This document shows, one piece after another, positions 1 to 64,000 of a DNA stretch of 64,000 nt. The position numbers and the translations under genes are program-made. The DNA comes from Nitrospiraceae bacterium (GTDB taxonomy: Bacteria > Nitrospirota > Nitrospiria > Nitrospirales > Nitrospiraceae), in contig CAKKRE010000016.1 of assembly GCA_919902505.1 (NCBI GenBank), positions 62,001 through 126,000 on the forward strand, read 5' to 3'. Below the pieces are notes generated by a model. That model made no database searches, was not told the DNA's origin, and saw only the letters and a program-made list of their open reading frames with translations. Position 1 is the first letter of the stretch. Each line of letters begins with the position of its first letter.

Positions 1-328
1 CAGCCGTCCCGGAATCATCCTGTATCAAGACGACATCGAATCGGCACGCACGATCATAAATCCGGTGTTGCGCCAGATACTGCGCCGCAAGCTGAATCAA
101 TTTGGCACGTTTGCGCGCATCCACCGCTTCAATCGCACCACCGTAGGTCCCAGTCCGTCGCCGTTTCACCTCGACGAACACCAGCACCCCCTGATCATCG
201 GCAACCAGATCGAGTTCGCCCAATGGGGAACGCACATTCCGGCCAAGGATTCGAAACCCCTGTCGGCGCAGATAGGCCTCGGCTCGCCCCTCTCCTTCAT
301 CCCCTACCAATCGGCGTCGGTCGCGCAT
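1..328 (-). CDS. yraN: YraN family (UPF0102) putative endonuclease, 3' end cut off by the window
   Basis: The minus-strand frame from the ATG at 328 stays open to base 1 (about 109 residues, C-terminus missing). The protein has the family's nuclease-fold core: an N-terminal GEGRAEAYLRRQG helix, then GRNVRSPLGELDLVADD, then VFVEVKRRR. The acidic residues and lysine of the E-D-ExK arrangement are therefore present. The family is restriction-endonuclease-like and its cellular role is poorly defined. It lies 15 bases downstream of rnhB on the same strand, an order common in bacteria, so it is probably the last visible gene of the ffh-rpsP-trmD-rnhB operon. The identification is firm at family level; no specific activity is claimed. 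Confidence 0.85.
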   Translation of the reverse strand, partial: MRDRRRLVGDEGEGRAEAYLRRQGFRILGRNVRSPLGELDLVADDQGVLVFVEVKRRRTGTYGGAIEAVDARKRAKLIQLAAQYLAQHRIYDRACRFDVVLIQDDSGTA

Positions 329-343
329 CGGTCCAGCGGGCCC

Positions 344-1018
344 TCAGACCTGGTCGACAGAGGAACACACTTTTCGAGCATCGCCGACACAGAGGTGCTG
401 CACAGGCGCAAAACTCCGGCGATGAATCGCACAGGGCCCGTGCTCCCGGAGCAGACGGAGATGCTCCGGAGTCCCGTAACCTTTATGCTCGGCAAAATTA
501 TATTGGGGATACCAACGGTGGTATTCAACCATCAAACGATCGCGCGTCACCTTGGCGATGATCGAGGCGGCCGCAATGGAGGAGGAGAGGCCATCGCCCT
601 TGATGATAGAGCGTTGAGGAACTGAGAGCCCTGAAAGAGTGACCGCATCCAACAACAAAAAGTCCGGTTGGAGCGGCAATGCCTGCAGAGCACGCCGCAT
701 CGCCAACCGGGTTGCTTGAAGGATATTCAACCGATCGATCTCCGCCTCCGTCGCAGCTCCGATGCCGACGCCGGTGGCCCGGCGAACGATTTCGGCGAAC
801 AGCCGAACACGGTCTGACTCGCCGACCTGCTTGGAATCGTTGAGTCCTGGCAGGCGGCATCGACGCGGCAACACCACAGCAGCCGCTACGACAGGACCGG
901 CGAGAGGCCCACGCCCGGCCTCATCGAGCCCGGCTATATGCCGGTACCCGCGACACCGAGCCTCCACCTCAAACTCCTCGGTGGGGCCCCCTGTCGTCGG
1001 GTTCGAAGAACCAGCCAA
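344..1018 (-). CDS. rnhB: Ribonuclease HII
   Basis: This 224-residue protein removes RNA from RNA-DNA hybrids and excises ribonucleotides misincorporated in DNA. The active site is visible: GLDEAGRGPLAGP places the first Asp-Glu pair at about residues 32-33, LLLDAV supplies a further Asp, and the SIIAKVTRD block supplies the last acidic residue. The start is a TTG at 1018, preceded by AGAGG seven bases upstream; no in-frame ATG precedes the conserved region. It follows rplS by 49 bases and precedes yraN by 15, so it is likely co-transcribed. The N-terminal 25 residues before the conserved block are not conserved in the family. Confidence 0.93.
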   Translation of the reverse strand: MAGSSNPTTGGPTEEFEVEARCRGYRHIAGLDEAGRGPLAGPVVAAAVVLPRRCRLPGLNDSKQVGESDRVRLFAEIVRRATGVGIGAATEAEIDRLNILQATRLAMRRALQALPLQPDFLLLDAVTLSGLSVPQRSIIKGDGLSSSIAAASIIAKVTRDRLMVEYHRWYPQYNFAEHKGYGTPEHLRLLREHGPCAIHRRSFAPVQHLCVGDARKVCSSVDQV

Positions 1019-1067
1019 ACGTGCGCCTCTGTCCTGGTCTCACGCGGAACACAGCACAAACGATCGA

Positions 1068-1481
1068 TCAGGCCTTGGCAGCCGTGGCTGCTGCGGCTGC
1101 CTCACGCTTGGCCGCGGTTTGCGCCTTGCTCTCGACCTTAAACTCGCGATCTTCCACCTTGGCGAACTTGCCCTTCTTGGTGCGCAGATAGTAGAGCTTG
1201 GCTCGACGAACGCGACCTTGACGGACGACATCAACCTTGGCCACATTGGGCGAGTGGATGGGAAACGTCCGCTCAACGCCGACATTGTAGGACAGCTTGC
1301 GCACGGTGAAGGTTTCGCTATTGAGCGTGCCTTTCCTGGCGATGACCGTCCCTTCATACACCTGGATACGCTCTTTTTCACCCTCGACCACCTTCACGTG
1401 GACACGAACAGTATCCCCGATCTCGAACTTGGGCGTCGTCTTCTTGGTTAAGGATCGTTGGATCCGTTCTAGCCGATTCAT
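1068..1481 (-). CDS. rplS: 50S ribosomal protein L19
   Basis: L19 sits at the interface of the 30S and 50S subunits. The 137-residue product shows the family blocks [47 protein letters not shown], and the RRAKLYYLR motif near the C-terminus. The frame is open further upstream, but the ATG at 1481 has an excellent AGGAGG-type ribosome site (GAGAGGAGGAGAAGG) just before it and gives the standard N-terminus MNRLERIQ. The C-terminal tail is rich in alanine and lysine and extends a little past the usual end. It follows trmD by 16 bases in the ffh-to-yraN operon. Confidence 0.97.
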
Positions 1482-1497
1482 AGTCCTTCTCCTCCTC

Positions 1498-2271
1498 TCA
1501 ACGAACAGGTACCTGTACAAGACTCTCTTGCATCACTTCGCTTAACAACCGCCGATCTTCCGATCCAAGCTCGCGATCCCGCAGGAGATCCGGCCGCTTC
1601 AGATAGGTGTTCCGCAACGCTTCCTTCCGGCGCCACAACCGGATCGCCTCATGATGACCCGATACCAGTACCTCCGGAACCGCCATCCCGCGCACCTCCG
1701 CCGGTCTGGTATAGTGCGGATACTCCAGCAATCCCTCGGTAAACGATTCCTCGGCCGCCGACGCCGCATCGCCCAACACGCCAGGGACCAGGCGCGCCGC
1801 CGCATCGATCATCACCAACGCCGGCAGTTCCCCTCCGGTCAATACGTAATCCCCGACGGAAATTTCTTCCGGATGCAGCGCCAGCCTGACGCGCTCGTCC
1901 ATCCCCTCATAGTGCCCACACACAAACACCACCACCCGTTCATCCTGCGCGAGGGACTGTGCAAGCTCCTGCGTAAAGGGCCGCCCTTGCGGAGACGGAA
2001 TAATCACCCGCAACGTCGTCTCCGGATGAGAAGCCTGATAATGGGCCCGCAGCGCATCGACGGCCTGGAGCACCGGTTCGGCCTTCATGACCATTCCGGC
2101 TCCCCCGCCATACGGCACATCATCCGCGGTCTTATGCCGGTCGAAGGTATGGTCACGCAGGTTCTGCACAGAGACCTCCAGCAACCCTTTGTCCTGGGCG
2201 CGCTTGAGGATACTCTGGCCAAGCACCGGAGCCACCATATCCGGAAACAATGTCAGAACCGCGCATCGCAT
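1498..2271 (-). CDS. trmD: tRNA (guanine37-N1)-methyltransferase TrmD
   Basis: This SPOUT-class enzyme methylates G37 of tRNAs from S-adenosylmethionine and so prevents +1 frameshifting. Its 257 residues are the normal length. Visible motifs are [19 protein letters not shown] in the first third, [13 protein letters not shown], and the trefoil-knot cofactor site [20 protein letters not shown]. The ATG at 2271 is preceded by GGGAG. It lies two bases after rimM and 16 before rplS, the standard rpsP-rimM-trmD-rplS order, which strongly supports the assignment. Confidence 0.97.
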
Positions 2272-2272
2272 C

Positions 2273-2800
2273 TTATAGCTCCCCGAACCCTTCCGGTAGC
2301 CGCACCGTCATGATCCGCGCCGGGACATCGACCGCGACTACAACTTGCTTTGCGGCGGGAATCAATATTTCTTTCCCATCCTGCCGCACCAGAAAGTTCT
2401 GGTTGCCGGACATAGACACGACCTCTTCCAAGCAGCCCAGTACGGTTCCGGCGTCATCCTGCACGACCATCCCGATCAAATCACATTGATAGTATTGATC
2501 GGCCGGCAGCACCGGCGAGTCTCCGCGGGGAACTTGAATAAAGGCTCCACGAAACTCGGCGACCTGCTCAGGGGTCGTAAACGCCTCGAACCCCATAATC
2601 CACGTCGGCCCGCCGGGCCGCGCGTGGGTCACACGGGTGTCGAGCGTCCTCCCGGCAGGCCCGACAATCGTCACGTGACCAAGGGACTCGAACCGTCCAG
2701 GCACATCCGTGAGGGAACGCACGCGCGCCTCGCCTCGAACCCCGAACGATCGCTCGATCCTTCCAATGGTCACCAGCTCTGCTTGATCGAGCGTCGCCAT
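2273..2800 (-). CDS. rimM: Ribosome maturation factor RimM
   Basis: RimM binds S19 and helps mature the 30S head. The 175-residue product has the N-terminal beta-barrel block (VTIGRIERSFGVRGEARV) and the C-terminal PRC-barrel block (YYQCDLIGMVVQDDAG, then ILIPAAKQVVVAVDVPARIM). The open frame reaches back to 2899 across rpsP, but the ATG at 2800 gives the canonical start just upstream of the GRIERSFGVRGE motif and lies 10 bases after the rpsP stop. The tight spacing between rpsP and trmD indicates one transcript. Confidence 0.95.
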   Translation of the reverse strand: MATLDQAELVTIGRIERSFGVRGEARVRSLTDVPGRFESLGHVTIVGPAGRTLDTRVTHARPGGPTWIMGFEAFTTPEQVAEFRGAFIQVPRGDSPVLPADQYYQCDLIGMVVQDDAGTVLGCLEEVVSMSGNQNFLVRQDGKEILIPAAKQVVVAVDVPARIMTVRLPEGFGEL

Positions 2801-2810
2801 GTGATGCCGG

Positions 2811-3128
2811 CTACTTCTTGCTCTTTGCGCTCTTCTCGGTCTTTTCGGTCTTCTCCGCCTTTGCGGACTTCTCGGTCTCGAACTCTTTCCAGACCCCATG
2901 CCGCTTCAACAGAGTCCGAACGGTCACCGTGGGCTGGGCGCCATGCCGCAACCATGACAGCACCCGTTCCGACTTCAACACCGGCACCGCCGGGTTCTTG
3001 AGCGGATCGAAAATCCCGAGAATCTCCAAAAAGCGCCCGTCGCGCGGTTTCCGTGAATCGGCCGCAATAACCCGATACATCGGCCGCTTATGTCGCCCTG
3101 TCCGTGCCAATCGTAAATGAACCGCCAC
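2811..3128 (-). CDS. rpsP: 30S ribosomal protein S16
   Basis: S16 is a primary 16S rRNA binder needed for 30S assembly. The 105-residue protein carries LRLARTGRHKRPMYRVIAAD, then DGRFLEILGIFDP and the C-terminal block ALKSERVLSWLRHGAQPT-like region, all characteristic. Translation begins at GTG 3128 with GAGGAGG five bases upstream. The C-terminal tail is an unusual low-complexity Lys/Glu/Ser/Thr run (EKSAKAEKTEKTEKSAKSKK), longer than the short E. coli protein. It is the second gene of the operon after ffh. Confidence 0.96.
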   Translation of the reverse strand: MAVHLRLARTGRHKRPMYRVIAADSRKPRDGRFLEILGIFDPLKNPAVPVLKSERVLSWLRHGAQPTVTVRTLLKRHGVWKEFETEKSAKAEKTEKTEKSAKSKK

Positions 3129-3234
3129 TAGAACCTCCTCAGAGTAATGAGCGTTCAGCCCTAGACTGTGTCCGCTCGGTTAGGACTCTCTTCTTCACCT
3201 TGAATCGATGCACACTCGAAACACTCGTGGCCTG

Positions 3235-4584
3235 CTACATGCCTCGGAGCATTTGGGCCAACTGACGCCGGCCTCCCGCGCCACCCGACATGACCTTGGC
3301 AATTTTCCTGGCCTGCAGGAATTGCTTGATCAGGCGGTTGACCTCCTGCACACTCGTTCCGCTCCCACGCGCAATCCGTTTCTTCCGGCTCCCGTTGATC
3401 AGCGTATGGTCGCGCCGCTCACGCGTGGTCATGGAGTCGATCATGGCCGCAACCCGCTTCATTTCTTTTTCGGGCAATCCGCTGTTCGCAAGATCTTTCA
3501 ACTTTTGGCCGCCGGGCAGCATTCCCAGAATCTGCTCGAATGACCCCAGCCGATTCATCTGCCCGAGTTGTGACCGGAAATCCTCCAGCGTAAAGGTGCT
3601 GCTGGTCAGTTTCTTTTGTGCCGCTTCAGCTTCTTCCCGAGAAAACGTCTCCTGTGCCTTCTCGATCAACGAAAGCACATCGCCCATCCCGAGGATCCGT
3701 GACGCCATCCGGTCCGGATGGAACGGCTCCAGGGCATCGAGCTTTTCCCCCATGCCGAGAAACTTAATCGGCTTGCCGGTCACGGCCCGGATCGACAGCA
3801 CGGCGCCGCCACGCGCGTCGCCCTCGACTTTCGTCAGGATGACACCGGTGAGGCCGACCTGCTGATCGAACTGACCGGCCATATTGACCGCATCCTGGCC
3901 GGTCATGGCATCGGCAACCAGCAGCACTTCGTGGGGGTTCACAGCCTGCTTGACCGCCACGAGTTCAGCCATCAACTCATCATCGACATGCAACCGGCCG
4001 CCGGTATCGAGCACAATCAGATCGTAGCCCTGCTCTTGACCGCGTTCCACCCCGCGCTGGCAGATACGCACCACATCGGCGCGTGAGGCATCGACCTGAT
4101 CGAATCGATGCACATCGATTTCAAGATCACGCCCGAGGCTGGCCAACTGATCACCTGCGGCAGGGCGACGCGGATCGGCCGCCACAAGCAACACGCGCTT
4201 CCCCTGGCTTTTAAACAACCGGCCGAGCTTACCCGAGGTCGTCGTTTTCCCGGCTCCCTGCAACCCAACCATCATAATGATGGTCGGCGGCCGGGAGGCA
4301 AGACTGATTCCGGACCGCTCACCGCCCATCATGCCGCGGAGCTCGTCCCAGACAACTTTGACGACCTGGTGCCCAGGGGTCAGGCTTTTCAGGACTTCCT
4401 GCCCGACCGCCTTCTCGCGAACGCGGTCAAGAAAATCCTTGACGACCTTAAAGTTGACGTCCGCCTCAAGCAACGCGAGGCGGACTTCCTTCAACGCCTC
4501 AGCAATATTGTCTTCGGTGAGCACACCCTGCCCACGAAGCTTCTTGAGGATTCGTTCGAACTTTTCACTCAACGCATCAAGCAC
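3235..4584 (-). CDS. ffh: Signal recognition particle protein Ffh
   Basis: Ffh is the GTPase that binds 4.5S RNA and signal sequences and delivers ribosomes to FtsY. The 449 residues split into an N domain (1-90), a G domain (about 95-295) and a methionine-rich M domain. The P-loop GLQGAGKTTTSGKLG, DPRRPAAGDQL and TKVEGDARGGA are clear; the M domain shows MLPGG and the SRKKRIARGSG helix. Two motif residues differ from the commonest form: DTGGRL in place of DTAGRL, and E for D in TKxDGD. The start is GTG 4584. A sigma-70 promoter lies about 90 bases upstream. Confidence 0.97.
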   Translation of the reverse strand: MLDALSEKFERILKKLRGQGVLTEDNIAEALKEVRLALLEADVNFKVVKDFLDRVREKAVGQEVLKSLTPGHQVVKVVWDELRGMMGGERSGISLASRPPTIIMMVGLQGAGKTTTSGKLGRLFKSQGKRVLLVAADPRRPAAGDQLASLGRDLEIDVHRFDQVDASRADVVRICQRGVERGQEQGYDLIVLDTGGRLHVDDELMAELVAVKQAVNPHEVLLVADAMTGQDAVNMAGQFDQQVGLTGVILTKVEGDARGGAVLSIRAVTGKPIKFLGMGEKLDALEPFHPDRMASRILGMGDVLSLIEKAQETFSREEAEAAQKKLTSSTFTLEDFRSQLGQMNRLGSFEQILGMLPGGQKLKDLANSGLPEKEMKRVAAMIDSMTTRERRDHTLINGSRKKRIARGSGTSVQEVNRLIKQFLQARKIAKVMSGGAGGRRQLAQMLRGM

Positions 4585-4673
4585 GAATCACCAAACAAAA
4601 AGGCCATCGAAGCCGGGGTCGAGCCAGAGCTCCGATCGCCTCGAAAAACATCACAAAAAATAGCATCGGGCAG

Positions 4674-4701
4674 TCTATAGAAGGGGTGTGCGTGAAGTCA
4701 A
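4674..4701 (-). promoter_or_regulatory. Predicted sigma-70 promoter for the ffh-rpsP-trmD operon
   Basis: Read on the minus strand: -35 TTGACT (4701-4696), 16-base spacer, -10 TATAGA (4679-4674). It lies about 90 bases upstream of the ffh GTG and points the right way. Confidence 0.65.
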
Positions 4702-4927
4702 GATATTCGGCAGGGATTCCAAGCGATGCCCGCGGACCGTTCCAATGCACCACTGTTGGTACACGTGACACAGGGCGCCAGACTGAGTTGCACCAGAAAT
4801 CCGGCCGGACGTTCTCCCTGGTTCACACCCGAGCGCCGAGGGTGCCCTATATTATCCCACCGATCTCCAGAAGAGGAGCTTTGCAATCAGCCACATGCAT
4901 CCACAGCGGCGTCTGGCATGCATTTTG

Positions 4928-4956
4928 TTGACATCATTTTCCGCTTCCGATATGGT
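4928..4956 (+). promoter_or_regulatory. Predicted sigma-70 promoter for the DUF4321 gene
   Basis: A perfect -35 TTGACA (4928-4933), a 17-base spacer and -10 TATGGT (4951-4956) lie about 50 bases upstream of the ATG at 5009. Confidence 0.6.
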
Positions 4957-5008
4957 GCCTCAAGTCGGCACATGCACCCCGACCAGCGGGAACCAGGAGA
5001 GATATCGG

Positions 5009-5269
5009 ATGAGAAAATCGATCGGCGTGCTGCTGATCTTTATCCTGATCGGCGGAATGCTGGGCGGGATTTTCGGGGAAATACTTCGCGTGATGGCCCC
5101 GAATGGCGCCATTCAAAACATCTTTGCCAGCAATTTCTCTCCCGGAATCAACCCGCCACTCACCGTCGATCTGGTCCTCCTCAAACTGACGTTCGGCTTC
5201 AGCATCAAGGTGAGCCTGCTCAGCGTATTGGGCATGTTCCTCGGAGCCTATCTCTACAAACAGATGTAG
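5009..5269 (+). CDS. Small membrane protein, DUF4321 family
   Basis: An 86-residue protein with two hydrophobic segments: residues about 4-25 (IGVLLIFILIGGMLGGIFGE) and about 62-83 (IKVSLLSVLGMFLGAYLY). The pattern of an N-terminal glycine-rich membrane helix, a short loop and a second helix ending in a YLYK-like tail fits DUF4321, a family of unknown function often found in bacteria with diverse envelopes. The frame is open further upstream, but the ATG at 5009 has AGGAGA eight bases before it and begins directly before the first helix. It is a single-gene unit convergent with uvrB (39-base gap). Confidence 0.75.
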   Translation: MRKSIGVLLIFILIGGMLGGIFGEILRVMAPNGAIQNIFASNFSPGINPPLTVDLVLLKLTFGFSIKVSLLSVLGMFLGAYLYKQM

Positions 5270-5308
5270 CAGAATTTCTAGCGCAGGCGGAACAGTTAGC
5301 CGCCTCCA

Positions 5309-7306
5309 CTATTGCGCCAATTCCAACGCCTTCAACCTCAACGTTCGAATCCGATTCCGTAACTCCGCCGCTCGCTCAAACTCCAATTTCTTGGCTGCCG
5401 CCTTCATCTCAACCTCAAGCCGGCGAATCAGCTGCTCCGTGTCGCCCGTCGTGGCATAATCGCCCACTGACTCCGCCGCCAGTTCGAGTTGCCCCGCATT
5501 CCCGCCACCCGTGGCATAGTCCAGCAGGGGAATCTGTTTCTTGATACTCTCCGGCGTAATTCCGTTGGCAGCGTTGTAGGCTTCCTGGATATGACGCCGG
5601 CGCGCCGTCTCGTCCATGGCCCGCCGCATGGAATCCGTGATCGTATCACCGTAGAAAATCACGCGCCCATCCAGATTTCTGGCGGCACGGCCCGCCGTCT
5701 GAATCAGCGACCGATGCGACCGGAGGTAGCCCTCCTTATCCGCGTCCAAAATCGCTACTAAACTGACCTCGGGAAGGTCGAGCCCTTCCCGCAACAGGTT
5801 GATCCCGACCAACACATCGAACAGCCCGCGCCGGAGATCGCGGATAATCTCCGCGCGTTCCAGCGTCTTAATGTCGGAGTGAAGATAGCGCACCTTCACG
5901 CCGAGGTCGTGATAGTACTCGGTGAGGTCTTCGGCCATTCGTTTGGTGAGGGTCGTCACCAACACACGATTCCCCTTCGCCGCCTCCGCCCGCACTTCGG
6001 CCAGCAGATTATCGACCTGCCCCTTCGCCGATCGCACATCGATCAGGGGATCCATCAGCCCGGTCGGGCGAATGATCTGCTCGATGACCTCGCCTTTGGC
6101 ATGCTCCAGCTCATACGGACCGGGCGTCGCCGACACGTAGATCACTTGCTTCAGCATCCGCTCGAATTCGGCAAACTTCAATGGGCGATTATCGACGGCG
6201 GACGGCAGCCGGAACCCGTAATCCACCAACGTCCGTTTGCGCGAAAAGTCGCCTTCGTACATGCCGCCGACCTGCGGCACCGACGCGTGCGATTCGTCGA
6301 TGATCAGGAGGAAGTCCTTGGGGAAATAATCCAACAGGGTCGGGGGCGGATCGCCCGGCGCGCGCCCGCTTAAATGGCGCGAATAGTTTTCAATCCCGTG
6401 GCAATACCCCATCGCGCGAATCATTTCGAGATCGAACTTGGTGCGCTGCTCGATCCGTTGCGCTTCCAACAACTGACCGTTCTTCTTGAATGCCGCCACT
6501 CGGGCGTCCAATTCTTCTTCGATGCCCGTGATCGCCCGTTCGTACCGGTCCGGCGCAATGAGATAGTGCGTATTCGGGTAGATGGCGATTTTCGGCAGCT
6601 TGCCCAAGGATTTACCGGTCAACGGATCGATCTCATGGATGGCATCGACCACATCGCCGAAGAGTTCGATACGGACCGACTTTGCTTCCGACGAAGCCGG
6701 AAAAATCTCGATGACATCGCCGCGTGCGCGAAAGGTGCCGCGGTGGAAATCCACGTCGTTGCGCGCATACTGAATATCGACCAGCTTCGTCAGAATTTTT
6801 TCCCGCCGCGTCTCCATCCCTTCTTCGAGATAGACCAACATGTCATGGTAGACCTCCGGCGACCCGAGGCCGTAGATGCAGGAGACCGACGACACGATCA
6901 GCACATCGTTGCGCTGCAGCAACGACGTCGTCGCCGCGTGACGCATCTGGTCGATCGCATCGTTGATCGAGGCATCCTTGGCAATATAGGTATCGCTCTG
7001 CGGGATGTAGGCTTCGGGCTGGTAATAATCGTAATAGCTGATGAAGTACTCGACGGCATTGTGGGGGAAGAACTGTTTGAATTCCTGATAAAGCTGGCCG
7101 GCCAGAGTCTTGTTATGCACGAGGACGAGCGTCGGCTTCTGGACGCGTTCGACGACATTGGCCATCGTGAAGGTCTTGCCGGAGCCGGTGACCCCGAGCA
7201 ACGCCTGATGCTGCTTCCCGGCCAGGATTCCGGACGTCAGCTTCTCAATGGCTTGCCCCTGATCCCCGCAGGGCTTGAATGGCGCTTCGAGTTTGAACGG
7301 AGGCAT
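5309..7306 (-). CDS. uvrB: Excinuclease ABC subunit UvrB
   Basis: UvrB is the damage-verifying helicase-like core of nucleotide excision repair. The 665 residues are typical. Visible features: Walker [15 protein letters not shown] near residue 40, the beta-hairpin region [17 protein letters not shown], the DExH-type box IDESH, helicase motif V/VI region [26 protein letters not shown] and QTAGRAARN, and a C-terminal UVR domain (about 625-660) that contacts UvrC. The ATG at 7306 gives the standard [12 protein letters not shown]-like start, although no clear ribosome site precedes it. uvrA and uvrC are not in the window. Confidence 0.97.
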
Positions 7307-7603
7307 CGTTAATCGGTCAACTTTCTAGATCCGCATCTGAATGTGCTTGCTGCGACTCACTGGACTCGCGCCGGACGGCACAGAAAACTCGGAAAAAGAT
7401 TACGCGGTGCATGTCATCGTAACCTACCACCGATCATCATATCAGTCCGAGCCTGGAGTATCAGAAGACTTGTAGGCGAAAATTTCCCATACAACCGAAG
7501 CGACGCTCTCGACCATTCCTGCTGAGGGCCCGACCGAGCAATAGTGGCGGGGCGACCCAAGCATGACGCCACTTCCGGCAAAGTTGGGCCGGCGATAGGA
7601 TTC

Positions 7604-8221
7604 CTACGTTGCGGAAGGGGCCAGTGAACATTCCCAGAGTTTCGTATACACCGAACCGGTGGGACGCAGTTCGCTTTTCAGGAGGACGATTGCCTCGACC
7701 GGCAACCTGCCGATCGCCACCGGCCGCTCCAACAACCCGTTCTGAGCCAGCGCCTGTCCGACCTGCCGCTCACCTTCCTTGATCCTCGCGAGCGTCAAAT
7801 GCGGACTGAATGGCCGCTCTTCCGGCGCAAAATTCGCCGCCCGGCAACAGGCCTCCACCGCACGATGGAGGGCTGCGAGCCGCTGCGCCTCACGGCCCTG
7901 CTCCCAACTTTCGAGCGGTCCCGCCCACAGCACCCGTGGTGCCTGCGGGCGCGGGAACGTACCCAGTCGTTCGAGAGGAATAGGAATCGCCTGATACGCT
8001 GACATGGACTCTTCGATGGCTACACGAAGCGGCTCAATCGATTCGTCGGCTGTGTCGCCGAGAAATCTGAGGGTGAGGTGCATCGAATCCGGCCGCACCC
8101 AGCTGATCCTCACGTGGCGATCGACCGTTCGTTCGAGTTGTCGCTTCATGTCCTGCTCAATGGTGGCGAGCGTCGTGCGCAATTCCTGTGGCAACTCGAT
8201 GGCCAGGAATGCCCGGACCAT
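7604..8221 (-). CDS. thpR: RNA 2',3'-cyclic phosphodiesterase ThpR
   Basis: This 2H-phosphoesterase hydrolyses RNA 2',3'-cyclic phosphate ends and is also known as an RNA ligase-like protein. The 205-residue product has both HxTx motifs, MHLTLRFLG (near residue 50) and PHLTLARI (near residue 140), which supply the two catalytic histidines. A GTG six bases further upstream is possible, but the ATG at 8221 overlaps the cinA stop codon by one base (TAATG), a classic coupling arrangement, so I prefer it. The cinA-thpR pairing is common in bacteria. Confidence 0.92.
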   Translation of the reverse strand: MVRAFLAIELPQELRTTLATIEQDMKRQLERTVDRHVRISWVRPDSMHLTLRFLGDTADESIEPLRVAIEESMSAYQAIPIPLERLGTFPRPQAPRVLWAGPLESWEQGREAQRLAALHRAVEACCRAANFAPEERPFSPHLTLARIKEGERQVGQALAQNGLLERPVAIGRLPVEAIVLLKSELRPTGSVYTKLWECSLAPSAT

Positions 8222-9501
8222 TAGCACCCCTTCTTGATCAACCAGCGACGAAGCAGATCGAGCGCCGCCTGCGAGGACCGTTGCTTGATCACGGTACGGT
8301 CACCGCCGTGAAAACGAAACTCTTTCGTCATCGCCTCGCCCGGCCCGCCGTCAAGCCCCACATAGACCAAGCCCACCGGCTTGCTCTCGGTCGCGCCACC
8401 GGGCCCGGCGATGCCGGTCACGCTCACGCCGACGGAGGCACCGCTCCGCTCACGAATGCCCCGCGCCATCGCTGCGGCCACTTCCGCACTGACTGCCCCA
8501 TGCCGCTCGATCACCCCTGACGGCACGTCCAGCATCTCGATCTTGGCGCGATTGCTGTACGTAACGGCCACTCGATCCACGTAGGCCGATGAACCAGCCA
8601 CCTGTGTGAGCCGATGGCCGATCAGTCCGCCGGTGCAGGATTCGGCGACGGCGAGAGTCAGCTTCCGCCCGTTGAGCAACCGGCCCACCACCGATTCCAT
8701 AGTCTCATCGTCTTCTCCATAGACAATGTCGCCGAGCCGCGCCTTGGCGTCATGCAACAACTGCTCGATGGTGACCACGCCCTCCGCTCCGGCCGGTCCC
8801 GTCAGCGACACCATGACTTCCATTGGGGAAGCATAGATGCCGAGTTGAATCGTGCAACCTTTGGGAACAAGCCCGGCCAGGGCCTGGTCTACGACTGATT
8901 CCGGCACACCGGACGTGTGGAGCACCCGCCGAATCATGGGGGAAGGGCTGAGTCGTGTCTGTGTGCGCATCCACGCCTGCAGTTGCGGCAGCACGCCCTC
9001 ACGCACCATCGGTTCCATCTCACGCGGCACCCCGGGCAAGGCGGCCAGAAACGTGCCCTTCCAGACAAGCGAAAATCCCGGCGCCGTTCCGACCGGATTG
9101 GAGAGAATCTCCGCACGGGCGGGAATCATGGCCTGCCGAAACTGCGACGTGGTCGGGGTTCGCCCCCATTCGGCTAGCCGTGCAATCATCCCATCCAGGG
9201 CAGCCTTGCGCCGGCTCAATCGATGCCCCGTCGCTTGCGCCACTGCCTCACGTGTGAGGTCGTCGATCGTCGGCCCCAACCCACCGGTAAGCATCACCAC
9301 ACGGGCGCGCCGTAACGCCGTCTTCAGCACGGCCACTATGTCGGAAAGGTCGTCGCCGACCGTCGTCTTATATCGGAGCTCGATTCCGCAGGCAGAAAGG
9401 CGGTCGGCAATGAAGAGCGAATTCGTGTCGAGGCGGCCTCCGAGCAGCAGTTCCGATCCGACGGCGATCGTTTCAGCCGTCCAGGGTTTGGTCTTACTCA
9501 T
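8221..9501 (-). CDS. cinA: CinA: nicotinamide-nucleotide amidohydrolase / competence-damage protein
   Basis: The 426-residue protein has both family domains. The N-terminal MoCF-like domain (about 1-170) shows ETIAVGSELLLG and VMLTGGLGPTIDDLT. The C-terminal amidohydrolase domain (about 265-420) shows AESCTGGLIGHRLT and GIAGPGGATESKPVGLVYVGL. The C-terminal domain deamidates nicotinamide mononucleotide in NAD recycling; the N-terminal domain is an ADP-ribose pyrophosphatase in studied members. The frame is open to 9696, but the ATG at 9501 starts just before ETIAVGSELL and has AAAGG-type spacing upstream. It is translationally coupled to thpR. Confidence 0.94.
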   Translation of the reverse strand: MSKTKPWTAETIAVGSELLLGGRLDTNSLFIADRLSACGIELRYKTTVGDDLSDIVAVLKTALRRARVVMLTGGLGPTIDDLTREAVAQATGHRLSRRKAALDGMIARLAEWGRTPTTSQFRQAMIPARAEILSNPVGTAPGFSLVWKGTFLAALPGVPREMEPMVREGVLPQLQAWMRTQTRLSPSPMIRRVLHTSGVPESVVDQALAGLVPKGCTIQLGIYASPMEVMVSLTGPAGAEGVVTIEQLLHDAKARLGDIVYGEDDETMESVVGRLLNGRKLTLAVAESCTGGLIGHRLTQVAGSSAYVDRVAVTYSNRAKIEMLDVPSGVIERHGAVSAEVAAAMARGIRERSGASVGVSVTGIAGPGGATESKPVGLVYVGLDGGPGEAMTKEFRFHGGDRTVIKQRSSQAALDLLRRWLIKKGC

Positions 9502-9548
9502 GCGGGATACACCTTTGCGATAGGCAGAGCGGTGGAGAGGGACTGATA

Positions 9549-10160
9549 CTATTCGATCTGCGAGAAGTCCAGCTCGAAGCTGACCTGGCCTCCTCTTGAA
9601 GGAAATACCGTGAGCCTCGCCTTCGCACGTGGGTCGAGTTCCGCGTAGGCGAACTGCGCGATCACCTTCGCGCGGTAGGCAGGCTGCTGCGGCCACACCA
9701 CCGTACGATCGCCCCTGGCGTCAAATCGAACTGTGGATGGTTTCACCGTCCGACCGGCCTGCTCCAGCACAACATAACTATCGGCGGCAAAATTCACACG
9801 GTCTCCATACAACACCACATTGACCAGCACATGCTCGTTCGCCATGACCTGAGCAATATCCTGTTCGGTCGGCGACAATGCGCGCAAGGAGAGGTGATTG
9901 GCCATCACCAGCAGGCTTCCCAGCTTCGTCATGATGAAACCGCGCGGGGCAAGGTCCTCGGTCGCACCGAACCAGGTGTGAAGTTGATCCGGAGAGATAG
10001 CTCGGCCGGCCGCCATCTTTCCACGCTCCACGGTCGACTGAATCTGTTCGGCCGTCGGCTGCACTTCGATGGCATACGATGAGCCGGCGCTCCTCGACAG
10101 GACCACGAAGAGGCTTCCCACGAGCCAGAATCCGGTCGGCAATCTTCGAGCGCTGCGCAT
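9549..10160 (-). CDS. Exported protein of unknown function
   Basis: I do not recognise a family. The 203-residue product starts with a likely Sec signal peptide (MRSARRLPTGFWLVGSLFVVLSRSAGSSYA), so it is probably periplasmic. The body is alpha/beta with a region rich in NEHVLVNVVLYGD and a C-terminal half predicted as beta strands, ending SFELDFSQIE. No cysteine or metal-binding cluster is visible after the signal. It is 47 bases upstream of cinA on the same strand and divergent from the hemQ-like gene, so it may be the first gene of a three-gene unit with cinA and thpR. Confidence 0.6.
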   Translation of the reverse strand: MRSARRLPTGFWLVGSLFVVLSRSAGSSYAIEVQPTAEQIQSTVERGKMAAGRAISPDQLHTWFGATEDLAPRGFIMTKLGSLLVMANHLSLRALSPTEQDIAQVMANEHVLVNVVLYGDRVNFAADSYVVLEQAGRTVKPSTVRFDARGDRTVVWPQQPAYRAKVIAQFAYAELDPRAKARLTVFPSRGGQVSFELDFSQIE

Positions 10161-10225
10161 CGTATGCAGGCAGTATCAGATCGATGTAGGCCTGTCAATT
10201 CGAGCCCCGCGCGCCCCGGACTCTG

Positions 10226-10255
10226 TTGACAGCTCCAGAGACGAAATGCTAAAGA
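10226..10255 (+). promoter_or_regulatory. Predicted promoter for the hemQ-like gene
   Basis: A perfect TTGACA (10226-10231), 18-base spacer and TAAAGA (10250-10255) lie about 50 bases upstream of the ATG at 10306. The -10 match is moderate. Confidence 0.45.
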
Positions 10256-10305
10256 GCTAACTCTTATTCTTTTACATTATCAAGAAGTTGCCTGGAGGGT
10301 TCGTC

Positions 10306-11013
10306 ATGTCCAGCCCCGAACAAGCACCCCGCCGTCAATACGTCAATTTTACCTTTTATAAGATCGATCCCGCTTGGCGTCGGCTTCCTGAAGATGAACG
10401 CACACGCGGAAAGCAGGAGTTTCTCCGTGCCGTCGAAGAGTATCAGGGGAAAGTGCTCGTCATCGCTTACACCACGGTGGGTATTCGAGGCGACTGCGAT
10501 CTGATGCTCTGGCGCATCAGCTACGAGCTTGAACTGTTCCAGGAAATGAGCACGAAGATCATGGCATCCGGATTGGGCAAGTATCTGTACAATCCCTATT
10601 CGTACCTCGCGATCACCAAACGCTCCATTTATGTCGACCACCACACGCATGAGAACCAGGAAAGCAAGCGGCTCACCGTGGTTCCCGGCAAGGCCAAGTA
10701 CATCTTCGTCTATCCGTTCGTGAAGACTCGTGAGTGGTTCCTGCTCACCAAAGCGGCGCGGCAGGGCATGATGGACGAACACATTGAAGTCGGCCACCGC
10801 TTTCCGTCGGTGAAGCTCAACACCACCTATTCTTTCGGTCTCGACGATCAGGAATGGGTTGTGGCCTTCGAGAGCGACAAGCCGGAAGACTTCCTGGACC
10901 TCGTCATGGCGCTCCGGGAAACCGAGGGCAGCCGGTACACTTTACGTGACACCCCGATTTTCACCTGCATCCGTAAGAGCCTGAAAGAAACCTTGGATAC
11001 CCTGGGCGGCTAA
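10306..11013 (+). CDS. hemQ: Chlorite-dismutase-superfamily protein, probably a coproheme decarboxylase (ChdC/HemQ-like)
   Basis: The 235-residue protein has the superfamily's two ferredoxin-like halves. In ChdC, coproheme III is decarboxylated to heme b. Residue Tyr136 in VYPFVKTREWFLL and candidate proximal His159 in DEHIEVGH are 23 apart, as I recall for the actinobacterial enzyme (Tyr135/His158). The C-terminal stretch SFGLDDQEWVVAFE and the RETEGSRYTLRDTP block also resemble that type. At the position 13 residues after the proximal His, true chlorite dismutases have the distal Arg; here it is Asn172, so chlorite breakdown is unlikely. No signal peptide is visible, so it is cytoplasmic. 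ATG 10306 has GGAGG upstream. A terminator palindrome follows. Confidence 0.75.
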   Translation: MSSPEQAPRRQYVNFTFYKIDPAWRRLPEDERTRGKQEFLRAVEEYQGKVLVIAYTTVGIRGDCDLMLWRISYELELFQEMSTKIMASGLGKYLYNPYSYLAITKRSIYVDHHTHENQESKRLTVVPGKAKYIFVYPFVKTREWFLLTKAARQGMMDEHIEVGHRFPSVKLNTTYSFGLDDQEWVVAFESDKPEDFLDLVMALRETEGSRYTLRDTPIFTCIRKSLKETLDTLGG

Positions 11014-11038
11014 TCGCGGTTACGCAGCAGTCTGTGGA

Positions 11039-11070
11039 CACGGCCTTCGATCCCGGGATCGAAGGCCGTG
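11039..11070 (+). terminator. Perfect 32-base palindrome, likely terminator after the hemQ-like gene
   Basis: The arm CACGGCCTTCGATCCC (11039-11054) is followed immediately by its exact reverse complement (11055-11070), then CCGTTTCTAT. It starts 25 bases after the stop at 11013. The downstream T-run is weak, so intrinsic termination is probable but not certain. Confidence 0.6.
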
Positions 11071-11116
11071 CCGTTTCTATCCCGACACGCCGCCTGATCT
11101 CACGCGTTCTCGATCA

Positions 11117-11779
11117 ATGTCCATCCACGCCCCTTATTACGCTATCCCCGATCGCCGCGCGGCGATCTACTCAGCCCTACTCCCCGGGCTCGGACAACTC
11201 ATTCGGGGGCGATATGGGGCAGGACTCTTCTACGGCCTGGGCACCATTCTCCTGATCCTCCTGAGCCTGGCGCTCGGGCGGGTCTCCGGTCGAGCCGCCG
11301 AAGTCTTCTTCTTTATGTTGTTGGCACTTCCGTGGTGGGCCCTGCAGAGCTACGACGCCGCTCTCGGACGGTCCGAGAGCGGTTCGGACCTTGCCCGCAG
11401 CACTCGAACCGCCTGGTCGCAGGGACACGATATCCGGTTTCTCGGACTTCTCTTTCTGGTCAGTGCTGGGAACGATGCCCTCTTGATCGCAAGAAATCCC
11501 GATTACCTGCTGCCGTTTTTTTGTACCAGGCTGGACGGCCCGGCCGGGTTCATCACCAAAGCGTTGTCACCGTTTCTCCATACCCTGGTCGGGTATGGCT
11601 TCTTACGAGTCAAGAAATGGTCCCTCCTGATCTATCTGGTCTATGCCGCCTACGGCACCACCAATGCCCTCGTCAATCTGGCCTGTTTTGGCCCCGGCCG
11701 GATCCGGAACACACTTCTCATCGCCCTCATCGTCTTTACGAGTTACGTGATCGCGCGGAAACGGGTCTTCCGACTCTGA
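11117..11779 (+). CDS. Multi-pass membrane protein of unknown function
   Basis: A 220-residue protein with about five hydrophobic segments, including LLPGLGQL near the N-terminus, YGLGTILLILLSLALG, VFFFMLLALPWWAL, LLIYLVYAAYG and LLIALIVFTSYVIA. The N-terminal pattern, a short polar stretch followed by AIYSALLPGLGQLIRGRYGAGLFYG, resembles TM2/DUF5683-like small membrane domains that begin with a GxGQ motif. That similarity is my only clue to family and no function follows from it. The ATG at 11117 begins just before this motif. It stands alone between the hemQ-like gene and a small hypothetical gene. Confidence 0.65.
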   Translation: MSIHAPYYAIPDRRAAIYSALLPGLGQLIRGRYGAGLFYGLGTILLILLSLALGRVSGRAAEVFFFMLLALPWWALQSYDAALGRSESGSDLARSTRTAWSQGHDIRFLGLLFLVSAGNDALLIARNPDYLLPFFCTRLDGPAGFITKALSPFLHTLVGYGFLRVKKWSLLIYLVYAAYGTTNALVNLACFGPGRIRNTLLIALIVFTSYVIARKRVFRL

Positions 11780-11879
11780 GCATCCCCATTCGAGCCCCCG
11801 ACGCGTTTTGACACTCGGGCTGGGGCTGTGTTACCTCTAATAGCTATACCGTTCCACACGATCAGACGGAGCAGCTTCC

Positions 11880-12092
11880 ATGGCCGAAAACAACGCGGTC
11901 TACGCCATTCGATTTCCCGACGGTTCCGTGACCTTGTACATCGACGAAGAATACGCCATTGACCGAGGCGTCGACCCCGCCAAGTTAGTCCGGATCGAAA
12001 TCCCTCGGGAACTGTTTGTCAGCGGCAGCATCCAGCAAATCCGTGAATATGTCGCGGTCTACCTTGAAACCAGCCATCAGGGCACGGCCTGA
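11880..12092 (+). CDS. Small protein of unknown function
   Basis: A 70-residue acidic, soluble protein (MAENNAVYAIRFPDGSVT start) with no signal peptide and no family I recognise. A GGAG motif lies about eight bases before the ATG. It ends 33 bases before the 389-residue gene at 12126 and probably forms a two-gene operon with it. Coding character is supported by GC-rich third positions and the tight spacing, not by homology. Confidence 0.6.
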   Translation: MAENNAVYAIRFPDGSVTLYIDEEYAIDRGVDPAKLVRIEIPRELFVSGSIQQIREYVAVYLETSHQGTA

Positions 12093-12125
12093 GCGAACCT
12101 TTTACGTCGCACGAGGGGCCACACC

Positions 12126-13295
12126 ATGACCGCTTTGCTCACCCCAGATCTCATTGCTTCGACAATCGAACAGGCCCCGATTCAGGGCCGCATCATGCTC
12201 AAGCTGCTGCTGTTGCAGCATTTCGATATCACGGAGGAAGAAATCACCCACATCGCGGCTGATCGGCCCGATCCGCGTTGCGTCGCCGGCTCGAAACCAA
12301 TTCACCAGGTTGTGAAACAAGATGCGTTACGTGATGTGACGAGCCGCCGTGACGAATATCGCCGCCGGGCCCGATTGCGCAGAGAACGCCTGTGGCTTCA
12401 GATGGAAAGTATGAAGGGGATGATCGCCCTCGCCGAGGGGTTGGTTCGTGCCGCCTCAGACCTCCTGCTCACACAATATAAGGTAGACGCGGCCGCAGTG
12501 ACCGCGATCAAACAGGAAGCTCGTGCGGCGGTTCCCAAGCCGGCCATCCGGCTGTTGAATCGCCGGTGGGACGAAGACGACATTTCCGCCGAAGCCTATC
12601 AGGAAGCCCGGCTCGGCCTGGAACTCCAAACGCAGCTGCGGTTATTGGACAAATACCGCAAACGGTTTGAACTCTCCGAGCGGGAGTGGAAGTCGATCAA
12701 CGCCGCCCCGTTGCAGGACCACGAAATCGGACATATCTGGGGGATCCCCGCCGGCAGCCTGGCCGCACGGAAGGTCAAACATCTTCATCAATACCTCCAG
12801 GCGATTCAAAAATTTCTCCAACGCTCGTCGGCCCTGGCGGTTCCCTCAACCGCGCCCCTCGATCTCTGGAAAGAGACCCTGGCCGTCTTGAGCGAACGAC
12901 CGGTGGAGCGATCCATCGCGCACTATGACGGGTTGGAACGCACCGAAGACGCGCTCGTGGAGAAACTTCGGACCTTCGCCTGGGGCACCCTGGGAGAAGA
13001 CCTCGAAGGAAAGTTCTGGCTCTCTCTCGTGCATGGTGCCAGCTCCAACGCCGTCCACTCTGAAAACACCCGTTCATTGTTTGGCCTGCAACGCTTGATG
13101 GCCGTGCTGTCGGAAATCGATACCAGTCCTGATGCGCTCGAGCAGGAGATGTTGACCCGCACGGCGCCGGTGACGAAGGAAGCCCTGGCGTTGGCGGATG
13201 AAGCGGCCCAACCGGCGGTGGAAGAAGTCGGGCAGATGAAACAGCATGTCTTGACGAGTTTTATGGGCGAGTTGCACGACGATCTGCGGCGATAG
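12126..13295 (+). CDS. Large helical protein of unknown function
   Basis: The 389-residue product is soluble, highly alpha-helical and charged. I recognise no catalytic motif. A basic stretch (RRDEYRRRARLRRERLWLQ, residues about 78-97) is followed by long amphipathic helices with leucine heptads, and the C-terminus is Glu/Ala-rich. GAGGGG lies eight bases before the ATG. It sits 33 bases after a 70-residue hypothetical gene. It may be a structural or partner-binding protein of this lineage; a homology search would be needed to say more. A likely terminator follows at 13324-13368. Confidence 0.65.
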   Translation: MTALLTPDLIASTIEQAPIQGRIMLKLLLLQHFDITEEEITHIAADRPDPRCVAGSKPIHQVVKQDALRDVTSRRDEYRRRARLRRERLWLQMESMKGMIALAEGLVRAASDLLLTQYKVDAAAVTAIKQEARAAVPKPAIRLLNRRWDEDDISAEAYQEARLGLELQTQLRLLDKYRKRFELSEREWKSINAAPLQDHEIGHIWGIPAGSLAARKVKHLHQYLQAIQKFLQRSSALAVPSTAPLDLWKETLAVLSERPVERSIAHYDGLERTEDALVEKLRTFAWGTLGEDLEGKFWLSLVHGASSNAVHSENTRSLFGLQRLMAVLSEIDTSPDALEQEMLTRTAPVTKEALALADEAAQPAVEEVGQMKQHVLTSFMGELHDDLRR

Positions 13296-13323
13296 CGGCT
13301 CGGGGCGACCATGGTGGCAGCCC

Positions 13324-13368
13324 CACGAACGAAGTGCGTATCGTGTGCTCGGTTCGTGAAACTTTTTT
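13324..13368 (+). terminator. Candidate intrinsic terminator after the 389-residue gene
   Basis: CACGAAC (13324-13330) pairs with GTTCGTG (13352-13358), with further possible pairing inside the loop, and is followed by a run of six T (13363-13368). Confidence 0.5.
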
Positions 13369-13378
13369 CAGCACCTCC

Positions 13379-13407
13379 TTCTCAGCCTGGAGTGAATTTT
13401 GTATAAT
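13379..13407 (+). promoter_or_regulatory. Candidate promoter placed for a leaderless transcript
   Basis: TTCTCA (13379-13384, four of six matches), a 17-base spacer and a perfect TATAAT (13402-13407). The -10 ends six bases before the ATG at 13414, so transcription would begin at or next to the start codon. Confidence 0.5.
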
Positions 13408-13413
13408 CCAACC

Positions 13414-13854
13414 ATGAGGCGGCACACCACGAACAGACATTCGCTCCGGCTCACGACGACCAAGATGGTCTTCCTGCTCGGAATCTTGACTGTCCTGGCG
13501 TGGGCCCTCCCCATCAGCTTACTCTCCGCTACGGCCTTGGTCGAAGTGACGGAACTCCTGGCCCATCCCGAGCACTACGACCATCAAGTCGTCACCGTGA
13601 GCGGGCGCGTGACCAGCTTTCAGCTCGCCACCAATCGCGACGGTCACCCGGCGTTCGGCTTTCTCCTGCAGGACACCGCAGGAACCGTGAAGGTCGTGGG
13701 GTTGGGAAAATCGGATGTGCGGGAGGGTGACTACGTGGTGGTCGAAGGGATCTTCAGCCGTCTTCGTCAGGCCGGCCGCGCTATTGTGTATAACGAGATC
13801 AAGGCCACATCGGTCCAGTCGATGGCCAGGATGAATCCAGACCTGGTCGGTTAA
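13414..13854 (+). CDS. Exported OB-fold (nucleic-acid-binding-like) domain protein
   Basis: The product of about 146 residues has a basic N-terminus, a hydrophobic signal segment (MVFLLGILTVLAWALPISLLSATA), then one domain: VTELLAHPEHYDHQVVTVSGRVTSFQ, FGFLLQDTAGTVKVVGLG, GDYVVVEGIFSRLR. This is the beta-barrel pattern of OB-fold tRNA_anti-like or CcmE-like domains, which in exported proteins often has no known ligand. The start is uncertain: ATG 13414 has no ribosome site but follows a TATAAT box, while TTG 13399 follows GGAG. The gene converges with the FKBP gene and overlaps its end by four bases. Confidence 0.65.
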   Translation: MRRHTTNRHSLRLTTTKMVFLLGILTVLAWALPISLLSATALVEVTELLAHPEHYDHQVVTVSGRVTSFQLATNRDGHPAFGFLLQDTAGTVKVVGLGKSDVREGDYVVVEGIFSRLRQAGRAIVYNEIKATSVQSMARMNPDLVG

Positions 13855-14327
13855 CGCGCGGCTTTCCCCCCGGACAAAACCCCTGTCATCAGCTGGCGTT
13901 CACCGCGCTGGATGTCCACTACCCTGACATCGAACAACAACGTCTTCCCGGCAAGCGGATGGTTGAGGTCGAGCACGATCACCTCCGGCCTGATGTCGGC
14001 GACGTAAGGAAACACCACTCGACCGTCCGGAGCGGTGGTTTCCAACTTCATCCCGACCCGTTGGGCCTCTTCCGGAACTCGATCTCGACTGACTTCGAAA
14101 AACCCCTCGGGGTGAATCTCTCCATAGGCATCGACCGGCTCAACTGTGATGACCTTGGTCCCTCCGATCTCCATTCCATCAAGCCCCGCCTCCAACCCCT
14201 GTAATATTTCATTCCGACCATGGGTGTAGGTCAACGGAGTCTCACCAACAGTTGTCTCGATCACGCGCTCGTTTTCCAGACGAATGGTGTATTCAACGGA
14301 AACGATATCTCCCTCGGATACGTTCAT
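13851..14327 (-). CDS. FKBP-type peptidyl-prolyl isomerase, SlyD-like
   Basis: The 158-residue protein has the SlyD layout: an FKBP half (VSEGDIVSVEYTIRLENERVI, then TYTHGRNEILQGLEAGLDGM), an inserted chaperone flap (about 70-125, EPVDAYGEIHPEGFFEVSRD) and the return strand LDLNHPLAGKTLLFDVRVVDI. Such proteins isomerise X-Pro bonds and help folding in the cytoplasm; SlyD also binds nickel through a His-rich tail, which is absent here. ATG 14327 has AGGGGG upstream and is preferred over the in-frame GTG three bases earlier. It overlaps the convergent OB-fold gene at the 3' end. Confidence 0.9.
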   Translation of the reverse strand: MNVSEGDIVSVEYTIRLENERVIETTVGETPLTYTHGRNEILQGLEAGLDGMEIGGTKVITVEPVDAYGEIHPEGFFEVSRDRVPEEAQRVGMKLETTAPDGRVVFPYVADIRPEVIVLDLNHPLAGKTLLFDVRVVDIQRGERQLMTGVLSGGKAAR

Positions 14328-14599
14328 CACTCAGCCCCCTTCGTTGACCGTCACTAGCGGGGTCCTCCACTTCCATCTCGAACATTGCAGGCCGCAATGT
14401 CCACAGCCTCCGTTTGTGCACTGGAGGAAACCGGCGATGCATCCTGCAACACCCTATCACGACAATGTCACAGGGTCATGTGAATAGCGGGAAGCACCGC
14501 CATGCTGCCAACCGGTGTGAACCGATGAGTCACGCGCAGACAATGCGGCTGCTGCTTGAGAACACCGGTAAAAGGGCGGGAACAGGCAGGGACTGCTCG

Positions 14600-15199
14600 T
14601 TACCAGTGACGGAAGGGACCTGAATCGAGATGGACAAACTTGCCACGCGGGTAATATCCCACCCCGCCACAACCCAGCCGTAACGCCACCTCACGCAAGG
14701 TCCGCAGCGGCACACCGGGAATCTGCATATCCACGGCCTGTCCAGACACATGGTAGCTGTGGCGAGCTGCACGGGTGCCCATTCTGATGAGCTGCTCGTT
14801 ATATTCGGGGGACCGGTAACCGGACACAATATGCACCTCACGCCGGCCGCCGACCCGCTTTTGGACAAGATTGATGAATTCGATGAGTTGCACGTCCATC
14901 GTGGCGGTTTCGTTCGTATGGTGACAGCGCAGAAAATGATTGAGCGCGTTGAGCGCATCCTGATCGTACGCGCCTGCCTCGTCCCGGTACGTCACCGACA
15001 ACCGTTCATCGGTATGGAGGTTGTACAAACTCACCCGGCCATCGGGCAGTCGTGAGGCCCACACCGCAGACGGAAGGGCCAGGCGAACCACAGCCAGCGC
15101 CATCCCGGTCGTCGCCGCGCGCAACAATCCGCGCCGGCTCAAGAGGGCTGGTGCATCGGAAACCATCGATTGACTCTTACTCGAAGACATACTTACCAT
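14600..15199 (-). CDS. Tat-exported YcbK-type (M15/DUF882) murein peptidase
   Basis: The 199-residue protein starts with a twin-arginine signal (SRRGLLRAATTGMALAVV). The mature part is a DUF882/peptidase M15_2 domain: HIVSGYRSPEYN, SYHVSGQAVDMQIPGV and GKFVHLDSGPFRHW supply the zinc ligands HxxGxAxD and the final His. Family members are related to D-Ala-D-Ala dipeptidases and act on or near peptidoglycan in the periplasm. Three in-frame ATGs (15199, 15190, 15166) precede the signal and none has a strong ribosome site, so the start is uncertain. It stands alone, with nearly 300 bases on each side. Confidence 0.88.
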   Translation of the reverse strand: MVSMSSSKSQSMVSDAPALLSRRGLLRAATTGMALAVVRLALPSAVWASRLPDGRVSLYNLHTDERLSVTYRDEAGAYDQDALNALNHFLRCHHTNETATMDVQLIEFINLVQKRVGGRREVHIVSGYRSPEYNEQLIRMGTRAARHSYHVSGQAVDMQIPGVPLRTLREVALRLGCGGVGYYPRGKFVHLDSGPFRHW

Positions 15200-15495
15200 T
15201 TCGCGCCGTCAGCACGTCACTGACAAGGCTGGCCCATAGATTTCTTAACCCGCCATGCGTGAAGCAAACAATTCACGCGTACCATTGTTACAGGATGGGC
15301 TACAGGCCAAGGGGAGGAGCCGTACCCCGGAGAACAGCAAGATCAGCAGGTGATCGGAGACTGTTGTATGTACCAAATACCTGTACGACGGTCAACCGTT
15401 TTACACACCTGTGCGCTCGCATCCACCTGGGAGAGTCACAGGGTTGTATCACTACGGCACACCGACCACGACCATCTCACGCTACCGGCCGCTTA

Positions 15496-16908
15496 TCAAT
15501 GCTCTGACAGCGAGACCCGCGGGAACACCCCGAGCGCTCGCCGCACATCAAGCGTCCGGTCCATCCCGTACTGGCGCAGCCGTCGATACAACGTCGAACG
15601 ACTGATGCCTAATTCCTGAGCGGCTCGACTCAAGTTCCCCTGCGACAGCGTGAAGGCCTTCATGATCAGATGGGTCTCGATCCGCTGTTGATTCACCTTG
15701 AGCGAAATCGAGCTGCCGTCCGGTCGCGCCACCTCGTGCGGGATATCCAGATCCGCCGGAGTCACGTGCGTGCCTTCCGCCATCACCACCGCACGACCGA
15801 CCCTGTTCGACAATTCACGCACATTCCCCGGCCAGGCATAGGCGCGCATCGCCTCCAACGCTTCGCGGGTCAACCCCTCCAGATGTTTATCGTAATGGGC
15901 TGCCGCCTGACGCAGGAACGCCATGGCCATCAACGACACATCCTCACCGCGCTCCCGAAGCGGAGGCACATTGATATGGACAACCCCGAGCCGATAGTAG
16001 AGGTCCTCACGGAACGTTCCTTTTTCAATGGCCTCCTTCAGATTCACATTCGTGGCGGCGATGATTCGCACGTTTATTTCAATCGGCTGATGCCCGCCCA
16101 CCCGCTCAAACGTGTGATCCTGCAGAAACCGCAATAATTTGATCTGCAAGGCATTCGGGAGTTCGCCCACTTCATCGAGGAAGAGCGTCCCCCCTTGAGC
16201 AAATTCAACCTTGCCTTTCTTTTGGCTCACCGCTCCCGTAAAGGCTCCACGCTCGTACCCGAAAAGCTCCGATTCCAGCAAACTTTCCGGAATCGCCCCG
16301 CAGTTGATAGGAATGAACGGTCCCTGTTGCCGCAACCCTCTCTCGTGGATCGCGCGCGCCGTCAGCTCCTTGCCTGTGCCGCTTTCCCCGGTGATCAAGA
16401 TCGGCGCATCGTTCGTGGCAACCTTTCGTATGGCGTCGAAGATACGGTGAATGCTGGCGCTGGTGCCGAGCATGCCGCTGAATTCTTCAGGGCCTCCTCC
16501 AACCATGACACCTCGGGCCTCCCGCTCCAGATCAGCCACTCCCGCAGCCCGCCGGATGAGTTGTGTCAGAAGGGTGCTATCCAGCGGTTTAGACAACACA
16601 TCGTACGCTCCATACTGAATCGCGCGGACGGCAAGCCGGCGCTCCGTCTGTTCCGTGCAGGCAATGACCTTTCCGGCATGCCCGGTTTGTCGCACTTCCT
16701 GCAGAACCCGCACACGCTCCTCGACAGCGGGATCGGACGAGGCCCCCAAATCCAGAAGTATGACCAACGGGGCCTGTTCGTGGATCTGAACCACCGCCGT
16801 CCGATCCCATGCGGCCACGAACACCTCACACTCGCTCTCGATCGAGCTACGCACAGCGGCAACGGTTGCCTGATCATCTGTGAGAACAAATACCTTGGGT
16901 TTCGCCAC
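15496..16908 (-). CDS. NtrC-family sigma-54-dependent response regulator
   Basis: The 470-residue protein has three domains. The receiver (1-120) has acidic residues at 11-12, the phospho-acceptor Asp53 in LLDLG, and Lys in VLSKPLD. The AAA+ domain (about 145-380) has GESGTGKE, the sigma-54 contact loop GAFTGA and the FLDEVGELP Walker B region. A Fis-type HTH (about 420-460) reads LSRAAQELGISRSTLYRRL. It should activate sigma-54 promoters when phosphorylated. The frame opens at 16962, but GTG 16908 has AAAGGAG eight bases upstream and starts right at the receiver. No partner kinase is adjacent. Confidence 0.93.
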   Translation of the reverse strand: MAKPKVFVLTDDQATVAAVRSSIESECEVFVAAWDRTAVVQIHEQAPLVILLDLGASSDPAVEERVRVLQEVRQTGHAGKVIACTEQTERRLAVRAIQYGAYDVLSKPLDSTLLTQLIRRAAGVADLEREARGVMVGGGPEEFSGMLGTSASIHRIFDAIRKVATNDAPILITGESGTGKELTARAIHERGLRQQGPFIPINCGAIPESLLESELFGYERGAFTGAVSQKKGKVEFAQGGTLFLDEVGELPNALQIKLLRFLQDHTFERVGGHQPIEINVRIIAATNVNLKEAIEKGTFREDLYYRLGVVHINVPPLRERGEDVSLMAMAFLRQAAAHYDKHLEGLTREALEAMRAYAWPGNVRELSNRVGRAVVMAEGTHVTPADLDIPHEVARPDGSSISLKVNQQRIETHLIMKAFTLSQGNLSRAAQELGISRSTLYRRLRQYGMDRTLDVRRALGVFPRVSLSEH

Positions 16909-17015
16909 GATTCGGCTCCTTTCAGCTGGTGAGACACTGGCACGATGGGACGGCTGACCCATCGTCGCACTGTCTCTGCTAGGCGGTGTCTGAGCAAGTC
17001 AGGCGTGAAGGCGTA

Positions 17016-17405
17016 CTACGAGAGCGGCGATGGCGGATCCAGCGAATCACACATAAAGACATCCGCACCGAAAGCCTTGGTCAGATCCGGAGCCACCCCA
17101 TCCCGGGCATCCGTTGATTGATCCACCATCGCAATAATCGGCACTTGCGGGCAGGTCATTTTGAGTCTGGGAACGGTACTGTGCAGCGGCGTCGGAGCGG
17201 ACGACACTCTCACCACAATCACATCCGGACGAAGTTCCTTCAGGTTACGCTCCAGGTGATGGACTGCCGACGTCATGGTGACTTGGTACCCGTGCAGCGC
17301 AAACCAATCGGCACACTTGTAGCCGGTCGTGACGTCTTCGTACACCACGGCGACCGTGGGTCGCTTCCCGGCTCGCGGTCCGCTTCTACCAGTCGGTTGC
17401 TCCAT
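17016..17405 (-). CDS. Stand-alone pseudo-receiver domain protein
   Basis: The 129-residue product is a response-regulator receiver fold: RPTVAVVYEDV, then RPDVIVVRVSS, VPIIAMVDQ and FGADVFMC in the expected strand order. At the end of strand 3, where the phosphorylated Asp belongs, the sequence is VVRVS, and the conserved Lys of strand 5 is also missing. It is therefore probably not phosphorylated. The frame continues upstream to 17672 without a ribosome site or conserved sequence; ATG 17405 is the best start. It lies about 107 bases upstream of the NtrC-type gene and may modulate it or the kinase system beyond it. Confidence 0.65.
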   Translation of the reverse strand: MEQPTGRSGPRAGKRPTVAVVYEDVTTGYKCADWFALHGYQVTMTSAVHHLERNLKELRPDVIVVRVSSAPTPLHSTVPRLKMTCPQVPIIAMVDQSTDARDGVAPDLTKAFGADVFMCDSLDPPSPLS

Positions 17406-17795
17406 CAGTACACCCACGTCTGGATCGGTTAGGTTGTGGTTCGAACGTCTGCGAGTTGTGTCAATCGACGCGCCATGTGAGGGCCCCACCAGGCGAGGTC
17501 TTGTAACATCGCGGGCTTCCACGGCGGTCAACTTGGTGAGGATGCCGGGCCAACCCGGGCGAAAGGACCCGGTTCGGCAATCAATACCGGACCGCTCAGC
17601 CGATCCCTGGCCCTGTGCAGCCTCAAAGACCGCGAGCAATGTCGTCGTAGTGGAGATCCACGGCTTCTGCATGAAGATGAGGATAGGCCCGAGAAGAGGA
17701 GGATGCTATCGGCAGAGGTGCGATTCCTGTGTCACAAATAGACAGTGACTACATGTCATGGTTATAACGACATATACAAGGCCACCCCCATTTCT
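17406..17795. other. Intergenic region with an imperfect palindrome
   Basis: These 390 bases have no convincing gene. The AT-richer end holds 17753-17773 (ATGTCATGGTTATAACGACAT), an imperfect palindrome centred on GTTATAAC, which could be an operator for either neighbour. I see no strong promoter. Confidence 0.4.
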
Positions 17796-18443
17796 TTATA
17801 CGACCAACCCATGCTGCAACGCATAGCGCGTCAATTCGGCATTATTCTTTAAATTCATTTTATCCAAAATTCTCGCTCGGTACGTACTGATGGTCGTCAC
17901 GCTGAGATGAATACTTTCGGCAATGTCACTGACGGTCTGTCCCGAGGCAATCAGACAGAGCACTTCGTACTCCCGGTCCGACAGCCGTTCATGGGCCAAC
18001 TTGTCGACCCCGGTTCTGACCGTCAAGGCCAAGGCCTCACCCACCGAAGCACTGACGTACTGCCCGCCGGCCATGACTTTTTTCGCTGCATGGACCAGCT
18101 CTTCCGGCGCGCTCGCTTTCGTGAGATACCCTGCCGCGCCGGCCTTAAACATACGAATGGCATACTGGTCTTCCGGGTGCATGCTCAAGATCAAGACCGG
18201 CAACGTCGGCGCCAGTTGTTTCAGTTCCTTCAACACTTCCGGCCCGCTCCGTCCCGGCATACTGATGTCCATGACGACGAGGTCGTAGGGCTGCTCGCGA
18301 ACATGATCCAGCATCTCCTGCGCATTTCCACACTCAGCCATGCTGGCGCCTTCGAATCCTTCTTCCAGAATATCCTTCACGCCGCGGCGAAACGACGGGT
18401 GATCATCGACGACGAGTATCCGCACGGTCCCTGTTGTTCGCAT
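17796..18443 (-). CDS. LuxR/NarL-type response regulator
   Basis: The 215-residue protein has an N-terminal receiver with acidic pair at 13-14 (VVDDHPSFRRG), phospho-acceptor Asp59 in VVMDISMPG and Lys in AGYLTKAS, and a C-terminal LuxR HTH (about 150-210: LSDREYEVLCLIASGQTVSDIAE, then STYRARILDKMNLKNNAELTRYA). It is the output of the kinase encoded 31 bases upstream. Of several in-frame starts, ATG 18443 has GGAGGG five bases before it and starts immediately before the receiver. Regulated genes are not evident from the sequence. Confidence 0.93.
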   Translation of the reverse strand: MRTTGTVRILVVDDHPSFRRGVKDILEEGFEGASMAECGNAQEMLDHVREQPYDLVVMDISMPGRSGPEVLKELKQLAPTLPVLILSMHPEDQYAIRMFKAGAAGYLTKASAPEELVHAAKKVMAGGQYVSASVGEALALTVRTGVDKLAHERLSDREYEVLCLIASGQTVSDIAESIHLSVTTISTYRARILDKMNLKNNAELTRYALQHGLVV

Positions 18444-18474
18444 AGTGCCCTCCATCATGTCCTGGTCCTCCGTC

Positions 18475-21400
18475 TTACCGAGGCAGCTGCAGCGCGATCG
18501 TCGTCCCGCTGCCCTCCTTCGTCTCGATCTGTACATCCCCGCCGAGCAGCCCGGCGCGCTCCCGCATCCCCAACAGGCCGAACGATCTGGCATCCGCAAG
18601 GCGATCGGATGGAATGCCACGACCGTTGTCGCTGACCTGCAACAGCAACCCCTCGCCCTGGTCTTCCAAGCGCACGTGTACCTCCGTGGCCTGAGCATGA
18701 CGGGTCACGTTGGTCAGCGCCTCCTGGCAAATCCGAAAGACAGCGGTGGCATGTTCCGGGTCCACCCGCAAATCTTCATGACTGACGGTGCAGTGACAGG
18801 CAACGCCGGTGCGGCGTTGAAAATCGCGACACTGCCATTCGATGGCCGCAACCAGGCCAAGATCGTCGAGTACACCGGGGCGCAACTCCGCCACGAGCCG
18901 TTGCACAGAGGTGATGGTACTATCCACCTGCTCCTTCATGCCTCGAATTTTTTCGTCGACCTTGGCGCGATCCCGGGGCTCCAACCGCTCCCCCAACAAT
19001 CCACCCAGGCGGGACAGATCGATCTTCAGACAGGTCAGGCCGACGCCCAATTCATCATGCAACTCACGTGCAATTCGCCCGCGTTCCTCTTCTCGAATTC
19101 CCTCCATCCGCCCCGACAGTTTGCGCAGGCGACGCAATGAGTCCTGCAACTGCTCCTCAGCCCGTTTCCGATCCGTCGTATCTTTGAATACGACCACCGC
19201 CCCGACGATGTCCCCCCGCTCCCGAATCGGCGTACTCACATACTCCACCGGAAAACTGGTGCCGTCTCTTCGCCAGAACCGGCTGTCCGCCTCCTCGCGA
19301 ATCTCCCCACCCTGAATCGTCTCCACAATGGGACTGAGGCGTTCACCGGAAACTCCCTCACGGAAGTCGGGAGGATGGACCAACGTAGAAAAGGGCTGGC
19401 CGATCAATGCCTCCGCTTCCCAGCCGAACATTTTCGCCGCCGCCGGATTGACGAACGTCAGCCGCCCCTCCCGATCGATCCCGTAGATGCCTTCCCCGGC
19501 TGAATTGAGCACGACTTGATTGTGATGATGCAGGCGATCCAATTCCTCTTCCGCCGATCGCCGCTCACTGATATCGCGCATGATAATCGTAAAAAAGAGA
19601 TCCGACTTCCCTTTCCAGGAGGTCACACTCAATTCCAGCGGAAACTCGCCCCCCTCTTTCCGGCGACCGAGGAGTTCCAGCGTCTTACTCGTCAGTTGCA
19701 TCTGTTCAAACAACCGCACGCGCTGAACATTCCGTTCCAATTCCTCATGGTACCGCTCGGGAATGATCATCGTCACAGGCTGACCGATGATTTCCTCGGC
19801 CGAATAGCCGAAGGTCGCTTCGGCGCCCTTGTTCCAGAACGCAACTTTCATGAGCGCATTGACCAACACGATGGCGTCTTTCGTCGACTGCACAATGGAG
19901 CGCAAGCGTTCCTCGCTGACGCGAAGCGCATCCTCGATCCGGCGGCGCTCGGTCACATCGCGAATGATGCCCAAGACCCCGATGACACGGCCCTGTCGCA
20001 GTTGCGGCGTGCCGACAAACTCTCCGGTGACGTACCCGCCCTGCTTCGTGCTGATCTGCATCGAACAGGTCAGCGGCGCACCGCGTTCAAGAATTGCCTG
20101 CAACACATCCTGACAGAACCCCGCGTCATCGGGATGCAGCAGGGCAACGAGCGGCTCCCCCATCCATTGCGAACGCGACCAGTTGGTCACCGTCTCAAAA
20201 GCCGGGTTGAGCGAAGTAATCGTGATGTCCGCCGAAAGCGTGAAGATGATATCGCGCGCCCCTTCCACCAAACTCCGGAATCGATATTCCGATTCGAACA
20301 ACGCATCCTGCGCCCGCTTGAGCCACGTAATGTCGTGAAACACCACCACGGTCCCGGAGAGCACACCGGCCTCATCCTTGATCGGCCTGGCATTGATGCT
20401 GATCCACCGGCCCGGCATACCCTGCGAGGCCCGCAGATAGACTTCGAGCCAGTCGATTTTTTCGCCTCGCAGCGCGCGCGCCAGCGGCCACTCATCCTGC
20501 CCGAACGGTGTCACCGTGTCCGCATGAAAAAACTCATACCGTTCAGCCCATGCCGTCAGAGGAATGTCCAAGGGCGAAAAGCCCAGAATACTTTCCACCG
20601 CCGGATTGGCCACGACCAACTGCCCCTCCGCATCCGTCACCACCACTCCATCCCCCATACTCCGTAGCACCGAGTTCACAATCCTGGTTTGCTCATTCAA
20701 GGCCTGTTCGGATCGTTGAAGCGCATCGGCCCGCTCCCGAAGCGCATCTTTCGCCTGCGCAATTCCAGCCGATTGCGTCCGGACCGCGTTTTCGTACACG
20801 CGCAGCAATTGTTCGGCCACCGCCAGGCGGGACTGGTGCCGGAGACCGGCGCCTTGCTCCGATGCGCCGACCGCCGGTGCCGACAACGATTGCAAATCGG
20901 GAACGGTCTCGTCGCAAGCCAGCAACGATGTTTTCAGACTGAGCGCGAGCGATTTGCACAGCGATGCCGTAGCACGGGGCACAGGAGTTCGTGAAAACAA
21001 AATCACGGCGAACAGATCATGCGAGGGTAACATCCCACCGAAGCACAACACCGATTTCACCCCGTACTTCAGGACAAACCCTTCCTGCACCGGCACATAG
21101 GGACTCCCCACGGCGTCGGGCACATAAAATACATTGCAGGTCTTCTCCTCCAGATCCACTAACCACTCCCCCTCCGGAGCCACCTCAAGGCTGGAGGAGA
21201 GGCCGAACTGGTGCACGAGTTGGGAAAACATCGGAAACTGTTTGACGAAATCGGCGCTGACCATCGGAATCGCCCGGTAGCGATGGGAACGCTCGACTTG
21301 ATTCCACTCCGCCTCCTCACCGGCCGTGGCCATGAGCGTGAAACACTTGAGATCGGGGGACGGAGCGATACCCCCGAGCTGTTCCCGGACCCTCTGCTGG

Positions 21401-21615
21401 GTCATCGGATTCAACCGGTTGTAGGAGACGGTCTTGAAGCAGCGAACCAGGACACAGTCGCGAGCGCCTGTGTCGGGATTGCCGAGGGTGCGGAACAGAT
21501 AGTCCACAGCTCGCGATGCGGCATCCTGGAGCGAACTCGACTGCTCGCCAAGCTGACGCAACACGGCAGAGCATTCGGTCATTTCCAGCAGGGAAAAGCG
21601 AGCCAGACTATACAC
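18475..21615 (-). CDS. Multi-PAS sensor histidine kinase of the NarX/LuxR-partner class
   Basis: The 1046-residue cytoplasmic kinase has an N-terminal GAF-like sensory region (1-250), a coiled linker (265-310), four PAS domains (about 310-435, 440-565, 565-690, 695-815), a HisKA_3 dimerisation domain with the phosphorylated His in RIARELHDELGVGL (about 850), and an ATPase domain (945-1046) with ALTNVTRHAQ, DNGRGI and FGLLGMRERAGLLGG. No membrane segment is visible, so it probably senses an internal signal such as redox state or a bound ligand. The GTG start at 21615 has GAGGG about ten bases upstream. It is co-transcribed with the response regulator. Confidence 0.92.
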   Translation of the reverse strand: MYSLARFSLLEMTECSAVLRQLGEQSSSLQDAASRAVDYLFRTLGNPDTGARDCVLVRCFKTVSYNRLNPMTQQRVREQLGGIAPSPDLKCFTLMATAGEEAEWNQVERSHRYRAIPMVSADFVKQFPMFSQLVHQFGLSSSLEVAPEGEWLVDLEEKTCNVFYVPDAVGSPYVPVQEGFVLKYGVKSVLCFGGMLPSHDLFAVILFSRTPVPRATASLCKSLALSLKTSLLACDETVPDLQSLSAPAVGASEQGAGLRHQSRLAVAEQLLRVYENAVRTQSAGIAQAKDALRERADALQRSEQALNEQTRIVNSVLRSMGDGVVVTDAEGQLVVANPAVESILGFSPLDIPLTAWAERYEFFHADTVTPFGQDEWPLARALRGEKIDWLEVYLRASQGMPGRWISINARPIKDEAGVLSGTVVVFHDITWLKRAQDALFESEYRFRSLVEGARDIIFTLSADITITSLNPAFETVTNWSRSQWMGEPLVALLHPDDAGFCQDVLQAILERGAPLTCSMQISTKQGGYVTGEFVGTPQLRQGRVIGVLGIIRDVTERRRIEDALRVSEERLRSIVQSTKDAIVLVNALMKVAFWNKGAEATFGYSAEEIIGQPVTMIIPERYHEELERNVQRVRLFEQMQLTSKTLELLGRRKEGGEFPLELSVTSWKGKSDLFFTIIMRDISERRSAEEELDRLHHHNQVVLNSAGEGIYGIDREGRLTFVNPAAAKMFGWEAEALIGQPFSTLVHPPDFREGVSGERLSPIVETIQGGEIREEADSRFWRRDGTSFPVEYVSTPIRERGDIVGAVVVFKDTTDRKRAEEQLQDSLRRLRKLSGRMEGIREEERGRIARELHDELGVGLTCLKIDLSRLGGLLGERLEPRDRAKVDEKIRGMKEQVDSTITSVQRLVAELRPGVLDDLGLVAAIEWQCRDFQRRTGVACHCTVSHEDLRVDPEHATAVFRICQEALTNVTRHAQATEVHVRLEDQGEGLLLQVSDNGRGIPSDRLADARSFGLLGMRERAGLLGGDVQIETKEGSGTTIALQLPR

Positions 21616-21878
21616 AGGCGGGCCCTCGGGTGAACGATGGGGGAATACGGATCAACGCGCCACTGGTTGACGTTCGTCCGGAGAAACCGACTCGTGAGGG
21701 AAGGCGCGTCTCTGCAGAGCACTGCCTTGCAAGGCGAGGCACAAAGCCACTCTCGTGGCGAGTCTAGTAAAGGGGGCCGGCCATGTCAAGGCAGACAGGT
21801 GGGCTCAGGGTGACCGGAACGTCCGAGTCATTTCAAGCGATCGCATCTCACACCCGTCTCGCGCGCCGACCATTGCGT

Positions 21879-22301
21879 CTATCGGGAGTAAGGCCTCTGG
21901 GAAAGCGCTTGAGACAACAACGCCACGTCCGATGGATACGTCAGACGACCGAGTGCTACTTCGCGATCGACCCACTGCACCTCCTCGACCTCTCCGTCGG
22001 GAACTCCCGCCTCTTCAAGCGCCGACATCTTGAACCACACGACCGTCTTGCGGAACCGCCGCCCCTCCCGCTGAAACCAATATTCGGTCGTGGAGAGGTC
22101 CGCCTCGATTCGACAGCACCATCCGGTTTCTTCCAACACCTCGCGCAACGCAGCCTGCGCAGGCGTTTCCCCGGCGTCGAGCCGGCCCTTGGGGAACGAC
22201 CAGACGGGACGCCCCTTGATATCGGACACCCGGATCAGCAACACATCCTGTTGCCGGAACACCACCCCTCCCGCTGATCGCACCAACCCTGCTTCAGGCA
22301 T
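21879..22301 (-). CDS. Nudix hydrolase
   Basis: The 140-residue protein has a complete Nudix box: a G followed by E at the sixth position and REVLEETGW (in GRLDAGETPAQAALREVLEETGW, about 36-58), which binds the metal and cleaves a nucleoside diphosphate linkage. The upstream residues VRSAGGVVFRQQDVLLIRV and WSFPKGRL fit the diadenosine-polyphosphate/house-cleaning subgroup, but the substrate cannot be fixed from sequence. The frame is open far upstream; ATG 22301 has AAGGGG before it and starts next to the domain. It precedes no obvious partner. Confidence 0.9.
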   Translation of the reverse strand: MPEAGLVRSAGGVVFRQQDVLLIRVSDIKGRPVWSFPKGRLDAGETPAQAALREVLEETGWCCRIEADLSTTEYWFQREGRRFRKTVVWFKMSALEEAGVPDGEVEEVQWVDREVALGRLTYPSDVALLSQALSQRPYSR

Positions 22302-22390
22302 AACCCCTTCTTCCCCCCGCCGCACTCGACATTCCGTCTGACTTACTCCATCTAGCAGGCCGCAGAAACACTCGATTGGTGCGCAATACA

Positions 22391-23419
22391 CTACGATCCA
22401 CTCATACGCCGTGTCGATTTGACAATGACCCTCAGGATGCGCAAAAAGGCCGTCCAGCAAGGCCGCAGCAAGCGAAGAGGGAATCGTACTCGCGCCGTAC
22501 GGTGAACCCCTGAGCGCCGCGAGAACGCCGCTGGCGGACTGTTTCCGCATCCTGCTAGCCCCGGTGGGGGCAATCCTAGAAACCAGGCCAACAGACGATC
22601 TTGAGCGCAATCGGGCAAGATCCATTTCAGCATGGCTCTGAATCGCGCATCCTTTCCGACCAGATAACGCGCACGTGGTCGTGCGGCGATCAACGCGTCG
22701 GCCACCACACGTGCCACCACCTCGGCCGGAATCGCGCGCGCAGCGGCGGCGGCCATCACCTCCTGCATGCGGGACAACGGCTGAGCATACAGGGCGAGTG
22801 CCTCCGGATCGACACCACCGAGGGTGCGCGTAGCCGACATCGTCGCCCGTTGCCATATCTGCGACTGGATCGCACCCGGTTCCACCAGCGACACCGAGAT
22901 GCCCCACGGCGCCAATTCGAGCCGCAGCGCATCGCTCATCGCCTCCAACGCAAACTTCGAGCTGCAGTAGGCGCCGAGAAACGGCGTGGCCGCAAGACCG
23001 GCTATCGAACTGATGTTGACGATCCGCCCGCGCGCCCGCCGCAGCAATGGGAGCAGCGCTTGGGTCACCGCGAGGGCACCGATCACATTCACTTCAAACT
23101 GAGTTCGCACCTCTGCGAGAGGCAGGAGTTCCAGGGGGCCGGCGACGGAGATGCCGGCATTGTTCACGAGGCCCGCCAGTCCCGTGTCACGCGTATCCTC
23201 GGCCAACGTCTTGCGGGCCGCTTCGATCGACGCCGGATCCGTCACGTCCAGCATCAACACACGAAGACGTGAGGAGGCCAGACGTGTCAGCGCCTCCCCG
23301 TCCTGCGCACCGCGAACACCCGCCCACACGGTGAACCCCAACGCATCGAGATACCGTGCGCACGCCGCACCAATTCCGGAGGACGCTCCGGTGATCACAA
23401 TCGGTCCCTGCACCGCCAT
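22391..23419 (-). CDS. Short-chain dehydrogenase/reductase with a repeat-derived C-terminal extension
   Basis: The protein has the classical SDR signature: TGASSGIGAA near residue 8, NNAG (about 83), catalytic Ser in NISSIAG and the YCSSK motif (YxxxK, about 152-156). It should be an NAD(P)-dependent oxidoreductase; substrate unknown. ATG 23419 has GGAGAAGAG upstream. The total is 342 residues, long for this class. The domain appears to end near FLGLPPPG, and about 55 further residues are encoded by the palindromic repeat at 22433-22554 and beyond. The gene thus seems to have lost its original stop to a repeat insertion; the tail shows no fold of its own. Confidence 0.85.
   Translation of the reverse strand: MAVQGPIVITGASSGIGAACARYLDALGFTVWAGVRGAQDGEALTRLASSRLRVLMLDVTDPASIEAARKTLAEDTRDTGLAGLVNNAGISVAGPLELLPLAEVRTQFEVNVIGALAVTQALLPLLRRARGRIVNISSIAGLAATPFLGAYCSSKFALEAMSDALRLELAPWGISVSLVEPGAIQSQIWQRATMSATRTLGGVDPEALALYAQPLSRMQEVMAAAAARAIPAEVVARVVADALIAARPRARYLVGKDARFRAMLKWILPDCAQDRLLAWFLGLPPPGLAGCGNSPPAAFSRRSGVHRTARVRFPLRLLRPCWTAFLRILRVIVKSTRRMSGS
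22433..22554. repeat. 122-base palindromic repeat element (MITE/REP-like) at the SDR 3' end
   Basis: The left end (CAGGATGCGCAAAAAGGCCG, 22433-22452) and the right end, read on the other strand (GCAGGATGCGGAAACAGTCC), match over most positions and point inward, giving an imperfect inverted repeat with CAGGATGCG termini. I recall very similar sequences being repeated in Nitrospira genomes, but there is only one copy in this window, so the family claim is from memory. It carries no gene of its own and is read through by the SDR frame. Confidence 0.65.
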
Positions 23420-23652
23420 ACGTTCTCTTCTCCATGCAGCACTGACTGCCATTCATGCTCAGGCGAGCGGATGGTTCAGACGCAGAATATCACGCGCCTG
23501 AGGCAAGAGGCATCATGGGTCCGGATGACACGCCACCTCACGCATTTCAGTAGGTAATTCCTGAAACCAGAATAAGAGATGAGTGTTTTCGGATATTTAC
23601 CCTACTCATTCCTGCACGCTCTCACTGCAAACAATGACGGGACCAGGTCGAT

Positions 23653-23680
23653 TTGACAATCGAGTATCCTCATCTAGACT
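23653..23680 (+). promoter_or_regulatory. Strong sigma-70-like promoter placed for a leaderless transcript
   Basis: A perfect TTGACA (23653-23658), 16-base spacer and TAGACT (23675-23680). Only six bases separate the -10 from the ATG at 23687, so the message probably starts at the initiation codon. Confidence 0.6.
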
Positions 23681-23686
23681 TAATTC

Positions 23687-24370
23687 ATGCGCGCGCGAAC
23701 AACATGCCCCAGAAGCGGCACATTCTCAGGCATGGTTGCGGGAGTCGTCCTCTCCCTCACTGCCCTGCTTTCATTGCTTCCCTCTGCCGCCTCAGCAAGC
23801 CGAACCCTCACAGTCCCCATCTCCATCGCCACCTACACGGACGATCAAGTCGGCTTCCCGACATTTGTAATGAAATGGGACGAAGGAAGCCAGCCGGATC
23901 CATTGTCGTTGCGGTGGGGGCGGAGTCAGGTTCCTGTCAGAGGGACCGGGATGAGCTCCATTCAGCGGGCCTTTCGCTTTGCCGTCGAACGCCTTGCTCC
24001 ATCCGTCCGTCCGACCGGAACATTATCCCTCTATGCGACATTTTCCGGACCATTGAACGCGGAGGGAGCCACTGCAGAAGCCGCCCTGGCCATCGGTTTC
24101 CTCGCCCTGTTGAAAGGTGACCACCTGAAACAGGACATTACGATCACCGGTACGCTGGAAGGCGATGGCCGGATCGGACAAGTCGCGCAGGTGGCTGAAA
24201 AAACAACGGCAGCAGCGAGGGCCGGCTACCACGTGCTGCTGGTGCCGCGAGGGCAGTTTTATGCCCCGCGAGTCAATCGAGTCAGCCTGAATCTCGAATC
24301 GAATGTGTTGGTGCGTGAAGTGGAGACGATCGAGGAAGCCTACGAAATCATGACCGGGAAAAAGCTCTAG
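23687..24370 (+). CDS. Exported Lon-protease-like (S16) domain protein with Thr at the nucleophile position
   Basis: The 227-residue product has a signal-like N-terminus (hydrophobic MVAGVVLSLTALLSLLPSAASA, residues 16-37) and then a single Lon proteolytic-type domain: ITITGTLEGDGRIGQVAQVAEKTTAAARAGYHVLLVPRGQ is its diagnostic block. Lon uses a Ser-Lys dyad. Aligning back from TGTLEGDG puts Thr129 (in AEGATAEAA) at the Ser position, and Lys172 falls exactly 43 residues on, the spacing of E. coli Ser679/Lys722. There is no ATPase domain. It could be a Thr protease or an inactive binder. It converges with the CHAT gene. ATG 23687 is assumed; 23732 is an alternative. Confidence 0.75.
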   Translation: MRARTTCPRSGTFSGMVAGVVLSLTALLSLLPSAASASRTLTVPISIATYTDDQVGFPTFVMKWDEGSQPDPLSLRWGRSQVPVRGTGMSSIQRAFRFAVERLAPSVRPTGTLSLYATFSGPLNAEGATAEAALAIGFLALLKGDHLKQDITITGTLEGDGRIGQVAQVAEKTTAAARAGYHVLLVPRGQFYAPRVNRVSLNLESNVLVREVETIEEAYEIMTGKKL

Positions 24371-24439
24371 CCTTTCCCCCTCCCCAGGGCCGTGTGCACT
24401 CTCCGGCAGCGCTCTTCTGACCCCTGACTCGCGCCAATG

Positions 24440-24472
24440 AACAAGCCATCGATACAGGATCGATGGCTTGTT
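24440..24472. terminator. Bidirectional hairpin terminator between convergent genes
   Basis: A perfect 14-base stem (AACAAGCCATCGAT, 24440-24453; complement 24459-24472) with a five-base loop lies between the Lon-like gene and the end of the CHAT gene. T-rich sequence flanks it on the plus-strand side, and A-rich bases precede it, so it can serve both genes. Confidence 0.75.
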
Positions 24473-24508
24473 ATCGGTTTGTCGACAGGCCCTTGAATCC
24501 TGCCCCGA

Positions 24509-26983
24509 TCACATCCAATTGTTGATCAAGAGGAATGCCGCCCAGAAGCTGGGGTGGGTGTGACCGCGCTGGGAAAGAATCTTTTGCTGGGCCCGTTGCA
24601 ATGCAACAGCCTTCGACAGCGCGGGATCCTGCAATTGCCTGTAAAATTCCGACACGAGTTCCGTGGTCGTTTCATCATCCGACGTCCACAAACTCGCCAA
24701 CGCCGTCCGCGCCCCTGTCTTGACGGCCACACCACTCAACCCGAGCGCCGCACGATCATCCTCGGCAGCGATCTCGCAGGAGCTGAGCGTCAACAGATCC
24801 AAGGGCTGCTGCCGGTATTGCTGAAGACCCACCAGCTGCGACAACCGGTCCATCGTGATCTTGCCGTCATGAGCCAGCACAAACGAATCTCTGGCCTCGG
24901 TGCCGACGACCGTGTGGGACGCAACATGAACAATCCCCACTCCCTGGTCCTTGATCTCTTCCTCCAGAGACGGTGCAGAGAACTGCTTGTTCATCAACAG
25001 CTTTCCGCCATACAGCGTTCTGATGGCTTGGACTTCGGTCTCCGCGTACCGCGGAGCAGACAGGCCCTCGACCGATTCAGTCAGGCCGACAGACAGCAGA
25101 CTGCCTTTGCGGCGCTGGGCAGCACTCAGATCGGTCAACGCCAGACTCGGCGTGACGGCCACTGCAAGCGAATCCACGAGAAAATGCCGCCCATCGTGCA
25201 AGGCCCCCATTGGAATGGTCCGGAGCGATCCCTCGGCCACCACCACGAGCGTATGAATACTGGCTCCCTGCAGGTCCTGCTGAAGAGGCGCGATCAGCCA
25301 CCCATGTAACGCCTGCGCGGAAGACATGTAGTTCTGCGATTGGGAATCCTGGATCAGCCGCCTGAACGAACGGACCTCTTTCGTCAGCTTCTCTCCCGTC
25401 ACAGGAACCCTGACCTGCTTAAGCCCATTGGCTGTTTCCAGGAGCAGTTCGAGCCGGTCCGGGAAAGAAATCGGATACACCACCGCGGTGCCGGGCGCCA
25501 GCGTGCCGGCGCCTCGACGACTCGCGACCGTCGTCACACAATCGTCCTGGAAATAATCCTGCAGCTCGGCCGCATGGGAAACTTCAACCGTGTCCTTGAC
25601 CTGAACAAGCAACTGTTCATTCTGGTCGGGCGTCTTCGCCGCCGCCGCTCTCCGCAACAAGACATCCTCGTACTCCACAAACAACGGCGCAACGGACTCG
25701 TAGTACGAGTGGTGCCGTCCCTGATACCCCACGGAATATTCGTAGTGAATCGGCTTCAGCAGCGTCACGGCACGCTGATACGCGGCCAGGGCTTCTTCTT
25801 CTTTGCCCTCCGCACGCAGCAGCCTCGCCGTTTGCCATTGCCAACGGTACAGCGATTCCGGCGCGTTCACCTTTTGAGCCGCGAAGGTGGCCTTCCGTGA
25901 ATACTCCAGCGCCTCGGGATTGCGATGTTCCTGCTCCAGCAATCCACCCAAATAGCCCCAGGCGTACGATTGTCCCCGCGCATCGCCGGTGCGCCCGGCC
26001 ACTTCACCGGCCGCGGTAAAGGCATCGGACGATTGCCGTAACAGGCCGGCTCCCAGCCCGGCGGAAGCAACGGCCTCCGTCGCGCGCCCCTTCCCCGCAT
26101 CCGATTTCCTGGCCAGGCCGGATTTCGCGGTCGTGGCGGCGAACAGTTCCTGATATCCGAGGCCGATGTTCAACAGACCGGCCGTCTTCGCCTGACCATC
26201 CCCCAGCGACCGCACATCCGACCAGGCTTGATCCAGATGACGATGCGCTTCACTCAGTTGTTGATTCTGGAGCAAGGCCATCGCGCCGTTGATTTGGGCC
26301 GTTGTCGCCAGTGCCGGCTGCTTGGTCTCGTTAGCAAGGCTCCGGCTCTCCGCATAGACGTCGATCGCTTCGGCAAACTGCCGACGGGCCGTGAGAGCAT
26401 TACCCAGATCGTTCAGGACCCCGGCAATCAACAGAGGCTTGTTCTCCTCACGCGCCAGCGTCAAGGCTCTCGTCAAATGCTCGGTGGCGGGTTCGTCCTT
26501 CCCGAGCACGTGGAAGGTATTACCGAGCTGAGCGAGGATCGTCGCCGTGAGGCCACGCTCACCGTTCTGTTCCGAGAGTTTGAGCGCGGCTTGCAACGTG
26601 CCTTGCGCGCGACGGATCTGTCCTTCCTGCTGAAGCGCATGCGCGAGGTTGATCAACGCCTGGCATTGCTCTTTTGCCTGCCCACTCTCTTCGTAGCCGC
26701 GTGCGGCATTCATCCAGTGTGCGGCGGCCTGGGCAAACGCACCCTGCTGAAATTGTGTCGTCCCCTGTCTCATTTCTTGCGAAGGCGAGATCGACGACGC
26801 ACCCGAACCGCCGAACAATTCCACCGCGATCCCGCTCGCAGGCCAAGCCAATCCGCTCAACGCAAGCACCCCAACGCTCAGCATCGTCAACGGCGAGGAA
26901 AGCGCGCGCGTGGCGGAGAGACCAGCGGACGCCTGCCTCCGCTTCATGCCGCGGCGAATGACCATATTACGCTTCATAGGCAT
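24509..26983 (-). CDS. Exported TPR-CHAT (caspase-fold) protein
   Basis: The 824-residue protein starts with a signal peptide (residues about 25-55). Residues about 70-440 form tetratricopeptide-like helical repeats (for example ATILAQLGNTFHVLGKDEPATEHLTRAL). The C-terminus (about 520-824) is a CHAT domain, a caspase-like cysteine protease fold. Both dyad residues are intact: His690 in HVASHTVVG and Cys736 in LSSCEIAAED. It ends with the typical HPSFWAAFLLINNW. ATG 26983 has AAGGAGG five bases upstream. It is the last gene of the tpsB-tpsA-CHAT operon (18-base gap), which suggests that it acts on, or is activated with, the secreted TpsA. Confidence 0.9.
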   Translation of the reverse strand: MPMKRNMVIRRGMKRRQASAGLSATRALSSPLTMLSVGVLALSGLAWPASGIAVELFGGSGASSISPSQEMRQGTTQFQQGAFAQAAAHWMNAARGYEESGQAKEQCQALINLAHALQQEGQIRRAQGTLQAALKLSEQNGERGLTATILAQLGNTFHVLGKDEPATEHLTRALTLAREENKPLLIAGVLNDLGNALTARRQFAEAIDVYAESRSLANETKQPALATTAQINGAMALLQNQQLSEAHRHLDQAWSDVRSLGDGQAKTAGLLNIGLGYQELFAATTAKSGLARKSDAGKGRATEAVASAGLGAGLLRQSSDAFTAAGEVAGRTGDARGQSYAWGYLGGLLEQEHRNPEALEYSRKATFAAQKVNAPESLYRWQWQTARLLRAEGKEEEALAAYQRAVTLLKPIHYEYSVGYQGRHHSYYESVAPLFVEYEDVLLRRAAAAKTPDQNEQLLVQVKDTVEVSHAAELQDYFQDDCVTTVASRRGAGTLAPGTAVVYPISFPDRLELLLETANGLKQVRVPVTGEKLTKEVRSFRRLIQDSQSQNYMSSAQALHGWLIAPLQQDLQGASIHTLVVVAEGSLRTIPMGALHDGRHFLVDSLAVAVTPSLALTDLSAAQRRKGSLLSVGLTESVEGLSAPRYAETEVQAIRTLYGGKLLMNKQFSAPSLEEEIKDQGVGIVHVASHTVVGTEARDSFVLAHDGKITMDRLSQLVGLQQYRQQPLDLLTLSSCEIAAEDDRAALGLSGVAVKTGARTALASLWTSDDETTTELVSEFYRQLQDPALSKAVALQRAQQKILSQRGHTHPSFWAAFLLINNWM

Positions 26984-27001
26984 GACGTCCTCCTTGGGGA
27001 G

Positions 27002-28279
27002 CTAGCACCCCTGCCATGATTCCATAAGTTGTGCCGTCGACTGACTCTGCCTCTGTGCTGTTTGTGTCGCCGGAGCCCCCGGCTCGCCTTCGCTGCCGAC
27101 CTCCTCCAGCACCACAGGCGCCGCCAGAGAGGCGCCTGGTTGCGACGGCGTGACGTCACGCGAGGCTTGAACAAGGCTACTGAATGCGCCGTCCTTCCGT
27201 GCAGCGCAGCGGCTGGTCAATAACGGGGCCGGGGGAGCCGGAGCGTCCTGGGGAAGCAGCACCGCGGCGCGATTCAAGAACGCCACAGGCTCGACAGGAT
27301 TGGCCGTATTCACGCTTGCTGCATTCGCGGTAGGAAGAGGCGGAAGCCCGCCAAGATTCACCCCCACGACCTGGATTTGCGTCACACGTTGATTGAACGG
27401 ATTCGTCGTCGTGTTGACCTGCGCTCCTGTCGGCACGCTCACATTCGGGCTCACATCGATAGAGGCGGGAATCACTCCTCCGCCACCCGCGACAATCAGA
27501 GTCCCGGGAAGGGCTTGGACCTGCCCGTTTCCTGACGCGCCGGAAAAAGGATTGCCGACAAATGGCTGAACACTCATCTCGCCGGCCGAGCTCGTACTGC
27601 CGAGCATGACTCGCTGCGCGCTGATTTTCGATCCATTGATCTGAATCCCTCCCCCCATCAAGCCGAGTACAGCCCCGGTCTGGAGCACCGTTGAGGCAGA
27701 AGATAAGACGATCGAACCGTAGGGGCCCTGCCCGAAAAACCCGAAGGAAACAGGCGAGCCGACCGACAAGGTCGAGTCGAAGGCCAGGAGACCGGTGTTG
27801 GCCGTAAAGATTCCGCCATCACTCAAACGCAATTGCTGAGCGGTGCTGAAATAGGCAGACCCTGACACGTTCAGTTGAGCTGTAGGGCCGAACACGATCC
27901 CGGAAGGATTGATGAAGAACAGGTTCGCGTTGAGCGCTTGAACCGTACCATTAATGTTGGATGGCGATCCCCCGATCACCCGACTGATGACGTTGGACAC
28001 GCCACCGGGATTCACGAACGCCGCCACATCCCCCGTGCCGACGGAGAATTGATTGAAGCTATGAAAGAGGTTCGGGCCGCTTCCCGGTCTGGTTCCGCCG
28101 GTAATGTTCGTGGTATTGCCCGAGGTGCTCAGGGAGGTCCCAAGACCGCCCGGCCCGGAGGGGGTCGCGACGATGTTCGTCGCCTGGCCATAGGCGATCG
28201 ACCCCGTATGGCCCGCGAGCATCAGGAAGGCGAGTAACCCATGAATGAACAGCGGCAGTCCTGCGGGGCGACACGTCAT
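27002..28279 (-). CDS. Short two-partner-secretion exoprotein TpsA with filamentous-haemagglutinin N-terminal domain
   Basis: The 425-residue product has a signal peptide ending near GSIAYGQA and a TPS domain (about 30-270): the GGTRPGSGPNLFHSFNQFSVGTGDVAAF and LFFINPSGIVFGPTAQLNV blocks (NPSG standing for the usual NPNG) are the parts recognised by the TpsB partner. The rest is beta-rich and Gly/Ser/Asn-rich, without the long repeats of large haemagglutinins, and ends with a single-Cys-pair motif SRCAARKDG. Such proteins are exported across the outer membrane and may act at the cell surface. ATG 28279 has GAGGAG eight bases upstream. It follows tpsB by 136 bases. Confidence 0.85.
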   Translation of the reverse strand: MTCRPAGLPLFIHGLLAFLMLAGHTGSIAYGQATNIVATPSGPGGLGTSLSTSGNTTNITGGTRPGSGPNLFHSFNQFSVGTGDVAAFVNPGGVSNVISRVIGGSPSNINGTVQALNANLFFINPSGIVFGPTAQLNVSGSAYFSTAQQLRLSDGGIFTANTGLLAFDSTLSVGSPVSFGFFGQGPYGSIVLSSASTVLQTGAVLGLMGGGIQINGSKISAQRVMLGSTSSAGEMSVQPFVGNPFSGASGNGQVQALPGTLIVAGGGGVIPASIDVSPNVSVPTGAQVNTTTNPFNQRVTQIQVVGVNLGGLPPLPTANAASVNTANPVEPVAFLNRAAVLLPQDAPAPPAPLLTSRCAARKDGAFSSLVQASRDVTPSQPGASLAAPVVLEEVGSEGEPGAPATQTAQRQSQSTAQLMESWQGC

Positions 28280-28415
28280 GGTGATTCTCCTCATGTGATA
28301 AGAGAGGACGGCCTCCTCTCTTACCCTAAACGGCACACAACTTCAACACGCATAACCCCTTACTCCGTGAGACGCCCCCTGTAGGACACCATCCCTCGGC
28401 CCTGGCCATTCGCCC

Positions 28416-30233
28416 CTAGAACGCCTCTACCACCAGTTGCAGATGGATGCCGTGATCCTGCAGGTTGTTGCGGTCGGTATCGTACCGCTTCAACTGTTTT
28501 CCATAATAGAGTTCGAAATGACTCCCGCGCCAGAAATTCCAGATGACGCCGGCACCCAGACTCGCCAACGTTTTCGGGGGGGTACCGGGCGTCTGGGCCG
28601 TCGTTTGCCAGCCGTGACCCAAATCGAAGAAGGGCGCGAGAAAGACTGAATCCACACCGGCCTTCGTCGTATACACCGGAACCCGCGCCTCGATCGATAA
28701 CATGGCGGCATTGTCACGAATCAGCGTGAATTCCCGATAGCCGCGCACGCTGTACCGGCCGCCGACCGCAATCTGTTCGAGAGGGAACAGGTGGTCGTTG
28801 GACAATTGAACGACTCCCCGGCTGACCAACTGCGTGCGCCATAAGGGAAGCTGGCGGATCCACTGAGCCTCTCCCAACCAGGAGAAGAAACGCGCATCCG
28901 GCAGGTTCGGATCGCCGTTCGCGGTCGCCCCCATGGCTCCGACACCGACGGAGAAACGTGATAACAGGGAAATCACCTGTTCGGCGGAACGGCGGGCATA
29001 TTCCTGACCGAAGCGGAGTGAGGTTACGCGGAACTTCCCGTTCGGCGACCCAGTGATGAGCTCGAACGGATTCCCTCCTAACGTGCTTTCATTCCGGGCA
29101 TGTTCGCCCGTGAGGGAAAAGGCCAGCTCCTGGTCGGCCGTCCGGATGACGGGATGTCTGACCGACAGCCCGAAAATCTGAGCCTTGTTCTTGATATCCA
29201 ACGCATCGAACGGCGATTCCTCGACTCCGAAATCGAACCGGCGATATTGCAGCGCGACGGTGGTGTCACGCGGGCCTACCGGAATTTCGTATTTAAAGTT
29301 GAGCATCGGATTCACCCCGGCCGACCGCCCGTATTGCAAACTCAGCGTATCGCCGAAGCCCAGCAGGTTCTGGTGAGCCAGCGTGATGAACCCTTGCTCC
29401 GCACCCACGACCGGAGACTGGTAGTTGTTGAATTCCAGCCAGGCCTTCAAGGGATTGGCTTCCTTCACTTTCACGTTCAGCGTATTCTCCCCAAGAGTCG
29501 CGCCCGGTAACAGTTCGGCGTTGATCCGTTCGATCCGGGGATTGGCCTGCATCACGCGCAACCGTTCCTGGAGTGCTTCGACATGCAGCGGAGGACCGGC
29601 TGCCAGATTGACCCGGCTCTGAAAATAGGAGGGCCGGAACCACTTGGTATCCTCGACATTCACCTGCGTAATCTTTCCCTCGATGATCTGCATGGTCAGG
29701 ACGCCGTCCGCGACATCCTGCTCCGGGACCACCGCACCGGAGGTTAAATATCCATGGTTGACGTAGTAGTACGTGAGAGCCAGGCGCAACGATTCCAGAT
29801 CCTCCGCCGTCAGCTCGCGATTGGTATAGGGCGAAGTGACTTCGGAGAGCTGTTGCGAGGTGAAGGCGGTATTGCCGATCAGCCGGATATCCTTCACCAT
29901 AATCTTGGGCCCCTTGGCCGCCTGATCGAGTGCACTTGGGGGGCGGGGTGCCGGCACCTCAATAGCGGGAGGCTGTGCGGGAGGCGGGACGACAGGCAAT
30001 TGCGGCAATTTCGGGGGCAACGGACCGAGCTGGGAGCCGGTCTGCGAATAGACCGGCGTTGCCAGCGCACCGAGCAGCAGAATAGCCGTCACCCCGGCAA
30101 AGACTCGACGCCACCCCTCCCGCCCTCGGCTTCCCCTCTGGTGACGTGACGGACCGCCAGGAACCGCCGCACCCGCACAGGCCGCCTCATTGCCCCCTGC
30201 TTCTTGCCCCATACACTTCTTCACGCAAGCCAT
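28416..30233 (-). CDS. TpsB outer-membrane transporter (ShlB/FhaC/HecB family)
   Basis: TpsB secretes its TpsA partner across the outer membrane. The 605-residue product has a long basic N-terminus and a hydrophobic signal segment (GVTAILLLGALATPVYSQ), a proline-rich linker (PKLPQLPVVPPPAQPP), two POTRA domains (KDIRLIGNTAFTSQQLS and the VLTMQIIEGKITQVNVED region) and a 16-strand barrel. The barrel shows RGYREFTLIRDNAAMLSIEARVP and ends in a C-terminal Phe, as outer-membrane proteins do. The frame is open to 30398; ATG 30233 has GGGGAGG six bases upstream. It is the first gene of the operon. Confidence 0.9.
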   Translation of the reverse strand: MACVKKCMGQEAGGNEAACAGAAVPGGPSRHQRGSRGREGWRRVFAGVTAILLLGALATPVYSQTGSQLGPLPPKLPQLPVVPPPAQPPAIEVPAPRPPSALDQAAKGPKIMVKDIRLIGNTAFTSQQLSEVTSPYTNRELTAEDLESLRLALTYYYVNHGYLTSGAVVPEQDVADGVLTMQIIEGKITQVNVEDTKWFRPSYFQSRVNLAAGPPLHVEALQERLRVMQANPRIERINAELLPGATLGENTLNVKVKEANPLKAWLEFNNYQSPVVGAEQGFITLAHQNLLGFGDTLSLQYGRSAGVNPMLNFKYEIPVGPRDTTVALQYRRFDFGVEESPFDALDIKNKAQIFGLSVRHPVIRTADQELAFSLTGEHARNESTLGGNPFELITGSPNGKFRVTSLRFGQEYARRSAEQVISLLSRFSVGVGAMGATANGDPNLPDARFFSWLGEAQWIRQLPLWRTQLVSRGVVQLSNDHLFPLEQIAVGGRYSVRGYREFTLIRDNAAMLSIEARVPVYTTKAGVDSVFLAPFFDLGHGWQTTAQTPGTPPKTLASLGAGVIWNFWRGSHFELYYGKQLKRYDTDRNNLQDHGIHLQLVVEAF

Positions 30234-30680
30234 CAAGGCCTCCCCTCTTTCTTGATGACGGGGCACAATGGTCCATCGATCCGGTGCCCGTAGAATCATC
30301 CGCCAGTAATAAACGTGTTCCATTCCATGTCTGCTGAATCGCGGGCACATTGCTCTCTCGAAGAAACACACCCCTTCTCTGGCTATAGAACCAGGCAACG
30401 CGATACGAATCTCTTGGGGAGTATGGCCTGCGAAGGATTTGCTTATAACATGTCTCGAAACAAAATACTCCTAGCCATAACAAGTTTTTTCGCCGGATCG
30501 ACATCGCGGGATTGAGGGGAGGCAATTACTTATGAGAGGACCTCGTTACGGCTGGAGCGAGGGGCCGAGAAAATCAGCGGTCGAGTTGCAGCGTGCTTCC
30601 TTTAAAATGCCGGACGATAACAAGAGTCAGAGCAACGTCGTTGCGGAACCGGTCACCCCGACCTGAAGGTTTGGAACAGG
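30234..30680. other. Intergenic region upstream of the TPS operon and downstream of tnaA
   Basis: No gene is supported in these 447 bases. The part near 30440-30500 is AT-rich and probably holds the TPS-operon promoter, but I could not pick a clear -35/-10 pair. Near tnaA there are small hairpins (GCAACGTCGTTGC at 30632-30644; GACCTG/CAGGTC close to 30660) that could help terminate the leftward catabolic operon. Confidence 0.4.
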
Positions 30681-32072
30681 TCACCTTGTCACAACCGGCG
30701 CCCACTCCTCGAACCGGGCCGTAAAGTGCCGCAGCAGGGGAGCCTCATAGGTCATGACCAATCCCCCGATGGTGTCACGGTGAGTGAACAGGTCGGCGAT
30801 GGATTCGGCGACATACGTAATCTGCATATTCGTATAGACGCGACGAGGAATGGCCAACCGCACCAATTCCAATTCTGGATAATTGGTCCCTCCCGTTACC
30901 GGGTCTCGTTTCCCGAACATCACCGTCCCGATTTCCACCCCGCGAATACCGAATTCCCGATACAGCGCCACTGCGAGGGCTTGGGCAGGAAACTGGTCTT
31001 GTGGAATCTGCGGCAGAAACTCTTTGGCGTTGAGATAGACGGCGTGCCCCCCGATCGGCTTGAGAATCGGCACCCTGCCGTTGTCCAACAGCTCTCCCAG
31101 GTAGCGCACCTGACTGATCCGAAACCGGAGGTACTCTTCGTCAAGCACTTCCTCAAGCCCCCTGGCCATCGCTTCAAGGTCGCGCCCAGCGAGCCCGCCA
31201 TAGGTCGGAAACCCTTCCACCAGAATCAGCATGTTCGTGATGTCCTGCGTCCAGCGCTCATCATTGAGACCGAGGAATCCACCGATGTTGACCAGACCGT
31301 CCTTTTTGGCCGACATGGTGCAGCCGTCGCCATAACTGAACAGTTCCCTGGCGATCTCCCGCACCGACGTATCCTCGTAGCCGGACTCACGTTCCTTGAT
31401 GAAGAAACAATTCTCCGCGAAGCGGCAGGCATCGAAGATGAGCGGGATGCCATAACGATTCAGCAGTGCGCGCGTCCGGCGAATGTTCTCCATCGAGACA
31501 GGTTGACCACCGCCGCTGTTATTGGTAATGGTGACCATCGCCAGAGGAATGCGTTCCCGCCCCACGCGGTTGATCGTCTCCTCCAGCCGCAGCACATCCA
31601 TGTTTCCCTTAAACGGCAGTTCGCAATGTGGATCGTAGGCCTCCTTGATCACCAGATCGAGCGCCTCCGCCCCCTGATGCTCAACGTTGGCTCTGGTCGT
31701 ATCAAAATGGATATTGTTCGGGACAGACATACCGGGCTTGACGACCGTCGAAAACAAGAGGTTCTCGGCCATCCTTCCCTGATGGGTAGGAATGACATGG
31801 CGATAGCCGAATATCGAACGCACCACCGCTTCCAAGTGGTAGTAATTCTTGCTGCCGGCGTACGATTCGTCACCCAGCATCAGGCCGGCCCATTGGTGAT
31901 CGCTCATAGCGGAGGTGCCGCTGTCGGTGAGCAGATCGACGTAGACACTGTCGGCAGGAACGTGAAAGAGATTGTAGCCCGCCTCGCGAAGCAAACGGTC
32001 GCGCTCCTCGCGGGTCGTCCGTTTGATCGGCTCGACGACTTTGATCTTGAACGGCTCGGATGGAAACTTCAC
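30681..32072 (-). CDS. tnaA: Tryptophanase family beta-eliminating lyase
   Basis: The 463-residue PLP enzyme shows the tryptophanase/tyrosine phenol-lyase blocks: PTHQGRMAENLLFS, TITNNSGGGQPVSM, DACRFAENCFFIKERE, the PLP lysine in MSAKKDG and EGFPTYGGLAGRDLEAM. Family members split Trp (or Tyr) into indole (phenol), pyruvate and ammonia. Length and sequence favour tryptophanase, but I cannot exclude tyrosine phenol-lyase. GTG 32072 overlaps the stop of the HTH gene by four bases, so the two are translationally coupled. It ends the leftward operon. No TnaC-like leader peptide is seen, and the start has no classical Trp attenuator. Confidence 0.85.
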   Translation of the reverse strand: MKFPSEPFKIKVVEPIKRTTREERDRLLREAGYNLFHVPADSVYVDLLTDSGTSAMSDHQWAGLMLGDESYAGSKNYYHLEAVVRSIFGYRHVIPTHQGRMAENLLFSTVVKPGMSVPNNIHFDTTRANVEHQGAEALDLVIKEAYDPHCELPFKGNMDVLRLEETINRVGRERIPLAMVTITNNSGGGQPVSMENIRRTRALLNRYGIPLIFDACRFAENCFFIKERESGYEDTSVREIARELFSYGDGCTMSAKKDGLVNIGGFLGLNDERWTQDITNMLILVEGFPTYGGLAGRDLEAMARGLEEVLDEEYLRFRISQVRYLGELLDNGRVPILKPIGGHAVYLNAKEFLPQIPQDQFPAQALAVALYREFGIRGVEIGTVMFGKRDPVTGGTNYPELELVRLAIPRRVYTNMQITYVAESIADLFTHRDTIGGLVMTYEAPLLRHFTARFEEWAPVVTR

Positions 32073-33031
32073 CGTCGGCCTTTCAGGTATCGCGCGATGT
32101 GCGCCCGAAAAGGAGAAGCCGCTTCATAGTCGAATACGTATCGCGTCATATCGAACAGAGTGGCCGGGTTCAGATCGCGCAGGAGGTCTGCCTTCCAGGT
32201 AATTTCCAGCTGGCTGATCATTGTGATCAGCGTCGGTTTTCCCGATTTGCCGAGCGGGACCTGCCCATACGATTGAGAAAAGATCAGAATCTCGTCGTCG
32301 AACATCGCCGCATTGATATCCTGGGGCGCGCCTTGTTTGCGGTAGTCCTCTTCGAATCGCACGAAGGCGGGAGACCGCTCCAATTCATCGCGAAATGCAA
32401 AATAGATTTTGATGCCGGCTCGACGCTGATCCTCCATGACCTCGATGGCATCCGTCACCAACGAGTCCTGCCGCATCTGCTCCTCCGACAACACGAGCAA
32501 GCGGCGAATCGTCACACCCCGCCTTGTCGCCTCCTGGTTGGCCAGCAGGTAGCTCGGATAGAGCGCCTCCCCCTTCTTCCAGATATTCCACCGTTCCATG
32601 ACGGCATCGATCGAACGCTCCGCCGTTTCGACCAGCCTCACCGCTTCCGCGTTGGCCGCCGCACCCTGATAGATCAACGATTGGGATTCCAGCTGTCGCA
32701 GCTCCCGTCCGATCGCCGCCACTTTCTTCGGCAGATATTTAGGGCTCTTCGGCACGTGCAGCATGACATCCACCGCGGTGCGGGCGAGCGTCCAATATTC
32801 CTTTGCGGCGCTGGGCGCCTTATCTTTTTGGGCGACCAGCAGCAGTTCCACCGGATTTTTATCCAACAGCTTGGCCATCTTGATGCAGAGTTCGGGCTTG
32901 GGAATTTTGAGGCCGCGCCGCATGAGATTCGCTTCGGGTTGAGCAATGCCCAATTTTTCCGCCAGCGCGTAATCGCTGCTCAATCCATACCGCTCCTTTA
33001 CCGCGTCAAAGTAACTGGCAATCTCCATCAT
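32069..33031 (-). CDS. HTH regulator fused to a conserved domain of unknown function
   Basis: Residues 1-70 of 320 form a Cro/CI-like HTH (ASYFDAVKERYGLSSDYALAEKLGIAQPEANLMRRGLKIPKPEL) similar to small phage-type repressors. Residues about 100-320 are a separate alpha/beta region with RRLLVLSEEQMRQDSLVTDAIEVMEDQRRAGIKIYFAFRDE, then FDDEILIFSQ, resembling the ligand-sensing or phospholipase-D-like half seen in some regulators; I cannot name the family. It is translationally coupled to tnaA, which suggests that it controls tryptophanase expression, perhaps by sensing an amino acid. ATG 33031 has GGTGGGGG upstream, and a second ATG directly follows. Confidence 0.7.
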   Translation of the reverse strand: MMEIASYFDAVKERYGLSSDYALAEKLGIAQPEANLMRRGLKIPKPELCIKMAKLLDKNPVELLLVAQKDKAPSAAKEYWTLARTAVDVMLHVPKSPKYLPKKVAAIGRELRQLESQSLIYQGAAANAEAVRLVETAERSIDAVMERWNIWKKGEALYPSYLLANQEATRRGVTIRRLLVLSEEQMRQDSLVTDAIEVMEDQRRAGIKIYFAFRDELERSPAFVRFEEDYRKQGAPQDINAAMFDDEILIFSQSYGQVPLGKSGKPTLITMISQLEITWKADLLRDLNPATLFDMTRYVFDYEAASPFRAHIARYLKGRR

Positions 33032-33121
33032 CGAACCCCCACCGAATGTTGATCATTCCAGGACCGGACGAGCCGAATACACCATCACGCATCTTTCGGC
33101 ATGCTTGTCCTATGCCGGTTC

Positions 33122-35047
33122 TCACCCTTTGGCGGAGGCGCAGGCCACATGTTCTTTGCCGGCCGCCATGCCACGCTCGACCGAGTGACAACGAATGATG
33201 CCTTCTTCCAACCAATCGACTTGTCCGGAAAGCACGGCTTTTGCCAGACGATACACGACGGTGTCGTCATCGCACGACGAGGTCCGCAGTGCGAGCAACG
33301 GCGCGGGATTGAATTCTGCTTTGGTTCTCGAACAGAAGTAGGTGACGAGGCTCTGAACATGCGCCTTGTCTCGGAGTTCCTTCTGCGACTTGTACCACAG
33401 CAACGTTTCGACGGCAAAGAGATGCAGACCGGCCTTCACCAGACGCGTCATCAACAGTTGTTTCCGTGCAAGACCCTGTCGATGACGTGCCGTGACCCAC
33501 AACATCGTTTGTGCCAGTTCACGACTCTTCCGTGCCACGAAACGCTCCCAGACCATATCGAACGTGCCCGGTTCCGCGCCATCCTTCTCATAGACGGACA
33601 AGGCATTGACGGATCTGGCCGCGGTCTTCACGAAGAACGGCGTGGCCCGCAACATCTCCGTGATCTGGAACTCCAGGAAGGCCTGGCCATGCGTAAAATA
33701 CTCCGCCAGGCCTTCCCTCCCGATCCAAAGCGTCAAGATCCCGTTGCTCCCTTCCCAGATCACGTTGATGAGCGCGTCGCGGATCATCCGTTCGATCGGT
33801 ACCGGCAGGTCTCCATGGAGACGCAGCGAATCCGGCGTCTCAAATGCGCGCCCGCCATAGATACGAAACAGATCCAGCAACGATTCCAGGAGCCATTCCG
33901 TGGCGAGAATTTTTGCCGCCGCGGACTCCAGCCGCACATCCTGCTTCGTATCGGCCCAGATGCCCGTGATCTTCACGATGGCTTCCAACGCCAGCACCCG
34001 CGAAGCCATCAACACAATCTTCGCGCCGATATCCGTGTGTTCGCCGATCGGACGGTCATATTGAACCCGCTGCTGCGCGCGCAGACGGGCCAGCCACAGA
34101 CACTGTTTGAGATTCCCCAGGCAGGCGGCGGGAAGCGTGAGCCGTCCCACGGTCAGGCTCTCCAGCGCGCGTCGCAGGCCGTCGCCCTCTGCCCCCAGCC
34201 GGTCTGCCACCGGCACAAAAACCTCGCGCAGATGCACCTGACCGTTATAGATGCCCCGCACACCCATAAAGCTGAGCCGAGTGCAACGGCACCCCCGCGA
34301 CTGTGTGTCGACCACAAAGGCCCCGAACCGCCGTTCCTCCTTGGGACGGTGGATCTCATGCGGCGCGTCCACAATTTGCGCAATGACGACGAGCAGTGAC
34401 GCCAAGAATTCATGGTCCTCGCGAGGCGCGTTCGTCGTGTACAACTTCTCACCCGTGAGACGATAGCCCACCAGGGCGCCGCTTTCCTGTACCGGGATCG
34501 CATAGGTTTTGAGATCCCAGATATCGCATCCGGCCTCCTTTTCCGTCAGCGCAAATCCGGAAATGTCTCCTCTGGCAAGACGGGGTAGCAATCGCTGTTG
34601 CTGTTCATGATTCCCGATCAGCTTCACGGGTTCCGCCACCCCGATCGAATTGTGCGCCGAGAGCAGGACGGTAGTTGCCGCATCGTGACTGCCCAGGAGT
34701 GTCGCCACCGCGTGGTATTCCGACTGAGAAAGACCAAGCCCGCCGTAGCTGCGCGGGATTTTGATGCCGAACGCGCCGATCTGCCTGAACGCAGCAATCA
34801 CGTCCTCGCCGATCGCGCCGTCCCGATCGATCGCTTCCGGATCCACTTTCTCGACCAGCAGGAGGCGGAGGGTGTCGAGAAATTCCTTCGCCGCTTCGCC
34901 CTGGTCTGGAATCGAAACTGAGGTAAACAGCTGCCTTCGAACCTTTCCCTCGAAAAGACCTGAAATAAATCCAGCATACGCTCGCCTGTCACGGGAGGCC
35001 TCAGCAGCCGCGAGCGATCCCCTGAACATGTTTTCCCTTGTCGCCAT
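33122..35047 (-). CDS. Acyl-CoA dehydrogenase (long-chain, ACAD9/VLCAD-like)
   Basis: The 641-residue flavoenzyme oxidises acyl-CoA at the alpha-beta bond. It has the FAD/acyl-CoA core (GAFGIKIPRSYGGLGLSQSEY, FALTEKEAGCDIWDLKTYA, GVRGIYNGQ) and a C-terminal extension beyond the usual 380 residues, as in very-long-chain enzymes. Glu in VIWEGSNGILTLWIGREGL is in the catalytic-base region. It is clearly a paralogue of the gene that starts at 63545 (shared IERE/VIxxxxxxGAFGxKIP pattern). ATG 35047 lies in a 21-base gap after the patatin gene. Chain-length preference is unknown. Confidence 0.88.
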   Translation of the reverse strand: MATRENMFRGSLAAAEASRDRRAYAGFISGLFEGKVRRQLFTSVSIPDQGEAAKEFLDTLRLLLVEKVDPEAIDRDGAIGEDVIAAFRQIGAFGIKIPRSYGGLGLSQSEYHAVATLLGSHDAATTVLLSAHNSIGVAEPVKLIGNHEQQQRLLPRLARGDISGFALTEKEAGCDIWDLKTYAIPVQESGALVGYRLTGEKLYTTNAPREDHEFLASLLVVIAQIVDAPHEIHRPKEERRFGAFVVDTQSRGCRCTRLSFMGVRGIYNGQVHLREVFVPVADRLGAEGDGLRRALESLTVGRLTLPAACLGNLKQCLWLARLRAQQRVQYDRPIGEHTDIGAKIVLMASRVLALEAIVKITGIWADTKQDVRLESAAAKILATEWLLESLLDLFRIYGGRAFETPDSLRLHGDLPVPIERMIRDALINVIWEGSNGILTLWIGREGLAEYFTHGQAFLEFQITEMLRATPFFVKTAARSVNALSVYEKDGAEPGTFDMVWERFVARKSRELAQTMLWVTARHRQGLARKQLLMTRLVKAGLHLFAVETLLWYKSQKELRDKAHVQSLVTYFCSRTKAEFNPAPLLALRTSSCDDDTVVYRLAKAVLSGQVDWLEEGIIRCHSVERGMAAGKEHVACASAKG

Positions 35048-35068
35048 AGGTGCCTACTGCCGCCGTGA

Positions 35069-36289
35069 CTACTTCGCCTTGCGCCAGGCAGCGCCGACCC
35101 CGCCGACAGGCGCCGGTTTGACCCGGACCTGACGCGCTTGCGGAACGGAAACCGACGGGACGTGATTGAGCTGTGTGAGGCGCCGCTCCGCACGATCCTC
35201 GAATCTGGCGCGTGAAATGGCCATGCCGTGACAGGCGAACTGCGCGGACAGGTTGTCGAACCGGTCTCTTACCAACGCCATCACCGCCACATATCCGGCC
35301 CGGAGGAGATGGATGCGGTCGCGGTAGCTCAGAAAACTTCGTTCAAACAGGAGGGCATCGTCCTCCACCGGCGAAATGACCAAGACCTCTTTGGCCGGGT
35401 AGTCATGCTGAAAGAGCTCCAAGGCTTGGGAAAACCGCGCTTCAAAGTTGATCCGCGACGCCTGTTCGCCGATGGACAGAAACCCCCTCTCCCGCAACCG
35501 CTTGCTCCTCTTACCGGCGGCCGACAGCCCTTGCGATGCCCCACTGTGCGGGGCTCGTGTCATGGGGTTGATCATGATCATGAAATCCACCCCTTTTTGG
35601 ACGGCGACATCGAAGAAGGCCATGCGGCCGATGCCCGCATCGATATAGTCGCGGCCCTGGATTCGCACCGGACAGAAGTAAATCGGGACTGCGGAGGACG
35701 CCGTAACTGCGCGTGAGATCGGAACGTCCCGCCAGCCCTCCTCGCCGAACATGACACTGTCTCCTGTTTCCAGATCGATCGCCGGGATATAGAGTTCTTT
35801 CGAGAGTCCGGCAAAACTATCGCTCAACCCCCTGGTTTTGAAAATCATGGCCAGATAGCGGGCGAAGGGCTCCAAGGTATAGATGCCGCTCGGCAGCGCC
35901 TCTTGGGCCTTGTCGAGCAGGTCGATGAGCGTCATCTCGCCGTAGTGACGCACATAGAGCTTCAGCAGCGGGACGAGTTGCCGGGTCACCCGCCACACTG
36001 TCTTGAGCCCCTCGCCGATGGCGGGAGAAAACACATTACGATGATCGAAGTAGTAGGGTCTGGTGCCGGACAAATTCGTGTCCAGAATCTCCTGCGGCCT
36101 GACTCCATTGGCCAAGAGGGCCGCCGCCGTCGCTCCCGCACTCACGCCGACATACAGATCGAGATCGTTCATCGTCACGCCGTCCTCGAACAAATCATCC
36201 AATGCGGTCAACGCGCCGATTTCAAAGAGATAGCCGGTGAAGCCTCCCCCGCCTAATGCCAAGGCCCGCTTGCCGAACGCCGGTGCCAT
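35069..36289 (-). CDS. Patatin-like phospholipase
   Basis: The 406-residue protein begins with the patatin oxyanion loop ALGGGGFTGYLFEIGALTAL, the nucleophile elbow GVSAG (Ser50) and, mid-protein, the dyad Asp in DYIDAGIGR (DAG rather than the common DGG/DGA). It should be a serine acyl hydrolase that releases fatty acids from lipids and feeds the neighbouring beta-oxidation genes. No signal peptide is evident, so it is probably cytoplasmic. The frame starts at 36331, but ATG 36289 has AAAGGGG five bases upstream and gives the normal N-terminus. It lies in the same operon as ACAD (21-base gap) and enoyl-CoA hydratase (38-base gap). Confidence 0.86.
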   Translation of the reverse strand: MAPAFGKRALALGGGGFTGYLFEIGALTALDDLFEDGVTMNDLDLYVGVSAGATAAALLANGVRPQEILDTNLSGTRPYYFDHRNVFSPAIGEGLKTVWRVTRQLVPLLKLYVRHYGEMTLIDLLDKAQEALPSGIYTLEPFARYLAMIFKTRGLSDSFAGLSKELYIPAIDLETGDSVMFGEEGWRDVPISRAVTASSAVPIYFCPVRIQGRDYIDAGIGRMAFFDVAVQKGVDFMIMINPMTRAPHSGASQGLSAAGKRSKRLRERGFLSIGEQASRINFEARFSQALELFQHDYPAKEVLVISPVEDDALLFERSFLSYRDRIHLLRAGYVAVMALVRDRFDNLSAQFACHGMAISRARFEDRAERRLTQLNHVPSVSVPQARQVRVKPAPVGGVGAAWRKAK

Positions 36290-36327
36290 GTTGCCCCTTT
36301 CATCGGCTGAACCGCCTTCACAGGTCT

Positions 36328-37116
36328 TCATCGGTCCGCGAAGCGCGGCTGGCGCTTCTCCAAAAAGGCAGCCAGGCCTTCCTTTTTATCGTCCGTGTCG
36401 CATAACCCACCAAACAGGTGCGCTTCCAAAGCCAAGCCGTCACGAAGGTCCAGCTCGACGCCTTTGCGGATCGCCTGAAGCGACGCGCGCACCGCCATTT
36501 GACCTTTCGAAGTGATGGTGCGTGCCAGGCTCTGAGCCTGACGCAGGAGATCTTCCGGCGGTATGACCTGAGACACCAACCCAAGCGACTTGGCCTCCTG
36601 CGCGGAAATCGGATCACCGGTCAAGATCAACTCCAGAGCCTTGGATTGGCCGACGATCCGGGGAAGCCGCTGCGTGCCGCCAAATCCCGGCATGATGCCC
36701 AGATTGATTTCCGGCTGACCCAACCGGCTGCCTTCCGCGGCGAGTCTGATGTGACAGCACATCGCCAATTCCAGCCCTCCACCGAGACAGACGCCATTGA
36801 TGGCAGCAATGACCGGTTTCTCCAGGGCCTCGATCCGGTCCAAGATCACTTGGCCTTGCAGGGCGATCCGTTCCCCTTCCCGCGACGAGGCGATCGAGGC
36901 CAATACTCGAATATCTGCCCCGGCAATGAAGAACCGACCCGTGCCGGTCAACACAACCGCTTTCACGGCATCATCCTTGGCCAACAGGTCGAAGGCCTGG
37001 CTGAGCTCGGTAAGGAGTTCAGGCGTAAGCGTGTTGACGGGAGGGCGGTTGATCACCAGGGTTGCCACCGCTCCATCAATGTTGCAAGAGAGCATCGAGC
37101 CGGCTGTCGTGGTCAT
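36328..37116 (-). CDS. Enoyl-CoA hydratase/isomerase family protein
   Basis: The 262-residue protein of the crotonase superfamily hydrates 2-enoyl-CoA in beta-oxidation. It shows VLTGTGRFFIAGADIRVLA (oxyanion region), GGGLELAMCCHIRLAAEGS and GQPEINLGIMPGFGGTQRLPRIVG, with Glu residues at the usual catalytic positions. ATG 37116 has GAGG upstream. It follows the 3-hydroxyacyl-CoA dehydrogenase by 107 bases and precedes the patatin gene. The exact enoyl-CoA is not defined by sequence. Confidence 0.92.
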   Translation of the reverse strand: MTTTAGSMLSCNIDGAVATLVINRPPVNTLTPELLTELSQAFDLLAKDDAVKAVVLTGTGRFFIAGADIRVLASIASSREGERIALQGQVILDRIEALEKPVIAAINGVCLGGGLELAMCCHIRLAAEGSRLGQPEINLGIMPGFGGTQRLPRIVGQSKALELILTGDPISAQEAKSLGLVSQVIPPEDLLRQAQSLARTITSKGQMAVRASLQAIRKGVELDLRDGLALEAHLFGGLCDTDDKKEGLAAFLEKRQPRFADR

Positions 37117-37223
37117 ATGAGCCTCACGTCATTGAATCGCGGTCAGTCTCACAGGGATCTGATCTGGGAAGCGGCGATCCGCACAATCCCGCTGAATCAT
37201 CCGATGCACAACGGCATCCATCC

Positions 37224-38447
37224 TCAGTACGAAAAGAACCCTCGTCCCGCGAGCTGTCCGGTAAACCCGGCCTCCACCATTCGGCGCAACATCGGGGCAG
37301 GCCAGAACCGGACACCCAGGCTTTCCCTGAACTCTTCCAACTCCTGGAGCACATGGTCGATGCCAAGTTGGTCGGCAAAATGCAGCGGGCCTCCCTTCTC
37401 ATTCGGGAATCCCGTCCCTGCAACCATCGCAAGATCGATGTCGCGCGCTGAGGCAACACCTTCCTGCAGCGCGGTCACCGCCTCATTCACCATGGCCAAC
37501 AGAGGTCGCGACCTCGTCCATCGCATGCTTTTCTGCCGACTGTGTTCCCGCACTTGCTGAGTCAGATATTCGAGGCTTCGGTCGCGGCCGCTCTCTTCGG
37601 CGCTCAGATAGTCATAGAATCCATGCCCCGCCTTGATTCCAATTCGTCCTGCCTTGACCAAGGCTTCGAGGAGCGGAGCCGGGGCCATCCGCGGGCCGTA
37701 GGATCGGTGGAGAATGCGCGCGACTTCCAGCGCAATATCCAGCCCGACGATATCCAGCAGAGTGAACGGGCCGACGGGCATGCCGAATGACACCATCTCC
37801 TGATCGATCTCTTTGGTAGATACGTCCCCGTCTTGGAGACACCACACGGCTTCATTCAAATAGGGGGAGAGCAAGCGATTGACGAGGAAACCCGCACATT
37901 CCTTCACGATCACCGGGGTCTTCCGGAGGCTTTCGGCAAAACCGACGACATCATCGACGGTCTGGGAATCAGTGGCCAATCCGGGGATGACCTCCACCAG
38001 TGGCATCGCATAGGCAGGATTGAAAAAATGAAGTCCGAGCACCTTGCCGGGCCTCGTGGTTGAAGCTCCGAGAGCTGAGATGGACAGCGCGGAGGTGTTA
38101 CTCGCTAGAATGGCACTTCGCGCACAGACCCGGTCCAGTTCGTGCAACACCTGTTGCTTGACCTTCAGGTCTTCGGACACAGCCTCGATGACCAGATCGA
38201 CATCATTCAGGGCCTCCAGGTTCGATGAGGCCGTCACCAGCAGCATTTTCTCTTCCAGCTGCTCAGGCGTCATCTTCCCCTTGTCCACGCGGGCCTGATA
38301 GATCGCTCGTACGGACTCGACGCCGCGCCTGGCCAGCGTGTCCTGTATATCTGCCAGCAGCACCGGCACGCCGGCATAACTCACCACTTCAGCGATCTGC
38401 GCACCCATGGTACCGGCCCCCACCACTCCAACTTTATAGATATACAT
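37224..38447 (-). CDS. 3-hydroxyacyl-CoA dehydrogenase (PaaH/Hbd type)
   Basis: The 407-residue protein has the NAD-binding fold GVVGAGTMGAQIAEVVSYAG at the start, a catalytic histidine region GLHFFNPAYAMPLVEVIPG (His near 140), ECAGFLVNRLLSPYLNEA, and two tandem C-terminal helical domains (about 190-285 and 320-400, the second being a degenerate repeat). It oxidises (S)-3-hydroxyacyl-CoA to 3-oxoacyl-CoA. The frame begins at 38597, but ATG 38447 with AGGAG eight bases upstream gives the clean Rossmann start MYIYKVGVVGAG. It lies 31 bases after the thiolase gene and in the middle of the beta-oxidation operon. Confidence 0.93.
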   Translation of the reverse strand: MYIYKVGVVGAGTMGAQIAEVVSYAGVPVLLADIQDTLARRGVESVRAIYQARVDKGKMTPEQLEEKMLLVTASSNLEALNDVDLVIEAVSEDLKVKQQVLHELDRVCARSAILASNTSALSISALGASTTRPGKVLGLHFFNPAYAMPLVEVIPGLATDSQTVDDVVGFAESLRKTPVIVKECAGFLVNRLLSPYLNEAVWCLQDGDVSTKEIDQEMVSFGMPVGPFTLLDIVGLDIALEVARILHRSYGPRMAPAPLLEALVKAGRIGIKAGHGFYDYLSAEESGRDRSLEYLTQQVREHSRQKSMRWTRSRPLLAMVNEAVTALQEGVASARDIDLAMVAGTGFPNEKGGPLHFADQLGIDHVLQELEEFRESLGVRFWPAPMLRRMVEAGFTGQLAGRGFFSY

Positions 38448-38478
38448 GGGACGACTCCTGTGGCTCGCTCCGCACCTG

Positions 38479-39669
38479 TCACATGCGTTCCAGCACCATC
38501 GCGGCGCCTTGCCCGCCGCCGACGCACAGGGCCACTGCACCGAGTGCAGCGCCACGCCGCTGCATCTCGTACAGGATCGTGATGACCAGCCGGGCACCCG
38601 TCATGCCGACCGGATGGCCCAGCGCGATCGCGCCGCCATTTACATTGACAAGCTCACGCTTCAGTCCCAACAGGCGCTCCACCGCGAGATACTGCACGGC
38701 AAAGGCCTCGTTCACTTCGATGAGTTCCAGGTCGGTGAGGCTGACACCGGCGCGCGTGAGTGCCAACGGAAGCGCTTCGGCTGGACCGATCCCCATACGC
38801 GTCGGCTCCACGCCGATGAAGGCGTAGCCCCTGATGCGGCCGAGCGGACGACACCCCAACTCACGCGCACGCGCGGAGGACATGACGATCGCCGCAGCGG
38901 CTCCATCGTTGAGGGGGCAACTGTTCCCCGCCGTGACGCTCCCCTGTTCTTTGAAGAGCGGCGGATAGAGCGCGAGTTGCTGTTCCGTCAACCCGACATT
39001 CGGCCCCTCGTCTTGCGAGACGACCACCGGTGCGGCATCACGCCCGGCCACCGATTTAGGCACCATCACGGGCAGAATCTCATCCTTGAGCCGGCCCTCC
39101 CGAATGGCTTTGAACGCCCGGCGGTGGCTCTCCACCGCATATCGATCCTGCTCCTCACGACCGATGCCGAACTCCTCAGCCAGGTTCTCGGCCGTCCGGC
39201 CCATCAATTGGCCGCAGAAGGCATCCGTCAATCCCTCCCAGATGCTGTCGATCAATTCGGCGTTGCGAAGTCGTTTGCCCCAGCGCATGTCCCGTGAGAC
39301 AAACGGGGCGCGGCTCATGCTCTCCACTCCCCCCACGACTTGTGCGTCTGCATCCTCACTTTGAATGTTTTGGTACGCATTGACGAACGGCTGGAGGCCG
39401 GACGAGCAGTTTCGCTGCACCGAATAGGCCGGTGTACGCACAGGAAGGCCGGCCATGAGCGCAATCGCACGAGCGACGTTGTAGGCATCACTCGTGTGAC
39501 CGACGGAGCCCACGATCACTTCGTCGATGAGCCGGGGATCCACCTTGGCACGCGAGATGGCTTCCCGCACGACCAATTCCCCCATCTTGTGAGGCGGGAG
39601 GTCCTTCAGGGCACCGCCGAAGTTCCCGATAGGGGTGCGTACACCGGCGACAATGACGACCTCTCTCAT
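38479..39669 (-). CDS. Acetyl-CoA C-acyltransferase (thiolase)
   Basis: The 396-residue thiolase has the acylated Cys in VQRNCSSGLQPFVNA (about residue 90), VNVNGGAIALGHPVGMTGARLV with the catalytic His, and CVGGGQGAAMV with the second active-site Cys near the C-terminus. It cleaves 3-oxoacyl-CoA with CoA or condenses acetyl-CoA. ATG 39669 has GAGGGGGG upstream. It sits 18 bases after the acyl-CoA ligase. A second, different thiolase lies at 49199, so the two operons may serve different chain lengths. Confidence 0.95.
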   Translation of the reverse strand: MREVVIVAGVRTPIGNFGGALKDLPPHKMGELVVREAISRAKVDPRLIDEVIVGSVGHTSDAYNVARAIALMAGLPVRTPAYSVQRNCSSGLQPFVNAYQNIQSEDADAQVVGGVESMSRAPFVSRDMRWGKRLRNAELIDSIWEGLTDAFCGQLMGRTAENLAEEFGIGREEQDRYAVESHRRAFKAIREGRLKDEILPVMVPKSVAGRDAAPVVVSQDEGPNVGLTEQQLALYPPLFKEQGSVTAGNSCPLNDGAAAAIVMSSARARELGCRPLGRIRGYAFIGVEPTRMGIGPAEALPLALTRAGVSLTDLELIEVNEAFAVQYLAVERLLGLKRELVNVNGGAIALGHPVGMTGARLVITILYEMQRRGAALGAVALCVGGGQGAAMVLERM

Positions 39670-39687
39670 GATGCCCCCCTCGCAGCC

Positions 39688-41403
39688 TCACATCGCCTTG
39701 CGCGACGACTGCATACCGGCCGGGACCGTATCCGCCTCATCGCGCAAGGCGCGTCGCAACACCTTCCCGATAATGGTGCGTGGCAGTTCAGTGCGAAATT
39801 CAATGGCCACCGGGACCTTGAACCGCGCCAGCAACCGGCGGCAATGGTCGATCAACTCCTGCTCGGTCACGGTACATCCGTCCTTCTGCACGACAAACGC
39901 CTTGACCGCCTCTCCATAATGGGGGTCGGGAGCGCCCACGACCACGGCCTCACGTACGGCAGGATGTCGATAGAGGATGTCTTCAACCTCTCGCGGATAG
40001 ACGGTCTCTCCCCATGGCTTGATGACATCTTTCTTGCGATCCAGAAAAAAGAAAAATCCATGCTCATCACGCGTGACGATATCTCCGGTGTAGAGCCAGC
40101 CGTCGCGCAACACCGCTTGCGTGTCCTCGGTTTTCCTCCAGTAGCCCTGCATCACCTGAGGCCCGCGGACGATCAATTCCCCCGCTTCTCCCGTAGGGAT
40201 GTCCCGCATGCCCGTTTCTTCATCCACAACCCGCGCGTCCGTATCGGGAAACGGCAACCCCATCGAGCCGTGCGGATGATCCCCGTGAATCGGGTTGCAA
40301 TGGGTGGTGGGACCCGCCTCGGTCAACCCGTATCCTTCTGAAATCCTGACCCCGCTCAACCGCTCGAATCGTTCCTGCACCTCGGTCGGCAGGGGGCTGG
40401 CTCCGCAAAGACAGACCCGTATCGAATGTAAGTCGTACCGTCCGACTTTCGGACAATCTGTGATCATGGCGAACATCACCGGCACGCCCGACACAATGGT
40501 GACCCGGTGCTGATGAATCAATTTCACCGCCTCCTCCGCATGGAATCGCGGGAGCAGAACGATCTGAGAACCAGTCGCGACGGCGAGATTCTGACAAGTA
40601 CTCAGCCCATAACAATGGAAAAACGGCACCGCGCCCAGGAAGACTTCCTTCCCCTCCTGAAAATCCGAGCACCAGAGGCGCCCCTGCATCGTATTCACCA
40701 CCACGTTACGATGCGAGAGCATGACACCCTTGGGGGTGCCGGTGGTGCCGCCGGTATATTGAATCTGAGCCAATGCGTCCGGCTCCACCGAGGGTAGAAG
40801 CGGGGAATCATCTTCGGTATGGGGGGATGCGGTGTCGAGCAGTGCAAGAAAGTCATAGACCGGGGGAGTTTTCTCGACCGCCACCCAGCGCTTTGCCAGC
40901 CGTGCCTTAAGCGGATAGAGCAGCCGCTTCACGGGCGGAAGGAAATCTCCGAGGCTGGTGACGATGATCCGCTCGGGCAGACCTGTTTGCTCGCGGACGG
41001 CCTGGATGCGGGGATAAAAAAGGTCCAACGCAACGATCATCTCGCTGCCGGCGTCGGCCAGCTGACTGTGAATTTCACGTTCGACGTAAAGCGGATTCAT
41101 GGGCGCGACAATCGCGCCGGCCTTCAATACGCCGTAATAGGCGATGACCGCCTGCGGAATATTCGGCAGCATGAGAGCGACCCGATCGCCCCTCTTCACG
41201 CCGAGCCGCAGCAACCCATGTGCAAAACGCGTGGTCAGATCGTTCAGTTCACGGAAGGAAAGACGCGCGCCATAAAAGAAGAGCGCGGTCGAATCGGGGA
41301 AACGTGACGCGGAGCGACGAAGCAGGTCCGGGACGGTCCATTCCGGATAGGCGGAGGAGAGAGGAACACCCGCATCGTAGCGACTGATCCACACGCGCTC
41401 CAT
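39688..41403 (-). CDS. fadD: Long-chain fatty-acid-CoA ligase
   Basis: The 571-residue AMP-forming ligase has the P-loop motif QIQYTGGTTGTPKGVMLSH, the GYGLTEAGPTTH signature, the hinge WLYTGDIVTRDEHGFFFFLDRKKDVIKPWGETVYPREVED, and the C-terminal lysine in PRTIIGKVLRR. It activates free fatty acids to acyl-CoA. ATG 41403 has GGAGGATCAC upstream. It is the second gene of the leftward operon, after the diiron-type protein, and supplies acyl-CoA to the downstream beta-oxidation enzymes. Confidence 0.92.
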   Translation of the reverse strand: MERVWISRYDAGVPLSSAYPEWTVPDLLRRSASRFPDSTALFFYGARLSFRELNDLTTRFAHGLLRLGVKRGDRVALMLPNIPQAVIAYYGVLKAGAIVAPMNPLYVEREIHSQLADAGSEMIVALDLFYPRIQAVREQTGLPERIIVTSLGDFLPPVKRLLYPLKARLAKRWVAVEKTPPVYDFLALLDTASPHTEDDSPLLPSVEPDALAQIQYTGGTTGTPKGVMLSHRNVVVNTMQGRLWCSDFQEGKEVFLGAVPFFHCYGLSTCQNLAVATGSQIVLLPRFHAEEAVKLIHQHRVTIVSGVPVMFAMITDCPKVGRYDLHSIRVCLCGASPLPTEVQERFERLSGVRISEGYGLTEAGPTTHCNPIHGDHPHGSMGLPFPDTDARVVDEETGMRDIPTGEAGELIVRGPQVMQGYWRKTEDTQAVLRDGWLYTGDIVTRDEHGFFFFLDRKKDVIKPWGETVYPREVEDILYRHPAVREAVVVGAPDPHYGEAVKAFVVQKDGCTVTEQELIDHCRRLLARFKVPVAIEFRTELPRTIIGKVLRRALRDEADTVPAGMQSSRKAM

Positions 41404-41427
41404 GTGATCCTCCGACCCGCAGCCGGG

Positions 41428-42195
41428 TCAATGCGATTGTCCGCGCAGTTCACTCGCCAACTGCCGCGCCGGCAGAGGCCGGCTCCGGCGGAAACCGGAT
41501 GCCTTCCGTTCCAGCCCCATCCAAAACCCTTCAAGATAGTCCAGCACCGCGTTCATGCCGAAGCGAAAATCTCTCTGCTCCTGCTCGGACATCGTTGCGT
41601 CCACCTTCACCCCCGTTCCGCCCACTGCTTCCATGGCATGCTCCATGGCTCTTTCATGCGAGGATTCCAGTTGGCGGTGGAAGGTGAAATACGTCATGTC
41701 CATGCGCGGATACCGAACCTGCTTCAACCAGGCCAACCCTGGGATCAAATGATCCCACATCGTGATGGCCATATTCTCCAGACCAAAAGACGCTCCCAGC
41801 GCCGTAGCGTGGTGCCTGCTGCTATAGAGCCGTTCCATTCCCTGGATATACGCGCGCGTGCTGGGTTTCATGGGTGTGTGCATCGCGTCATGAATGTCGA
41901 TGCCAATCGACCGGAGGAAGTTCCGGTACAGCAATTCGTGGCGATGCTTGACGATGCCGTCGCCGAGTTCCGAATAGAGGACTTTCGTCAGCTCATCGGC
42001 CACGGCCTCATCTTCAGTATTGACTAATTGAGCGGCAAGAATGCGGGGAAAGAATCGCGCAAAACTGTAAAGCTCGACGGCAAATTCGCGGAACTCTCTG
42101 TCGGTCACCTCACCGGCTTGAAACCGTGTCAGGTAGGTATTATTGATCGCTCCATGCCGGAGCACGTCCGCGCGCACATGTTCGTAAAACGACAT
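41428..42195 (-). CDS. Heme-oxygenase-like diiron oxidase (HDO) family protein
   Basis: The 255-residue all-helical protein has the TenA/PqqC/HDO pattern. Candidate metal ligands are Glu in SELGDGIVKHRHELLYRNFL, the FGLENMAITMWDH helix, and the YFTFHRQLESSHERAMEHAM helix with two His. Family members bind two irons and oxidise or decarboxylate varied substrates; UndA of this fold, for example, makes 1-undecene from fatty acid. It heads the leftward operon, 24 bases before fadD, so a fatty-acyl substrate is plausible but unproven. ATG 42195 has GGAGG six bases upstream. Confidence 0.75.
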   Translation of the reverse strand: MSFYEHVRADVLRHGAINNTYLTRFQAGEVTDREFREFAVELYSFARFFPRILAAQLVNTEDEAVADELTKVLYSELGDGIVKHRHELLYRNFLRSIGIDIHDAMHTPMKPSTRAYIQGMERLYSSRHHATALGASFGLENMAITMWDHLIPGLAWLKQVRYPRMDMTYFTFHRQLESSHERAMEHAMEAVGGTGVKVDATMSEQEQRDFRFGMNAVLDYLEGFWMGLERKASGFRRSRPLPARQLASELRGQSH

Positions 42196-42285
42196 CGTGC
42201 ACCTCCGCGGTCATACCGGGCTGTCCTTTCTCGTCCCAACCGAACTGCATACGAATTTCCTTTCTCATGTTCGTCGCCATGGCAC

Positions 42286-42315
42286 ATAATACAAAATCTA
42301 TATTGAATGATGCAA
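42286..42315 (-). promoter_or_regulatory. Predicted promoter for the leftward fatty-acid operon
   Basis: On the minus strand: TTGCAT (42315-42310), 18-base spacer, TATTAT (42291-42286), about 90 bases upstream of ATG 42195. It overlaps the rightward promoter region in AT-rich DNA. Confidence 0.45.
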
Positions 42316-42332
42316 CTCTTATGTTATATAGT
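42303..42332 (+). promoter_or_regulatory. Predicted promoter for the rightward catabolic operon
   Basis: TTGAAT (42303-42308), 18-base spacer, TATAGT (42327-42332), in AT-rich DNA. It lies about 90 bases upstream of ATG 42421 and shares its -35 region with the leftward promoter, which suggests joint control. Confidence 0.45.
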
Positions 42333-42420
42333 GTGAGCGTATGTGAATCCTGCTCTTCCCGATCGCGACAATGGCATGAGTCCCTTCCACGTTTTCCGAG
42401 GCCGCGTAGGAGGACCCACC

Positions 42421-43017
42421 ATGAAAGAAGCCATCGGTATCGATCACATCACGCTCTGCGTGAAAAATCTCGCCGCCGCCGAATCCCTCTTCACCACAGT
42501 ACTCGGCTTTCACGTGATTTGGTCCGCTCAGGACGTAGGTAGTGACATGTCGAGCATGGACACCGTGGTCGTTCAACGGGGCGATGCGAAGATCGCGCTC
42601 ATGCAAGGTCGCAATAAGGCACGTCGGTCTCAGATCTGCGACTTCATCGACAAATACGGCGAGGGAGTTCAGCACATCGCCATCGAAGTCGACGACATCG
42701 AGGCGGTCTGTCGCGAATGGGAATCCCATGGGGTTCGATTCTCAGGAGAAACCAAGCATGGCCGCGACGGCTTCGGGCCGCTCAAGCAGCGGTTCACCTA
42801 TCCTCTTTTCCCCGGCTGTGGCGTATTTCTTGAACTGACTCAACGGCAACACGGGCTGGAGGAATCCAAAACCTTCGTTCGCGCGACCGTCGAGGCGCTC
42901 TACAGGGACATTGAACGAGATCAAACCAGAGGGGTCGAAAACACGATTATCGACTACGAAACGCTTCCGCTTCCCTTTAAAGACGCCCCATCCGAGTCGT
43001 TTCAGCCGGCGTCCTAG
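42421..43017 (+). CDS. Half-size VOC dioxygenase-like protein resembling the catalytic part of 4-hydroxyphenylpyruvate dioxygenase
   Basis: The 198-residue protein is a single vicinal-oxygen-chelate unit. Candidate iron ligands match the HPPD catalytic domain: His9 in IDHITLCV, His85 in GEGVQHIAIEV and Glu138 in VFLELTQRQHG. Normal HPPD has about 350 residues in two VOC halves. ATG 42421 has AGGAGG upstream and starts at the first strand. It precedes homogentisate dioxygenase and fumarylacetoacetase in the same operon, the genes that follow HPPD in Tyr/Phe breakdown, so it could make homogentisate. Other VOC roles, such as an epimerase, are possible. The last 50 residues are a helical tail. 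Confidence 0.7.
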   Translation: MKEAIGIDHITLCVKNLAAAESLFTTVLGFHVIWSAQDVGSDMSSMDTVVVQRGDAKIALMQGRNKARRSQICDFIDKYGEGVQHIAIEVDDIEAVCREWESHGVRFSGETKHGRDGFGPLKQRFTYPLFPGCGVFLELTQRQHGLEESKTFVRATVEALYRDIERDQTRGVENTIIDYETLPLPFKDAPSESFQPAS

Positions 43018-43054
43018 AACATCGAGCCGTCCCTGAGGCATCAGGAGGTTCGTG

Positions 43055-44170
43055 ATGTACCTGGTGAAAAAAGGCGCCCCTCCCAATCAGGCACACGTCG
43101 GGATTCCCGAAGGCCTGCACGAGGAAGAGCATGGTCGTCAGGGCTTCAGTGGCCCCGCCTCCCATCTTTACCATCATCATCCTCCGACCGCATGGAGCAG
43201 AATCGACGGTCCGCTCCGGCCACGGGCGTTTACCTGCACCGAGTTGCCGACCCCCGATTACCATTCCGCCGACGGACGCCCAACGGTTCTCTTACAGAGT
43301 CCGGATGCCCGTGTCTCCCTATCCAGACGCGCGGAGACGATGCCTTACTTCGTGCGGAATGCCGACGGGGACGAAATCGTCTTCGTGCATCGAGGACGAG
43401 GCCGGTGGGAAACGGACTATGGATTCTTGAGTTATGAACCGGGCGACTACCTGGTGATCCCGAAAGGCACAACATATCGAGTCCATGTCGATACGAAGGG
43501 AGAACCGGGGCTGTTTCTCATTGTCGAGACTACGGCGCCGGTCGAAGTACCGGATCGAGGCCCGCTCGGCCGCCATGCGTTATTCGATCCGGGAGTCCTC
43601 ACCGCGCCGGAACTGGCGCTGCCTCCGGAAGACGCCCATAGTCGACACGAATGGGAAGTGCGCATCAAGCGGGACGGTGACTACACCCGTGTGTATTACC
43701 CGTTCTATCCCATGGATGTCGCGGCCTGGAAGGGTGACCTCTGGGTCGCCAAGCTGAATGTGCGAGATTTTCGTCCGGTCATCAGCCCGCGCTATCACCT
43801 CCCGCCTAGCGTGCATATGACCTTTCAAGCCGGCGGACTGCTGATGTCGACCTTCGCGCCAAGGCCGCTGGAAAGCGACCCGAGCGCACTTCGCGTGCCG
43901 TTCTATCATCGCAACATGGACTATGACGAAGTGCTCTTTTATCACCAGGGAGAATTTTTCAGCCGCGCCGGTATTCGCCCCGGTATGTTCACGCTGCATC
44001 CACAAGGGATTCATCATGGCCCGCACCCGCAGGCCATCGCAGCAAGCAAAACCAAGGAGCAGACGGACGAAGTCGCCGTGATGATCGAATCGCGACGGGC
44101 CTTTACGGTGATGTCCGAATGCGACGCCGTTGAACTGAAGGACTATGCGATGAGTTGGAGCCGCCCATGA
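43055..44170 (+). CDS. hmgA: Homogentisate 1,2-dioxygenase
   Basis: The 371-residue protein opens the ring of homogentisate to maleylacetoacetate. It has the cupin-like HGD pattern with MPYFVRNADGDEIVFVHRGRG, YRHLPPS-like region PRYHLPPSVHMTFQAGG, MDYDEVLFYHQGEFFSRAGI and the His-rich PQGIHHGPHPQA, which together supply the non-heme iron ligands. It is shorter than the human enzyme (about 445) and matches the bacterial short form. ATG 43055 has AGGAGG six bases upstream. Its stop overlaps the FAH start by four bases. It follows the VOC gene by 37 bases. Confidence 0.85.
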   Translation: MYLVKKGAPPNQAHVGIPEGLHEEEHGRQGFSGPASHLYHHHPPTAWSRIDGPLRPRAFTCTELPTPDYHSADGRPTVLLQSPDARVSLSRRAETMPYFVRNADGDEIVFVHRGRGRWETDYGFLSYEPGDYLVIPKGTTYRVHVDTKGEPGLFLIVETTAPVEVPDRGPLGRHALFDPGVLTAPELALPPEDAHSRHEWEVRIKRDGDYTRVYYPFYPMDVAAWKGDLWVAKLNVRDFRPVISPRYHLPPSVHMTFQAGGLLMSTFAPRPLESDPSALRVPFYHRNMDYDEVLFYHQGEFFSRAGIRPGMFTLHPQGIHHGPHPQAIAASKTKEQTDEVAVMIESRRAFTVMSECDAVELKDYAMSWSRP

Positions 44171-45171
44171 AACTCGTCAGCTTCCAGGTGCGCACTCCCG
44201 TCGGAACCTTCACCAGAATCGGCGCGTTGCACAGTGCCTCGATCGTAGACCTCAACATGGCACAGGCGCGACGACTCACCGATCAGGGCGAAACACAACC
44301 GCGCCGCCTCGCCGACGCGCAAGTTCCCGCCACAATGTTGGAGTTTTTGGAAGGCGGCCCCGCCGCGACAGACGCGGCCCGTCGCGCATTCGACTACGCC
44401 GTGGGCCATGGTTCCTCCATCGCAGGTCCGGCGGGTGAGACCGTCTTTTATGATCCGGCGAGCGTCCGATTGACGGCTCCCCTCCCCAATCCTTCGTCGC
44501 TGCGTGATTTTATTGCCTTCGAGGAGCACATTGCGGCGACCTCCAAGCGACGGGGACAACCGATCCCGCCTGAATGGTACAAGGCACCCGTGTACTACAA
44601 AGGCAACCACCGGACGATCATCGGACCTGATCATGAGCTTCGGTGGCCGCTGAACACACAGAAACTGGATTACGAACTGGAGCTGGCCTGCGTCATCGGA
44701 CGTAAGGGAATCGATATTGCCGAGCGGGATGCCGAGCACTACATCGCCGGCTATACGATCATGAACGACTTCAGCGCGCGGGACATTCAATTTCAGGAAA
44801 TGGCCTGCCGGCTCGGTCCGGCAAAAGGAAAAGATTTCGCTACCGCCATCGGCCCCTGCATCGTCACGCCCGATGACATTCAGGACCTCGCGTCGTTACG
44901 GATGATCGCCCGGATCAACGGCGAAGTCCGGTCTGAGGGGCGTTTCGGTTCAATCCATTGGTCTTTTTCGCAAATGATCGAGCACGTGTCGCGAGGTGAG
45001 TTCCTCTATCCCGGCGATCTGTTCGGCTCCGGGACAGTCGGTGGCGGATGCGGCCTGGAGCTTGATCGATATTTGAAACCGGGCGATGTCGTCGAATTGG
45101 AGATTCTGCCGATCGGCATTCTGAGAACGACCATTGCGGCACAGGACGAGAGGAGCACGGGAAGGTCATGA
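44167..45171 (+). CDS. fahA: Fumarylacetoacetate hydrolase family protein
   Basis: The 334-residue protein should split fumarylacetoacetate into fumarate and acetoacetate, the last step of homogentisate breakdown. It has the FAH fold: YYKGNHRTIIGPDHELRWPLNTQKLDYELELACVIG (metal-binding Glu), YTIMNDFSARDIQFQEM and GTVGGGCGLELDRYLKPGD. ATG 44167 overlaps the HGD stop (ATGA), and its stop overlaps the next start, so the genes are translationally coupled. Maleylacetoacetate isomerase was not seen; it may be elsewhere, or maleyl- rather than fumarylacetoacetate may be cut directly. Confidence 0.86.
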   Translation: MKLVSFQVRTPVGTFTRIGALHSASIVDLNMAQARRLTDQGETQPRRLADAQVPATMLEFLEGGPAATDAARRAFDYAVGHGSSIAGPAGETVFYDPASVRLTAPLPNPSSLRDFIAFEEHIAATSKRRGQPIPPEWYKAPVYYKGNHRTIIGPDHELRWPLNTQKLDYELELACVIGRKGIDIAERDAEHYIAGYTIMNDFSARDIQFQEMACRLGPAKGKDFATAIGPCIVTPDDIQDLASLRMIARINGEVRSEGRFGSIHWSFSQMIEHVSRGEFLYPGDLFGSGTVGGGCGLELDRYLKPGDVVELEILPIGILRTTIAAQDERSTGRS

Positions 45172-45929
45172 TGCCATCAATCGACAAATCCCCGGAAGCT
45201 GCCACCCTGGAGTTGGTGGAGCGACAGAGGACGCTCTATGAGGGGTCGGAGATCGACGTGAGGCTGGAACACCTGATTCGCGACACCCCGCACCCCACCC
45301 TGTCGTCCTGGGATATTCAGCGCCTGCTGCACGACTCGCGAGCGGTGTATTTCGATAGCCATGTGGAAGTGGTCTCCGGCCACCACACGAATGTCTATCT
45401 GCGCTTTGAATCCATCGCGCGATTTCCCGATCTCGTGACCATCATCGCATCCAACATGGCGGAATGGATTCTGCAGACGTTTCGACACCATCCGCCGACA
45501 GGAATTATCGCCACCTCATCCGACGCGCGATTTCTGGCCGAGCGCACCAGCGACATCCTGGCCGCTCGGATGCCGATGCGTGTCGTCCTGACCCCGTTCA
45601 ATCACGAGACGGGCAAGATCGGCACCGACATCATCCACGGCACAGTCGAAACGGGAGAACGCTTTCTCTCCTTGAACGATGTGACCACTCGCGGCCTGTG
45701 CGTCAGCAAATTGGGGAAGGTCGTGACGGATCGCGGAGGACAACTTGCAGGCATGATGGTCTTTGCCAGGCGAGACAGCGGGCAATTCCCCTTGATGGAG
45801 GAACTCACGGCACGCGTTCCCTTTTACTTCAGCGTCGACCTGGACATGCCGCAGTGGGACGCATCCGACTGTCACTCGTGCAAGGAGCACAAACCCTTGT
45901 TGTCATGGCGGGATCTTCCGGCACTCTGA
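45168..45929 (+). CDS. Phosphoribosyltransferase-like protein
   Basis: The 253-residue product resembles orotate phosphoribosyltransferases: FDSHVEVVSGHHTNVYLRFESIARFPDLVTI, IIATSSDARFLAERTSDILA and a degenerate PRPP motif FLSLNDVTTRGLCVSKLG (the usual form is VLVVDDVITTGxS). A C-terminal CHSCKEHKP segment may bind metal. Members of this fold transfer a base to PRPP or serve as regulators (as PyrR does). Its place between FAH and the 2-oxoacid dehydrogenase, with its start overlapping the FAH stop by four bases, does not fit pyrimidine synthesis, so a regulatory or unknown role is likely. Confidence 0.6.
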   Translation: MMPSIDKSPEAATLELVERQRTLYEGSEIDVRLEHLIRDTPHPTLSSWDIQRLLHDSRAVYFDSHVEVVSGHHTNVYLRFESIARFPDLVTIIASNMAEWILQTFRHHPPTGIIATSSDARFLAERTSDILAARMPMRVVLTPFNHETGKIGTDIIHGTVETGERFLSLNDVTTRGLCVSKLGKVVTDRGGQLAGMMVFARRDSGQFPLMEELTARVPFYFSVDLDMPQWDASDCHSCKEHKPLLSWRDLPAL

Positions 45930-45959
45930 GCACCTGGCCGCCTCACTCGGGAGGTCATC

Positions 45960-46961
45960 ATGGACGTTGCGGTCATTGCCAACGAAATCAAACGCGGCGA
46001 CCTCCTCGATATGTACTACTACCTCCGGTTGACGAGAAGCCTGGAAGACCGGATCAGCGCGCTCTACCGGCAGGGCCGCATCGTCGGCGGCGTCTATACG
46101 AGTCATGGGATGGAGGCGATCGCCGTCGGTTATGCCTCGGCGCTGAGGCCGGATGACGTCATTGCGCCGTTTCACCGCGATATGGGCGCGTTTCTCATTC
46201 GCGGCTTTTCCCCCGGAGAAATCATCGCCCAGTACCTCGGCAAGCAGGGTGGCCCTACCAAAGGAAAAGACGGCAATGTTCATATGGGCGATTTGAAACG
46301 CGGGATGATCGGATTCGTCAGCCATCTGGCCGACAACATGCCGGTCGCCGCAGGCGCGGCGCTGGCCTTCAAGATCAGAGGAGAGTCCCGCGTGGCCTTT
46401 GCCGGAACCGGCGACGGAGGAACGAGTCGAGGCGACTTTCATGAAGCCATGAACTTTGCGGCGGTGCGGCGGCTGCCGGTCGTGTTCTTCTGCACCAACA
46501 ATCAATATGCCTATTCCACGCCGGTGCGGTATCAAATGGCGATTACCGATGTGGTCGAGCGGGCGAAAGCCTACGGAATGCCGGGCGAGATTGTGGACGG
46601 CAATGATGTGGCGGCCGTCTACCTCGCATCTCAGCGAGCCATCGCCAAGGCCCGGGCCGGCGAAGGCCCGACCTTTCTCGAATTTAAAACCATGCGGATG
46701 CATGGCCATTCCGAACATGACGCGGCCAAGTACGTCCCGCGCGAATTGCTGGAAGAATGGAAAGCCAAAGATCCCATCTTGAGAGCCGAACGTCTGGTGA
46801 CGCAGTTAGGGTATGGCGATGAATCGTATTTTCATGAGGTGGGAGAACGGGCCAAGAAAGAAGTCGACGAAGGGACGAAGTTCGCCGAACAGAGCCCCTT
46901 GCCGGACGGGCAGGAGACCCTGGTGGGAGTGTTCGCCACAGCAGACGAGGTGCACCCATGA
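45960..46961 (+). CDS. 2-Oxoacid dehydrogenase E1 alpha subunit (branched-chain or pyruvate type)
   Basis: The 333-residue subunit binds thiamine diphosphate through GDGGTSRGDFHEAMNFAAVRRLPVVFFCTNNQYAYSTP (the GDG...NN motif). The KGKDGNVHMGDLKR and HGHSEHDAAKYVPRELLEEWK blocks are typical of the PdhA/AcoA/BkdA1 group. With E1 beta it decarboxylates a 2-oxoacid. The surrounding leucine, valine and propionate genes make branched-chain 2-oxoacids the likely substrate, but sequence alone cannot exclude pyruvate. ATG 45960 has GGGAGG upstream, and its stop overlaps the E1 beta start by four bases. Confidence 0.9.
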   Translation: MDVAVIANEIKRGDLLDMYYYLRLTRSLEDRISALYRQGRIVGGVYTSHGMEAIAVGYASALRPDDVIAPFHRDMGAFLIRGFSPGEIIAQYLGKQGGPTKGKDGNVHMGDLKRGMIGFVSHLADNMPVAAGAALAFKIRGESRVAFAGTGDGGTSRGDFHEAMNFAAVRRLPVVFFCTNNQYAYSTPVRYQMAITDVVERAKAYGMPGEIVDGNDVAAVYLASQRAIAKARAGEGPTFLEFKTMRMHGHSEHDAAKYVPRELLEEWKAKDPILRAERLVTQLGYGDESYFHEVGERAKKEVDEGTKFAEQSPLPDGQETLVGVFATADEVHP

Positions 46962-47950
46962 CGACCGCGACGCTCACTCAGGAGGTTACCTACGTAGACG
47001 CGATTTCGCAGGCCCTGGATGAAGAGATGAGCCGAGACGAGCGTGTCTTTCTGATGGGCGAAGACATCGGCGCCTACGGCGGGGCGTTTAAGGTCACGGA
47101 GGGGTTCCTCGAAAAATATGGCGAATGGCGCGTGCTGGACACGCCGATTTCCGAGTCCGGCATTGTGGGCGCGGCTATCGGCGCGGCCATGATGGGATTG
47201 CGGCCGGTGGTGGAAATGCAGTTTGCGGACTTCATCTCCTGCGCCTTCGACCAGATCACTGAAGTGGCGGCCAAGAACCATTATCGCTGGGGTGCGGCAG
47301 TCCCCATGGTCATCCGGGCACCGTTCGGCGGCGGCGTTCACGGCGGTCCATTTCACTCCGAATGCCCGGAAGGTTGGTTCTTCCATTCTCCCGGGCTCAA
47401 GATTGTCGCTCCTTCAACACCCTATGACGCAAAGGGACTGTTGAAGGCGGCCATTCGCGACCCAAATCCCGTCCTCTACTTTGAACACAAGTTTCTCTAC
47501 CGCCGGATCAAAGCGACCTTGCCGCAGGAGGATTACATCGTTCCCCTCGGAAAGGCAGAGGTCAAACGAACAGGCCGCGACGTCTCGCTCATCACGTACG
47601 GAGCGATGGTCCATCTGGCCCTGGAAGCGGCGGAACTGTTGGGCAAAGAAGGAATCGACCTTGAGGTGGTGGACCTTCGCACTTTGATCCCCCTCGACAA
47701 AGAGACGATTTACGCATCGGTGCGCAAAACCAGCAAGGTCATCCTTCTGCACGAGGACAACAAAACCGGCGGGATCGGGGCCGAAATTTCCGCATTGCTG
47801 GCGGAAGACTGCTTCGACTGCCTGGATGGGCCGATTCTCCGCATCGCCCCGCCGGACACGCCGGTGCCGTTCAGCACACCGCTGGAAGAATTCTTTCTGC
47901 CCAAAGTGAGCGACATCGTCGCGGGAGCGAAGAAGTTGGCGGCCTATTGA
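46958..47950 (+). CDS. 2-Oxoacid dehydrogenase E1 beta subunit
   Basis: The 330-residue partner of E1 alpha has the transketolase pyrimidine-binding block (VFLMGEDIGAYGGAFKVTEGF), ISESGIVGAAIGAAMMGLRPVVEMQFADF and the C-terminal transketolase domain (VILLHEDNKTGGIGAEISALLAED). It completes the alpha2beta2 E1 and contacts E2. ATG 46958 overlaps the E1 alpha stop. The subunit is of normal length. A hairpin-forming spacer follows before E2. Confidence 0.92.
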   Translation: MTTATLTQEVTYVDAISQALDEEMSRDERVFLMGEDIGAYGGAFKVTEGFLEKYGEWRVLDTPISESGIVGAAIGAAMMGLRPVVEMQFADFISCAFDQITEVAAKNHYRWGAAVPMVIRAPFGGGVHGGPFHSECPEGWFFHSPGLKIVAPSTPYDAKGLLKAAIRDPNPVLYFEHKFLYRRIKATLPQEDYIVPLGKAEVKRTGRDVSLITYGAMVHLALEAAELLGKEGIDLEVVDLRTLIPLDKETIYASVRKTSKVILLHEDNKTGGIGAEISALLAEDCFDCLDGPILRIAPPDTPVPFSTPLEEFFLPKVSDIVAGAKKLAAY

Positions 47951-47964
47951 ACTAAGAATGATGA

Positions 47965-48034
47965 AGCTCTCAGCTTTCAGCCCTCAGCAGGAGAGTTTCT
48001 GAAGCTGACAGCTGACCGCCGAAAGCTGAGAGCT
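47965..48034 (+). repeat. Inverted repeat between E1 beta and E2
   Basis: AGCTCTCAGCTTTC (47965-47978) is exactly repeated in reverse complement at 48021-48034, with AGCTGA-like units between them. The right arm ends one base before the GGAGG ribosome site of E2, so the stem could affect E2 translation or message stability. Confidence 0.7.
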
Positions 48035-48044
48035 GGAGGTCGAA

Positions 48045-49202
48045 GTGGCGACCGACATTGTGATGCCCCAACTCGGTGAAAGCATCGCGGAAGGGACCGT
48101 CGTCAAATGGCTGATCCCTCAAGGCGGAGCTGTCGAAAAAGATCAGCCGCTCCTGGAAGTGGAAACCGAGAAGGTCGCCCTGGACATTCCCTCTCCTGCG
48201 ACAGGGTTCCTCATCGAGATACTTGTGCCTGAAGGAACAACCGTTCCGGTGGGAACAATGCTGGCCAGGCTCGATTCTCAGCCGGCATCCGGCGTCGTCA
48301 ATCGTGTCGGGGGCGTGACGGTCCGGCCGATGGAGGCAGGACCGAACGAGCATCACTACTCCCCCGCCGTTCGACAACTGGCGAAAGAACATGGCCTGGA
48401 TCTCTCCGCGATCACAGGAACCGGCGAGGGCGGGAGAATCACGAAGCATGACCTGCTGGACGTGATCGGCAAGCGTAAATCGACCGGCAGCTTGCAGGGC
48501 GCGTTGGCCGCAACGCCATCCCCGCCTCCCATCTCCACGCATGAAGAGATCGTGCCTCTGTCTCAAATGCGAAAGACCATCGCCGAACGCATGGTCCAGA
48601 GCCGGCACACGGCGGCCCATGTGGCGACATTTTTCGAAGCGGACTTCAGCGGCATAACCAGGTTTCGAGAGGGCCGCGCGCTCACGTATCTGCCGTTCGT
48701 GATCAGCGCCGTCACGCGCGCCATCAAAGAACACCCGCTTCTGAATTCCTCCTGGCGGGAGCAGGGACTCGTGATCAAGCAAGGCATGCATATCGGCATC
48801 GCAGTGGCGCTCGACGACGGCCTCCTGGTTCCCGTCATTCGGCATGCCGATCGCAAAGGACTGAGCCAGATTGCCGATGAGATAACAGACCTTGCCGAAC
48901 GAGCCAGGAGCAAGCGGTTAAGACCAGACGAAGTCCAGGACGGCACCTTCACCATCACCAACCACGGCGGCTTCGGCAGTCTTTTCAGCACTCCCATCAT
49001 CAATCAGCCGCAGACCGCCATCCTCGGAGTGGGATCGGTGCAGAAGCGCACTGTGGTTATCAACGATGCCATCGCGATTCGCGCTATGTGTTACCTGAGC
49101 CTCTCGTTCGACCATCGGGTGATCGATGGCGCCACCGCCGACCGCTTCATGGCCAGGGTGAAACAGTATCTTGAAGAGAGCGACTGGGAGAAACTGCTGT
49201 GA
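48045..49202 (+). CDS. Dihydrolipoamide acyltransferase E2 of a 2-oxoacid dehydrogenase
   Basis: The 385-residue E2 has one lipoyl domain (1-80, lipoylated Lys in EVETEKVALDI), a peripheral-subunit-binding domain (about 105-145, HHYSPAVRQLAKEHGLDL and GEGGRITKHDLL) and a catalytic acyltransferase domain ending in LSFDHRVIDGATADRFM (catalytic His and Asp). It carries the acyl group from E1 to CoA. GTG 48045 has GGAGG five bases upstream. E3 is not encoded nearby. Its stop overlaps the next gene's GTG by four bases. Confidence 0.93.
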   Translation: MATDIVMPQLGESIAEGTVVKWLIPQGGAVEKDQPLLEVETEKVALDIPSPATGFLIEILVPEGTTVPVGTMLARLDSQPASGVVNRVGGVTVRPMEAGPNEHHYSPAVRQLAKEHGLDLSAITGTGEGGRITKHDLLDVIGKRKSTGSLQGALAATPSPPPISTHEEIVPLSQMRKTIAERMVQSRHTAAHVATFFEADFSGITRFREGRALTYLPFVISAVTRAIKEHPLLNSSWREQGLVIKQGMHIGIAVALDDGLLVPVIRHADRKGLSQIADEITDLAERARSKRLRPDEVQDGTFTITNHGGFGSLFSTPIINQPQTAILGVGSVQKRTVVINDAIAIRAMCYLSLSFDHRVIDGATADRFMARVKQYLEESDWEKLL

Positions 49203-50383
49203 ACGCCAGACACCATGCCGTCATCGTGAGCGCAGCCCGAACCCCGATGGGCAGCTTCAACGGAAGCTACAGCTCCATCCCGGCCACCAAGCTCGGGAGC
49301 CTCGCCATCGCCGAAGCCGTAAAACGCATCCAACTGCCGGGTGATCGGATCGACGAAGTCCTGATGGGATGTGTGCTCAGCGCGGGATTGGGCCAGGCAC
49401 CGGCCAGACAGGCGGCCATCGGCGCGGGGCTGCCTCATTCCGTCGGTGCGGTGACCGTCAATAAGGTCTGCGGATCCAGCCTGCAGGCCGTGATAATGGC
49501 GACAAGGGCCATCGCCTTGGGAGAAGCGAACATCATGGTGGCCGGTGGAATGGAAAACATGACACGAGCCCCCTTCCTGCTGGAGAAGGCCAGGCAAGGC
49601 TACCGACTGGGGCACGGTGAGCTGACCGACAGTTTAATCAAAGACGGGCTCTGGGATGTCTACAACCAGTTTCACATGGGGAATGCGGGGGAGTTGTGCG
49701 CGGCCAAGTATCGATTGTCGAGACAGGACGTCGACGACTTCGCCCTGGACAGTTACAGCCGGGCCCGTGACACAATCGCCCGCGGCGCCTTCAAGAAAGA
49801 GATCGTTCCGGTCGAAGTGCCGCAGAAAAAGGGAGCGCCGGTCCTCATCTCGGACGACGAGGAACCGAATCGGGTGGATCTGACCAAGTTGCGCCAGCTC
49901 ACACCGGTCTTTCAGGACGATGGAGTCCTCACCGTGGGCAACTCCCCCTCCTGCAACGATGGAGCGGCAGCATTGGTCATCATGGATGAAGAGGAGGCCG
50001 CCCGGCTTGGCCTCGCGCCGATGGCCCGTATCGTCGGTTATGCCGGTGCGGCGCTGGCACCGGAATGGTTCACGATTGCGCCGGTCGAAGCGATCCGGCG
50101 ACTGTTGAAACAAACAGGACTGTCGGTCAACGACATCGACCTGTTCGAGATCAACGAAGCGTTCTCGGCTGTCTCCCTGGCGATCAATCGTGAACTCGGC
50201 CTCGATCCCAAGAAGGTCAACGTCAACGGCGGAGCGGTGGCCCTGGGTCATCCCATCGGCGCCACTGGAGCCAGGATCTTAACGACGCTGCTGTACGCCA
50301 TGAAGACGCACGACGTCCATCGCGGGCTGGCCGCCCTCTGCATCGGAGGCGGAGAAGCGCTCGCCCTCATCGTGGAGCGGTGA
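49199..50383 (+). CDS. Acetyl-CoA C-acetyltransferase (thiolase)
   Basis: The 394-residue thiolase has the acylated Cys in VNKVCGSSLQAVIMA (about 90), VNGGAVALGHPIGATGARIL with His, and CIGGGEALALIVE with the second Cys. It belongs to the short-chain acetoacetyl-CoA type by length and motif. GTG 49199 overlaps the E2 stop. Next to a 3-hydroxybutyryl-CoA dehydrogenase and a butyryl/isobutyryl-type mutase, it probably cleaves acetoacetyl-CoA (or 2-methylacetoacetyl-CoA) to acetyl-CoA. Confidence 0.94.
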   Translation: MNARHHAVIVSAARTPMGSFNGSYSSIPATKLGSLAIAEAVKRIQLPGDRIDEVLMGCVLSAGLGQAPARQAAIGAGLPHSVGAVTVNKVCGSSLQAVIMATRAIALGEANIMVAGGMENMTRAPFLLEKARQGYRLGHGELTDSLIKDGLWDVYNQFHMGNAGELCAAKYRLSRQDVDDFALDSYSRARDTIARGAFKKEIVPVEVPQKKGAPVLISDDEEPNRVDLTKLRQLTPVFQDDGVLTVGNSPSCNDGAAALVIMDEEEAARLGLAPMARIVGYAGAALAPEWFTIAPVEAIRRLLKQTGLSVNDIDLFEINEAFSAVSLAINRELGLDPKKVNVNGGAVALGHPIGATGARILTTLLYAMKTHDVHRGLAALCIGGGEALALIVER

Positions 50384-50396
50384 ACCAGGGATCGTT

Positions 50397-51278
50397 ATGA
50401 CGATCGACGACATCAAAACCATCGGGGTCGTAGGCGCGGGACAGATGGGGCGCGGCATCACGCAGGTGCTGGCCACGGCGGGGTGGAATGTCCTCCTGGT
50501 CGATGCAACGGAGGAGGCACTGGAAGAGGCCATCAAGAAAATCTGGCAAGGTGTGACGAAAGCAGTTGAAAAAGGCGCGCTGCGGGGCGATCAGGCCGGA
50601 TCGGCCATGGCGATCATTCATCCAATGAAGCACATGCAACGCTTACGAGAGGCACAAGTGGTGATCGAAGCGATACCGGAAGATCCCGTCATGAAACGAG
50701 CGCTGTTCGCCCAGTTGGGGCAAGTCTGTGAACCATCGGCCGTCCTGGCCAGCAATACGTCCTCGATTTCGATCGCGAGCCTGGGCATGGCCTCGGGTCG
50801 TCCCGATCGCGTCGTCGGCATCCATTTTATGAACCCCGTCCCGGTCATGCGGCTGGTCGAAGTGGTGCGCGCCATCGAAACCTCGGAGCATACGCTGCAA
50901 CTCGCCCTGGAGCTGGTCCGGCACGCGGGGAAAACCGCGGTGGTCTGCAAAGATTTCCCCGGCTTCATCGTCAACCGGGTCCTCATTCCCATGATTAATG
51001 AGGCGGTCTTTGCACTGGAGGAAGGCGTCGCAACGGCCGAAGCGATCGACCTGGCGATGGTGGAAGGGACCAACCATCCCGTGGGTCCCCTGGCCTTGGC
51101 CGACCGCATCGGTCTGGATACGGTGCTCGCCATTTGTGAGGTGCTGCATCACGATCTGGGAGACCCCAAGTTCCGCCCCTGTCCCCTGCTGCGCAAGTAT
51201 GTCGAAGCCGGTCGGCTCGGGAGAAAGAGCGGGCATGGATTCTATGTGTATGGAGAGCAGCCGGTGAATGTGAGCTGA
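50397..51278 (+). CDS. 3-Hydroxybutyryl-CoA dehydrogenase
   Basis: The 293-residue single-length Hbd has GVVGAGQMGRGITQVLATAG at the NAD site, HFMNPVPVMRLVEVVRA with the catalytic His, and KDFPGFIVNRVLIPMINEAVFALEEG. This short form typically acts on (S)-3-hydroxybutyryl-CoA. ATG 50397 has AGGGA upstream and is 13 bases after the thiolase. It likely oxidises 3-hydroxybutyryl-CoA made from butyryl-CoA (valine carbon) or from the fatty-acid side. Confidence 0.94.
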   Translation: MTIDDIKTIGVVGAGQMGRGITQVLATAGWNVLLVDATEEALEEAIKKIWQGVTKAVEKGALRGDQAGSAMAIIHPMKHMQRLREAQVVIEAIPEDPVMKRALFAQLGQVCEPSAVLASNTSSISIASLGMASGRPDRVVGIHFMNPVPVMRLVEVVRAIETSEHTLQLALELVRHAGKTAVVCKDFPGFIVNRVLIPMINEAVFALEEGVATAEAIDLAMVEGTNHPVGPLALADRIGLDTVLAICEVLHHDLGDPKFRPCPLLRKYVEAGRLGRKSGHGFYVYGEQPVNVS

Positions 51279-51308
51279 CGTGTTCGTTCCTTCCCGGAGG
51301 GCCGCGTC

Positions 51309-52904
51309 ATGAACGAGCGGAAATCTCGTTTCTCCTCCCTCTCTGGATTAGACATCGAACGGGTCTACAGCCCTGACCATCTGAAGGGTTGGAGCGTCGA
51401 GCAGGATCTTGGCCAACCAGGCTCATTTCCCTACACCCGCGGCATCTACCCGAACATGTACCGCAGCCGCCTCTGGACCATGCGGCAATTCGCCGGTTTC
51501 GGTTCCGCGGACGATACGAATCGGCGCTTCAAGTATCTCCTGGCGCAGGGACAGACCGGCCTCAGCGTCGCCTTCGACCTGCCGACGCTCATGGGCCTTG
51601 ATGCCGATGATCCGATGGCCCGGGGCGAAGTGGGCCACTGCGGCGTGGCCATCTCCTCACTCGCCGACATGGAACGGCTGTTCGACGGCATCCCGCTCGA
51701 CCAGGTCACCACCTCGATGACGATCAACGGGCCGGCTGCGGTACTCTTTGCCATGTACCTGGCCGTGGCAGAAAAGCGCGGCATCCCGTTCGACCGACTC
51801 GGCGGCACGATTCAAAACGATATTCTGAAAGAATATATCGCGCAAAAGGAGTGGCTCTTCCCGCCCGAACCGCACATCGCGATCATCGTCGATACGATCG
51901 CCTACTGTGCCGCTCATGTCCCTAAGTGGCATCCGATCAGCATCAGCGGATACCACATCCGGGAGGCAGGCTCGACAGCCGTTCAAGAACTCGCGTTTAC
52001 ACTCTACGACGGACTCACCTATGTGGATGCGGCCGTGAAGTCCGGCCTCGATGTGGATGCCTTCGCGCCGCAACTCTCCTTCTTCTTCAACGTGCACAAT
52101 GACTTCTTCGAAGAGATCGCCAAGTTCCGGGCCGCCCGGCGCCTGTGGGCGCGTGAAATGGAGCAACGGTACCACCCGAAGAATCCCCGCTCCCTCCAAC
52201 TCCGCTGTCACGCCCAGACGGCCGGCTGCTCCTTGACCGCCCAACAGCCGATGAACAACGTGGTGCGCACCACCCTCCAGGCCCTGGCCGCGGTGCTCGG
52301 CGGGACACAATCGCTCCACACCAACTCGATGGATGAAACCCTGGCGCTCCCCACAGAAGAAGCGGTGACGCTGGCCCTGCGGACACAACAGGTCATCGCC
52401 TCCGAGAGTGAAACGGTCAACTGCGTGGATCCGTTGGGCGGCTCCTACTTTGTCGAATCGCTGACGAACCGATTGGAAGAGGGAGCAAGGGACTATTTCA
52501 AAAGGCTGGATCAGATGGGTGGAATGGTGGCGGCGATCGAACACGGTTTTCCGCAGCGGGAAATCCTCGATGCCTCACAACGGTATCAAAAAGAGATCGA
52601 ACACAAGGAGCGGCCCATCGTCGGCGTCACCGACTATGTGGAACAGGAAACACGTTCCCTTCCCATTTTGAAGATCGGACCGGAAGTGGAACAGGAACAG
52701 GTCGCACGCTTGTCCGATCTCAGAAAATCGCGTGATCCCTTCAAGATGGCCGGCTCGTTGGAGGAATTACAGGAAACGGCCGCCTGCCACCAGAATCTCA
52801 TGCCGGCTCTGATTGAAGCCGTAAAGGCGAAGGCGACGTTGGGAGAAATTTGCGCCGCGTTGAAGGAAGTGTATGGAACCTATCGCGAGCCGGTGGTGTT
52901 ATGA
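51309..52904 (+). CDS. icmA: B12-dependent acyl-CoA mutase large subunit, probably isobutyryl-CoA mutase
   Basis: The 531-residue TIM-barrel subunit lacks the B12-binding domain, which is encoded separately at 53740. In methylmalonyl-CoA mutase, Tyr89 and Arg207 bind the substrate carboxylate. Here the RQYAGF position reads RQFAGF (Phe61) and the MVRN position reads IAQK (Gln179). They are 118 residues apart, the same as 89/207 and the isobutyryl-CoA mutase pair Phe80/Gln198. The enzyme therefore probably interconverts isobutyryl- and butyryl-CoA. [14 protein letters not shown] and [14 protein letters not shown] are otherwise typical. ATG 51309 has GGAGGG upstream; its stop overlaps the MBL gene by four bases. 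Confidence 0.85.
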
Positions 52905-53749
52905 AACTCGGAGCCTTTGACATCTATGCAGTGACCGACGGCCGGTTCCGGCTGGATGGCGGGGCCATGTTCGGGGTGGTGCCCAAGACGCTCTGGCAGA
53001 AATGCTGCCCGGCGGATGAGTTGAATCGCATTCCGCTCCACTTGAACTGTCTGTTGATCCAGGCCCACGGCAAGAACATCCTGGTGGATACGGGTCTCGG
53101 CGATAAGGAAGATGCCAAGTTTCACTCCATGTTTGCAGTCGAGCGGACGCCGTCCCTGCGAGACTCGCTCCAGCGCCATGGCCTCACCTACAATGACATT
53201 CATCTGGTGATCAACACCCATCTACACTTCGACCATGCCGGAGGCAATACGGTCGCGAACGGGAACGGCCTGCTGCGGTCAGCCTTTCCCAAGGCCACCT
53301 ACTATGTGCAACAGGGCGAGTACGACGATGCCGTTGCGGCGAATGAACGGACCAGGGCCAGTTATCGACGGAACAATTTCTCACCGGTCGCTCAGCTGAA
53401 TCAGTGGGAGTTCCTCCACGGCGATACGGAACTGCTGCCGGGCATCACCACGATGGTCACGGCCGGTCATACGCGCTTTCATCAGAGTGTCAAAGTCGAG
53501 TCGGAAGGCCGGATAGCTTGCTTCCTGGGCGATCTGATCCCGACCGTCTCGCATCTGCCCCTCCCCTATATCATGGGATACGACCTCGATCCCATGCAGA
53601 CCCTCGACACCAAGCGCCGGGTGCTGGATCGAGCGTTCGAGGAGGACTGGTTGCTGATATTTGAACACGATCCCCTGATCCAGGCCGGTCATCTCAGGAA
53701 GGATACAGAAGGACGGTATGTGATGGAAGAGGTGAACGTATGGCAATAG
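52901..53749 (+). CDS. Metallo-beta-lactamase-fold hydrolase
   Basis: The 282-residue protein has the metal-binding HLHFDHAGG (HxHxDH), GHTRFHQSV and [10 protein letters not shown], so two zincs or irons are likely. It has no signal peptide. Substrates of this fold include thioesters, lactones and phosphodiesters, so the product cannot be named. It is placed between the large and small mutase subunits, overlapping both (four bases at the start, ten at the end), which implies co-expression with the mutase and perhaps hydrolysis of a CoA thioester. The ATG at 52901 follows from the ATGA overlap. Confidence 0.85.
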
Positions 53750-54147
53750 CGACGACACCTATTCGAGTGTTGATCGGCAAGGTGGGATTGGACGGCCATG
53801 ACCGGGGGGTCAAGCTCGTCGTACGGGCGCTGCGCGATGCCGGAGTGGAGATCATATACACCGGACTCCATCAGACGCCGGAGCAGATCGTGACCACCGC
53901 CATTCAGGAGGACGTGCAAGCCATCGGTCTGAGTATCCATTCCGGCGCCCACAACTCGCTCTTTCCCCGCGTGCTGCAGTTGCTGAAAGAGCAGGGCGCA
54001 GAAGACGTCACGCTGTTCGGTGGAGGCATTATCCCCGATGACGATGTCCCGCGACTGAAAGCCGCCGGTGTGCAGATGCTCTTTCGCCCGGCCACGCCGA
54101 TGCATGACATCGTCGATTTCGTGAAGGGACTTCGAGTCGAGCGTTGA
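53740..54147 (+). CDS. icmB: Cobalamin-binding small subunit of the acyl-CoA mutase
   Basis: The 135-residue protein is the B12 domain alone: GLDGHDRG supplies the DxHxxG motif whose His binds cobalt, with [14 protein letters not shown] and [18 protein letters not shown] as the other conserved blocks. It completes the heterodimer with the 531-residue subunit. ATG 53740 overlaps the MBL gene by ten bases. Methylmalonyl- and isobutyryl-CoA mutase small subunits look alike, so the substrate is set by the large subunit. Confidence 0.93.
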
Positions 54148-54160
54148 GAGGATGTCCGAA

Positions 54161-55765
54161 ATGCGCGTCCTGACTACCACCGTGAATCAGACATCGGAAG
54201 ACTTTCGTCTTGCCCAGGCACAGTACGACAGCCTGATGGCCGATCTGAAGAAACAGCTGACCATCGTGCAAGCGGGCGGACCGGCCGATGCGGTGGCACT
54301 CCACAAGAAACGAGGCAAGATGACGGCCCGCGAGCGCATTGCCGCCCTGCTCGATCCGGGCTCCCCCTGGATCGAACTCAGCCCCCTTGCCGCCTTTGGG
54401 TTGTATGACAATCAGGTTCCCTCCGCCGGGATTGTCACCGGCATCGGCTCCGTGTCGGGACGATTCTGTGTCATTGCGGCCAACGATGCGACGGTCAAAG
54501 GGGGAACCTACTTCCCCATGACCATCAAGAAACATTTGCGGGCGCAAGAGATTGCCTTGGAGAACCGGCTGCCGGCGATTTATCTCGTCGATTCCGGCGG
54601 CATCTTTCTGCCGATGCAGGCTGAGGTCTTCGCCGACAAGGACCATTTCGGGCGGATCTTCTTCAACCAGGCGCGAATGTCCGCAGCCGGTATCGCCCAG
54701 ATTGCCGTGGTCATGGGCATGTGCACGGCCGGCGGCGCCTATGTGCCGGCCATGTGCGACGAAAACGTGATCGTCCAGGGAACCGGCACGATTTACCTGG
54801 CCGGACCGCCGCTGGTCAAAGCCGCAACCGGCGAAGACGTCACCAGTGAAGAGCTCGGGGGAGCCGATCTCCACACCCGCCTATCGGGCGTCGGCGATCA
54901 TCTGGCGCAGGATGACCATGATGCATTGGACATCTGCCGATCGATCATTGCCACGCTCGGGCGACGGCCGCCGAGACTTCGTCGAGAAAAGATCGACGAG
55001 CCCCTGTACCCGGCCGAAGAACTCTACGGAATTATTCCTGCGAATCCGCGTCAGAAATGGGAGGTCCGGGAGGTGATTGCGCGGCTCGTGGACGGCAGCC
55101 GCTTCCAGGAATTCAAGGCACGGTACGGTTCCACGCTGGTCTGTGGCTTCGCCCACTGGATGGGTCACCTCGTGGGGATCGTCGCCAACAACGGGGTGCT
55201 GCTCTCGGAGTCCGCGCTGAAAGGCGCGCATTTTGTCCAACTCTGCGCACAACGGCGTATTCCGCTGGTGTTTCTGCAAAACATCACCGGGTTTATGGTC
55301 GGAAAAGATTATGAGACGAGAGGCATCATTAAGGACGGCGCCAAGATGGTGCAGGCCGTCGCGACCGCCGAGGTTCCTAAGTTCACGATCCTGATCGGCG
55401 CCTCACACGGAGCCGGCAACTATGCCATGTGCGGGCGTGGCTATGGCCCTCGATTCCTCTTCACCTGGCCCAACGCACGAACCTCGGTGATGGGCGCGCA
55501 ACAGGCCGCGCAGGTCCTTGTCACCGTCAAGCAACAGCAGCGCGCGCGTGAACAGGGACGGCTGTCGGATGAAGAACAGCGGCGAATCACGGAGGCCACC
55601 CGGTCGCAATATGAGCAGGAAGGCAGTCCCTATTTCAGCAGCGCGCGACTCTGGGACGACGGCATTCTGGATCCCGTGGAGACACGAAAAGTCCTGGGCT
55701 TCTGTCTGGATATGGCCGCGTCCACTCCGGCCAGAGAAACCCATGTGCCGGTGTTTCGTATGTGA
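54161..55765 (+). CDS. mccB: Methylcrotonoyl-CoA carboxylase beta (carboxyltransferase) subunit
   Basis: The 534-residue carboxyltransferase has [68 protein letters not shown] and [25 protein letters not shown], typical of the 3-methylcrotonyl-CoA subgroup rather than propionyl-CoA carboxylase. It carboxylates methylcrotonyl-CoA in leucine breakdown. ATG 54152 is only a base from GAGAGG, so ATG 54161 (nine-base spacing) is the better start. The biotin carboxylase/biotin-carrier subunit is not in the window, perhaps just downstream. Confidence 0.9.
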
Positions 55766-55791
55766 AGAGCGCGGCGGCTGAGGAGGCACGA

Positions 55792-56640
55792 ATGCGTCGA
55801 TATACGACCCTGGCGATGGAATCGCACGGCGACATCCGCTGCATCACGCTCGACAGGCCTGAACGGCGCAACGCCTTCGACAGCCGGATGATGAGTGAAC
55901 TGACTCAGGCATTCGACGAATCGGCTCAGGAGCCGTCCCTGAGAGGAATACTGCTATCCAGCACCGGGCCTGTTTTTTGCGCCGGGGCCGATCTCCAATG
56001 GATGCAATCCACGTCTCCGGTCTCGGATGCCCAGGCCACAGATGACGCCCACCGCCTTACCCGCATGTATCGCGCCATCGACGAATCTCCCTGTCCGGTC
56101 ATCGCCCGGGTGCAAGGGCCTGCCTTCGGAGGCGGGCTCGGACTGATGGCGGTCTGCGATATCGTCGTCGCGGCAGAGGATGCGACGTTCTCGCTCAGCG
56201 AGGCCAGACTCGGTTTGATCCCCGCGGTCATCGCACCCTTTCTCCTACGCAAGGCAGGCGAGTCGTTTCTTCGACGGTATGCGCTGACCGGCGAAACATT
56301 CACCACATCAGTGGCTCACCGATTCGGCCTCGTGCACGACGTCGTCTCTCAAGGCGATCTGGACGATCGCATCACGGAACTCATCGACGCCATCAGGCAG
56401 CTGGCTCCCGGCGCAACCAGGAACACAAAACAGTTACTTCTGACGATACGCCCGTTGACCGATCAAGAGCGCGAGATGACTTGCGCAGAAGCCAACGCCG
56501 AAGCCCGTTGTACCCCCGAGGCGGCTGAAGGGCTCCGCGCCTTTTCGGAGAAGCGGCCACCGCACTGGGCCAACGGACAGAACCAGCAGTCAGATCGCGA
56601 AATGCCGAAGGATCGCCATGTTGCAAGCCGGCCTACATAA
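55792..56640 (+). CDS. Enoyl-CoA hydratase family, likely methylglutaconyl-CoA hydratase
   Basis: The 282-residue crotonase-fold protein has LDRPERRNAFDSRMMSELTQAF, SSTGPVFCAGADLQWMQS, GPAFGGGLGLMAVCDIVVAAE and LSEARLGLIPAVIAPFLLRKAG. In the mccB-HMGL pair it most likely hydrates 3-methylglutaconyl-CoA to HMG-CoA, the step between carboxylase and lyase in leucine degradation. GTG 55762 is open, but ATG 55792 has GAGGAGG six bases upstream. It overlaps the lyase gene by 23 bases. Confidence 0.85.
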   Translation: MRRYTTLAMESHGDIRCITLDRPERRNAFDSRMMSELTQAFDESAQEPSLRGILLSSTGPVFCAGADLQWMQSTSPVSDAQATDDAHRLTRMYRAIDESPCPVIARVQGPAFGGGLGLMAVCDIVVAAEDATFSLSEARLGLIPAVIAPFLLRKAGESFLRRYALTGETFTTSVAHRFGLVHDVVSQGDLDDRITELIDAIRQLAPGATRNTKQLLLTIRPLTDQEREMTCAEANAEARCTPEAAEGLRAFSEKRPPHWANGQNQQSDREMPKDRHVASRPT

Positions 56641-57565
56641 CTCGCGCCGGGCCCCGGTCCGGATCACCGAGGTGTCTCCACGCGACGGGCTCCAACACGA
56701 AGCGAACTTCGTCCCGACCTTGCGAAAAATCGCCTTGATCAATGCGCTGTCACGTACCGGCGTGACTGAGATTGAAGCGGGCTCCTTCGTGTCATCCGCG
56801 GCCATCCCGCAGCTTGCGGATTCCGATGAGGTCCTCCGCGCCATCGACCGCATCCCGGGTGTCACCTATTCGGCCCTCGTTCCGAATGAACGAGGCCTCG
56901 AACGGGCGAGGGCGGCAGGCGTCGATAAGATCGCCGTCTTCACGGCTGCCTCGAACAGCTTCACCCGCCATAACATCAAAGCGACCGTGCAGGAATCGCT
57001 CGTGCGCTTCAGGCCGATTGTGGCAGCAGCGAAACGAGACGGCATGGCGGTGAGAGCCTACCTGTCCACAGTCGTATTCTGTCCCTATGAAGGCCGGGTT
57101 CCGCCCACGCAGGTACGGGACGTGATGGAACGGCTGCTCGACCTCGCGGTCGACGACATCTCGTTGGGCGAGACGGTCGGCAAGGCTTCGCCGACGGACA
57201 TACGGAGATTGCTCGATACGGTGCTGCCGCATGTCGAGCCGGCTCACCTCTCGCTCCATTTCCATGACACCTATGGCATGGCAGTCGCCAATGCCCTCAC
57301 GGCCTGGTGGGACTATGGGATCACGGCGTTCGATGCTTCGGCTGGAGGCCTCGGCGGCTGTCCCTACGCTCCCGGCGCATCCGGGAATGTCGCGACGGAA
57401 GATCTGGTCTTCGCGCTGAAAGCCTCCGGCGCTAACGTGCCGGTGGATGAGATGCTGGTTGCCGCCTGTGCGCAACAACTCGGTGACGCCGTGCGGCATC
57501 CGCTGAACTCGCGGCTTTCGCAACTCCATCATCGTGAAAAGCCACAGCCTGCGTGGCGGGAATGA
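56618..57565 (+). CDS. Hydroxymethylglutaryl-CoA lyase
   Basis: The 315-residue enzyme splits HMG-CoA into acetoacetate and acetyl-CoA, the final step of leucine breakdown. It has the EVSPRDGLQHE metal/arginine motif, TAASNSFTRHNIKATV, the HFHDTYGMAVANALTAW metal ligands and the Cys loop GGLGGCPYAPGASGNVATEDL. ATG 56618 has AAGGA six bases upstream and overlaps the hydratase end. It is followed directly by meaB. Confidence 0.94.
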   Translation: MLQAGLHNSRRAPVRITEVSPRDGLQHEANFVPTLRKIALINALSRTGVTEIEAGSFVSSAAIPQLADSDEVLRAIDRIPGVTYSALVPNERGLERARAAGVDKIAVFTAASNSFTRHNIKATVQESLVRFRPIVAAAKRDGMAVRAYLSTVVFCPYEGRVPPTQVRDVMERLLDLAVDDISLGETVGKASPTDIRRLLDTVLPHVEPAHLSLHFHDTYGMAVANALTAWWDYGITAFDASAGGLGGCPYAPGASGNVATEDLVFALKASGANVPVDEMLVAACAQQLGDAVRHPLNSRLSQLHHREKPQPAWRE

Positions 57566-57566
57566 C

Positions 57567-58340
57567 ATGAATCACGCGTGCGTCGGTCGAGTATCGAAAC
57601 GGGAGGATGTCGAGACCATGGCCAAGCAAGTGCTGGCCGGTGGGGTCCGGGCTGTGGCGCGCGTGATCACCTGGATTGAGAACCAGGAGCCGGTTGGAGC
57701 CGCCGTGTTGAAACGCCTGACGCCACCGGAGAAGCGCGCCATGGCGATCGGCATCACGGGTTATCCCGGCACGGGGAAGAGCACGTTGATCGATCAACTC
57801 ATCGCCGCCTACCGCCGCCTCGGCAAAACGGTCGGCGTCCTGGCGGTGGATATCAGCAGCCCTCTCACCGGCGGGGCGGTGCTGGGTGACCGGATCAGGA
57901 TGCAGCGGCACGCGGACGATTCGGGAGTCTACATACGCAGCATGGCAACCCGCGGTCAGTCCGGTGGGCTCGCGCGGGCGACTCGCGATGCGCTGCAAGT
58001 CCTGGAGGCGGCCGCGTATGACGTGATCCTGATCGAAACGGTCGGCGTCGGCCAGAACGACATCGAGGTCGTCTCGGTGGCCGGAACCGTCATTGCCCTG
58101 GTCGCGCCTGGATTGGGCGACGACGTGCAAGCCATGAAGGCCGGGTTGCTGGAGGTGGCGGATATCGTGGTCGTCAACAAAGGAGATCGCGAAGGCGCCG
58201 ATACTACAGTACGCGATCTACGCGAGTGGTGCCCGCACGTGCTGCGCACCGTGGCCGTGAAGGGAGAAGGCATTCCGGAGCTGATCGCCATGATTGCCGA
58301 ACAGCAACGGCTCCAGGATCTCGCCCACACACCGGGCTGA
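57567..58340 (+). CDS. meaB: MeaB-type G-protein chaperone of the B12 mutase
   Basis: MeaB loads and repairs cobalamin in methylmalonyl- and isobutyryl-CoA mutases. The 257-residue GTPase has GYPGTGKSTLID (Walker A), LAVDISSPLTGGAVLGDRIRMQRH (usually VDPSS), ETVGVGQND and NKGDREGAD (usually NKAD). It is shorter than typical members (about 300-330), mainly at the C-terminal dimerisation region, so it may be a minimal form. ATG 57567 is two bases after the lyase stop; the frame opens earlier at a GTG without a site. Confidence 0.9.
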   Translation: MNHACVGRVSKREDVETMAKQVLAGGVRAVARVITWIENQEPVGAAVLKRLTPPEKRAMAIGITGYPGTGKSTLIDQLIAAYRRLGKTVGVLAVDISSPLTGGAVLGDRIRMQRHADDSGVYIRSMATRGQSGGLARATRDALQVLEAAAYDVILIETVGVGQNDIEVVSVAGTVIALVAPGLGDDVQAMKAGLLEVADIVVVNKGDREGADTTVRDLREWCPHVLRTVAVKGEGIPELIAMIAEQQRLQDLAHTPG

Positions 58341-58369
58341 CAGAACGGCCGGTTGTCGAGAGGATCATC

Positions 58370-59773
58370 ATGCTGGCGGATCGTCTTGCGAGTTATACCC
58401 AGGCTCTTTGTTACGACGACCTGCCCGACGACGTGGTCCATGAGGTCAAGCGACGGATTCTCGACAGCGCCGGTTGTGCCTTCGGCGCCTGGAAGGCGAC
58501 TCCCTGCCGGATCGCACGTCACGTGGCACAATCCGCCAAAGTTCCCGGTGGCGCGACAATCTGGGGGACCACTCACAAAACGCTGCCGGACCTGGCCGCC
58601 TTCGCCAACGGCGCGTTGGTTCGCTACCTCGACTTCAACGATACCTATCTCTCGAAAGAACCGGCCCATCCTTCGGACAACCTTGCCGCAATCCTCGCCG
58701 CCGGAGAAATAGCCCATGCTTCGGGCAAGCGGGTCATCCAGGCCATCGCCTTGGCCTATGAAATCCAATGCCGGCTCTGCGACGCCGCCGCGTTACGCTC
58801 CCGTGGATGGGACCATGTGACCTATGGATCCATCTCGTCCGCGCTCGGCGTAGCCAAAACGCTGAAACTGACGGAAACGCAAACCACGCAGGCCATCAAC
58901 CTGGCCGCCGTGGCGAACGTGGCACTCCGGCAAACCAGAGTCGGCGACATGTCCATGTGGAAAGCCTGTGCGTTCTCGAATGCCGCACGCAACGGCCTCT
59001 TCGCGGCCATCCTGGCCCAACGAGGCATGACAGGCCCGGCCCCCATCTTTGAAGGCGAAAAGGGCTTCATGAAGCTGGTGTCCGGACCATTCGAGCTGTC
59101 GAGATTGGGTAGAGAGCGGGCTCCCGACGACACCCTGGCTTCGTTCAAGATTCTCGATTCCTACATCAAACATTTCCCGGTGGAATACCACGCCCAGACT
59201 GCGGTCGAAGCGGCACTGGCCCTGCGAACGGAGGTGATCAAGGCGGAAGGGACCGATGCAATCCAGCGCCTGAGCGAGATTGAAATCGGCAGTTACGATG
59301 TTGCGATCGAAATTATCGGGCGCGATCCGGAGAAGTGGCACCCGACGACGCGCGAAACGGCCGATCACAGCTTCCCCTATTGTGTCGCGGTGGCCTTGCT
59401 GGATGGTCGCGTGACCGTGCATTCATTCGACCCTCACCGGCTACGGGACCCCGCGCTGCACGAGCTCATGAAGAAGGTTCGTGTCGTCCCGCAGCCGGAA
59501 TTCGCGGGCCGTTACCCGCGAGCGATGCCGACCCGCCTCACGCTGAGGACGACGACGGGAACGGTGTACATGAGGCATGTGGACGTCCCCCTGGGCCATC
59601 CGGGCAATCCCATGTCGGACCAGGATGTGGAGGAGAAACTACGCCGGCTCGCATCGAGACGAATCGGTCGCGCGCAGGTCGAGAAGCTCATCGGTTTCGT
59701 GTGGACATTGGAACGAGAGAAAGACATCGCCACACTGATGCCTCTGTTGAGGGTACCCCATCGTGATGCGTAA
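58370..59773 (+). CDS. prpD: MmgE/PrpD family protein, likely 2-methylcitrate dehydratase
   Basis: The 467-residue protein has the PrpD blocks RRILDSAGCAFGAWKATPCR, LVRYLDFNDTYLSKEPAHPSDNLAAILA and the C-terminal SFPYCVAVALLDGRVTVHSF. It dehydrates 2-methylcitrate to 2-methylaconitate. The frame opens at 58226 within meaB, but ATG 58370 has GAGAGG upstream and starts the domain. Followed by a methylisocitrate lyase and a citrate synthase, it forms a methylcitrate-cycle set (AcnB-like hydration is presumably encoded elsewhere). Confidence 0.9.
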   Translation: MLADRLASYTQALCYDDLPDDVVHEVKRRILDSAGCAFGAWKATPCRIARHVAQSAKVPGGATIWGTTHKTLPDLAAFANGALVRYLDFNDTYLSKEPAHPSDNLAAILAAGEIAHASGKRVIQAIALAYEIQCRLCDAAALRSRGWDHVTYGSISSALGVAKTLKLTETQTTQAINLAAVANVALRQTRVGDMSMWKACAFSNAARNGLFAAILAQRGMTGPAPIFEGEKGFMKLVSGPFELSRLGRERAPDDTLASFKILDSYIKHFPVEYHAQTAVEAALALRTEVIKAEGTDAIQRLSEIEIGSYDVAIEIIGRDPEKWHPTTRETADHSFPYCVAVALLDGRVTVHSFDPHRLRDPALHELMKKVRVVPQPEFAGRYPRAMPTRLTLRTTTGTVYMRHVDVPLGHPGNPMSDQDVEEKLRRLASRRIGRAQVEKLIGFVWTLEREKDIATLMPLLRVPHRDA

Positions 59774-60707
59774 CCACTCCACTCCTTCAAAAGCACAACG
59801 CTTGCGTGAGCTGCTGGCCGGCAGGACGGTGGCCATCCCCGGCGCCTGTAATGCCCTGACGGCCATGCAAATCGAGCGCGCCGGATTCGAGAGCGTCTAT
59901 GTGTCGGGAGCCGCGATCTCGGCCGCCCGGGGCCTGCCCGATATCGGATTGATCGGCTTGACGGACATGACGCGGGAAGCATCTGCCATTGCCCAAGCGG
60001 TGACGCTTCCCACCATCGTCGATGCGGACACCGGCTATGGGCCGCCTTCGGTTGTGCGGGAGGCCGTTCAGGAATTTGAGCGGGCCGGATTGGCCGGCAT
60101 GCAGATCGAAGATCAGGAAGAGGCGAAGAAATGCGGCCATCTGTCAGGGAAGCGACTGATTCCAACGGCTGACATGGTTGCCAAGATCACCGCAGCCGTA
60201 GAGGCGAAACGCGATCGGGATTTCGTCCTTGTGGCGCGCACGGACGCACGGACCGTCGATGGGCTGCAGGCTGCCATTCAGCGAGGCCTCGCCTATGCCG
60301 AGGCCGGCGCGGATGCGCTCTTCCCCGAGGCCCTGCTCTCCGCGGACGAATTCGACACCTTTGCGTTGGAAATGAAACGGGCCGGTATCCACGTGCCCTT
60401 GATCGCCAACATGACGGAGTTCGGCAAGACCCCCTACCTGAGCGTCGACGAATTCGAGGCGTTGGGGTATCGAGGCGTGTTGTTTCCCGTCAGTACGCTC
60501 CGCGTCGCAGCCCTCGCGATTGAGAAGCTGCTGCGGGAGCTGAGATTCTTCGGCTCTCAACGGGCTTGGCTCGATCACATGATGACGCGACAGGATCTCT
60601 ACAGTCTGCTTCGATACGAGCAGGGGCAGGACCAGACAGGGAGGCCCTATGAACCAGGCGATACAAGAACAGCCCGGAACGAAAACCACGGAGCCGCCCC
60701 TCTATAG
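59766..60707 (+). CDS. prpB: Methylisocitrate lyase (PEP mutase/isocitrate lyase superfamily)
   Basis: The 313-residue enzyme cuts methylisocitrate to pyruvate and succinate. It has VDADTGYGPPSVVREAVQEFERAG and the active-site loop EEAKKCGHLSGK (KKCGH, the lyase form), with TDARTVDG and EALLS further on. ATG 59766 overlaps the prpD end; a GTG three bases earlier is also possible. The C-terminus overlaps the citrate synthase start by 59 bases, so its last about 20 residues are atypical. Confidence 0.9.
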   Translation: MRNHSTPSKAQRLRELLAGRTVAIPGACNALTAMQIERAGFESVYVSGAAISAARGLPDIGLIGLTDMTREASAIAQAVTLPTIVDADTGYGPPSVVREAVQEFERAGLAGMQIEDQEEAKKCGHLSGKRLIPTADMVAKITAAVEAKRDRDFVLVARTDARTVDGLQAAIQRGLAYAEAGADALFPEALLSADEFDTFALEMKRAGIHVPLIANMTEFGKTPYLSVDEFEALGYRGVLFPVSTLRVAALAIEKLLRELRFFGSQRAWLDHMMTRQDLYSLLRYEQGQDQTGRPYEPGDTRTARNENHGAAPL

Positions 60708-61827
60708 CCCCGGACTTGAAGGGGTGATCGCAGGGGAATCGGCCCTCTGTCAGGTGGATGAAGGAGAGGCCGGACTTCGTTATCGGGGGTATGCCATCGG
60801 CGATCTGGCGGAATGGAGCCGCTTCGAGGAAGTCGCCCATTTGCTGCTGATCGGCCATCTCCCCACCCGGAACGAACTGGATGGTTTTTCCACCCTGCTG
60901 AGAGGCCATCGAGTCCTGCCCGATCCGGTGCAACGTTTCGTGGACCACCTGCGACCGGGTCTGCACCCGATGGACGTGCTGCGAACGGGCGTCTCCCTGC
61001 TGGGCCTTAGCGATCCCGACGCGCAGGATGGATCGCATGAGGCCAATCTCCGCAAATCCATGCGGCTGCTGAGCCAGATCCCGCTGCTGATCGCGCATAG
61101 TCATCGAGTCATGTCCGGAACAGTCCCGCAGAGACAGGACGAGAGTCGAGATTTTGCGCAGCACCTGCTGCACCTGGTGGCAGGCCACAAGGACGGTGAC
61201 AGCGGCGCGGCCATGGCTCAGGCGCTGAACGTGTCGCTCATCCTCTACGCGGAGCATGAGTTTAATGCCTCCACGTTTGCCGCTCGCGTCACCGCCTCGA
61301 CCCTCACCGACCTGCATGGCGCGATCACGGCGGCCGTCGCGACGTTGAAAGGGCCGCTCCATGGAGGCGCCAACGAAGCGGTGGCGTCGATGCTCATTGA
61401 AATCGGCCGGCCGGATCACGCAGAGGCATGGGTGAGGAAGGCGCTCGCGGAGAAGCGGAGAGTGATGGGATTCGGGCATCGCGTGCTTCGGCAGGGCGAC
61501 GCACGATCAGCCATCATCCAGCGCCACGCCGAACGGCTCAGCCACCTCTGCGGCGACCACAGCTGGTACGACATCGCCGCTACCCTCCACCGCATCATGC
61601 GGGAGGAAAAAGGACTCCATCCCAATCTCGACTTCTATACGGCCGTGGCCTACCTGTTGATGGGCATCCCGCGTGAACTGTCCACCCCGTTGTTCGTTTG
61701 TTCCCGCATCACCGGCTGGTGCGCACATGTGATGGAGCAGCAGGAGCATAACCGATTGATCAGACCACGAGCCCTCTACACGGGGCCCTCACCGAGGACC
61801 TATGAGCCTCTTGACCGACGTCCATGA
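60649..61827 (+). CDS. prpC: 2-Methylcitrate synthase (citrate synthase family)
   Basis: The 392-residue protein condenses propionyl-CoA with oxaloacetate in this context. Citrate synthase residues are visible: the LHGGANEAVASML His, GFGHRVLRQGDAR His and the HPNLDFYTA Asp. ATG 60649 has GGGAGG four bases upstream, so translation starts inside prpB. Citrate and methylcitrate synthases are close; the linkage to prpB and prpD supports the methylcitrate role. It overlaps the ligase gene by 26 bases. Confidence 0.87.
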   Translation: MNQAIQEQPGTKTTEPPLYSPGLEGVIAGESALCQVDEGEAGLRYRGYAIGDLAEWSRFEEVAHLLLIGHLPTRNELDGFSTLLRGHRVLPDPVQRFVDHLRPGLHPMDVLRTGVSLLGLSDPDAQDGSHEANLRKSMRLLSQIPLLIAHSHRVMSGTVPQRQDESRDFAQHLLHLVAGHKDGDSGAAMAQALNVSLILYAEHEFNASTFAARVTASTLTDLHGAITAAVATLKGPLHGGANEAVASMLIEIGRPDHAEAWVRKALAEKRRVMGFGHRVLRQGDARSAIIQRHAERLSHLCGDHSWYDIAATLHRIMREEKGLHPNLDFYTAVAYLLMGIPRELSTPLFVCSRITGWCAHVMEQQEHNRLIRPRALYTGPSPRTYEPLDRRP

Positions 61828-63523
61828 CAGAATCGAGCAGGCCCGCGAGGCGCCAGGATGTTCCTCTGAACTCCACTGGACCTCGTTCGCCGAGTTCTTC
61901 CGATCACGCCTGTACGACCCGCGACTCGTCACCAGGAATTTTTTGACCTATTGCGACGACGACCGGAACTTGCGCCGAACCTACAGTTATGCGGAATTCG
62001 GCACGATCGTGGAACGGATGGCGGAGATGTTTCATGCGAAGTTCGGCCTGACCCGCGGCGACCGGATCGCCACCGTGCTGTTCAACCATGATCTGACGGC
62101 GCTGATCTACTTCGCAGCCTGGACGTTGGGAGTCGCCGTCGTGCCGATCAATGTCGAAGAAACACCCGAGAAGAAGCGGTATATCCTCGAACATTCGGAG
62201 GCCTCGGTTGCCCTCTGCTGGCAGGATGTCTACGAGGAACTCAACGCCCTTCAGTCCATGCTGCCGGCCTTGCGGGAAGTGGTCGCCCTGGGAGACGGTG
62301 GCATCCTTGACGGGAAGGAAACCAGGGGAAAGAGCCGAAAGAACAGCCACGCCGTTGGAGCCCGCGTTGCCCCGGGCACCTCCCGACTCGACGATCCTGC
62401 CTTGATCATTTACACATCCGGGACAACCGGGGCGCCGAAAGGCGTCATCCTGACGGTCGCCAATCTTCTGATCGATGCGGATGCCATCGCCGACCGGCAT
62501 GGCTTCGGTCTCACCGACCGTTTGATGTGCGTCCTGCCCATCCACCATGTCAACGGCATCGTCGTCACGCTGATGACTCCGTTTTATTGTAAGGGAAGCG
62601 TCGTGTTGAACCGGAAGTTCAAGACCGGCAGCTTCTGGCGACGACTCCACGAAGAGCAGGTGACCAGTGTCAGCGTCGTCCCCACCTTGCTTGAGTTTCT
62701 TCTGGATGCCGACGAAGACCTCGCCGCCTATAGCCTGGATCGCTTCGGCGGTGTGATCTGCGGCGCCGGGCCGCTGCTGAAGGACACGGCCCTGCGCTTC
62801 GAAGATCGTTTTGGCTTTCCGATCCGCCATGGATACGGTCTGTCTGAAACAACCTGCTATTCCTGTTTCCTCCCGAACGACCTCACACGGGAAGAACATC
62901 GTCACTGGCTCACAGATTTTGATTTCCCCTCGATCGGAACGGCTCTGCGTCATAACGAGATGGCGGTTCTCGACGAATACGGGAAACCGGTTCCTGAGCA
63001 CAAGCGTGGAGAAATCTGCATCCGGGGACGCACAGTCTGCGCCGGCTATTTCAAACGGGATGACGCGAACGAGGCCGCCTTCCAGTGGGGTTGGTTCCGT
63101 TCAGGCGACGAAGGCTTTTATATCGCCGACGACCGGGGACGCGCGTTCTTGTTCATTTCAGGCCGCTTGAAAGAACTCATCGTTCGCGGCGGCGTCAATA
63201 TTTCCCCGTTGGAAATCGACGACGTGTTGAAGGGACACCCGGCCGTGCAGTTCGCCATGGCCATCCCCTTCGAAAATCGCTACTACGGCGAGGAGATCGC
63301 CGCCTATATCGTGCCGAAACACCCGGCATCCCCCCCGACAGAGGCGGACATCCTCTCCCATTGCCGCGGACGGTTGCCGTTTGCCAAACAACCGAAAGTG
63401 CTGTTGATGGGTACGGAGGTGCCTTACACCTCCACCGGGAAACCCAAGCGCTTGGAATTGGCATCCCGGTTGGCGGGCACCCTGGCTCAATATCGTGACA
63501 GACAATTCAAAGATCCTGGTTGA
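61802..63523 (+). CDS. AMP-forming acyl-CoA synthetase
   Basis: The 573-residue ligase has IYTSGTTGAPKGVILT, GYGLSETTCYSCFLPN, the hinge GWFRSGDEGFYIADDRGRAFLFISGRLKELIVRGGVNISPLEIDD and YTSTGKPKRLELAS with the C-terminal Lys. It activates a carboxylic acid; its operon place suggests propionate, isovalerate or a related branched acid, but the substrate is not shown by sequence. ATG 61802 overlaps the prpC end by 26 bases. Confidence 0.88.
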   Translation: MSLLTDVHDRIEQAREAPGCSSELHWTSFAEFFRSRLYDPRLVTRNFLTYCDDDRNLRRTYSYAEFGTIVERMAEMFHAKFGLTRGDRIATVLFNHDLTALIYFAAWTLGVAVVPINVEETPEKKRYILEHSEASVALCWQDVYEELNALQSMLPALREVVALGDGGILDGKETRGKSRKNSHAVGARVAPGTSRLDDPALIIYTSGTTGAPKGVILTVANLLIDADAIADRHGFGLTDRLMCVLPIHHVNGIVVTLMTPFYCKGSVVLNRKFKTGSFWRRLHEEQVTSVSVVPTLLEFLLDADEDLAAYSLDRFGGVICGAGPLLKDTALRFEDRFGFPIRHGYGLSETTCYSCFLPNDLTREEHRHWLTDFDFPSIGTALRHNEMAVLDEYGKPVPEHKRGEICIRGRTVCAGYFKRDDANEAAFQWGWFRSGDEGFYIADDRGRAFLFISGRLKELIVRGGVNISPLEIDDVLKGHPAVQFAMAIPFENRYYGEEIAAYIVPKHPASPPTEADILSHCRGRLPFAKQPKVLLMGTEVPYTSTGKPKRLELASRLAGTLAQYRDRQFKDPG

Positions 63524-63544
63524 CCGGATCGGGCGAGGTACCAC

Positions 63545-64000
63545 ATGAGCACCCTCTTTACAGGCTTCGAACGGATCGAAGAAGCCCGCGAGCGATTCAC
63601 CGGAAAGAGTTTCCTGGCCGGTCTCTATGACGGCCGGCCGGACTTCGACCTCTTGCTGATACCTCCCGAACCGCCGGAAGAGAAAGCCGCCGGCGAGGCC
63701 TTCTGCAAACAGGTTGAACACTTTCTGATCCACGAGGTGGACCCCGAGAAAATCGAACGCGAGGCCAAAATTCCCGAACGCGTTATCCGGGGGCTGTTCA
63801 AGCTCGGGGCCTTCGGCATGAAGATTCCCACAGAATATGGCGGGCTCGGCCTGTCCTATACGAACTACGGTCGCGTCCTGACCCTGATTGCCGGTTGGAG
63901 CAACATTCTGGCTCTGACGGTGGCAGTGCCGCAGTCCATCGGTATCGCCATGCCGATCCTCCTCTTCGGGAACGCAGACCAGAAGAGAAAATATCTCCCG
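63545..64000 (+). CDS. Acyl-CoA dehydrogenase, N-terminal part (runs off the window)
   Basis: The 152 residues present have the same N-terminal pattern as the dehydrogenase at 33122 (VDPEKIEREAKIPERVIRGLFKLGAFGMKIPTEYGGLGLSYTNY), so both belong to the long ACAD9/VLCAD-like group. In the BCAA operon this one may oxidise isovaleryl-, isobutyryl/butyryl- or 2-methylbutyryl-CoA, but the substrate is not decided by the fragment. ATG 63545 follows the ligase by 21 bases. The rest of the gene lies beyond 64000. Confidence 0.88.
   Translation, partial: MSTLFTGFERIEEARERFTGKSFLAGLYDGRPDFDLLLIPPEPPEEKAAGEAFCKQVEHFLIHEVDPEKIEREAKIPERVIRGLFKLGAFGMKIPTEYGGLGLSYTNYGRVLTLIAGWSNILALTVAVPQSIGIAMPILLFGNADQKRKYLP

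What the first reader, a model, noticed from the sequence alone, without database searches (positions are those of the whole stretch)
24509..30233. Two-partner-secretion operon that ends with an exported CHAT protease
TpsB, a short TpsA and a TPR-CHAT protein with intact His690/Cys736 are in one operon (gaps of 136 and 18 bases). This suggests a surface exoprotein processed by, or controlling, a caspase-like protease in the periplasm. Similar pairings may exist in cyanobacteria, but the biology is undescribed to my knowledge.
Basis: partly seen in the sequence, partly recalled or inferred. Interest (0 to 1): 0.7.

Follow-up and report, generated by a model that had tools for sequence, protein, structure and literature searches.

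The report
Two-partner secretion with caspase-like third partner
A Nitrospira bacterium carries a three-gene unit that sends a small protein through the outer membrane and always comes with an exported caspase-like protein; the same unit recurs in many phyla and once as a single fused gene, so the caspase-like protein is very probably a real, so far undescribed, third part of the secretion system.

Summary
TpsB, a short TpsA and an exported TPR-CHAT protein lie on one strand, 136 and 18 bases apart, with His690 and Cys736 present. The link is not chance. This genome has exactly two TPS proteins and two ShlB transporters, and both sets sit beside an exported TPR-CHAT. In 147 family genomes: 89 have both, 42 neither, 13 TPS only, 3 CHAT only. 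TpsA plus TpsB flank TPR-CHAT in 46 of 47 and 39 of 44 loci, including other phyla. An Acaryochloris protein fuses TPS, tail, TPR and CHAT.

New here: CHAT-linked TpsA proteins share a C-terminal tail (C..G.SSF...R[D/G]..P..P, then a final Cys; even Cys counts in 100 of 100). CHAT-less FHA-type TpsA proteins lack it. I propose that the tail is a periplasmic retention loop read by TPR-CHAT, as LapG does for CdrA.

Qualification: the window's own clade has a drifted active site (HT for HG) and lost His or Cys at least four times while still under purifying selection. Active proteolysis is likely for the family but unsure for this copy. I found no paper describing the system. New variant of a known kind.

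The parts
28416..30233 (-). tpsB: outer-membrane TPS transporter with signal peptide, POTRA domain (29676-29897) and ShlB barrel (28545-29492)
   Evidence: Pfam POTRA_2 3.1e-22, ShlB 1.6e-32; one of only two ShlB genes in the genome
27002..28279 (-). tpsA: short exoprotein, signal peptide, TPS secretion domain (27572-28141) and a disordered tail; no large passenger
   Evidence: Pfam TPS 1.2e-33; model: beta-helix 53-326, residues 327-444 under pLDDT 50; matches EtpA, HMW1 and HxuA secretion domains
27002..27208 (-). TpsA C-terminal tail: Cys377, Arg393-Asp394, Pro397, Pro400-Gly401, Pro407 and the last residue Cys444; the only two Cys of the mature protein
   Evidence: Conserved in 13 and 18 TpsA; 103 of 108 CHAT-linked TpsA carry the tail; Cys count always even
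24509..26983 (-). TPR-CHAT: exported caspase-fold protein, signal peptide (about 26825-26983), TPR superhelix (25550-26794), CHAT domain (24524-25321)
   Evidence: Pfam CHAT 5.2e-50 and TPR_12; model pLDDT 78, best matches Csx29/TPR-CHAT, separase and DdvA
24914..24916 (-). His690 codon, putative catalytic His in HVASHT
   Evidence: His in 92 of 92 distant relatives and 27 of 31 near relatives
24776..24778 (-). Cys736 codon, putative nucleophile in LSSCEI
   Evidence: Cys in 92 of 92 distant relatives and 30 of 31 near relatives
28297..28325 (-). 12-bp stem hairpin GGTAAGAGAGGA-GGCCG-TCCTCTCTTATC just before tpsA
   Evidence: Also in near relatives with changed stem bases, absent in more distant ones; the region as a whole folds no better than shuffles (z -1.26)

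Best explanation
This is a three-partner type Vb secretion module. TpsB exports TpsA. TpsA's C-terminal tail, closed by a disulfide between its two invariant Cys, stays in the periplasm and holds TpsA on TpsB. The exported TPR-CHAT protein sits in the periplasm, binds that tail through its TPR superhelix and, in members with the canonical active site, cuts in or near it (for example after the invariant Arg) to release or mature TpsA. Shown: the operon, the domains, the signal-peptide-like N-termini, the conserved link, the fusion and the tail. Inferred: the disulfide, the periplasmic place of the tail, the TPR-tail contact and the cut. In the window's own clade TpsA has shrunk to secretion domain plus tail and the CHAT active site has drifted, so binding or gating rather than cutting may be what remains in some members.
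For: Own genome: 2 TPS genes and 2 ShlB genes, each set beside one of the two exported TPR-CHAT genes; the third CHAT has another architecture. Family of 147 genomes: 89 both, 3 CHAT only, 13 TPS only, 42 neither, Fisher 1e-21 without correction for relatedness. Neighbourhood: 46 of 47 family loci and 39 of 44 full-flank loci have TpsA and TpsB, in Nitrospirota, Desulfobacterota, Planctomycetes and others and in cyanobacteria. Fusion: 1756-aa Acaryochloris protein WP_261892134.1 = TPS 24-229, tail CAVPRSGQSQFIVTGRGGLPLMP, TPR, CHAT 1486-1754, with no inner signal peptide. Tail in 103 of 108 CHAT-linked TpsA; absent from six complete CHAT-less FHA-type TpsA. Cys counts 2, 4 or 6 in 100 of 100. 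His and Cys kept in 121 of 127. Distances of CHAT and of TpsA/TpsB correlate; 0 of 300 permutations as high. Precedent: CdrA is held by a cysteine hook and released by the periplasmic protease LapG (PMC5422565, PMC11898600); LapG family C93 is absent from this genome.
Against: No cleavage has been seen. In the window's clade five of 31 CHATs have lost His or Cys (four separate losses; a fifth in a neighbouring lineage), yet TpsA tails read in such loci are unchanged and dN/dS stays below 0.1. Four of 44 full-flank CHAT loci have no TPS nearby. G012 has a TpsA with the tail and no exported TPR-CHAT. Order and strand of the genes vary: only 28 of 44 have a TPS gene upstream on the same strand within 150 bases. 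A cut inside a closed disulfide loop would not by itself release TpsA.
Confidence: 0.5

Rival explanations
1. TPR-CHAT is a non-catalytic third partner: a periplasmic holdase, plug or pacing factor that binds the TpsA tail or the TpsB POTRA domain. Catalysis is not needed, at least in the window's clade.
For: Repeated loss of His690 or Cys736 and of the HG glycine in this clade, with strong purifying selection on the TPR and CHAT parts alike. TPR repeats commonly bind extended peptides (general knowledge). DdvA, a transmembrane anti-sigma factor, has a similar fold by structure search.
Against: Outside this clade the dyad is kept in 92 of 92, with HG in 86 of 92 and Ala735 in 92 of 92, which speaks for catalysis in the family as a whole.
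Confidence: 0.27
2. TpsA and CHAT form a surface sensing and response device: TpsA is the surface part, and a blocked or occupied TpsA signals to periplasmic CHAT, which cuts another target such as DUF928, CHASE2 or an anti-sigma partner.
For: DUF928 lies near CHAT in many long-TpsA loci (27 of 44). CHASE2, DUF1822 and sigma-70 genes lie beside CHAT-TPS genes in cyanobacteria. Csx29 cuts a third protein, Csx30, that binds and inhibits a sigma factor (PMC10028731).
Against: The window's short-type loci show no DUF928 homologue, and in the family the link of CHAT to TpsA and TpsB is tighter than its link to DUF928.
Confidence: 0.15
3. The three genes are only neighbours; CHAT has a separate envelope function and the operon is accidental.
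For: Four of 44 CHAT loci lack TPS nearby.
Against: Recurrence in several gene orders and several phyla, one-to-one pairing in the genome, and the fusion.
Confidence: 0.04

Closest known systems
CdrA/CdrB with LapG of Pseudomonas aeruginosa (TPS adhesin released by a periplasmic cysteine protease)
   Same: TpsA held by C-terminal Cys; periplasmic protease in the proposed role; release from the surface (PMC5422565, PMC11898600)
   Different: LapG belongs to family C93, is encoded outside the TPS operon and is controlled by c-di-GMP; here a caspase/separase fold with TPR repeats, encoded with TpsA and TpsB; no C93 gene in this genome
HMW1/HMW2, HxuABC and other TPS systems with extra partners
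   Same: TPS domain fold, C-terminal disulfide anchor, a third gene in the operon
   Different: The third partner there is a glycosyltransferase or a TonB-dependent transporter; the 2017 review states that maturation protease genes appear not to be part of the TPS operons (PMC5422565)
Csx29 / TPR-CHAT of Craspase (type III-E CRISPR)
   Same: TPR superhelix followed by a caspase-like CHAT domain with a His/Cys dyad; best structure match
   Different: RNA-triggered and bound to Cas7-11; about 10% identity; cuts Csx30 (PMC10028731)
Separase
   Same: Helical-repeat superhelix plus caspase-like domain
   Different: Eukaryotic and much larger; cuts cohesin (general knowledge)
Cyanobacterial CHAT / DUF928 / CHASE2 / TPS gene clusters (annotated in records; no paper found)
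   Same: Same pairing of TpsA, TpsB and TPR-CHAT, related tail motif, one fusion
   Different: Longer TpsA; extra signalling genes; GRGGLP in place of RD..P in the tail

Membership tests
Two-partner secretion (type Vb) | TpsA with signal peptide and N-terminal TPS domain | tested here: met
   Pfam TPS 1.2e-33; model matches EtpA, HMW1 and HxuA secretion domains
Two-partner secretion (type Vb) | TpsB with POTRA and ShlB/FhaC barrel next to tpsA | tested here: met
   POTRA_2 3e-22, ShlB 2e-32, 136 bases upstream
Two-partner secretion (type Vb) | Large passenger after the TPS domain (usual, not strictly required) | tested here: not met
   Window TpsA ends after the TPS domain with a disordered tail; the paralogue on contig C18 (1224 aa) is long
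TPR-CHAT peptidases (caspase-like clan) | CHAT domain with catalytic His and Cys | tested here: met
   CHAT 5e-50, H690 and C736 present
TPR-CHAT peptidases (caspase-like clan) | Canonical HG and SAC[QE]T around the dyad | tested here: not met
   HT and SSCEI in the window; HG in 86 of 92 and SAC in 92 of 92 distant relatives
TPR-CHAT peptidases (caspase-like clan) | Measured endopeptidase activity | not testable with these tools
   Needs purified protein
Cysteine-hook-anchored TpsA (HMW1, HxuA, CdrA type) | Disulfide-capable Cys pair at the C-terminus | tested here: inconclusive
   Only Cys377 and Cys444 in the mature protein and even Cys counts in 100 of 100 relatives; the bond was not tested and the 67-residue spacing differs from the short pair seen in the CHAT-less TpsA
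LapG / CdrA release system | Peptidase of family C93 (LapG) | tested here: not met
   No PF06035 match in the genome
Craspase (type III-E CRISPR) | Cas7-11 partner for the TPR-CHAT | tested here: not met
   The gene's partners are TPS genes and it has a signal-peptide-like N-terminus

The most novel reading that the evidence does not exclude
A widespread, undescribed type Vb secretion variant in which a dedicated separase/caspase-fold peptidase, encoded with or fused to TpsA, reads a conserved disulfide-closed tail in the periplasm and decides whether the exoprotein stays on the surface or is released, with a branch in Nitrospira turning into a non-catalytic version.
Probability: 0.35. Interest if true: 0.75.

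Novelty: new variant of a known kind. Interest (0 to 1): 0.6.

Why it matters
Two-partner secretion is thought of as a two-protein machine whose maturation proteases, where known, are encoded elsewhere. A conserved, operon-encoded and once fused caspase/separase-fold partner would add a built-in processing or release step, put a TPR-CHAT protein in the periplasm rather than in the cytosol, and give a defined tail to test. In Nitrospira, a major nitrifier that lives in aggregates and biofilms, such a switch could control surface proteins.

Tried and rejected
1. A 1241-aa ORF in L046 looked like a TpsA-CHAT fusion; its N-terminal part is the wrong frame of tpsA. Rejected.
2. A 1366-aa TpsB-CHAT ORF in L118 looked like a fusion; an ambiguous codon at the junction probably hides the stop, and CHAT there has its own signal-peptide-like start. 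Rejected.
3. The hairpin before tpsA as a terminator or conserved RNA element: not terminator-like, region z-score -1.26, present in near relatives only. Left as minor.
4. LapG doing the job instead: no C93 gene in the genome.
5. Literature: no paper in the held library has 'CHAT domain' together with 'two-partner secretion' or 'filamentous hemagglutinin'; 'DdvA' gave no relevant paper.
6. More fusions in cyanobacterial genomes could not be sought ('of' takes genome handles only). In the plasmid collection the Kovacikia place with near-full cover is two separate ORFs.
7. Direct repeats, tRNAs and mobile-element context were not pursued beyond a tRNA scan (none).

Full report
Observation. The window is contig C16 of a 4.24 Mb genome. 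By protein identity the organism is a Nitrospira close to Candidatus N. defluvii (95-96% over the CHAT protein). On the minus strand lie tpsB, tpsA and a TPR-CHAT gene with gaps of 136 and 18 bases. Pfam confirms each one. No promoter-like or terminator-like site lies in the gaps. The CHAT protein has a signal-peptide-like N-terminus. By a simple score of my own, 110 of 127 relatives have one, against 27 of 127 for the same test in mid-protein.

The pairing is real. The genome holds two TPS domains, two ShlB transporters and two exported TPR-CHAT proteins, in two loci, one of each per locus. In the second locus, contig C18, TpsA is 1224 aa long and two DUF928-family genes follow CHAT. In 147 genomes of the family, strong CHAT homologues and TPS domains occur together in 89, TPS alone in 13, CHAT alone in 3 and neither in 42. 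The Fisher value of 1e-21 is not corrected for relatedness. TpsA and TpsB flank CHAT in 46 of 47 family loci and in 39 of 44 named loci with enough flank; four of the 44 have neither. The named loci include Desulfobacterales, Scalindua, Rokubacteria, Acidobacteria and Verrucomicrobia records, many of them MAGs. Six of the ten cyanobacterial plasmid loci that I picked by CHAT alone have TPS or TpsB within 10 kb or fused. Sequence distances of CHAT and of the TPS domain correlate across 80 loci (Spearman 0.69; with TpsB 0.75), and none of 300 permutations reached the CHAT-TPS value.

A natural fusion. Acaryochloris marina MBIC10699 plasmid pREC3 encodes a 1756-aa protein with a TPS domain (24-229), a long passenger, the tail motif CAVPRSGQSQFIVTGRGGLPLMP, TPR repeats and CHAT (1486-1754), with no inner signal peptide and with the CHAT His and Cys in place. 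It comes from a complete plasmid. Only one such fusion was found.

The tail. CHAT-linked TpsA proteins share a C-terminal tail: Cys, then G.SSF, R[D/G], P..P, then a Cys at or near the end. In the window these are Cys377, Arg393, Asp394, Pro397, Pro400, Gly401, Pro407 and Cys444. A profile of the tail hits 103 of 108 complete CHAT-linked TpsA. It does not hit the FHA-type TpsA of the same family that have a TpsB but no CHAT; six of these are complete. The cyanobacterial TpsA tails read roughly C...F...G[RK]GG[LI]P..P...C. Counted from the TPS domain on, 100 distinct TpsA have 2, 4 or 6 Cys, never an odd number, and the short ones exactly two. This points to disulfides. One exception: G012 has a tailed TpsA without an exported TPR-CHAT. 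The window's TpsA is the TPS domain plus this tail: the model gives a beta-helix at 53-326 and disorder after it, with matches to the secretion domains of EtpA, HMW1 and HxuA.

The active site. His690 and Cys736 are present in 121 of 127 relatives. Outside the window's clade they are present in 92 of 92, mostly in the setting H[IV]A[ST]HG and LSAC.T. Inside it the setting is HVASHT and LSSCEI or similar, and five of 31 members have Gln, Arg or Ser in place of His or Cys. The tree needs five separate changes when the neighbouring L046 copy is included. dN/dS stays below 0.1 for keepers and losers alike, so the proteins are still needed. In the same clade the residue before the tail Arg is no longer Gly (2 of 30, against 48 or more of 57 in long TpsA). 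That is one shared history, not independent proof of co-evolution.

Mechanism. The best model is a periplasmic TPR-CHAT that reads the retained tail of TpsA. The analogue is CdrA, held by a cysteine hook and released by the periplasmic protease LapG (PMC5422565, PMC11898600). LapG's family is absent here. [quoted passage not shown] Steps shown: operon, domains, signal-peptide-like starts, link, fusion, tail. Steps inferred: disulfide, periplasmic tail, TPR contact, cut. For the window's own protein I hold active cutting and a binding-only role to be about equally likely.

Comparison. By structure the CHAT protein is nearest to Csx29/TPR-CHAT and separase, and also to the transmembrane anti-sigma factor DdvA; these matches are distant (about 10% identity for Csx29). 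It is a TPS system by its TpsA and TpsB, and a TPR-CHAT protein by its third gene. It is not Craspase and not LapG/CdrA.

Noticed in passing
window 23687-24370 (+): An exported-looking 227-aa protein with a Lon (S16) C-terminal-type domain (Pfam 1.4e-7) faces the CHAT gene and is kept beside it in nearly all genus loci. Its catalytic-region motifs look degenerate by eye.
   Followed up: partly
L034 (own contig C18, 28000-46000): The second module of this genome: TpsA 1224 aa, TpsB, TPR-CHAT and two DUF928-family genes, with two TonB receptor genes on its far side.
   Followed up: yes
L046 (G014), 7408-17331: Two tandem TpsB-TpsA-CHAT modules; one CHAT has lost both catalytic residues (HIASRG, LSATET) while the other keeps them.
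   Followed up: yes
L003 (own contig C82): The third CHAT protein of this genome has a hydrolase-like N-terminal part by eye and does not lie beside TPS genes.
   Followed up: no
window 28297-28325 (-): A 12-bp stem hairpin just upstream of the tpsA start, kept with stem changes in near relatives.
   Followed up: partly
L134, L195, L196: In cyanobacteria CHAT genes lie with DUF928, CHASE2, DUF1822 and sigma-70 genes, a larger cluster for which I found no paper.
   Followed up: no

Follow-up and report, generated by a model that had tools for sequence, protein, structure and literature searches.

The window analysed here, a 64,000-nucleotide stretch of a Nitrospiraceae genome, contains an operon that runs from 45960 to beyond 63545. 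Its genes all share the + strand, and the intervals between neighbours, from the E1-alpha gene through the acyl-CoA dehydrogenase gene, range from -59 to +94 bases. The genes are as follows (model cut-offs in brackets).

45960..46961, + strand: 2-oxo-acid dehydrogenase E1-alpha subunit, probably of the branched-chain kind (BCKDH); matches to PDH-type E1-alpha models fall below cut-off
46958..47950, + strand: E1-beta subunit of the same complex; generic E1-beta model NF006667, 359.3 bits (321)
48045..49202, + strand: E2 lipoyl acyltransferase; E2 models, all below cut-off
49199..50383, + strand: thiolase, presumed to cleave acetoacetyl-CoA and/or 2-methylacetoacetyl-CoA; TIGR01930, 456.6 bits (240.55)
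50397..51278, + strand: 3-hydroxybutyryl-CoA dehydrogenase (HBD) type; PRK07530, 372 bits (420), and PRK05808, 367.5 bits (408)
51309..52904, + strand: icmA, large subunit of an AdoCbl acyl-CoA mutase, predicted isobutyryl-CoA mutase (ICM) type; F61/A88/Q179
52901..53749, + strand: metallo-beta-lactamase-fold hydrolase between the mutase subunits; PF00753
53740..54147, + strand: icmB, separate B12-binding subunit; TIGR00640, 148.7 bits (57.45); PF02310
54152..55765, + strand: beta subunit of an MCC-type acyl-CoA carboxyltransferase, assigned to the leucine branch; 588-714 bits against PDB chains named MCC beta
55762..56640, + strand: crotonase family, candidate methylglutaconyl-CoA hydratase; crotonase-family models, none shown above cut-off
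56618..57565, + strand: HMG-CoA lyase; PRK05692, 371.7 bits (246)
57567..58340 (likely), + strand: MeaB G-protein chaperone, 257 aa; TIGR00750, 276.6 bits (240.75), scored on a longer ORF and covering profile positions 1-238 of 300; PF03308
58370..59773, + strand: MmgE/PrpD family, candidate 2-methylcitrate dehydratase; PF03972, PF19305; PrpD equivalogs below cut-off
59763..60707, + strand: 2-methylisocitrate lyase (PrpB); TIGR02317, 355.2 bits, barely above cut-off (354.4)
60649..61827, + strand: 2-methylcitrate synthase / citrate synthase II; TIGR01800, which covers both, 446.3 bits (421.3); PRK14033 and PRK12351 below cut-off
61802..63523, + strand: AMP-forming acyl-CoA ligase; PRK06187, 320.1 bits, below cut-off (476)
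63545..64000, + strand: acyl-CoA dehydrogenase, 665 aa, extending past the window end (L124, 545-2542); PF00441

These assignments bear out an earlier sequence-only reading of the locus in that a separate B12 subunit, MeaB, a thiolase and a 3-hydroxybutyryl-CoA dehydrogenase do share the operon with the mutase, the first three above their model cut-offs. Its methylcitrate genes fared unevenly: PrpB clears its cut-off, while PrpD is placed at family level and the synthase model also fits citrate synthase II. The best PDB chains for E1-alpha and E1-beta are 1um9_A ('2-oxo acid dehydrogenase alpha subunit') and 1um9_B; PDH chains outscore 2-oxoisovalerate dehydrogenase chains, and the scores do not assign E1/E2 to branched substrates. 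For the carboxyltransferase, 4q0g (acetyl-/propionyl-CoA carboxylase AccD1) scores 703 bits and other chains named PCC beta at most 273.6, but the top PDB match, 9tps (721 bits), is itself named PCC beta. By sequence, the subunit might thus carboxylate propionyl-CoA; like the unspecific E1/E2 scores and the family-level PrpD match, this counts against the pathway reading given below.

The identity of the mutase is central to that reading. Phe61 and Gln179 of the icmA product, 118 residues apart, occupy the positions where methylmalonyl-CoA mutase (MCM) chains have Tyr and Arg, in alignments to 4r3u, 6oxc, 8gju and 2xij, just as the sequence-only reading had claimed; Tyr and Arg, which would have spoken against it, were looked for at these positions, and Phe and Gln were found instead. 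The spacing between Tyr-92 and Arg-210 of R. rubrum MCM is likewise 118, according to the accessible part of the report (PMC7238569). By sequence alignment, Phe61/Ala88/Gln179 are also the residues of an annotated IcmF (Ideonella). The comparison set comprised MCM, this IcmF, 2-hydroxyisobutyryl-CoA mutase (HCM) and Xaut_5043. Within it, the icmA product differs at these positions from the MCM (Tyr/Ala/Arg), HCM (I/D/Q in the HCM-type loci L133, L134 and L137) and Xaut_5043 (L/L/N) types. F/A/Q is present in all 30 mutase loci fetched from the source genome and related genomes of the order (icmA was matched in 38 of the 61 that were searched) and, among the matches listed, in 65 of 80 relatives from other genomes, the remaining 15 being Y/A/R; the combination is therefore not a chance one. 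Since the scan was seeded with the icmA product and only the matches listed were counted, the 65/80 share is skewed toward the icmA type. The prediction that the icmA product is of the isobutyryl-CoA mutase type is supported by these comparisons. It is the single PF01642 mutase of the genome, whose listed completeness is 100% and which also encodes Cob(I)alamin adenosyltransferase. The metallo-beta-lactamase-fold gene adjoins icmA in 29 of the 30 loci from the order; the remaining one, L106, is incomplete.

Model searches recognised no gene of the classic valine route among the operon's genes, in agreement with the earlier claim that the 3-hydroxyisobutyrate route is not encoded here. The sequence-only reading had also proposed looking for HIBDH and the hydrolase elsewhere in the genome. 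No HIBADH (TIGR01692) exceeds the cut-off of 291.6 in any of 31 genomes (source genome best 207.7 bits), an absence that is weak because only one of 14 controls passes that cut-off. For 3-hydroxyisobutyryl-CoA hydrolase (ECH_2, PF16113) the genome has no full-length match; two partial matches pass the Pfam threshold, one with 112.6 bits over positions 1-256 and one with 110.7 bits over positions 3-187 of 335, and both are crotonases of this locus. Methylmalonate-semialdehyde dehydrogenase (MMSDH, TIGR01722) is above its cut-off of 448.5, which 5 of 14 controls pass, in none of the 31 genomes (source genome best 230.7 bits). Sub-threshold relatives in the source genome number four for HIBADH and three for MMSDH. 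The only carboxyltransferases in the genome are the MCC-type beta subunit, AccA and AccD; neither a second PCC/MCC-like beta subunit nor a dedicated biotin-carrying MCC alpha subunit was found there. Its only two PF02785 matches, both without a biotin domain of their own, are AccC, next to BCCP (L125), and a biotin carboxylase of 472 aa whose neighbour is a pyruvate carboxylase B-type gene (L126).

Since searches of the genome found neither the customary valine steps nor those for propionate, valine apparently proceeds via the B12 mutase. Judging from the sequence, we consider it probable that the operon serves branched-chain amino acid (BCAA) catabolism avoiding methylmalonyl-CoA, with valine converted to butyryl-CoA by the predicted isobutyryl-CoA mutase. 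E1/E2 would turn valine into isobutyryl-CoA, leucine into isovaleryl-CoA and isoleucine into 2-methylbutyryl-CoA, and the mutase would straighten the valine-derived carbon chain. The leucine branch would rely on MCC, followed by methylglutaconyl-CoA hydratase and then HMG-CoA lyase. Isoleucine would yield acetyl-CoA and propionyl-CoA, the latter going to pyruvate and succinate through PrpC/PrpD/PrpB. The mutase route would turn valine into two acetyl-CoA and no propionyl-CoA, so that the methylcitrate-type genes would serve isoleucine or other sources. In this respect the sequence-only reading needs amending: its valine route through isobutyryl-CoA mutase is supported by the residues, the single mutase and the route searches, but valine taking this route would supply no propionyl-CoA.

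Oxidation of butyryl-CoA to two acetyl-CoA would draw on an acyl-CoA dehydrogenase, the thiolase and the 3-hydroxybutyryl-CoA dehydrogenase of the operon, and on a crotonase from a minus-strand operon beside it (33122-41403), which carries a second beta-oxidation set including an acyl-CoA ligase:

33122..35047, - strand: second acyl-CoA dehydrogenase, 641 aa; PF00441
36328..37116, - strand: enoyl-CoA hydratase, candidate crotonase for crotonyl-CoA; PRK07658, 312.1 bits (313)
37224..38597, - strand: 3-hydroxyacyl-CoA dehydrogenase; FadJ-type, 370.5 bits, below cut-off; true start probably internal, since the match begins at ORF residue 48
38479..39669, - strand: second thiolase; TIGR01930, 456.2 bits (240.55)

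The thiolase and dehydrogenase credited earlier with finishing butyryl-CoA oxidation are thus in the mutase operon, but the crotonase, the second thiolase/dehydrogenase set and the second acyl-CoA dehydrogenase lie outside the range considered then. The two acyl-CoA dehydrogenases (641 and 665 aa) are the genome's only PF00441 matches. Both resemble FadE-type models, at scores below cut-off, rather than plain short-chain enzymes, a point against the reading.

In support of the reading, across the 61 genomes searched the mutase, the 2-oxo-acid dehydrogenase and the methylisocitrate lyase are retained or lost together nearly always. An E1-alpha homologue with at least 70% identity occurs in 37 genomes, 36 of which have icmA; 22 have neither and three only one of the two. 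For icmA and PrpB the counts are 37 both, 22 neither and two one only. A distant relative (G039) points the same way: the 28.9 kb read there holds E1/E2, thiolase, HBD, icmA/B, MeaB, PrpD, PrpB and the ligase, together with two acyl-CoA dehydrogenases of 383-384 aa, an ETF pair and an ELFV (Glu/Leu/Phe/Val-type) dehydrogenase, and the leucine genes mccB, ech and hmgl were not found in it. Against the reading, the best score of this ELFV dehydrogenase, itself below cut-off, is to glutamate dehydrogenase, and the closest PrpC homologue of G039 (39%) lies on the opposite strand. G040 likewise keeps the mutase, and leucine genes were not found in the stretches read.

Among the matches listed, the genes within 4 kb of the mutases were compared between residue classes. 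Carboxyltransferase genes occur near 5 of 65 F/Q and 8 of 15 Y/R mutases (p 0.0002), and acyl-CoA dehydrogenase genes near 19 of 65 and none of 15 (p 0.016); of 17 uncorrected comparisons, the former would survive correction and the latter (p 0.008-0.016) would not. HBD or thiolase genes are not significantly more frequent near F/Q mutases at 4 kb (10/65 vs 0/15, p 0.19) or 10 kb (12/65 vs 1/15, p 0.44), and MeaB shows no enrichment. On a quick tree, which lacks Streptomyces IcmA and IcmF (L142), F/A/Q rows require three label changes against 20.2 in shuffles, Y/R rows only one, with a support of only 48. On the same tree the mutase of Ca. Scalindua rubra is sister to the icmA product (99% SH-aLRT), and its neighbouring thiolase, HBD, PrpB, PrpD and lysine-fermentation genes speak for the reading, as do the genes that follow Ideonella IcmF.

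The ICM reaction is reversible, and the mutase might mainly make isobutyryl-CoA out of n-butyryl-CoA, as a source of branched acyl starters or, through reverse steps, of branched amino acids. Lysine fermentation reaches crotonyl/butyryl-CoA, so the lysine-fermentation genes at the Scalindua locus would fit this direction too; the ligase-bearing beta-oxidation operon next to icmA would also fit. We nevertheless regard this direction as unlikely, given that the rest of the operon is catabolic (HMG-CoA lyase, MCC-type beta, PrpB) and that icmA co-occurs with E1-alpha and PrpB. Nor do we give much credence to a different substrate (2-hydroxyisobutyryl-, pivalyl/isovaleryl- or ethylmalonyl-CoA) or to a relaxed methylmalonyl-CoA mutase. 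In the tree the HCM-type rows do nest among those of the F/Q type, leucine is expected to give isovaleryl-CoA here, and IcmF is described, in the accessible part of one report, as active on isovaleryl/pivalyl-CoA too (PMC10481361). Yet HCM-type loci and Xaut_5043 differ from icmA at the three positions, Y/R rows change label once (support 48) and are the ones often adjoined by carboxyltransferase genes among the matches listed, and G039 and G040 retain the mutase where leucine genes were not found in the stretches read.

Valine might also pass through an ordinary 3-hydroxyisobutyrate route with divergent, unrecognised enzymes, the mutase being accessory as in Streptomyces albus, where valine induces the classic route and ICM alike, as far as the available text of the report goes (PMC8176718). 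The sub-threshold HIBADH- and MMSDH-superfamily members and the two crotonases could be such enzymes. We think this improbable: the route ends in propionyl-CoA via MMSDH, above cut-off in 5 of 14 controls and 0 of 31 genomes, and none of its genes was recognised in the operon. For the preferred reading, valine degradation through the mutase, a stronger form can be put forward tentatively. The mutase might be the lineage's only valine route and form, with the methylcitrate enzymes, a self-contained methylmalonyl-CoA-free BCAA module, which genomes of the order retain or lose as a whole and which is partly shared with an anammox planctomycete; valine use would be strictly cobalamin-dependent, and the leucine carboxylase would depend on biotin subunits borrowed from fatty acid synthesis.

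Known systems resemble this one in part. Liu/ivd-type BCAA degradation operons, which end in methylmalonyl-CoA mutase, have the leucine branch in common with this operon (its MCC-type beta subunit, the candidate hydratase and HMG-CoA lyase), whereas here MCC alpha, MCM and MMSDH were not found in the genome and ICM and methylcitrate-type genes are present instead. HcmA (4r3u), which is nearest in sequence among solved structures (562 bits), has Ile and Asp in place of Phe and Ala; at the Methylibium plasmid HCM locus (L134), the B12 subunit, MeaB and large subunit also share one cluster. The IcmF of Ideonella dechloratans (name per record) has the same F/A/Q residues, and its gene is followed by genes annotated as 3-hydroxybutyryl-CoA dehydrogenase and acyl-CoA dehydrogenase, but it is a fused 1096-aa polypeptide, 38% identical to the icmA product over the aligned part. 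In Streptomyces IcmA/IcmB, as here, the large and B12 subunits are separate. ICM of S. albus is induced by valine, and in the accessible part of the report the authors propose isomerisation of the valine-derived isobutyryl-CoA to butyryl-CoA (PMC8176718). There the mutase reaction is a bypass that feeds ethylmalonyl-CoA and stands beside a full 3-hydroxyisobutyrate route; here the classic route was not found and the mutase gene lies inside a BCAA operon. Syntrophothermus lipocalidus TGB-C1 has N- and C-terminal mutase proteins, an adenosyltransferase and a MeaB-like protein, followed by beta-oxidation to two acetyl-CoA; it starts from external isobutyrate, anaerobically, and the accessible passages mention no BCKDH or methylcitrate link (PMC5017805).

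Isomerisation of valine-derived isobutyryl-CoA as a Streptomyces side route and of isobutyrate in syntrophs is thus already in print, as the available parts of these two reports indicate. The mutase-based valine route, singled out earlier as unusual, is accordingly known as a side route; its apparent role as sole valine route looks new, as does the combination of parts that are each known. If the reading is true, 'methylmalonyl-CoA mutase' would be the wrong name for icmA across the order (it is present in 38 of the 61 genomes that were searched), valine would be mis-routed in metabolic models, and a limited B12 supply would constrain the use of valine, not that of propionate. The mis-naming may be broad, as Phe/Gln unfused mutases are the commoner kind among the matches listed (65/80, a seed-biased fraction). 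Among the plasmid homologues listed, most bear the generic name methylmalonyl-CoA mutase.

Both the specificity residues of the mutase and the gene content of its operon are confirmed, and the reading in which valine would be degraded through isobutyryl-CoA mutase (ICM) is supported, with corrections, by sequence comparison. The large-subunit gene icmA (51309-52904, plus strand) encodes a 531-aa protein matching TIGR00641 at 754.7 bits (cut-off 303.8). When icmA was aligned with four PDB chains, Phe61 matched the Tyr of methylmalonyl-CoA mutase (MCM; one bacterial and two mitochondrial chains) and the Ile of 2-hydroxyisobutyryl-CoA mutase (HCM; 4r3u), and Gln179 aligned with the Arg of MCM and the Gln of HCM; Ala88, a third distinguishing position, is Asp in 4r3u. 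The sequence-only reading had placed Phe61 and Gln179 at the MCM Tyr and Arg positions, and the alignments bear this out, icmA having Phe and Gln, not Tyr and Arg. The residue numbers it gave were Tyr89/Arg207 for P. shermanii MCM and Phe80/Gln198 for S. cinnamonensis ICM. According to PMC7238569, which cites Jost et al., the two determinants of R. rubrum MCM are Tyr-92 and Arg-210, 118 residues apart, as in icmA.

The residue code was checked in two control loci on a plasmid of Xanthobacter autotrophicus Py2 and in others from Methylibium, Agrobacterium, Streptomyces, Marinobacter, Niveispirillum, Deinococcus, Halostagnicola and Ideonella. At positions 61, 88 and 179, the icmA combination Phe/Ala/Gln recurs in the Deinococcus and Halostagnicola loci and in Ideonella IcmF, a fused isobutyryl-CoA mutase as named by its record. 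Tyr/Ala/Arg is found in the loci of Streptomyces canus, Marinobacter and Niveispirillum, Ile/Asp/Gln in three loci with HCM-type gene order (Xanthobacter Xaut_5021, Methylibium, Agrobacterium), and Leu/Leu/Asn in Xaut_5043, which we take to be pivalyl-CoA mutase. Only the Ideonella record names a substrate; no other is more specific than 'methylmalonyl-CoA mutase (family)', with no annotation at all on the stretch from Niveispirillum. HCM is present in Methylibium, as stated in PMC2847961.

The residues of icmA led to rejection of an HCM or Xaut_5043-type reading, and an MCM reading was rejected on the residues together with the absence of a second carboxyltransferase resembling those of propionyl-CoA or methylcrotonyl-CoA carboxylase (PCC, MCC). 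The genome (4.24 Mb in 84 contigs, listed as 100% complete with 1.51% contamination) has a single PF01642 mutase, a single PF01923 adenosyltransferase and three PF01039 matches, namely the operon carboxyltransferase, AccD and AccA. There are two biotin carboxylases: AccC, which adjoins BCCP, and a 472-aa protein, which adjoins a pyruvate carboxylase B-type gene; curated models confirmed the identities of AccA, AccD, AccC and BCCP. The operon carboxyltransferase (54152-55765) scores 588-714 bits against PDB chains named MCC beta, 703 bits against 4q0g, named acetyl-/propionyl-CoA carboxylase AccD1, and 721 bits against its best match, 9tps, named PCC beta; the remaining chains named PCC beta give at most 273.6 bits. 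No biotin carboxylase or biotin carrier subunit dedicated to this MCC-type carboxyltransferase is found in the genome (L125 holds AccC, L126 the 472-aa protein).

The sequence-only reading had noted that the classic valine route through 3-hydroxyisobutyrate is not encoded at this locus. For MMSDH, the best match in the whole genome reaches 230.7 bits where the cut-off is 448.5, a value passed by none of 31 genomes and by five of 14 controls. For HIBADH the best score is 207.7 (cut-off 291.6) and again none of the 31 genomes passes, but this absence is weak because only one of the 14 controls does. The genome has two ECH_2 matches, one of 112.6 bits over positions 1-256 of 335 and one of 110.7 bits over 3-187, and both are crotonases of the operon locus. 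Genome-wide searches thus found neither the enzymes from methylmalonate semialdehyde to propionyl-CoA nor those from methylmalonyl-CoA to succinyl-CoA. A search for AMO, as a mark of a comammox Nitrospira, matched none of the 31 genomes but also no control, and so carries no information.

Valine would run, on the proposed route, through isobutyryl-CoA, butyryl-CoA, crotonyl-CoA, 3-hydroxybutyryl-CoA and acetoacetyl-CoA to two acetyl-CoA. The operon would contribute the 2-oxo-acid dehydrogenase, ICM, 3-hydroxybutyryl-CoA dehydrogenase (HBD), thiolase and an acyl-CoA dehydrogenase, of which the genome has two by PF00441, both flanking the operon locus; PDB scores did not separate BCKDH from PDH for E1-alpha and E1-beta. 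A minus-strand operon at 33122-41403 would add the other acyl-CoA dehydrogenase and the strongest candidate for the crotonase, which scores 312.1 bits with PRK07658 (cut-off 313). The sequence-only reading had combined valine breakdown via ICM with delivery of propionyl-CoA to the methylcitrate cycle; the ICM part is supported, but valine would yield no propionyl-CoA by this route, and isoleucine would be its source. The leucine branch is represented by an MCC-type beta subunit, a hydratase candidate and HMG-CoA lyase, with no MCC alpha; the beta subunit may borrow AccC and AccB.

Across the order (the source genome and 60 relatives), icmA occurs in 38 of 61 genomes, E1-alpha (at least 70% identity) in 37 and PrpB (E <1e-100) in 38. 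icmA and E1-alpha are both present in 36 genomes and both absent from 22, with icmA alone in G008 and G055 and E1-alpha alone in G028; for icmA and PrpB the counts are 37 and 22, with icmA alone in G051 and PrpB alone in G028, and p-values on such co-occurrence would be inflated by the kinship of the 61 genomes. Three of these exceptional relatives (G028, G051, G055) are 66-88% complete and G008 is 93% complete. G016, of the same genus and 94% complete, is without all three genes.

Gene order was examined in seven stretches from six relatives. G001, G004, G029 and G030 share the order fah, (253-aa gene), E1a, E1b, E2, thl, hbd, icmA, mbl, icmB, mccB, ech, hmgl, meaB, prpD, prpB, and the last three of these relatives have an additional crotonase 3' of meaB. 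G039 and G040 lack mccB, ech and hmgl between icmB and meaB, and have at that place a 427-aa thiolase-domain protein (PRK06365, 664.2 bits, cut-off 695; the two copies are 90% identical). The ICM core is therefore independent of adjacent leucine genes, as expected if the mutase serves valine. In G039 an OB-fold protein (PF01796) follows, and the same pair lies 3' of icmB in Candidatus Scalindua rubra (73% and 61% identical to that of G039), so the shared cluster is larger than the mutase. The PRK06365-like protein, with its OB-fold partner in G039 and Scalindua, is located as follows:

L145:11252-13011, G039
L147:12403-13683, G040
L002:9240-11006, Scalindua

Two acyl-CoA dehydrogenases (383-384 aa) are also encoded in G039, one of them immediately 5' of icmA; on the opposite strand lie ETF alpha and beta, a Glu/Leu/Phe/Val-family dehydrogenase (best NCBIfam model glutamate dehydrogenase, below cut-off) and the closest PrpC homologue of G039 (39%).

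A scan of GTDB genomes for mutase relatives returned at least 80 loci, which span more than a dozen phyla; among the 80 listed, 65 have Phe/Ala/Gln and 15 Tyr/Ala/Arg. On a quick 97-row tree, the Phe/Ala/Gln label requires three changes (shuffled mean 20.2) and the Tyr/Ala/Arg label one (support 48), HCM-type rows are nested within the Phe/Gln set, and icmA clusters with its order relatives and, at 99% SH-aLRT, with the Scalindua mutase; the deeper order is unsure, since the tree has three long rows and leaves 29 of its 94 inner branches open. The sister mutase in Scalindua is flanked by PrpB, PrpD, crotonase, thiolase and HBD, 37-51% identical to the window proteins. The Phe/Gln mutase of a Crenarchaeota MAG (L067) is accompanied on the opposite strand by genes resembling prpC, prpB, prpD, crotonase and thiolase, and in three Acidobacteria loci such a mutase is near mccB-type genes (L005 with ech, L009 with ech and hmgl, L011 with mccB alone).

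Neighbour counts at the 80 listed loci, which are of unequal length and were probed with the window's own proteins in 17 uncorrected comparisons, were set side by side for the Phe/Gln and Tyr/Arg types. Within 4 kb they are 19/65 versus 0/15 for acyl-CoA dehydrogenase (p 0.016), 10/65 versus 0/15 for HBD or thiolase (p 0.19), 21/65 versus 0/15 for any of these three (p 0.008), 14/65 versus 0/15 for crotonase (p 0.06) and 5/65 versus 8/15 for carboxyltransferase (p 0.0002); MeaB does not separate the types (18/65 versus 5/15, p 0.75). Within 10 kb, the corresponding values are 21/65 versus 0/15 for acyl-CoA dehydrogenase (p 0.008), 12/65 versus 1/15 for HBD or thiolase (p 0.44) and 6/65 versus 8/15 for carboxyltransferase (p 0.0004).

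The chemistry and the idea are already known from reports on Streptomyces, Syntrophothermus and IcmF. Valine feeding raises ICM expression in Streptomyces albus (log2 5.2), and the authors propose isobutyryl-CoA to butyryl-CoA to ethylmalonyl-CoA alongside the classic route (PMC8176718). Isobutyrate-degrading Syntrophothermus was assigned ICM genes clustered with those for an adenosyltransferase and a MeaB-like protein, followed by beta-oxidation (PMC5017805), and IcmF is active on pivalyl- and isovaleryl-CoA too (PMC10481361). In the literature searched, with subscription journals mostly outside it, no paper mentions Nitrospira together with isobutyryl-CoA mutase or this mutase with valine and methylcitrate; nor did we meet there a single operon that joins methylcitrate-type genes to ICM and a 2-oxo-acid dehydrogenase where the classic route is apparently missing. 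The sequence-only reading described branched amino acid catabolism as reported for Nitrospira, which was not confirmed; PMC6050957 describes a transporter for branched amino acids, and in Nitrotoga.

Several further features were noted. In Scalindua (L002:12102-17683), lysine-fermentation genes lie beside the ICM-type mutase, which is unexpected in an anammox bacterium: lysine 2,3-aminomutase, lysine 5,6-aminomutase alpha and 3,5-diaminohexanoate dehydrogenase are all over cut-off, and the cleavage enzyme is just below (369.6 versus 382). No tandem repeats were detected in 44000-64000, and an Rfam scan of the whole window, covering for example the cobalamin riboswitch, gave nothing at the gathering threshold. 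MeaB (57567-58340, about 257 aa) matches TIGR00750 only up to position 238 of 300, so the C-terminal arm of standalone MeaB may be absent. Between icmA and icmB (53740-54147) lies a metallo-beta-lactamase-fold hydrolase gene (52901-53749), possibly a thioesterase or lactonase; of 30 order loci, 29 have it next to icmA and the last is incomplete. The conserved 253-aa protein at 45168-45929, encoded between FAA hydrolase and E1-alpha, matches nothing in Pfam (E 1e-8) or NCBIfam (E 1e-15) and to the eye looks phosphoribosyltransferase-like. The genes at 42343-45171, 5' of the operon, encode glyoxalase/HPPD-like, homogentisate dioxygenase-like and FAA hydrolase-family proteins, for which equivalog models are below cut-off, and likely represent a tyrosine/homogentisate branch; L147 and L149 also have two or three of these genes 5' of the operon, and L144 and L148 have hmgA/fah there.
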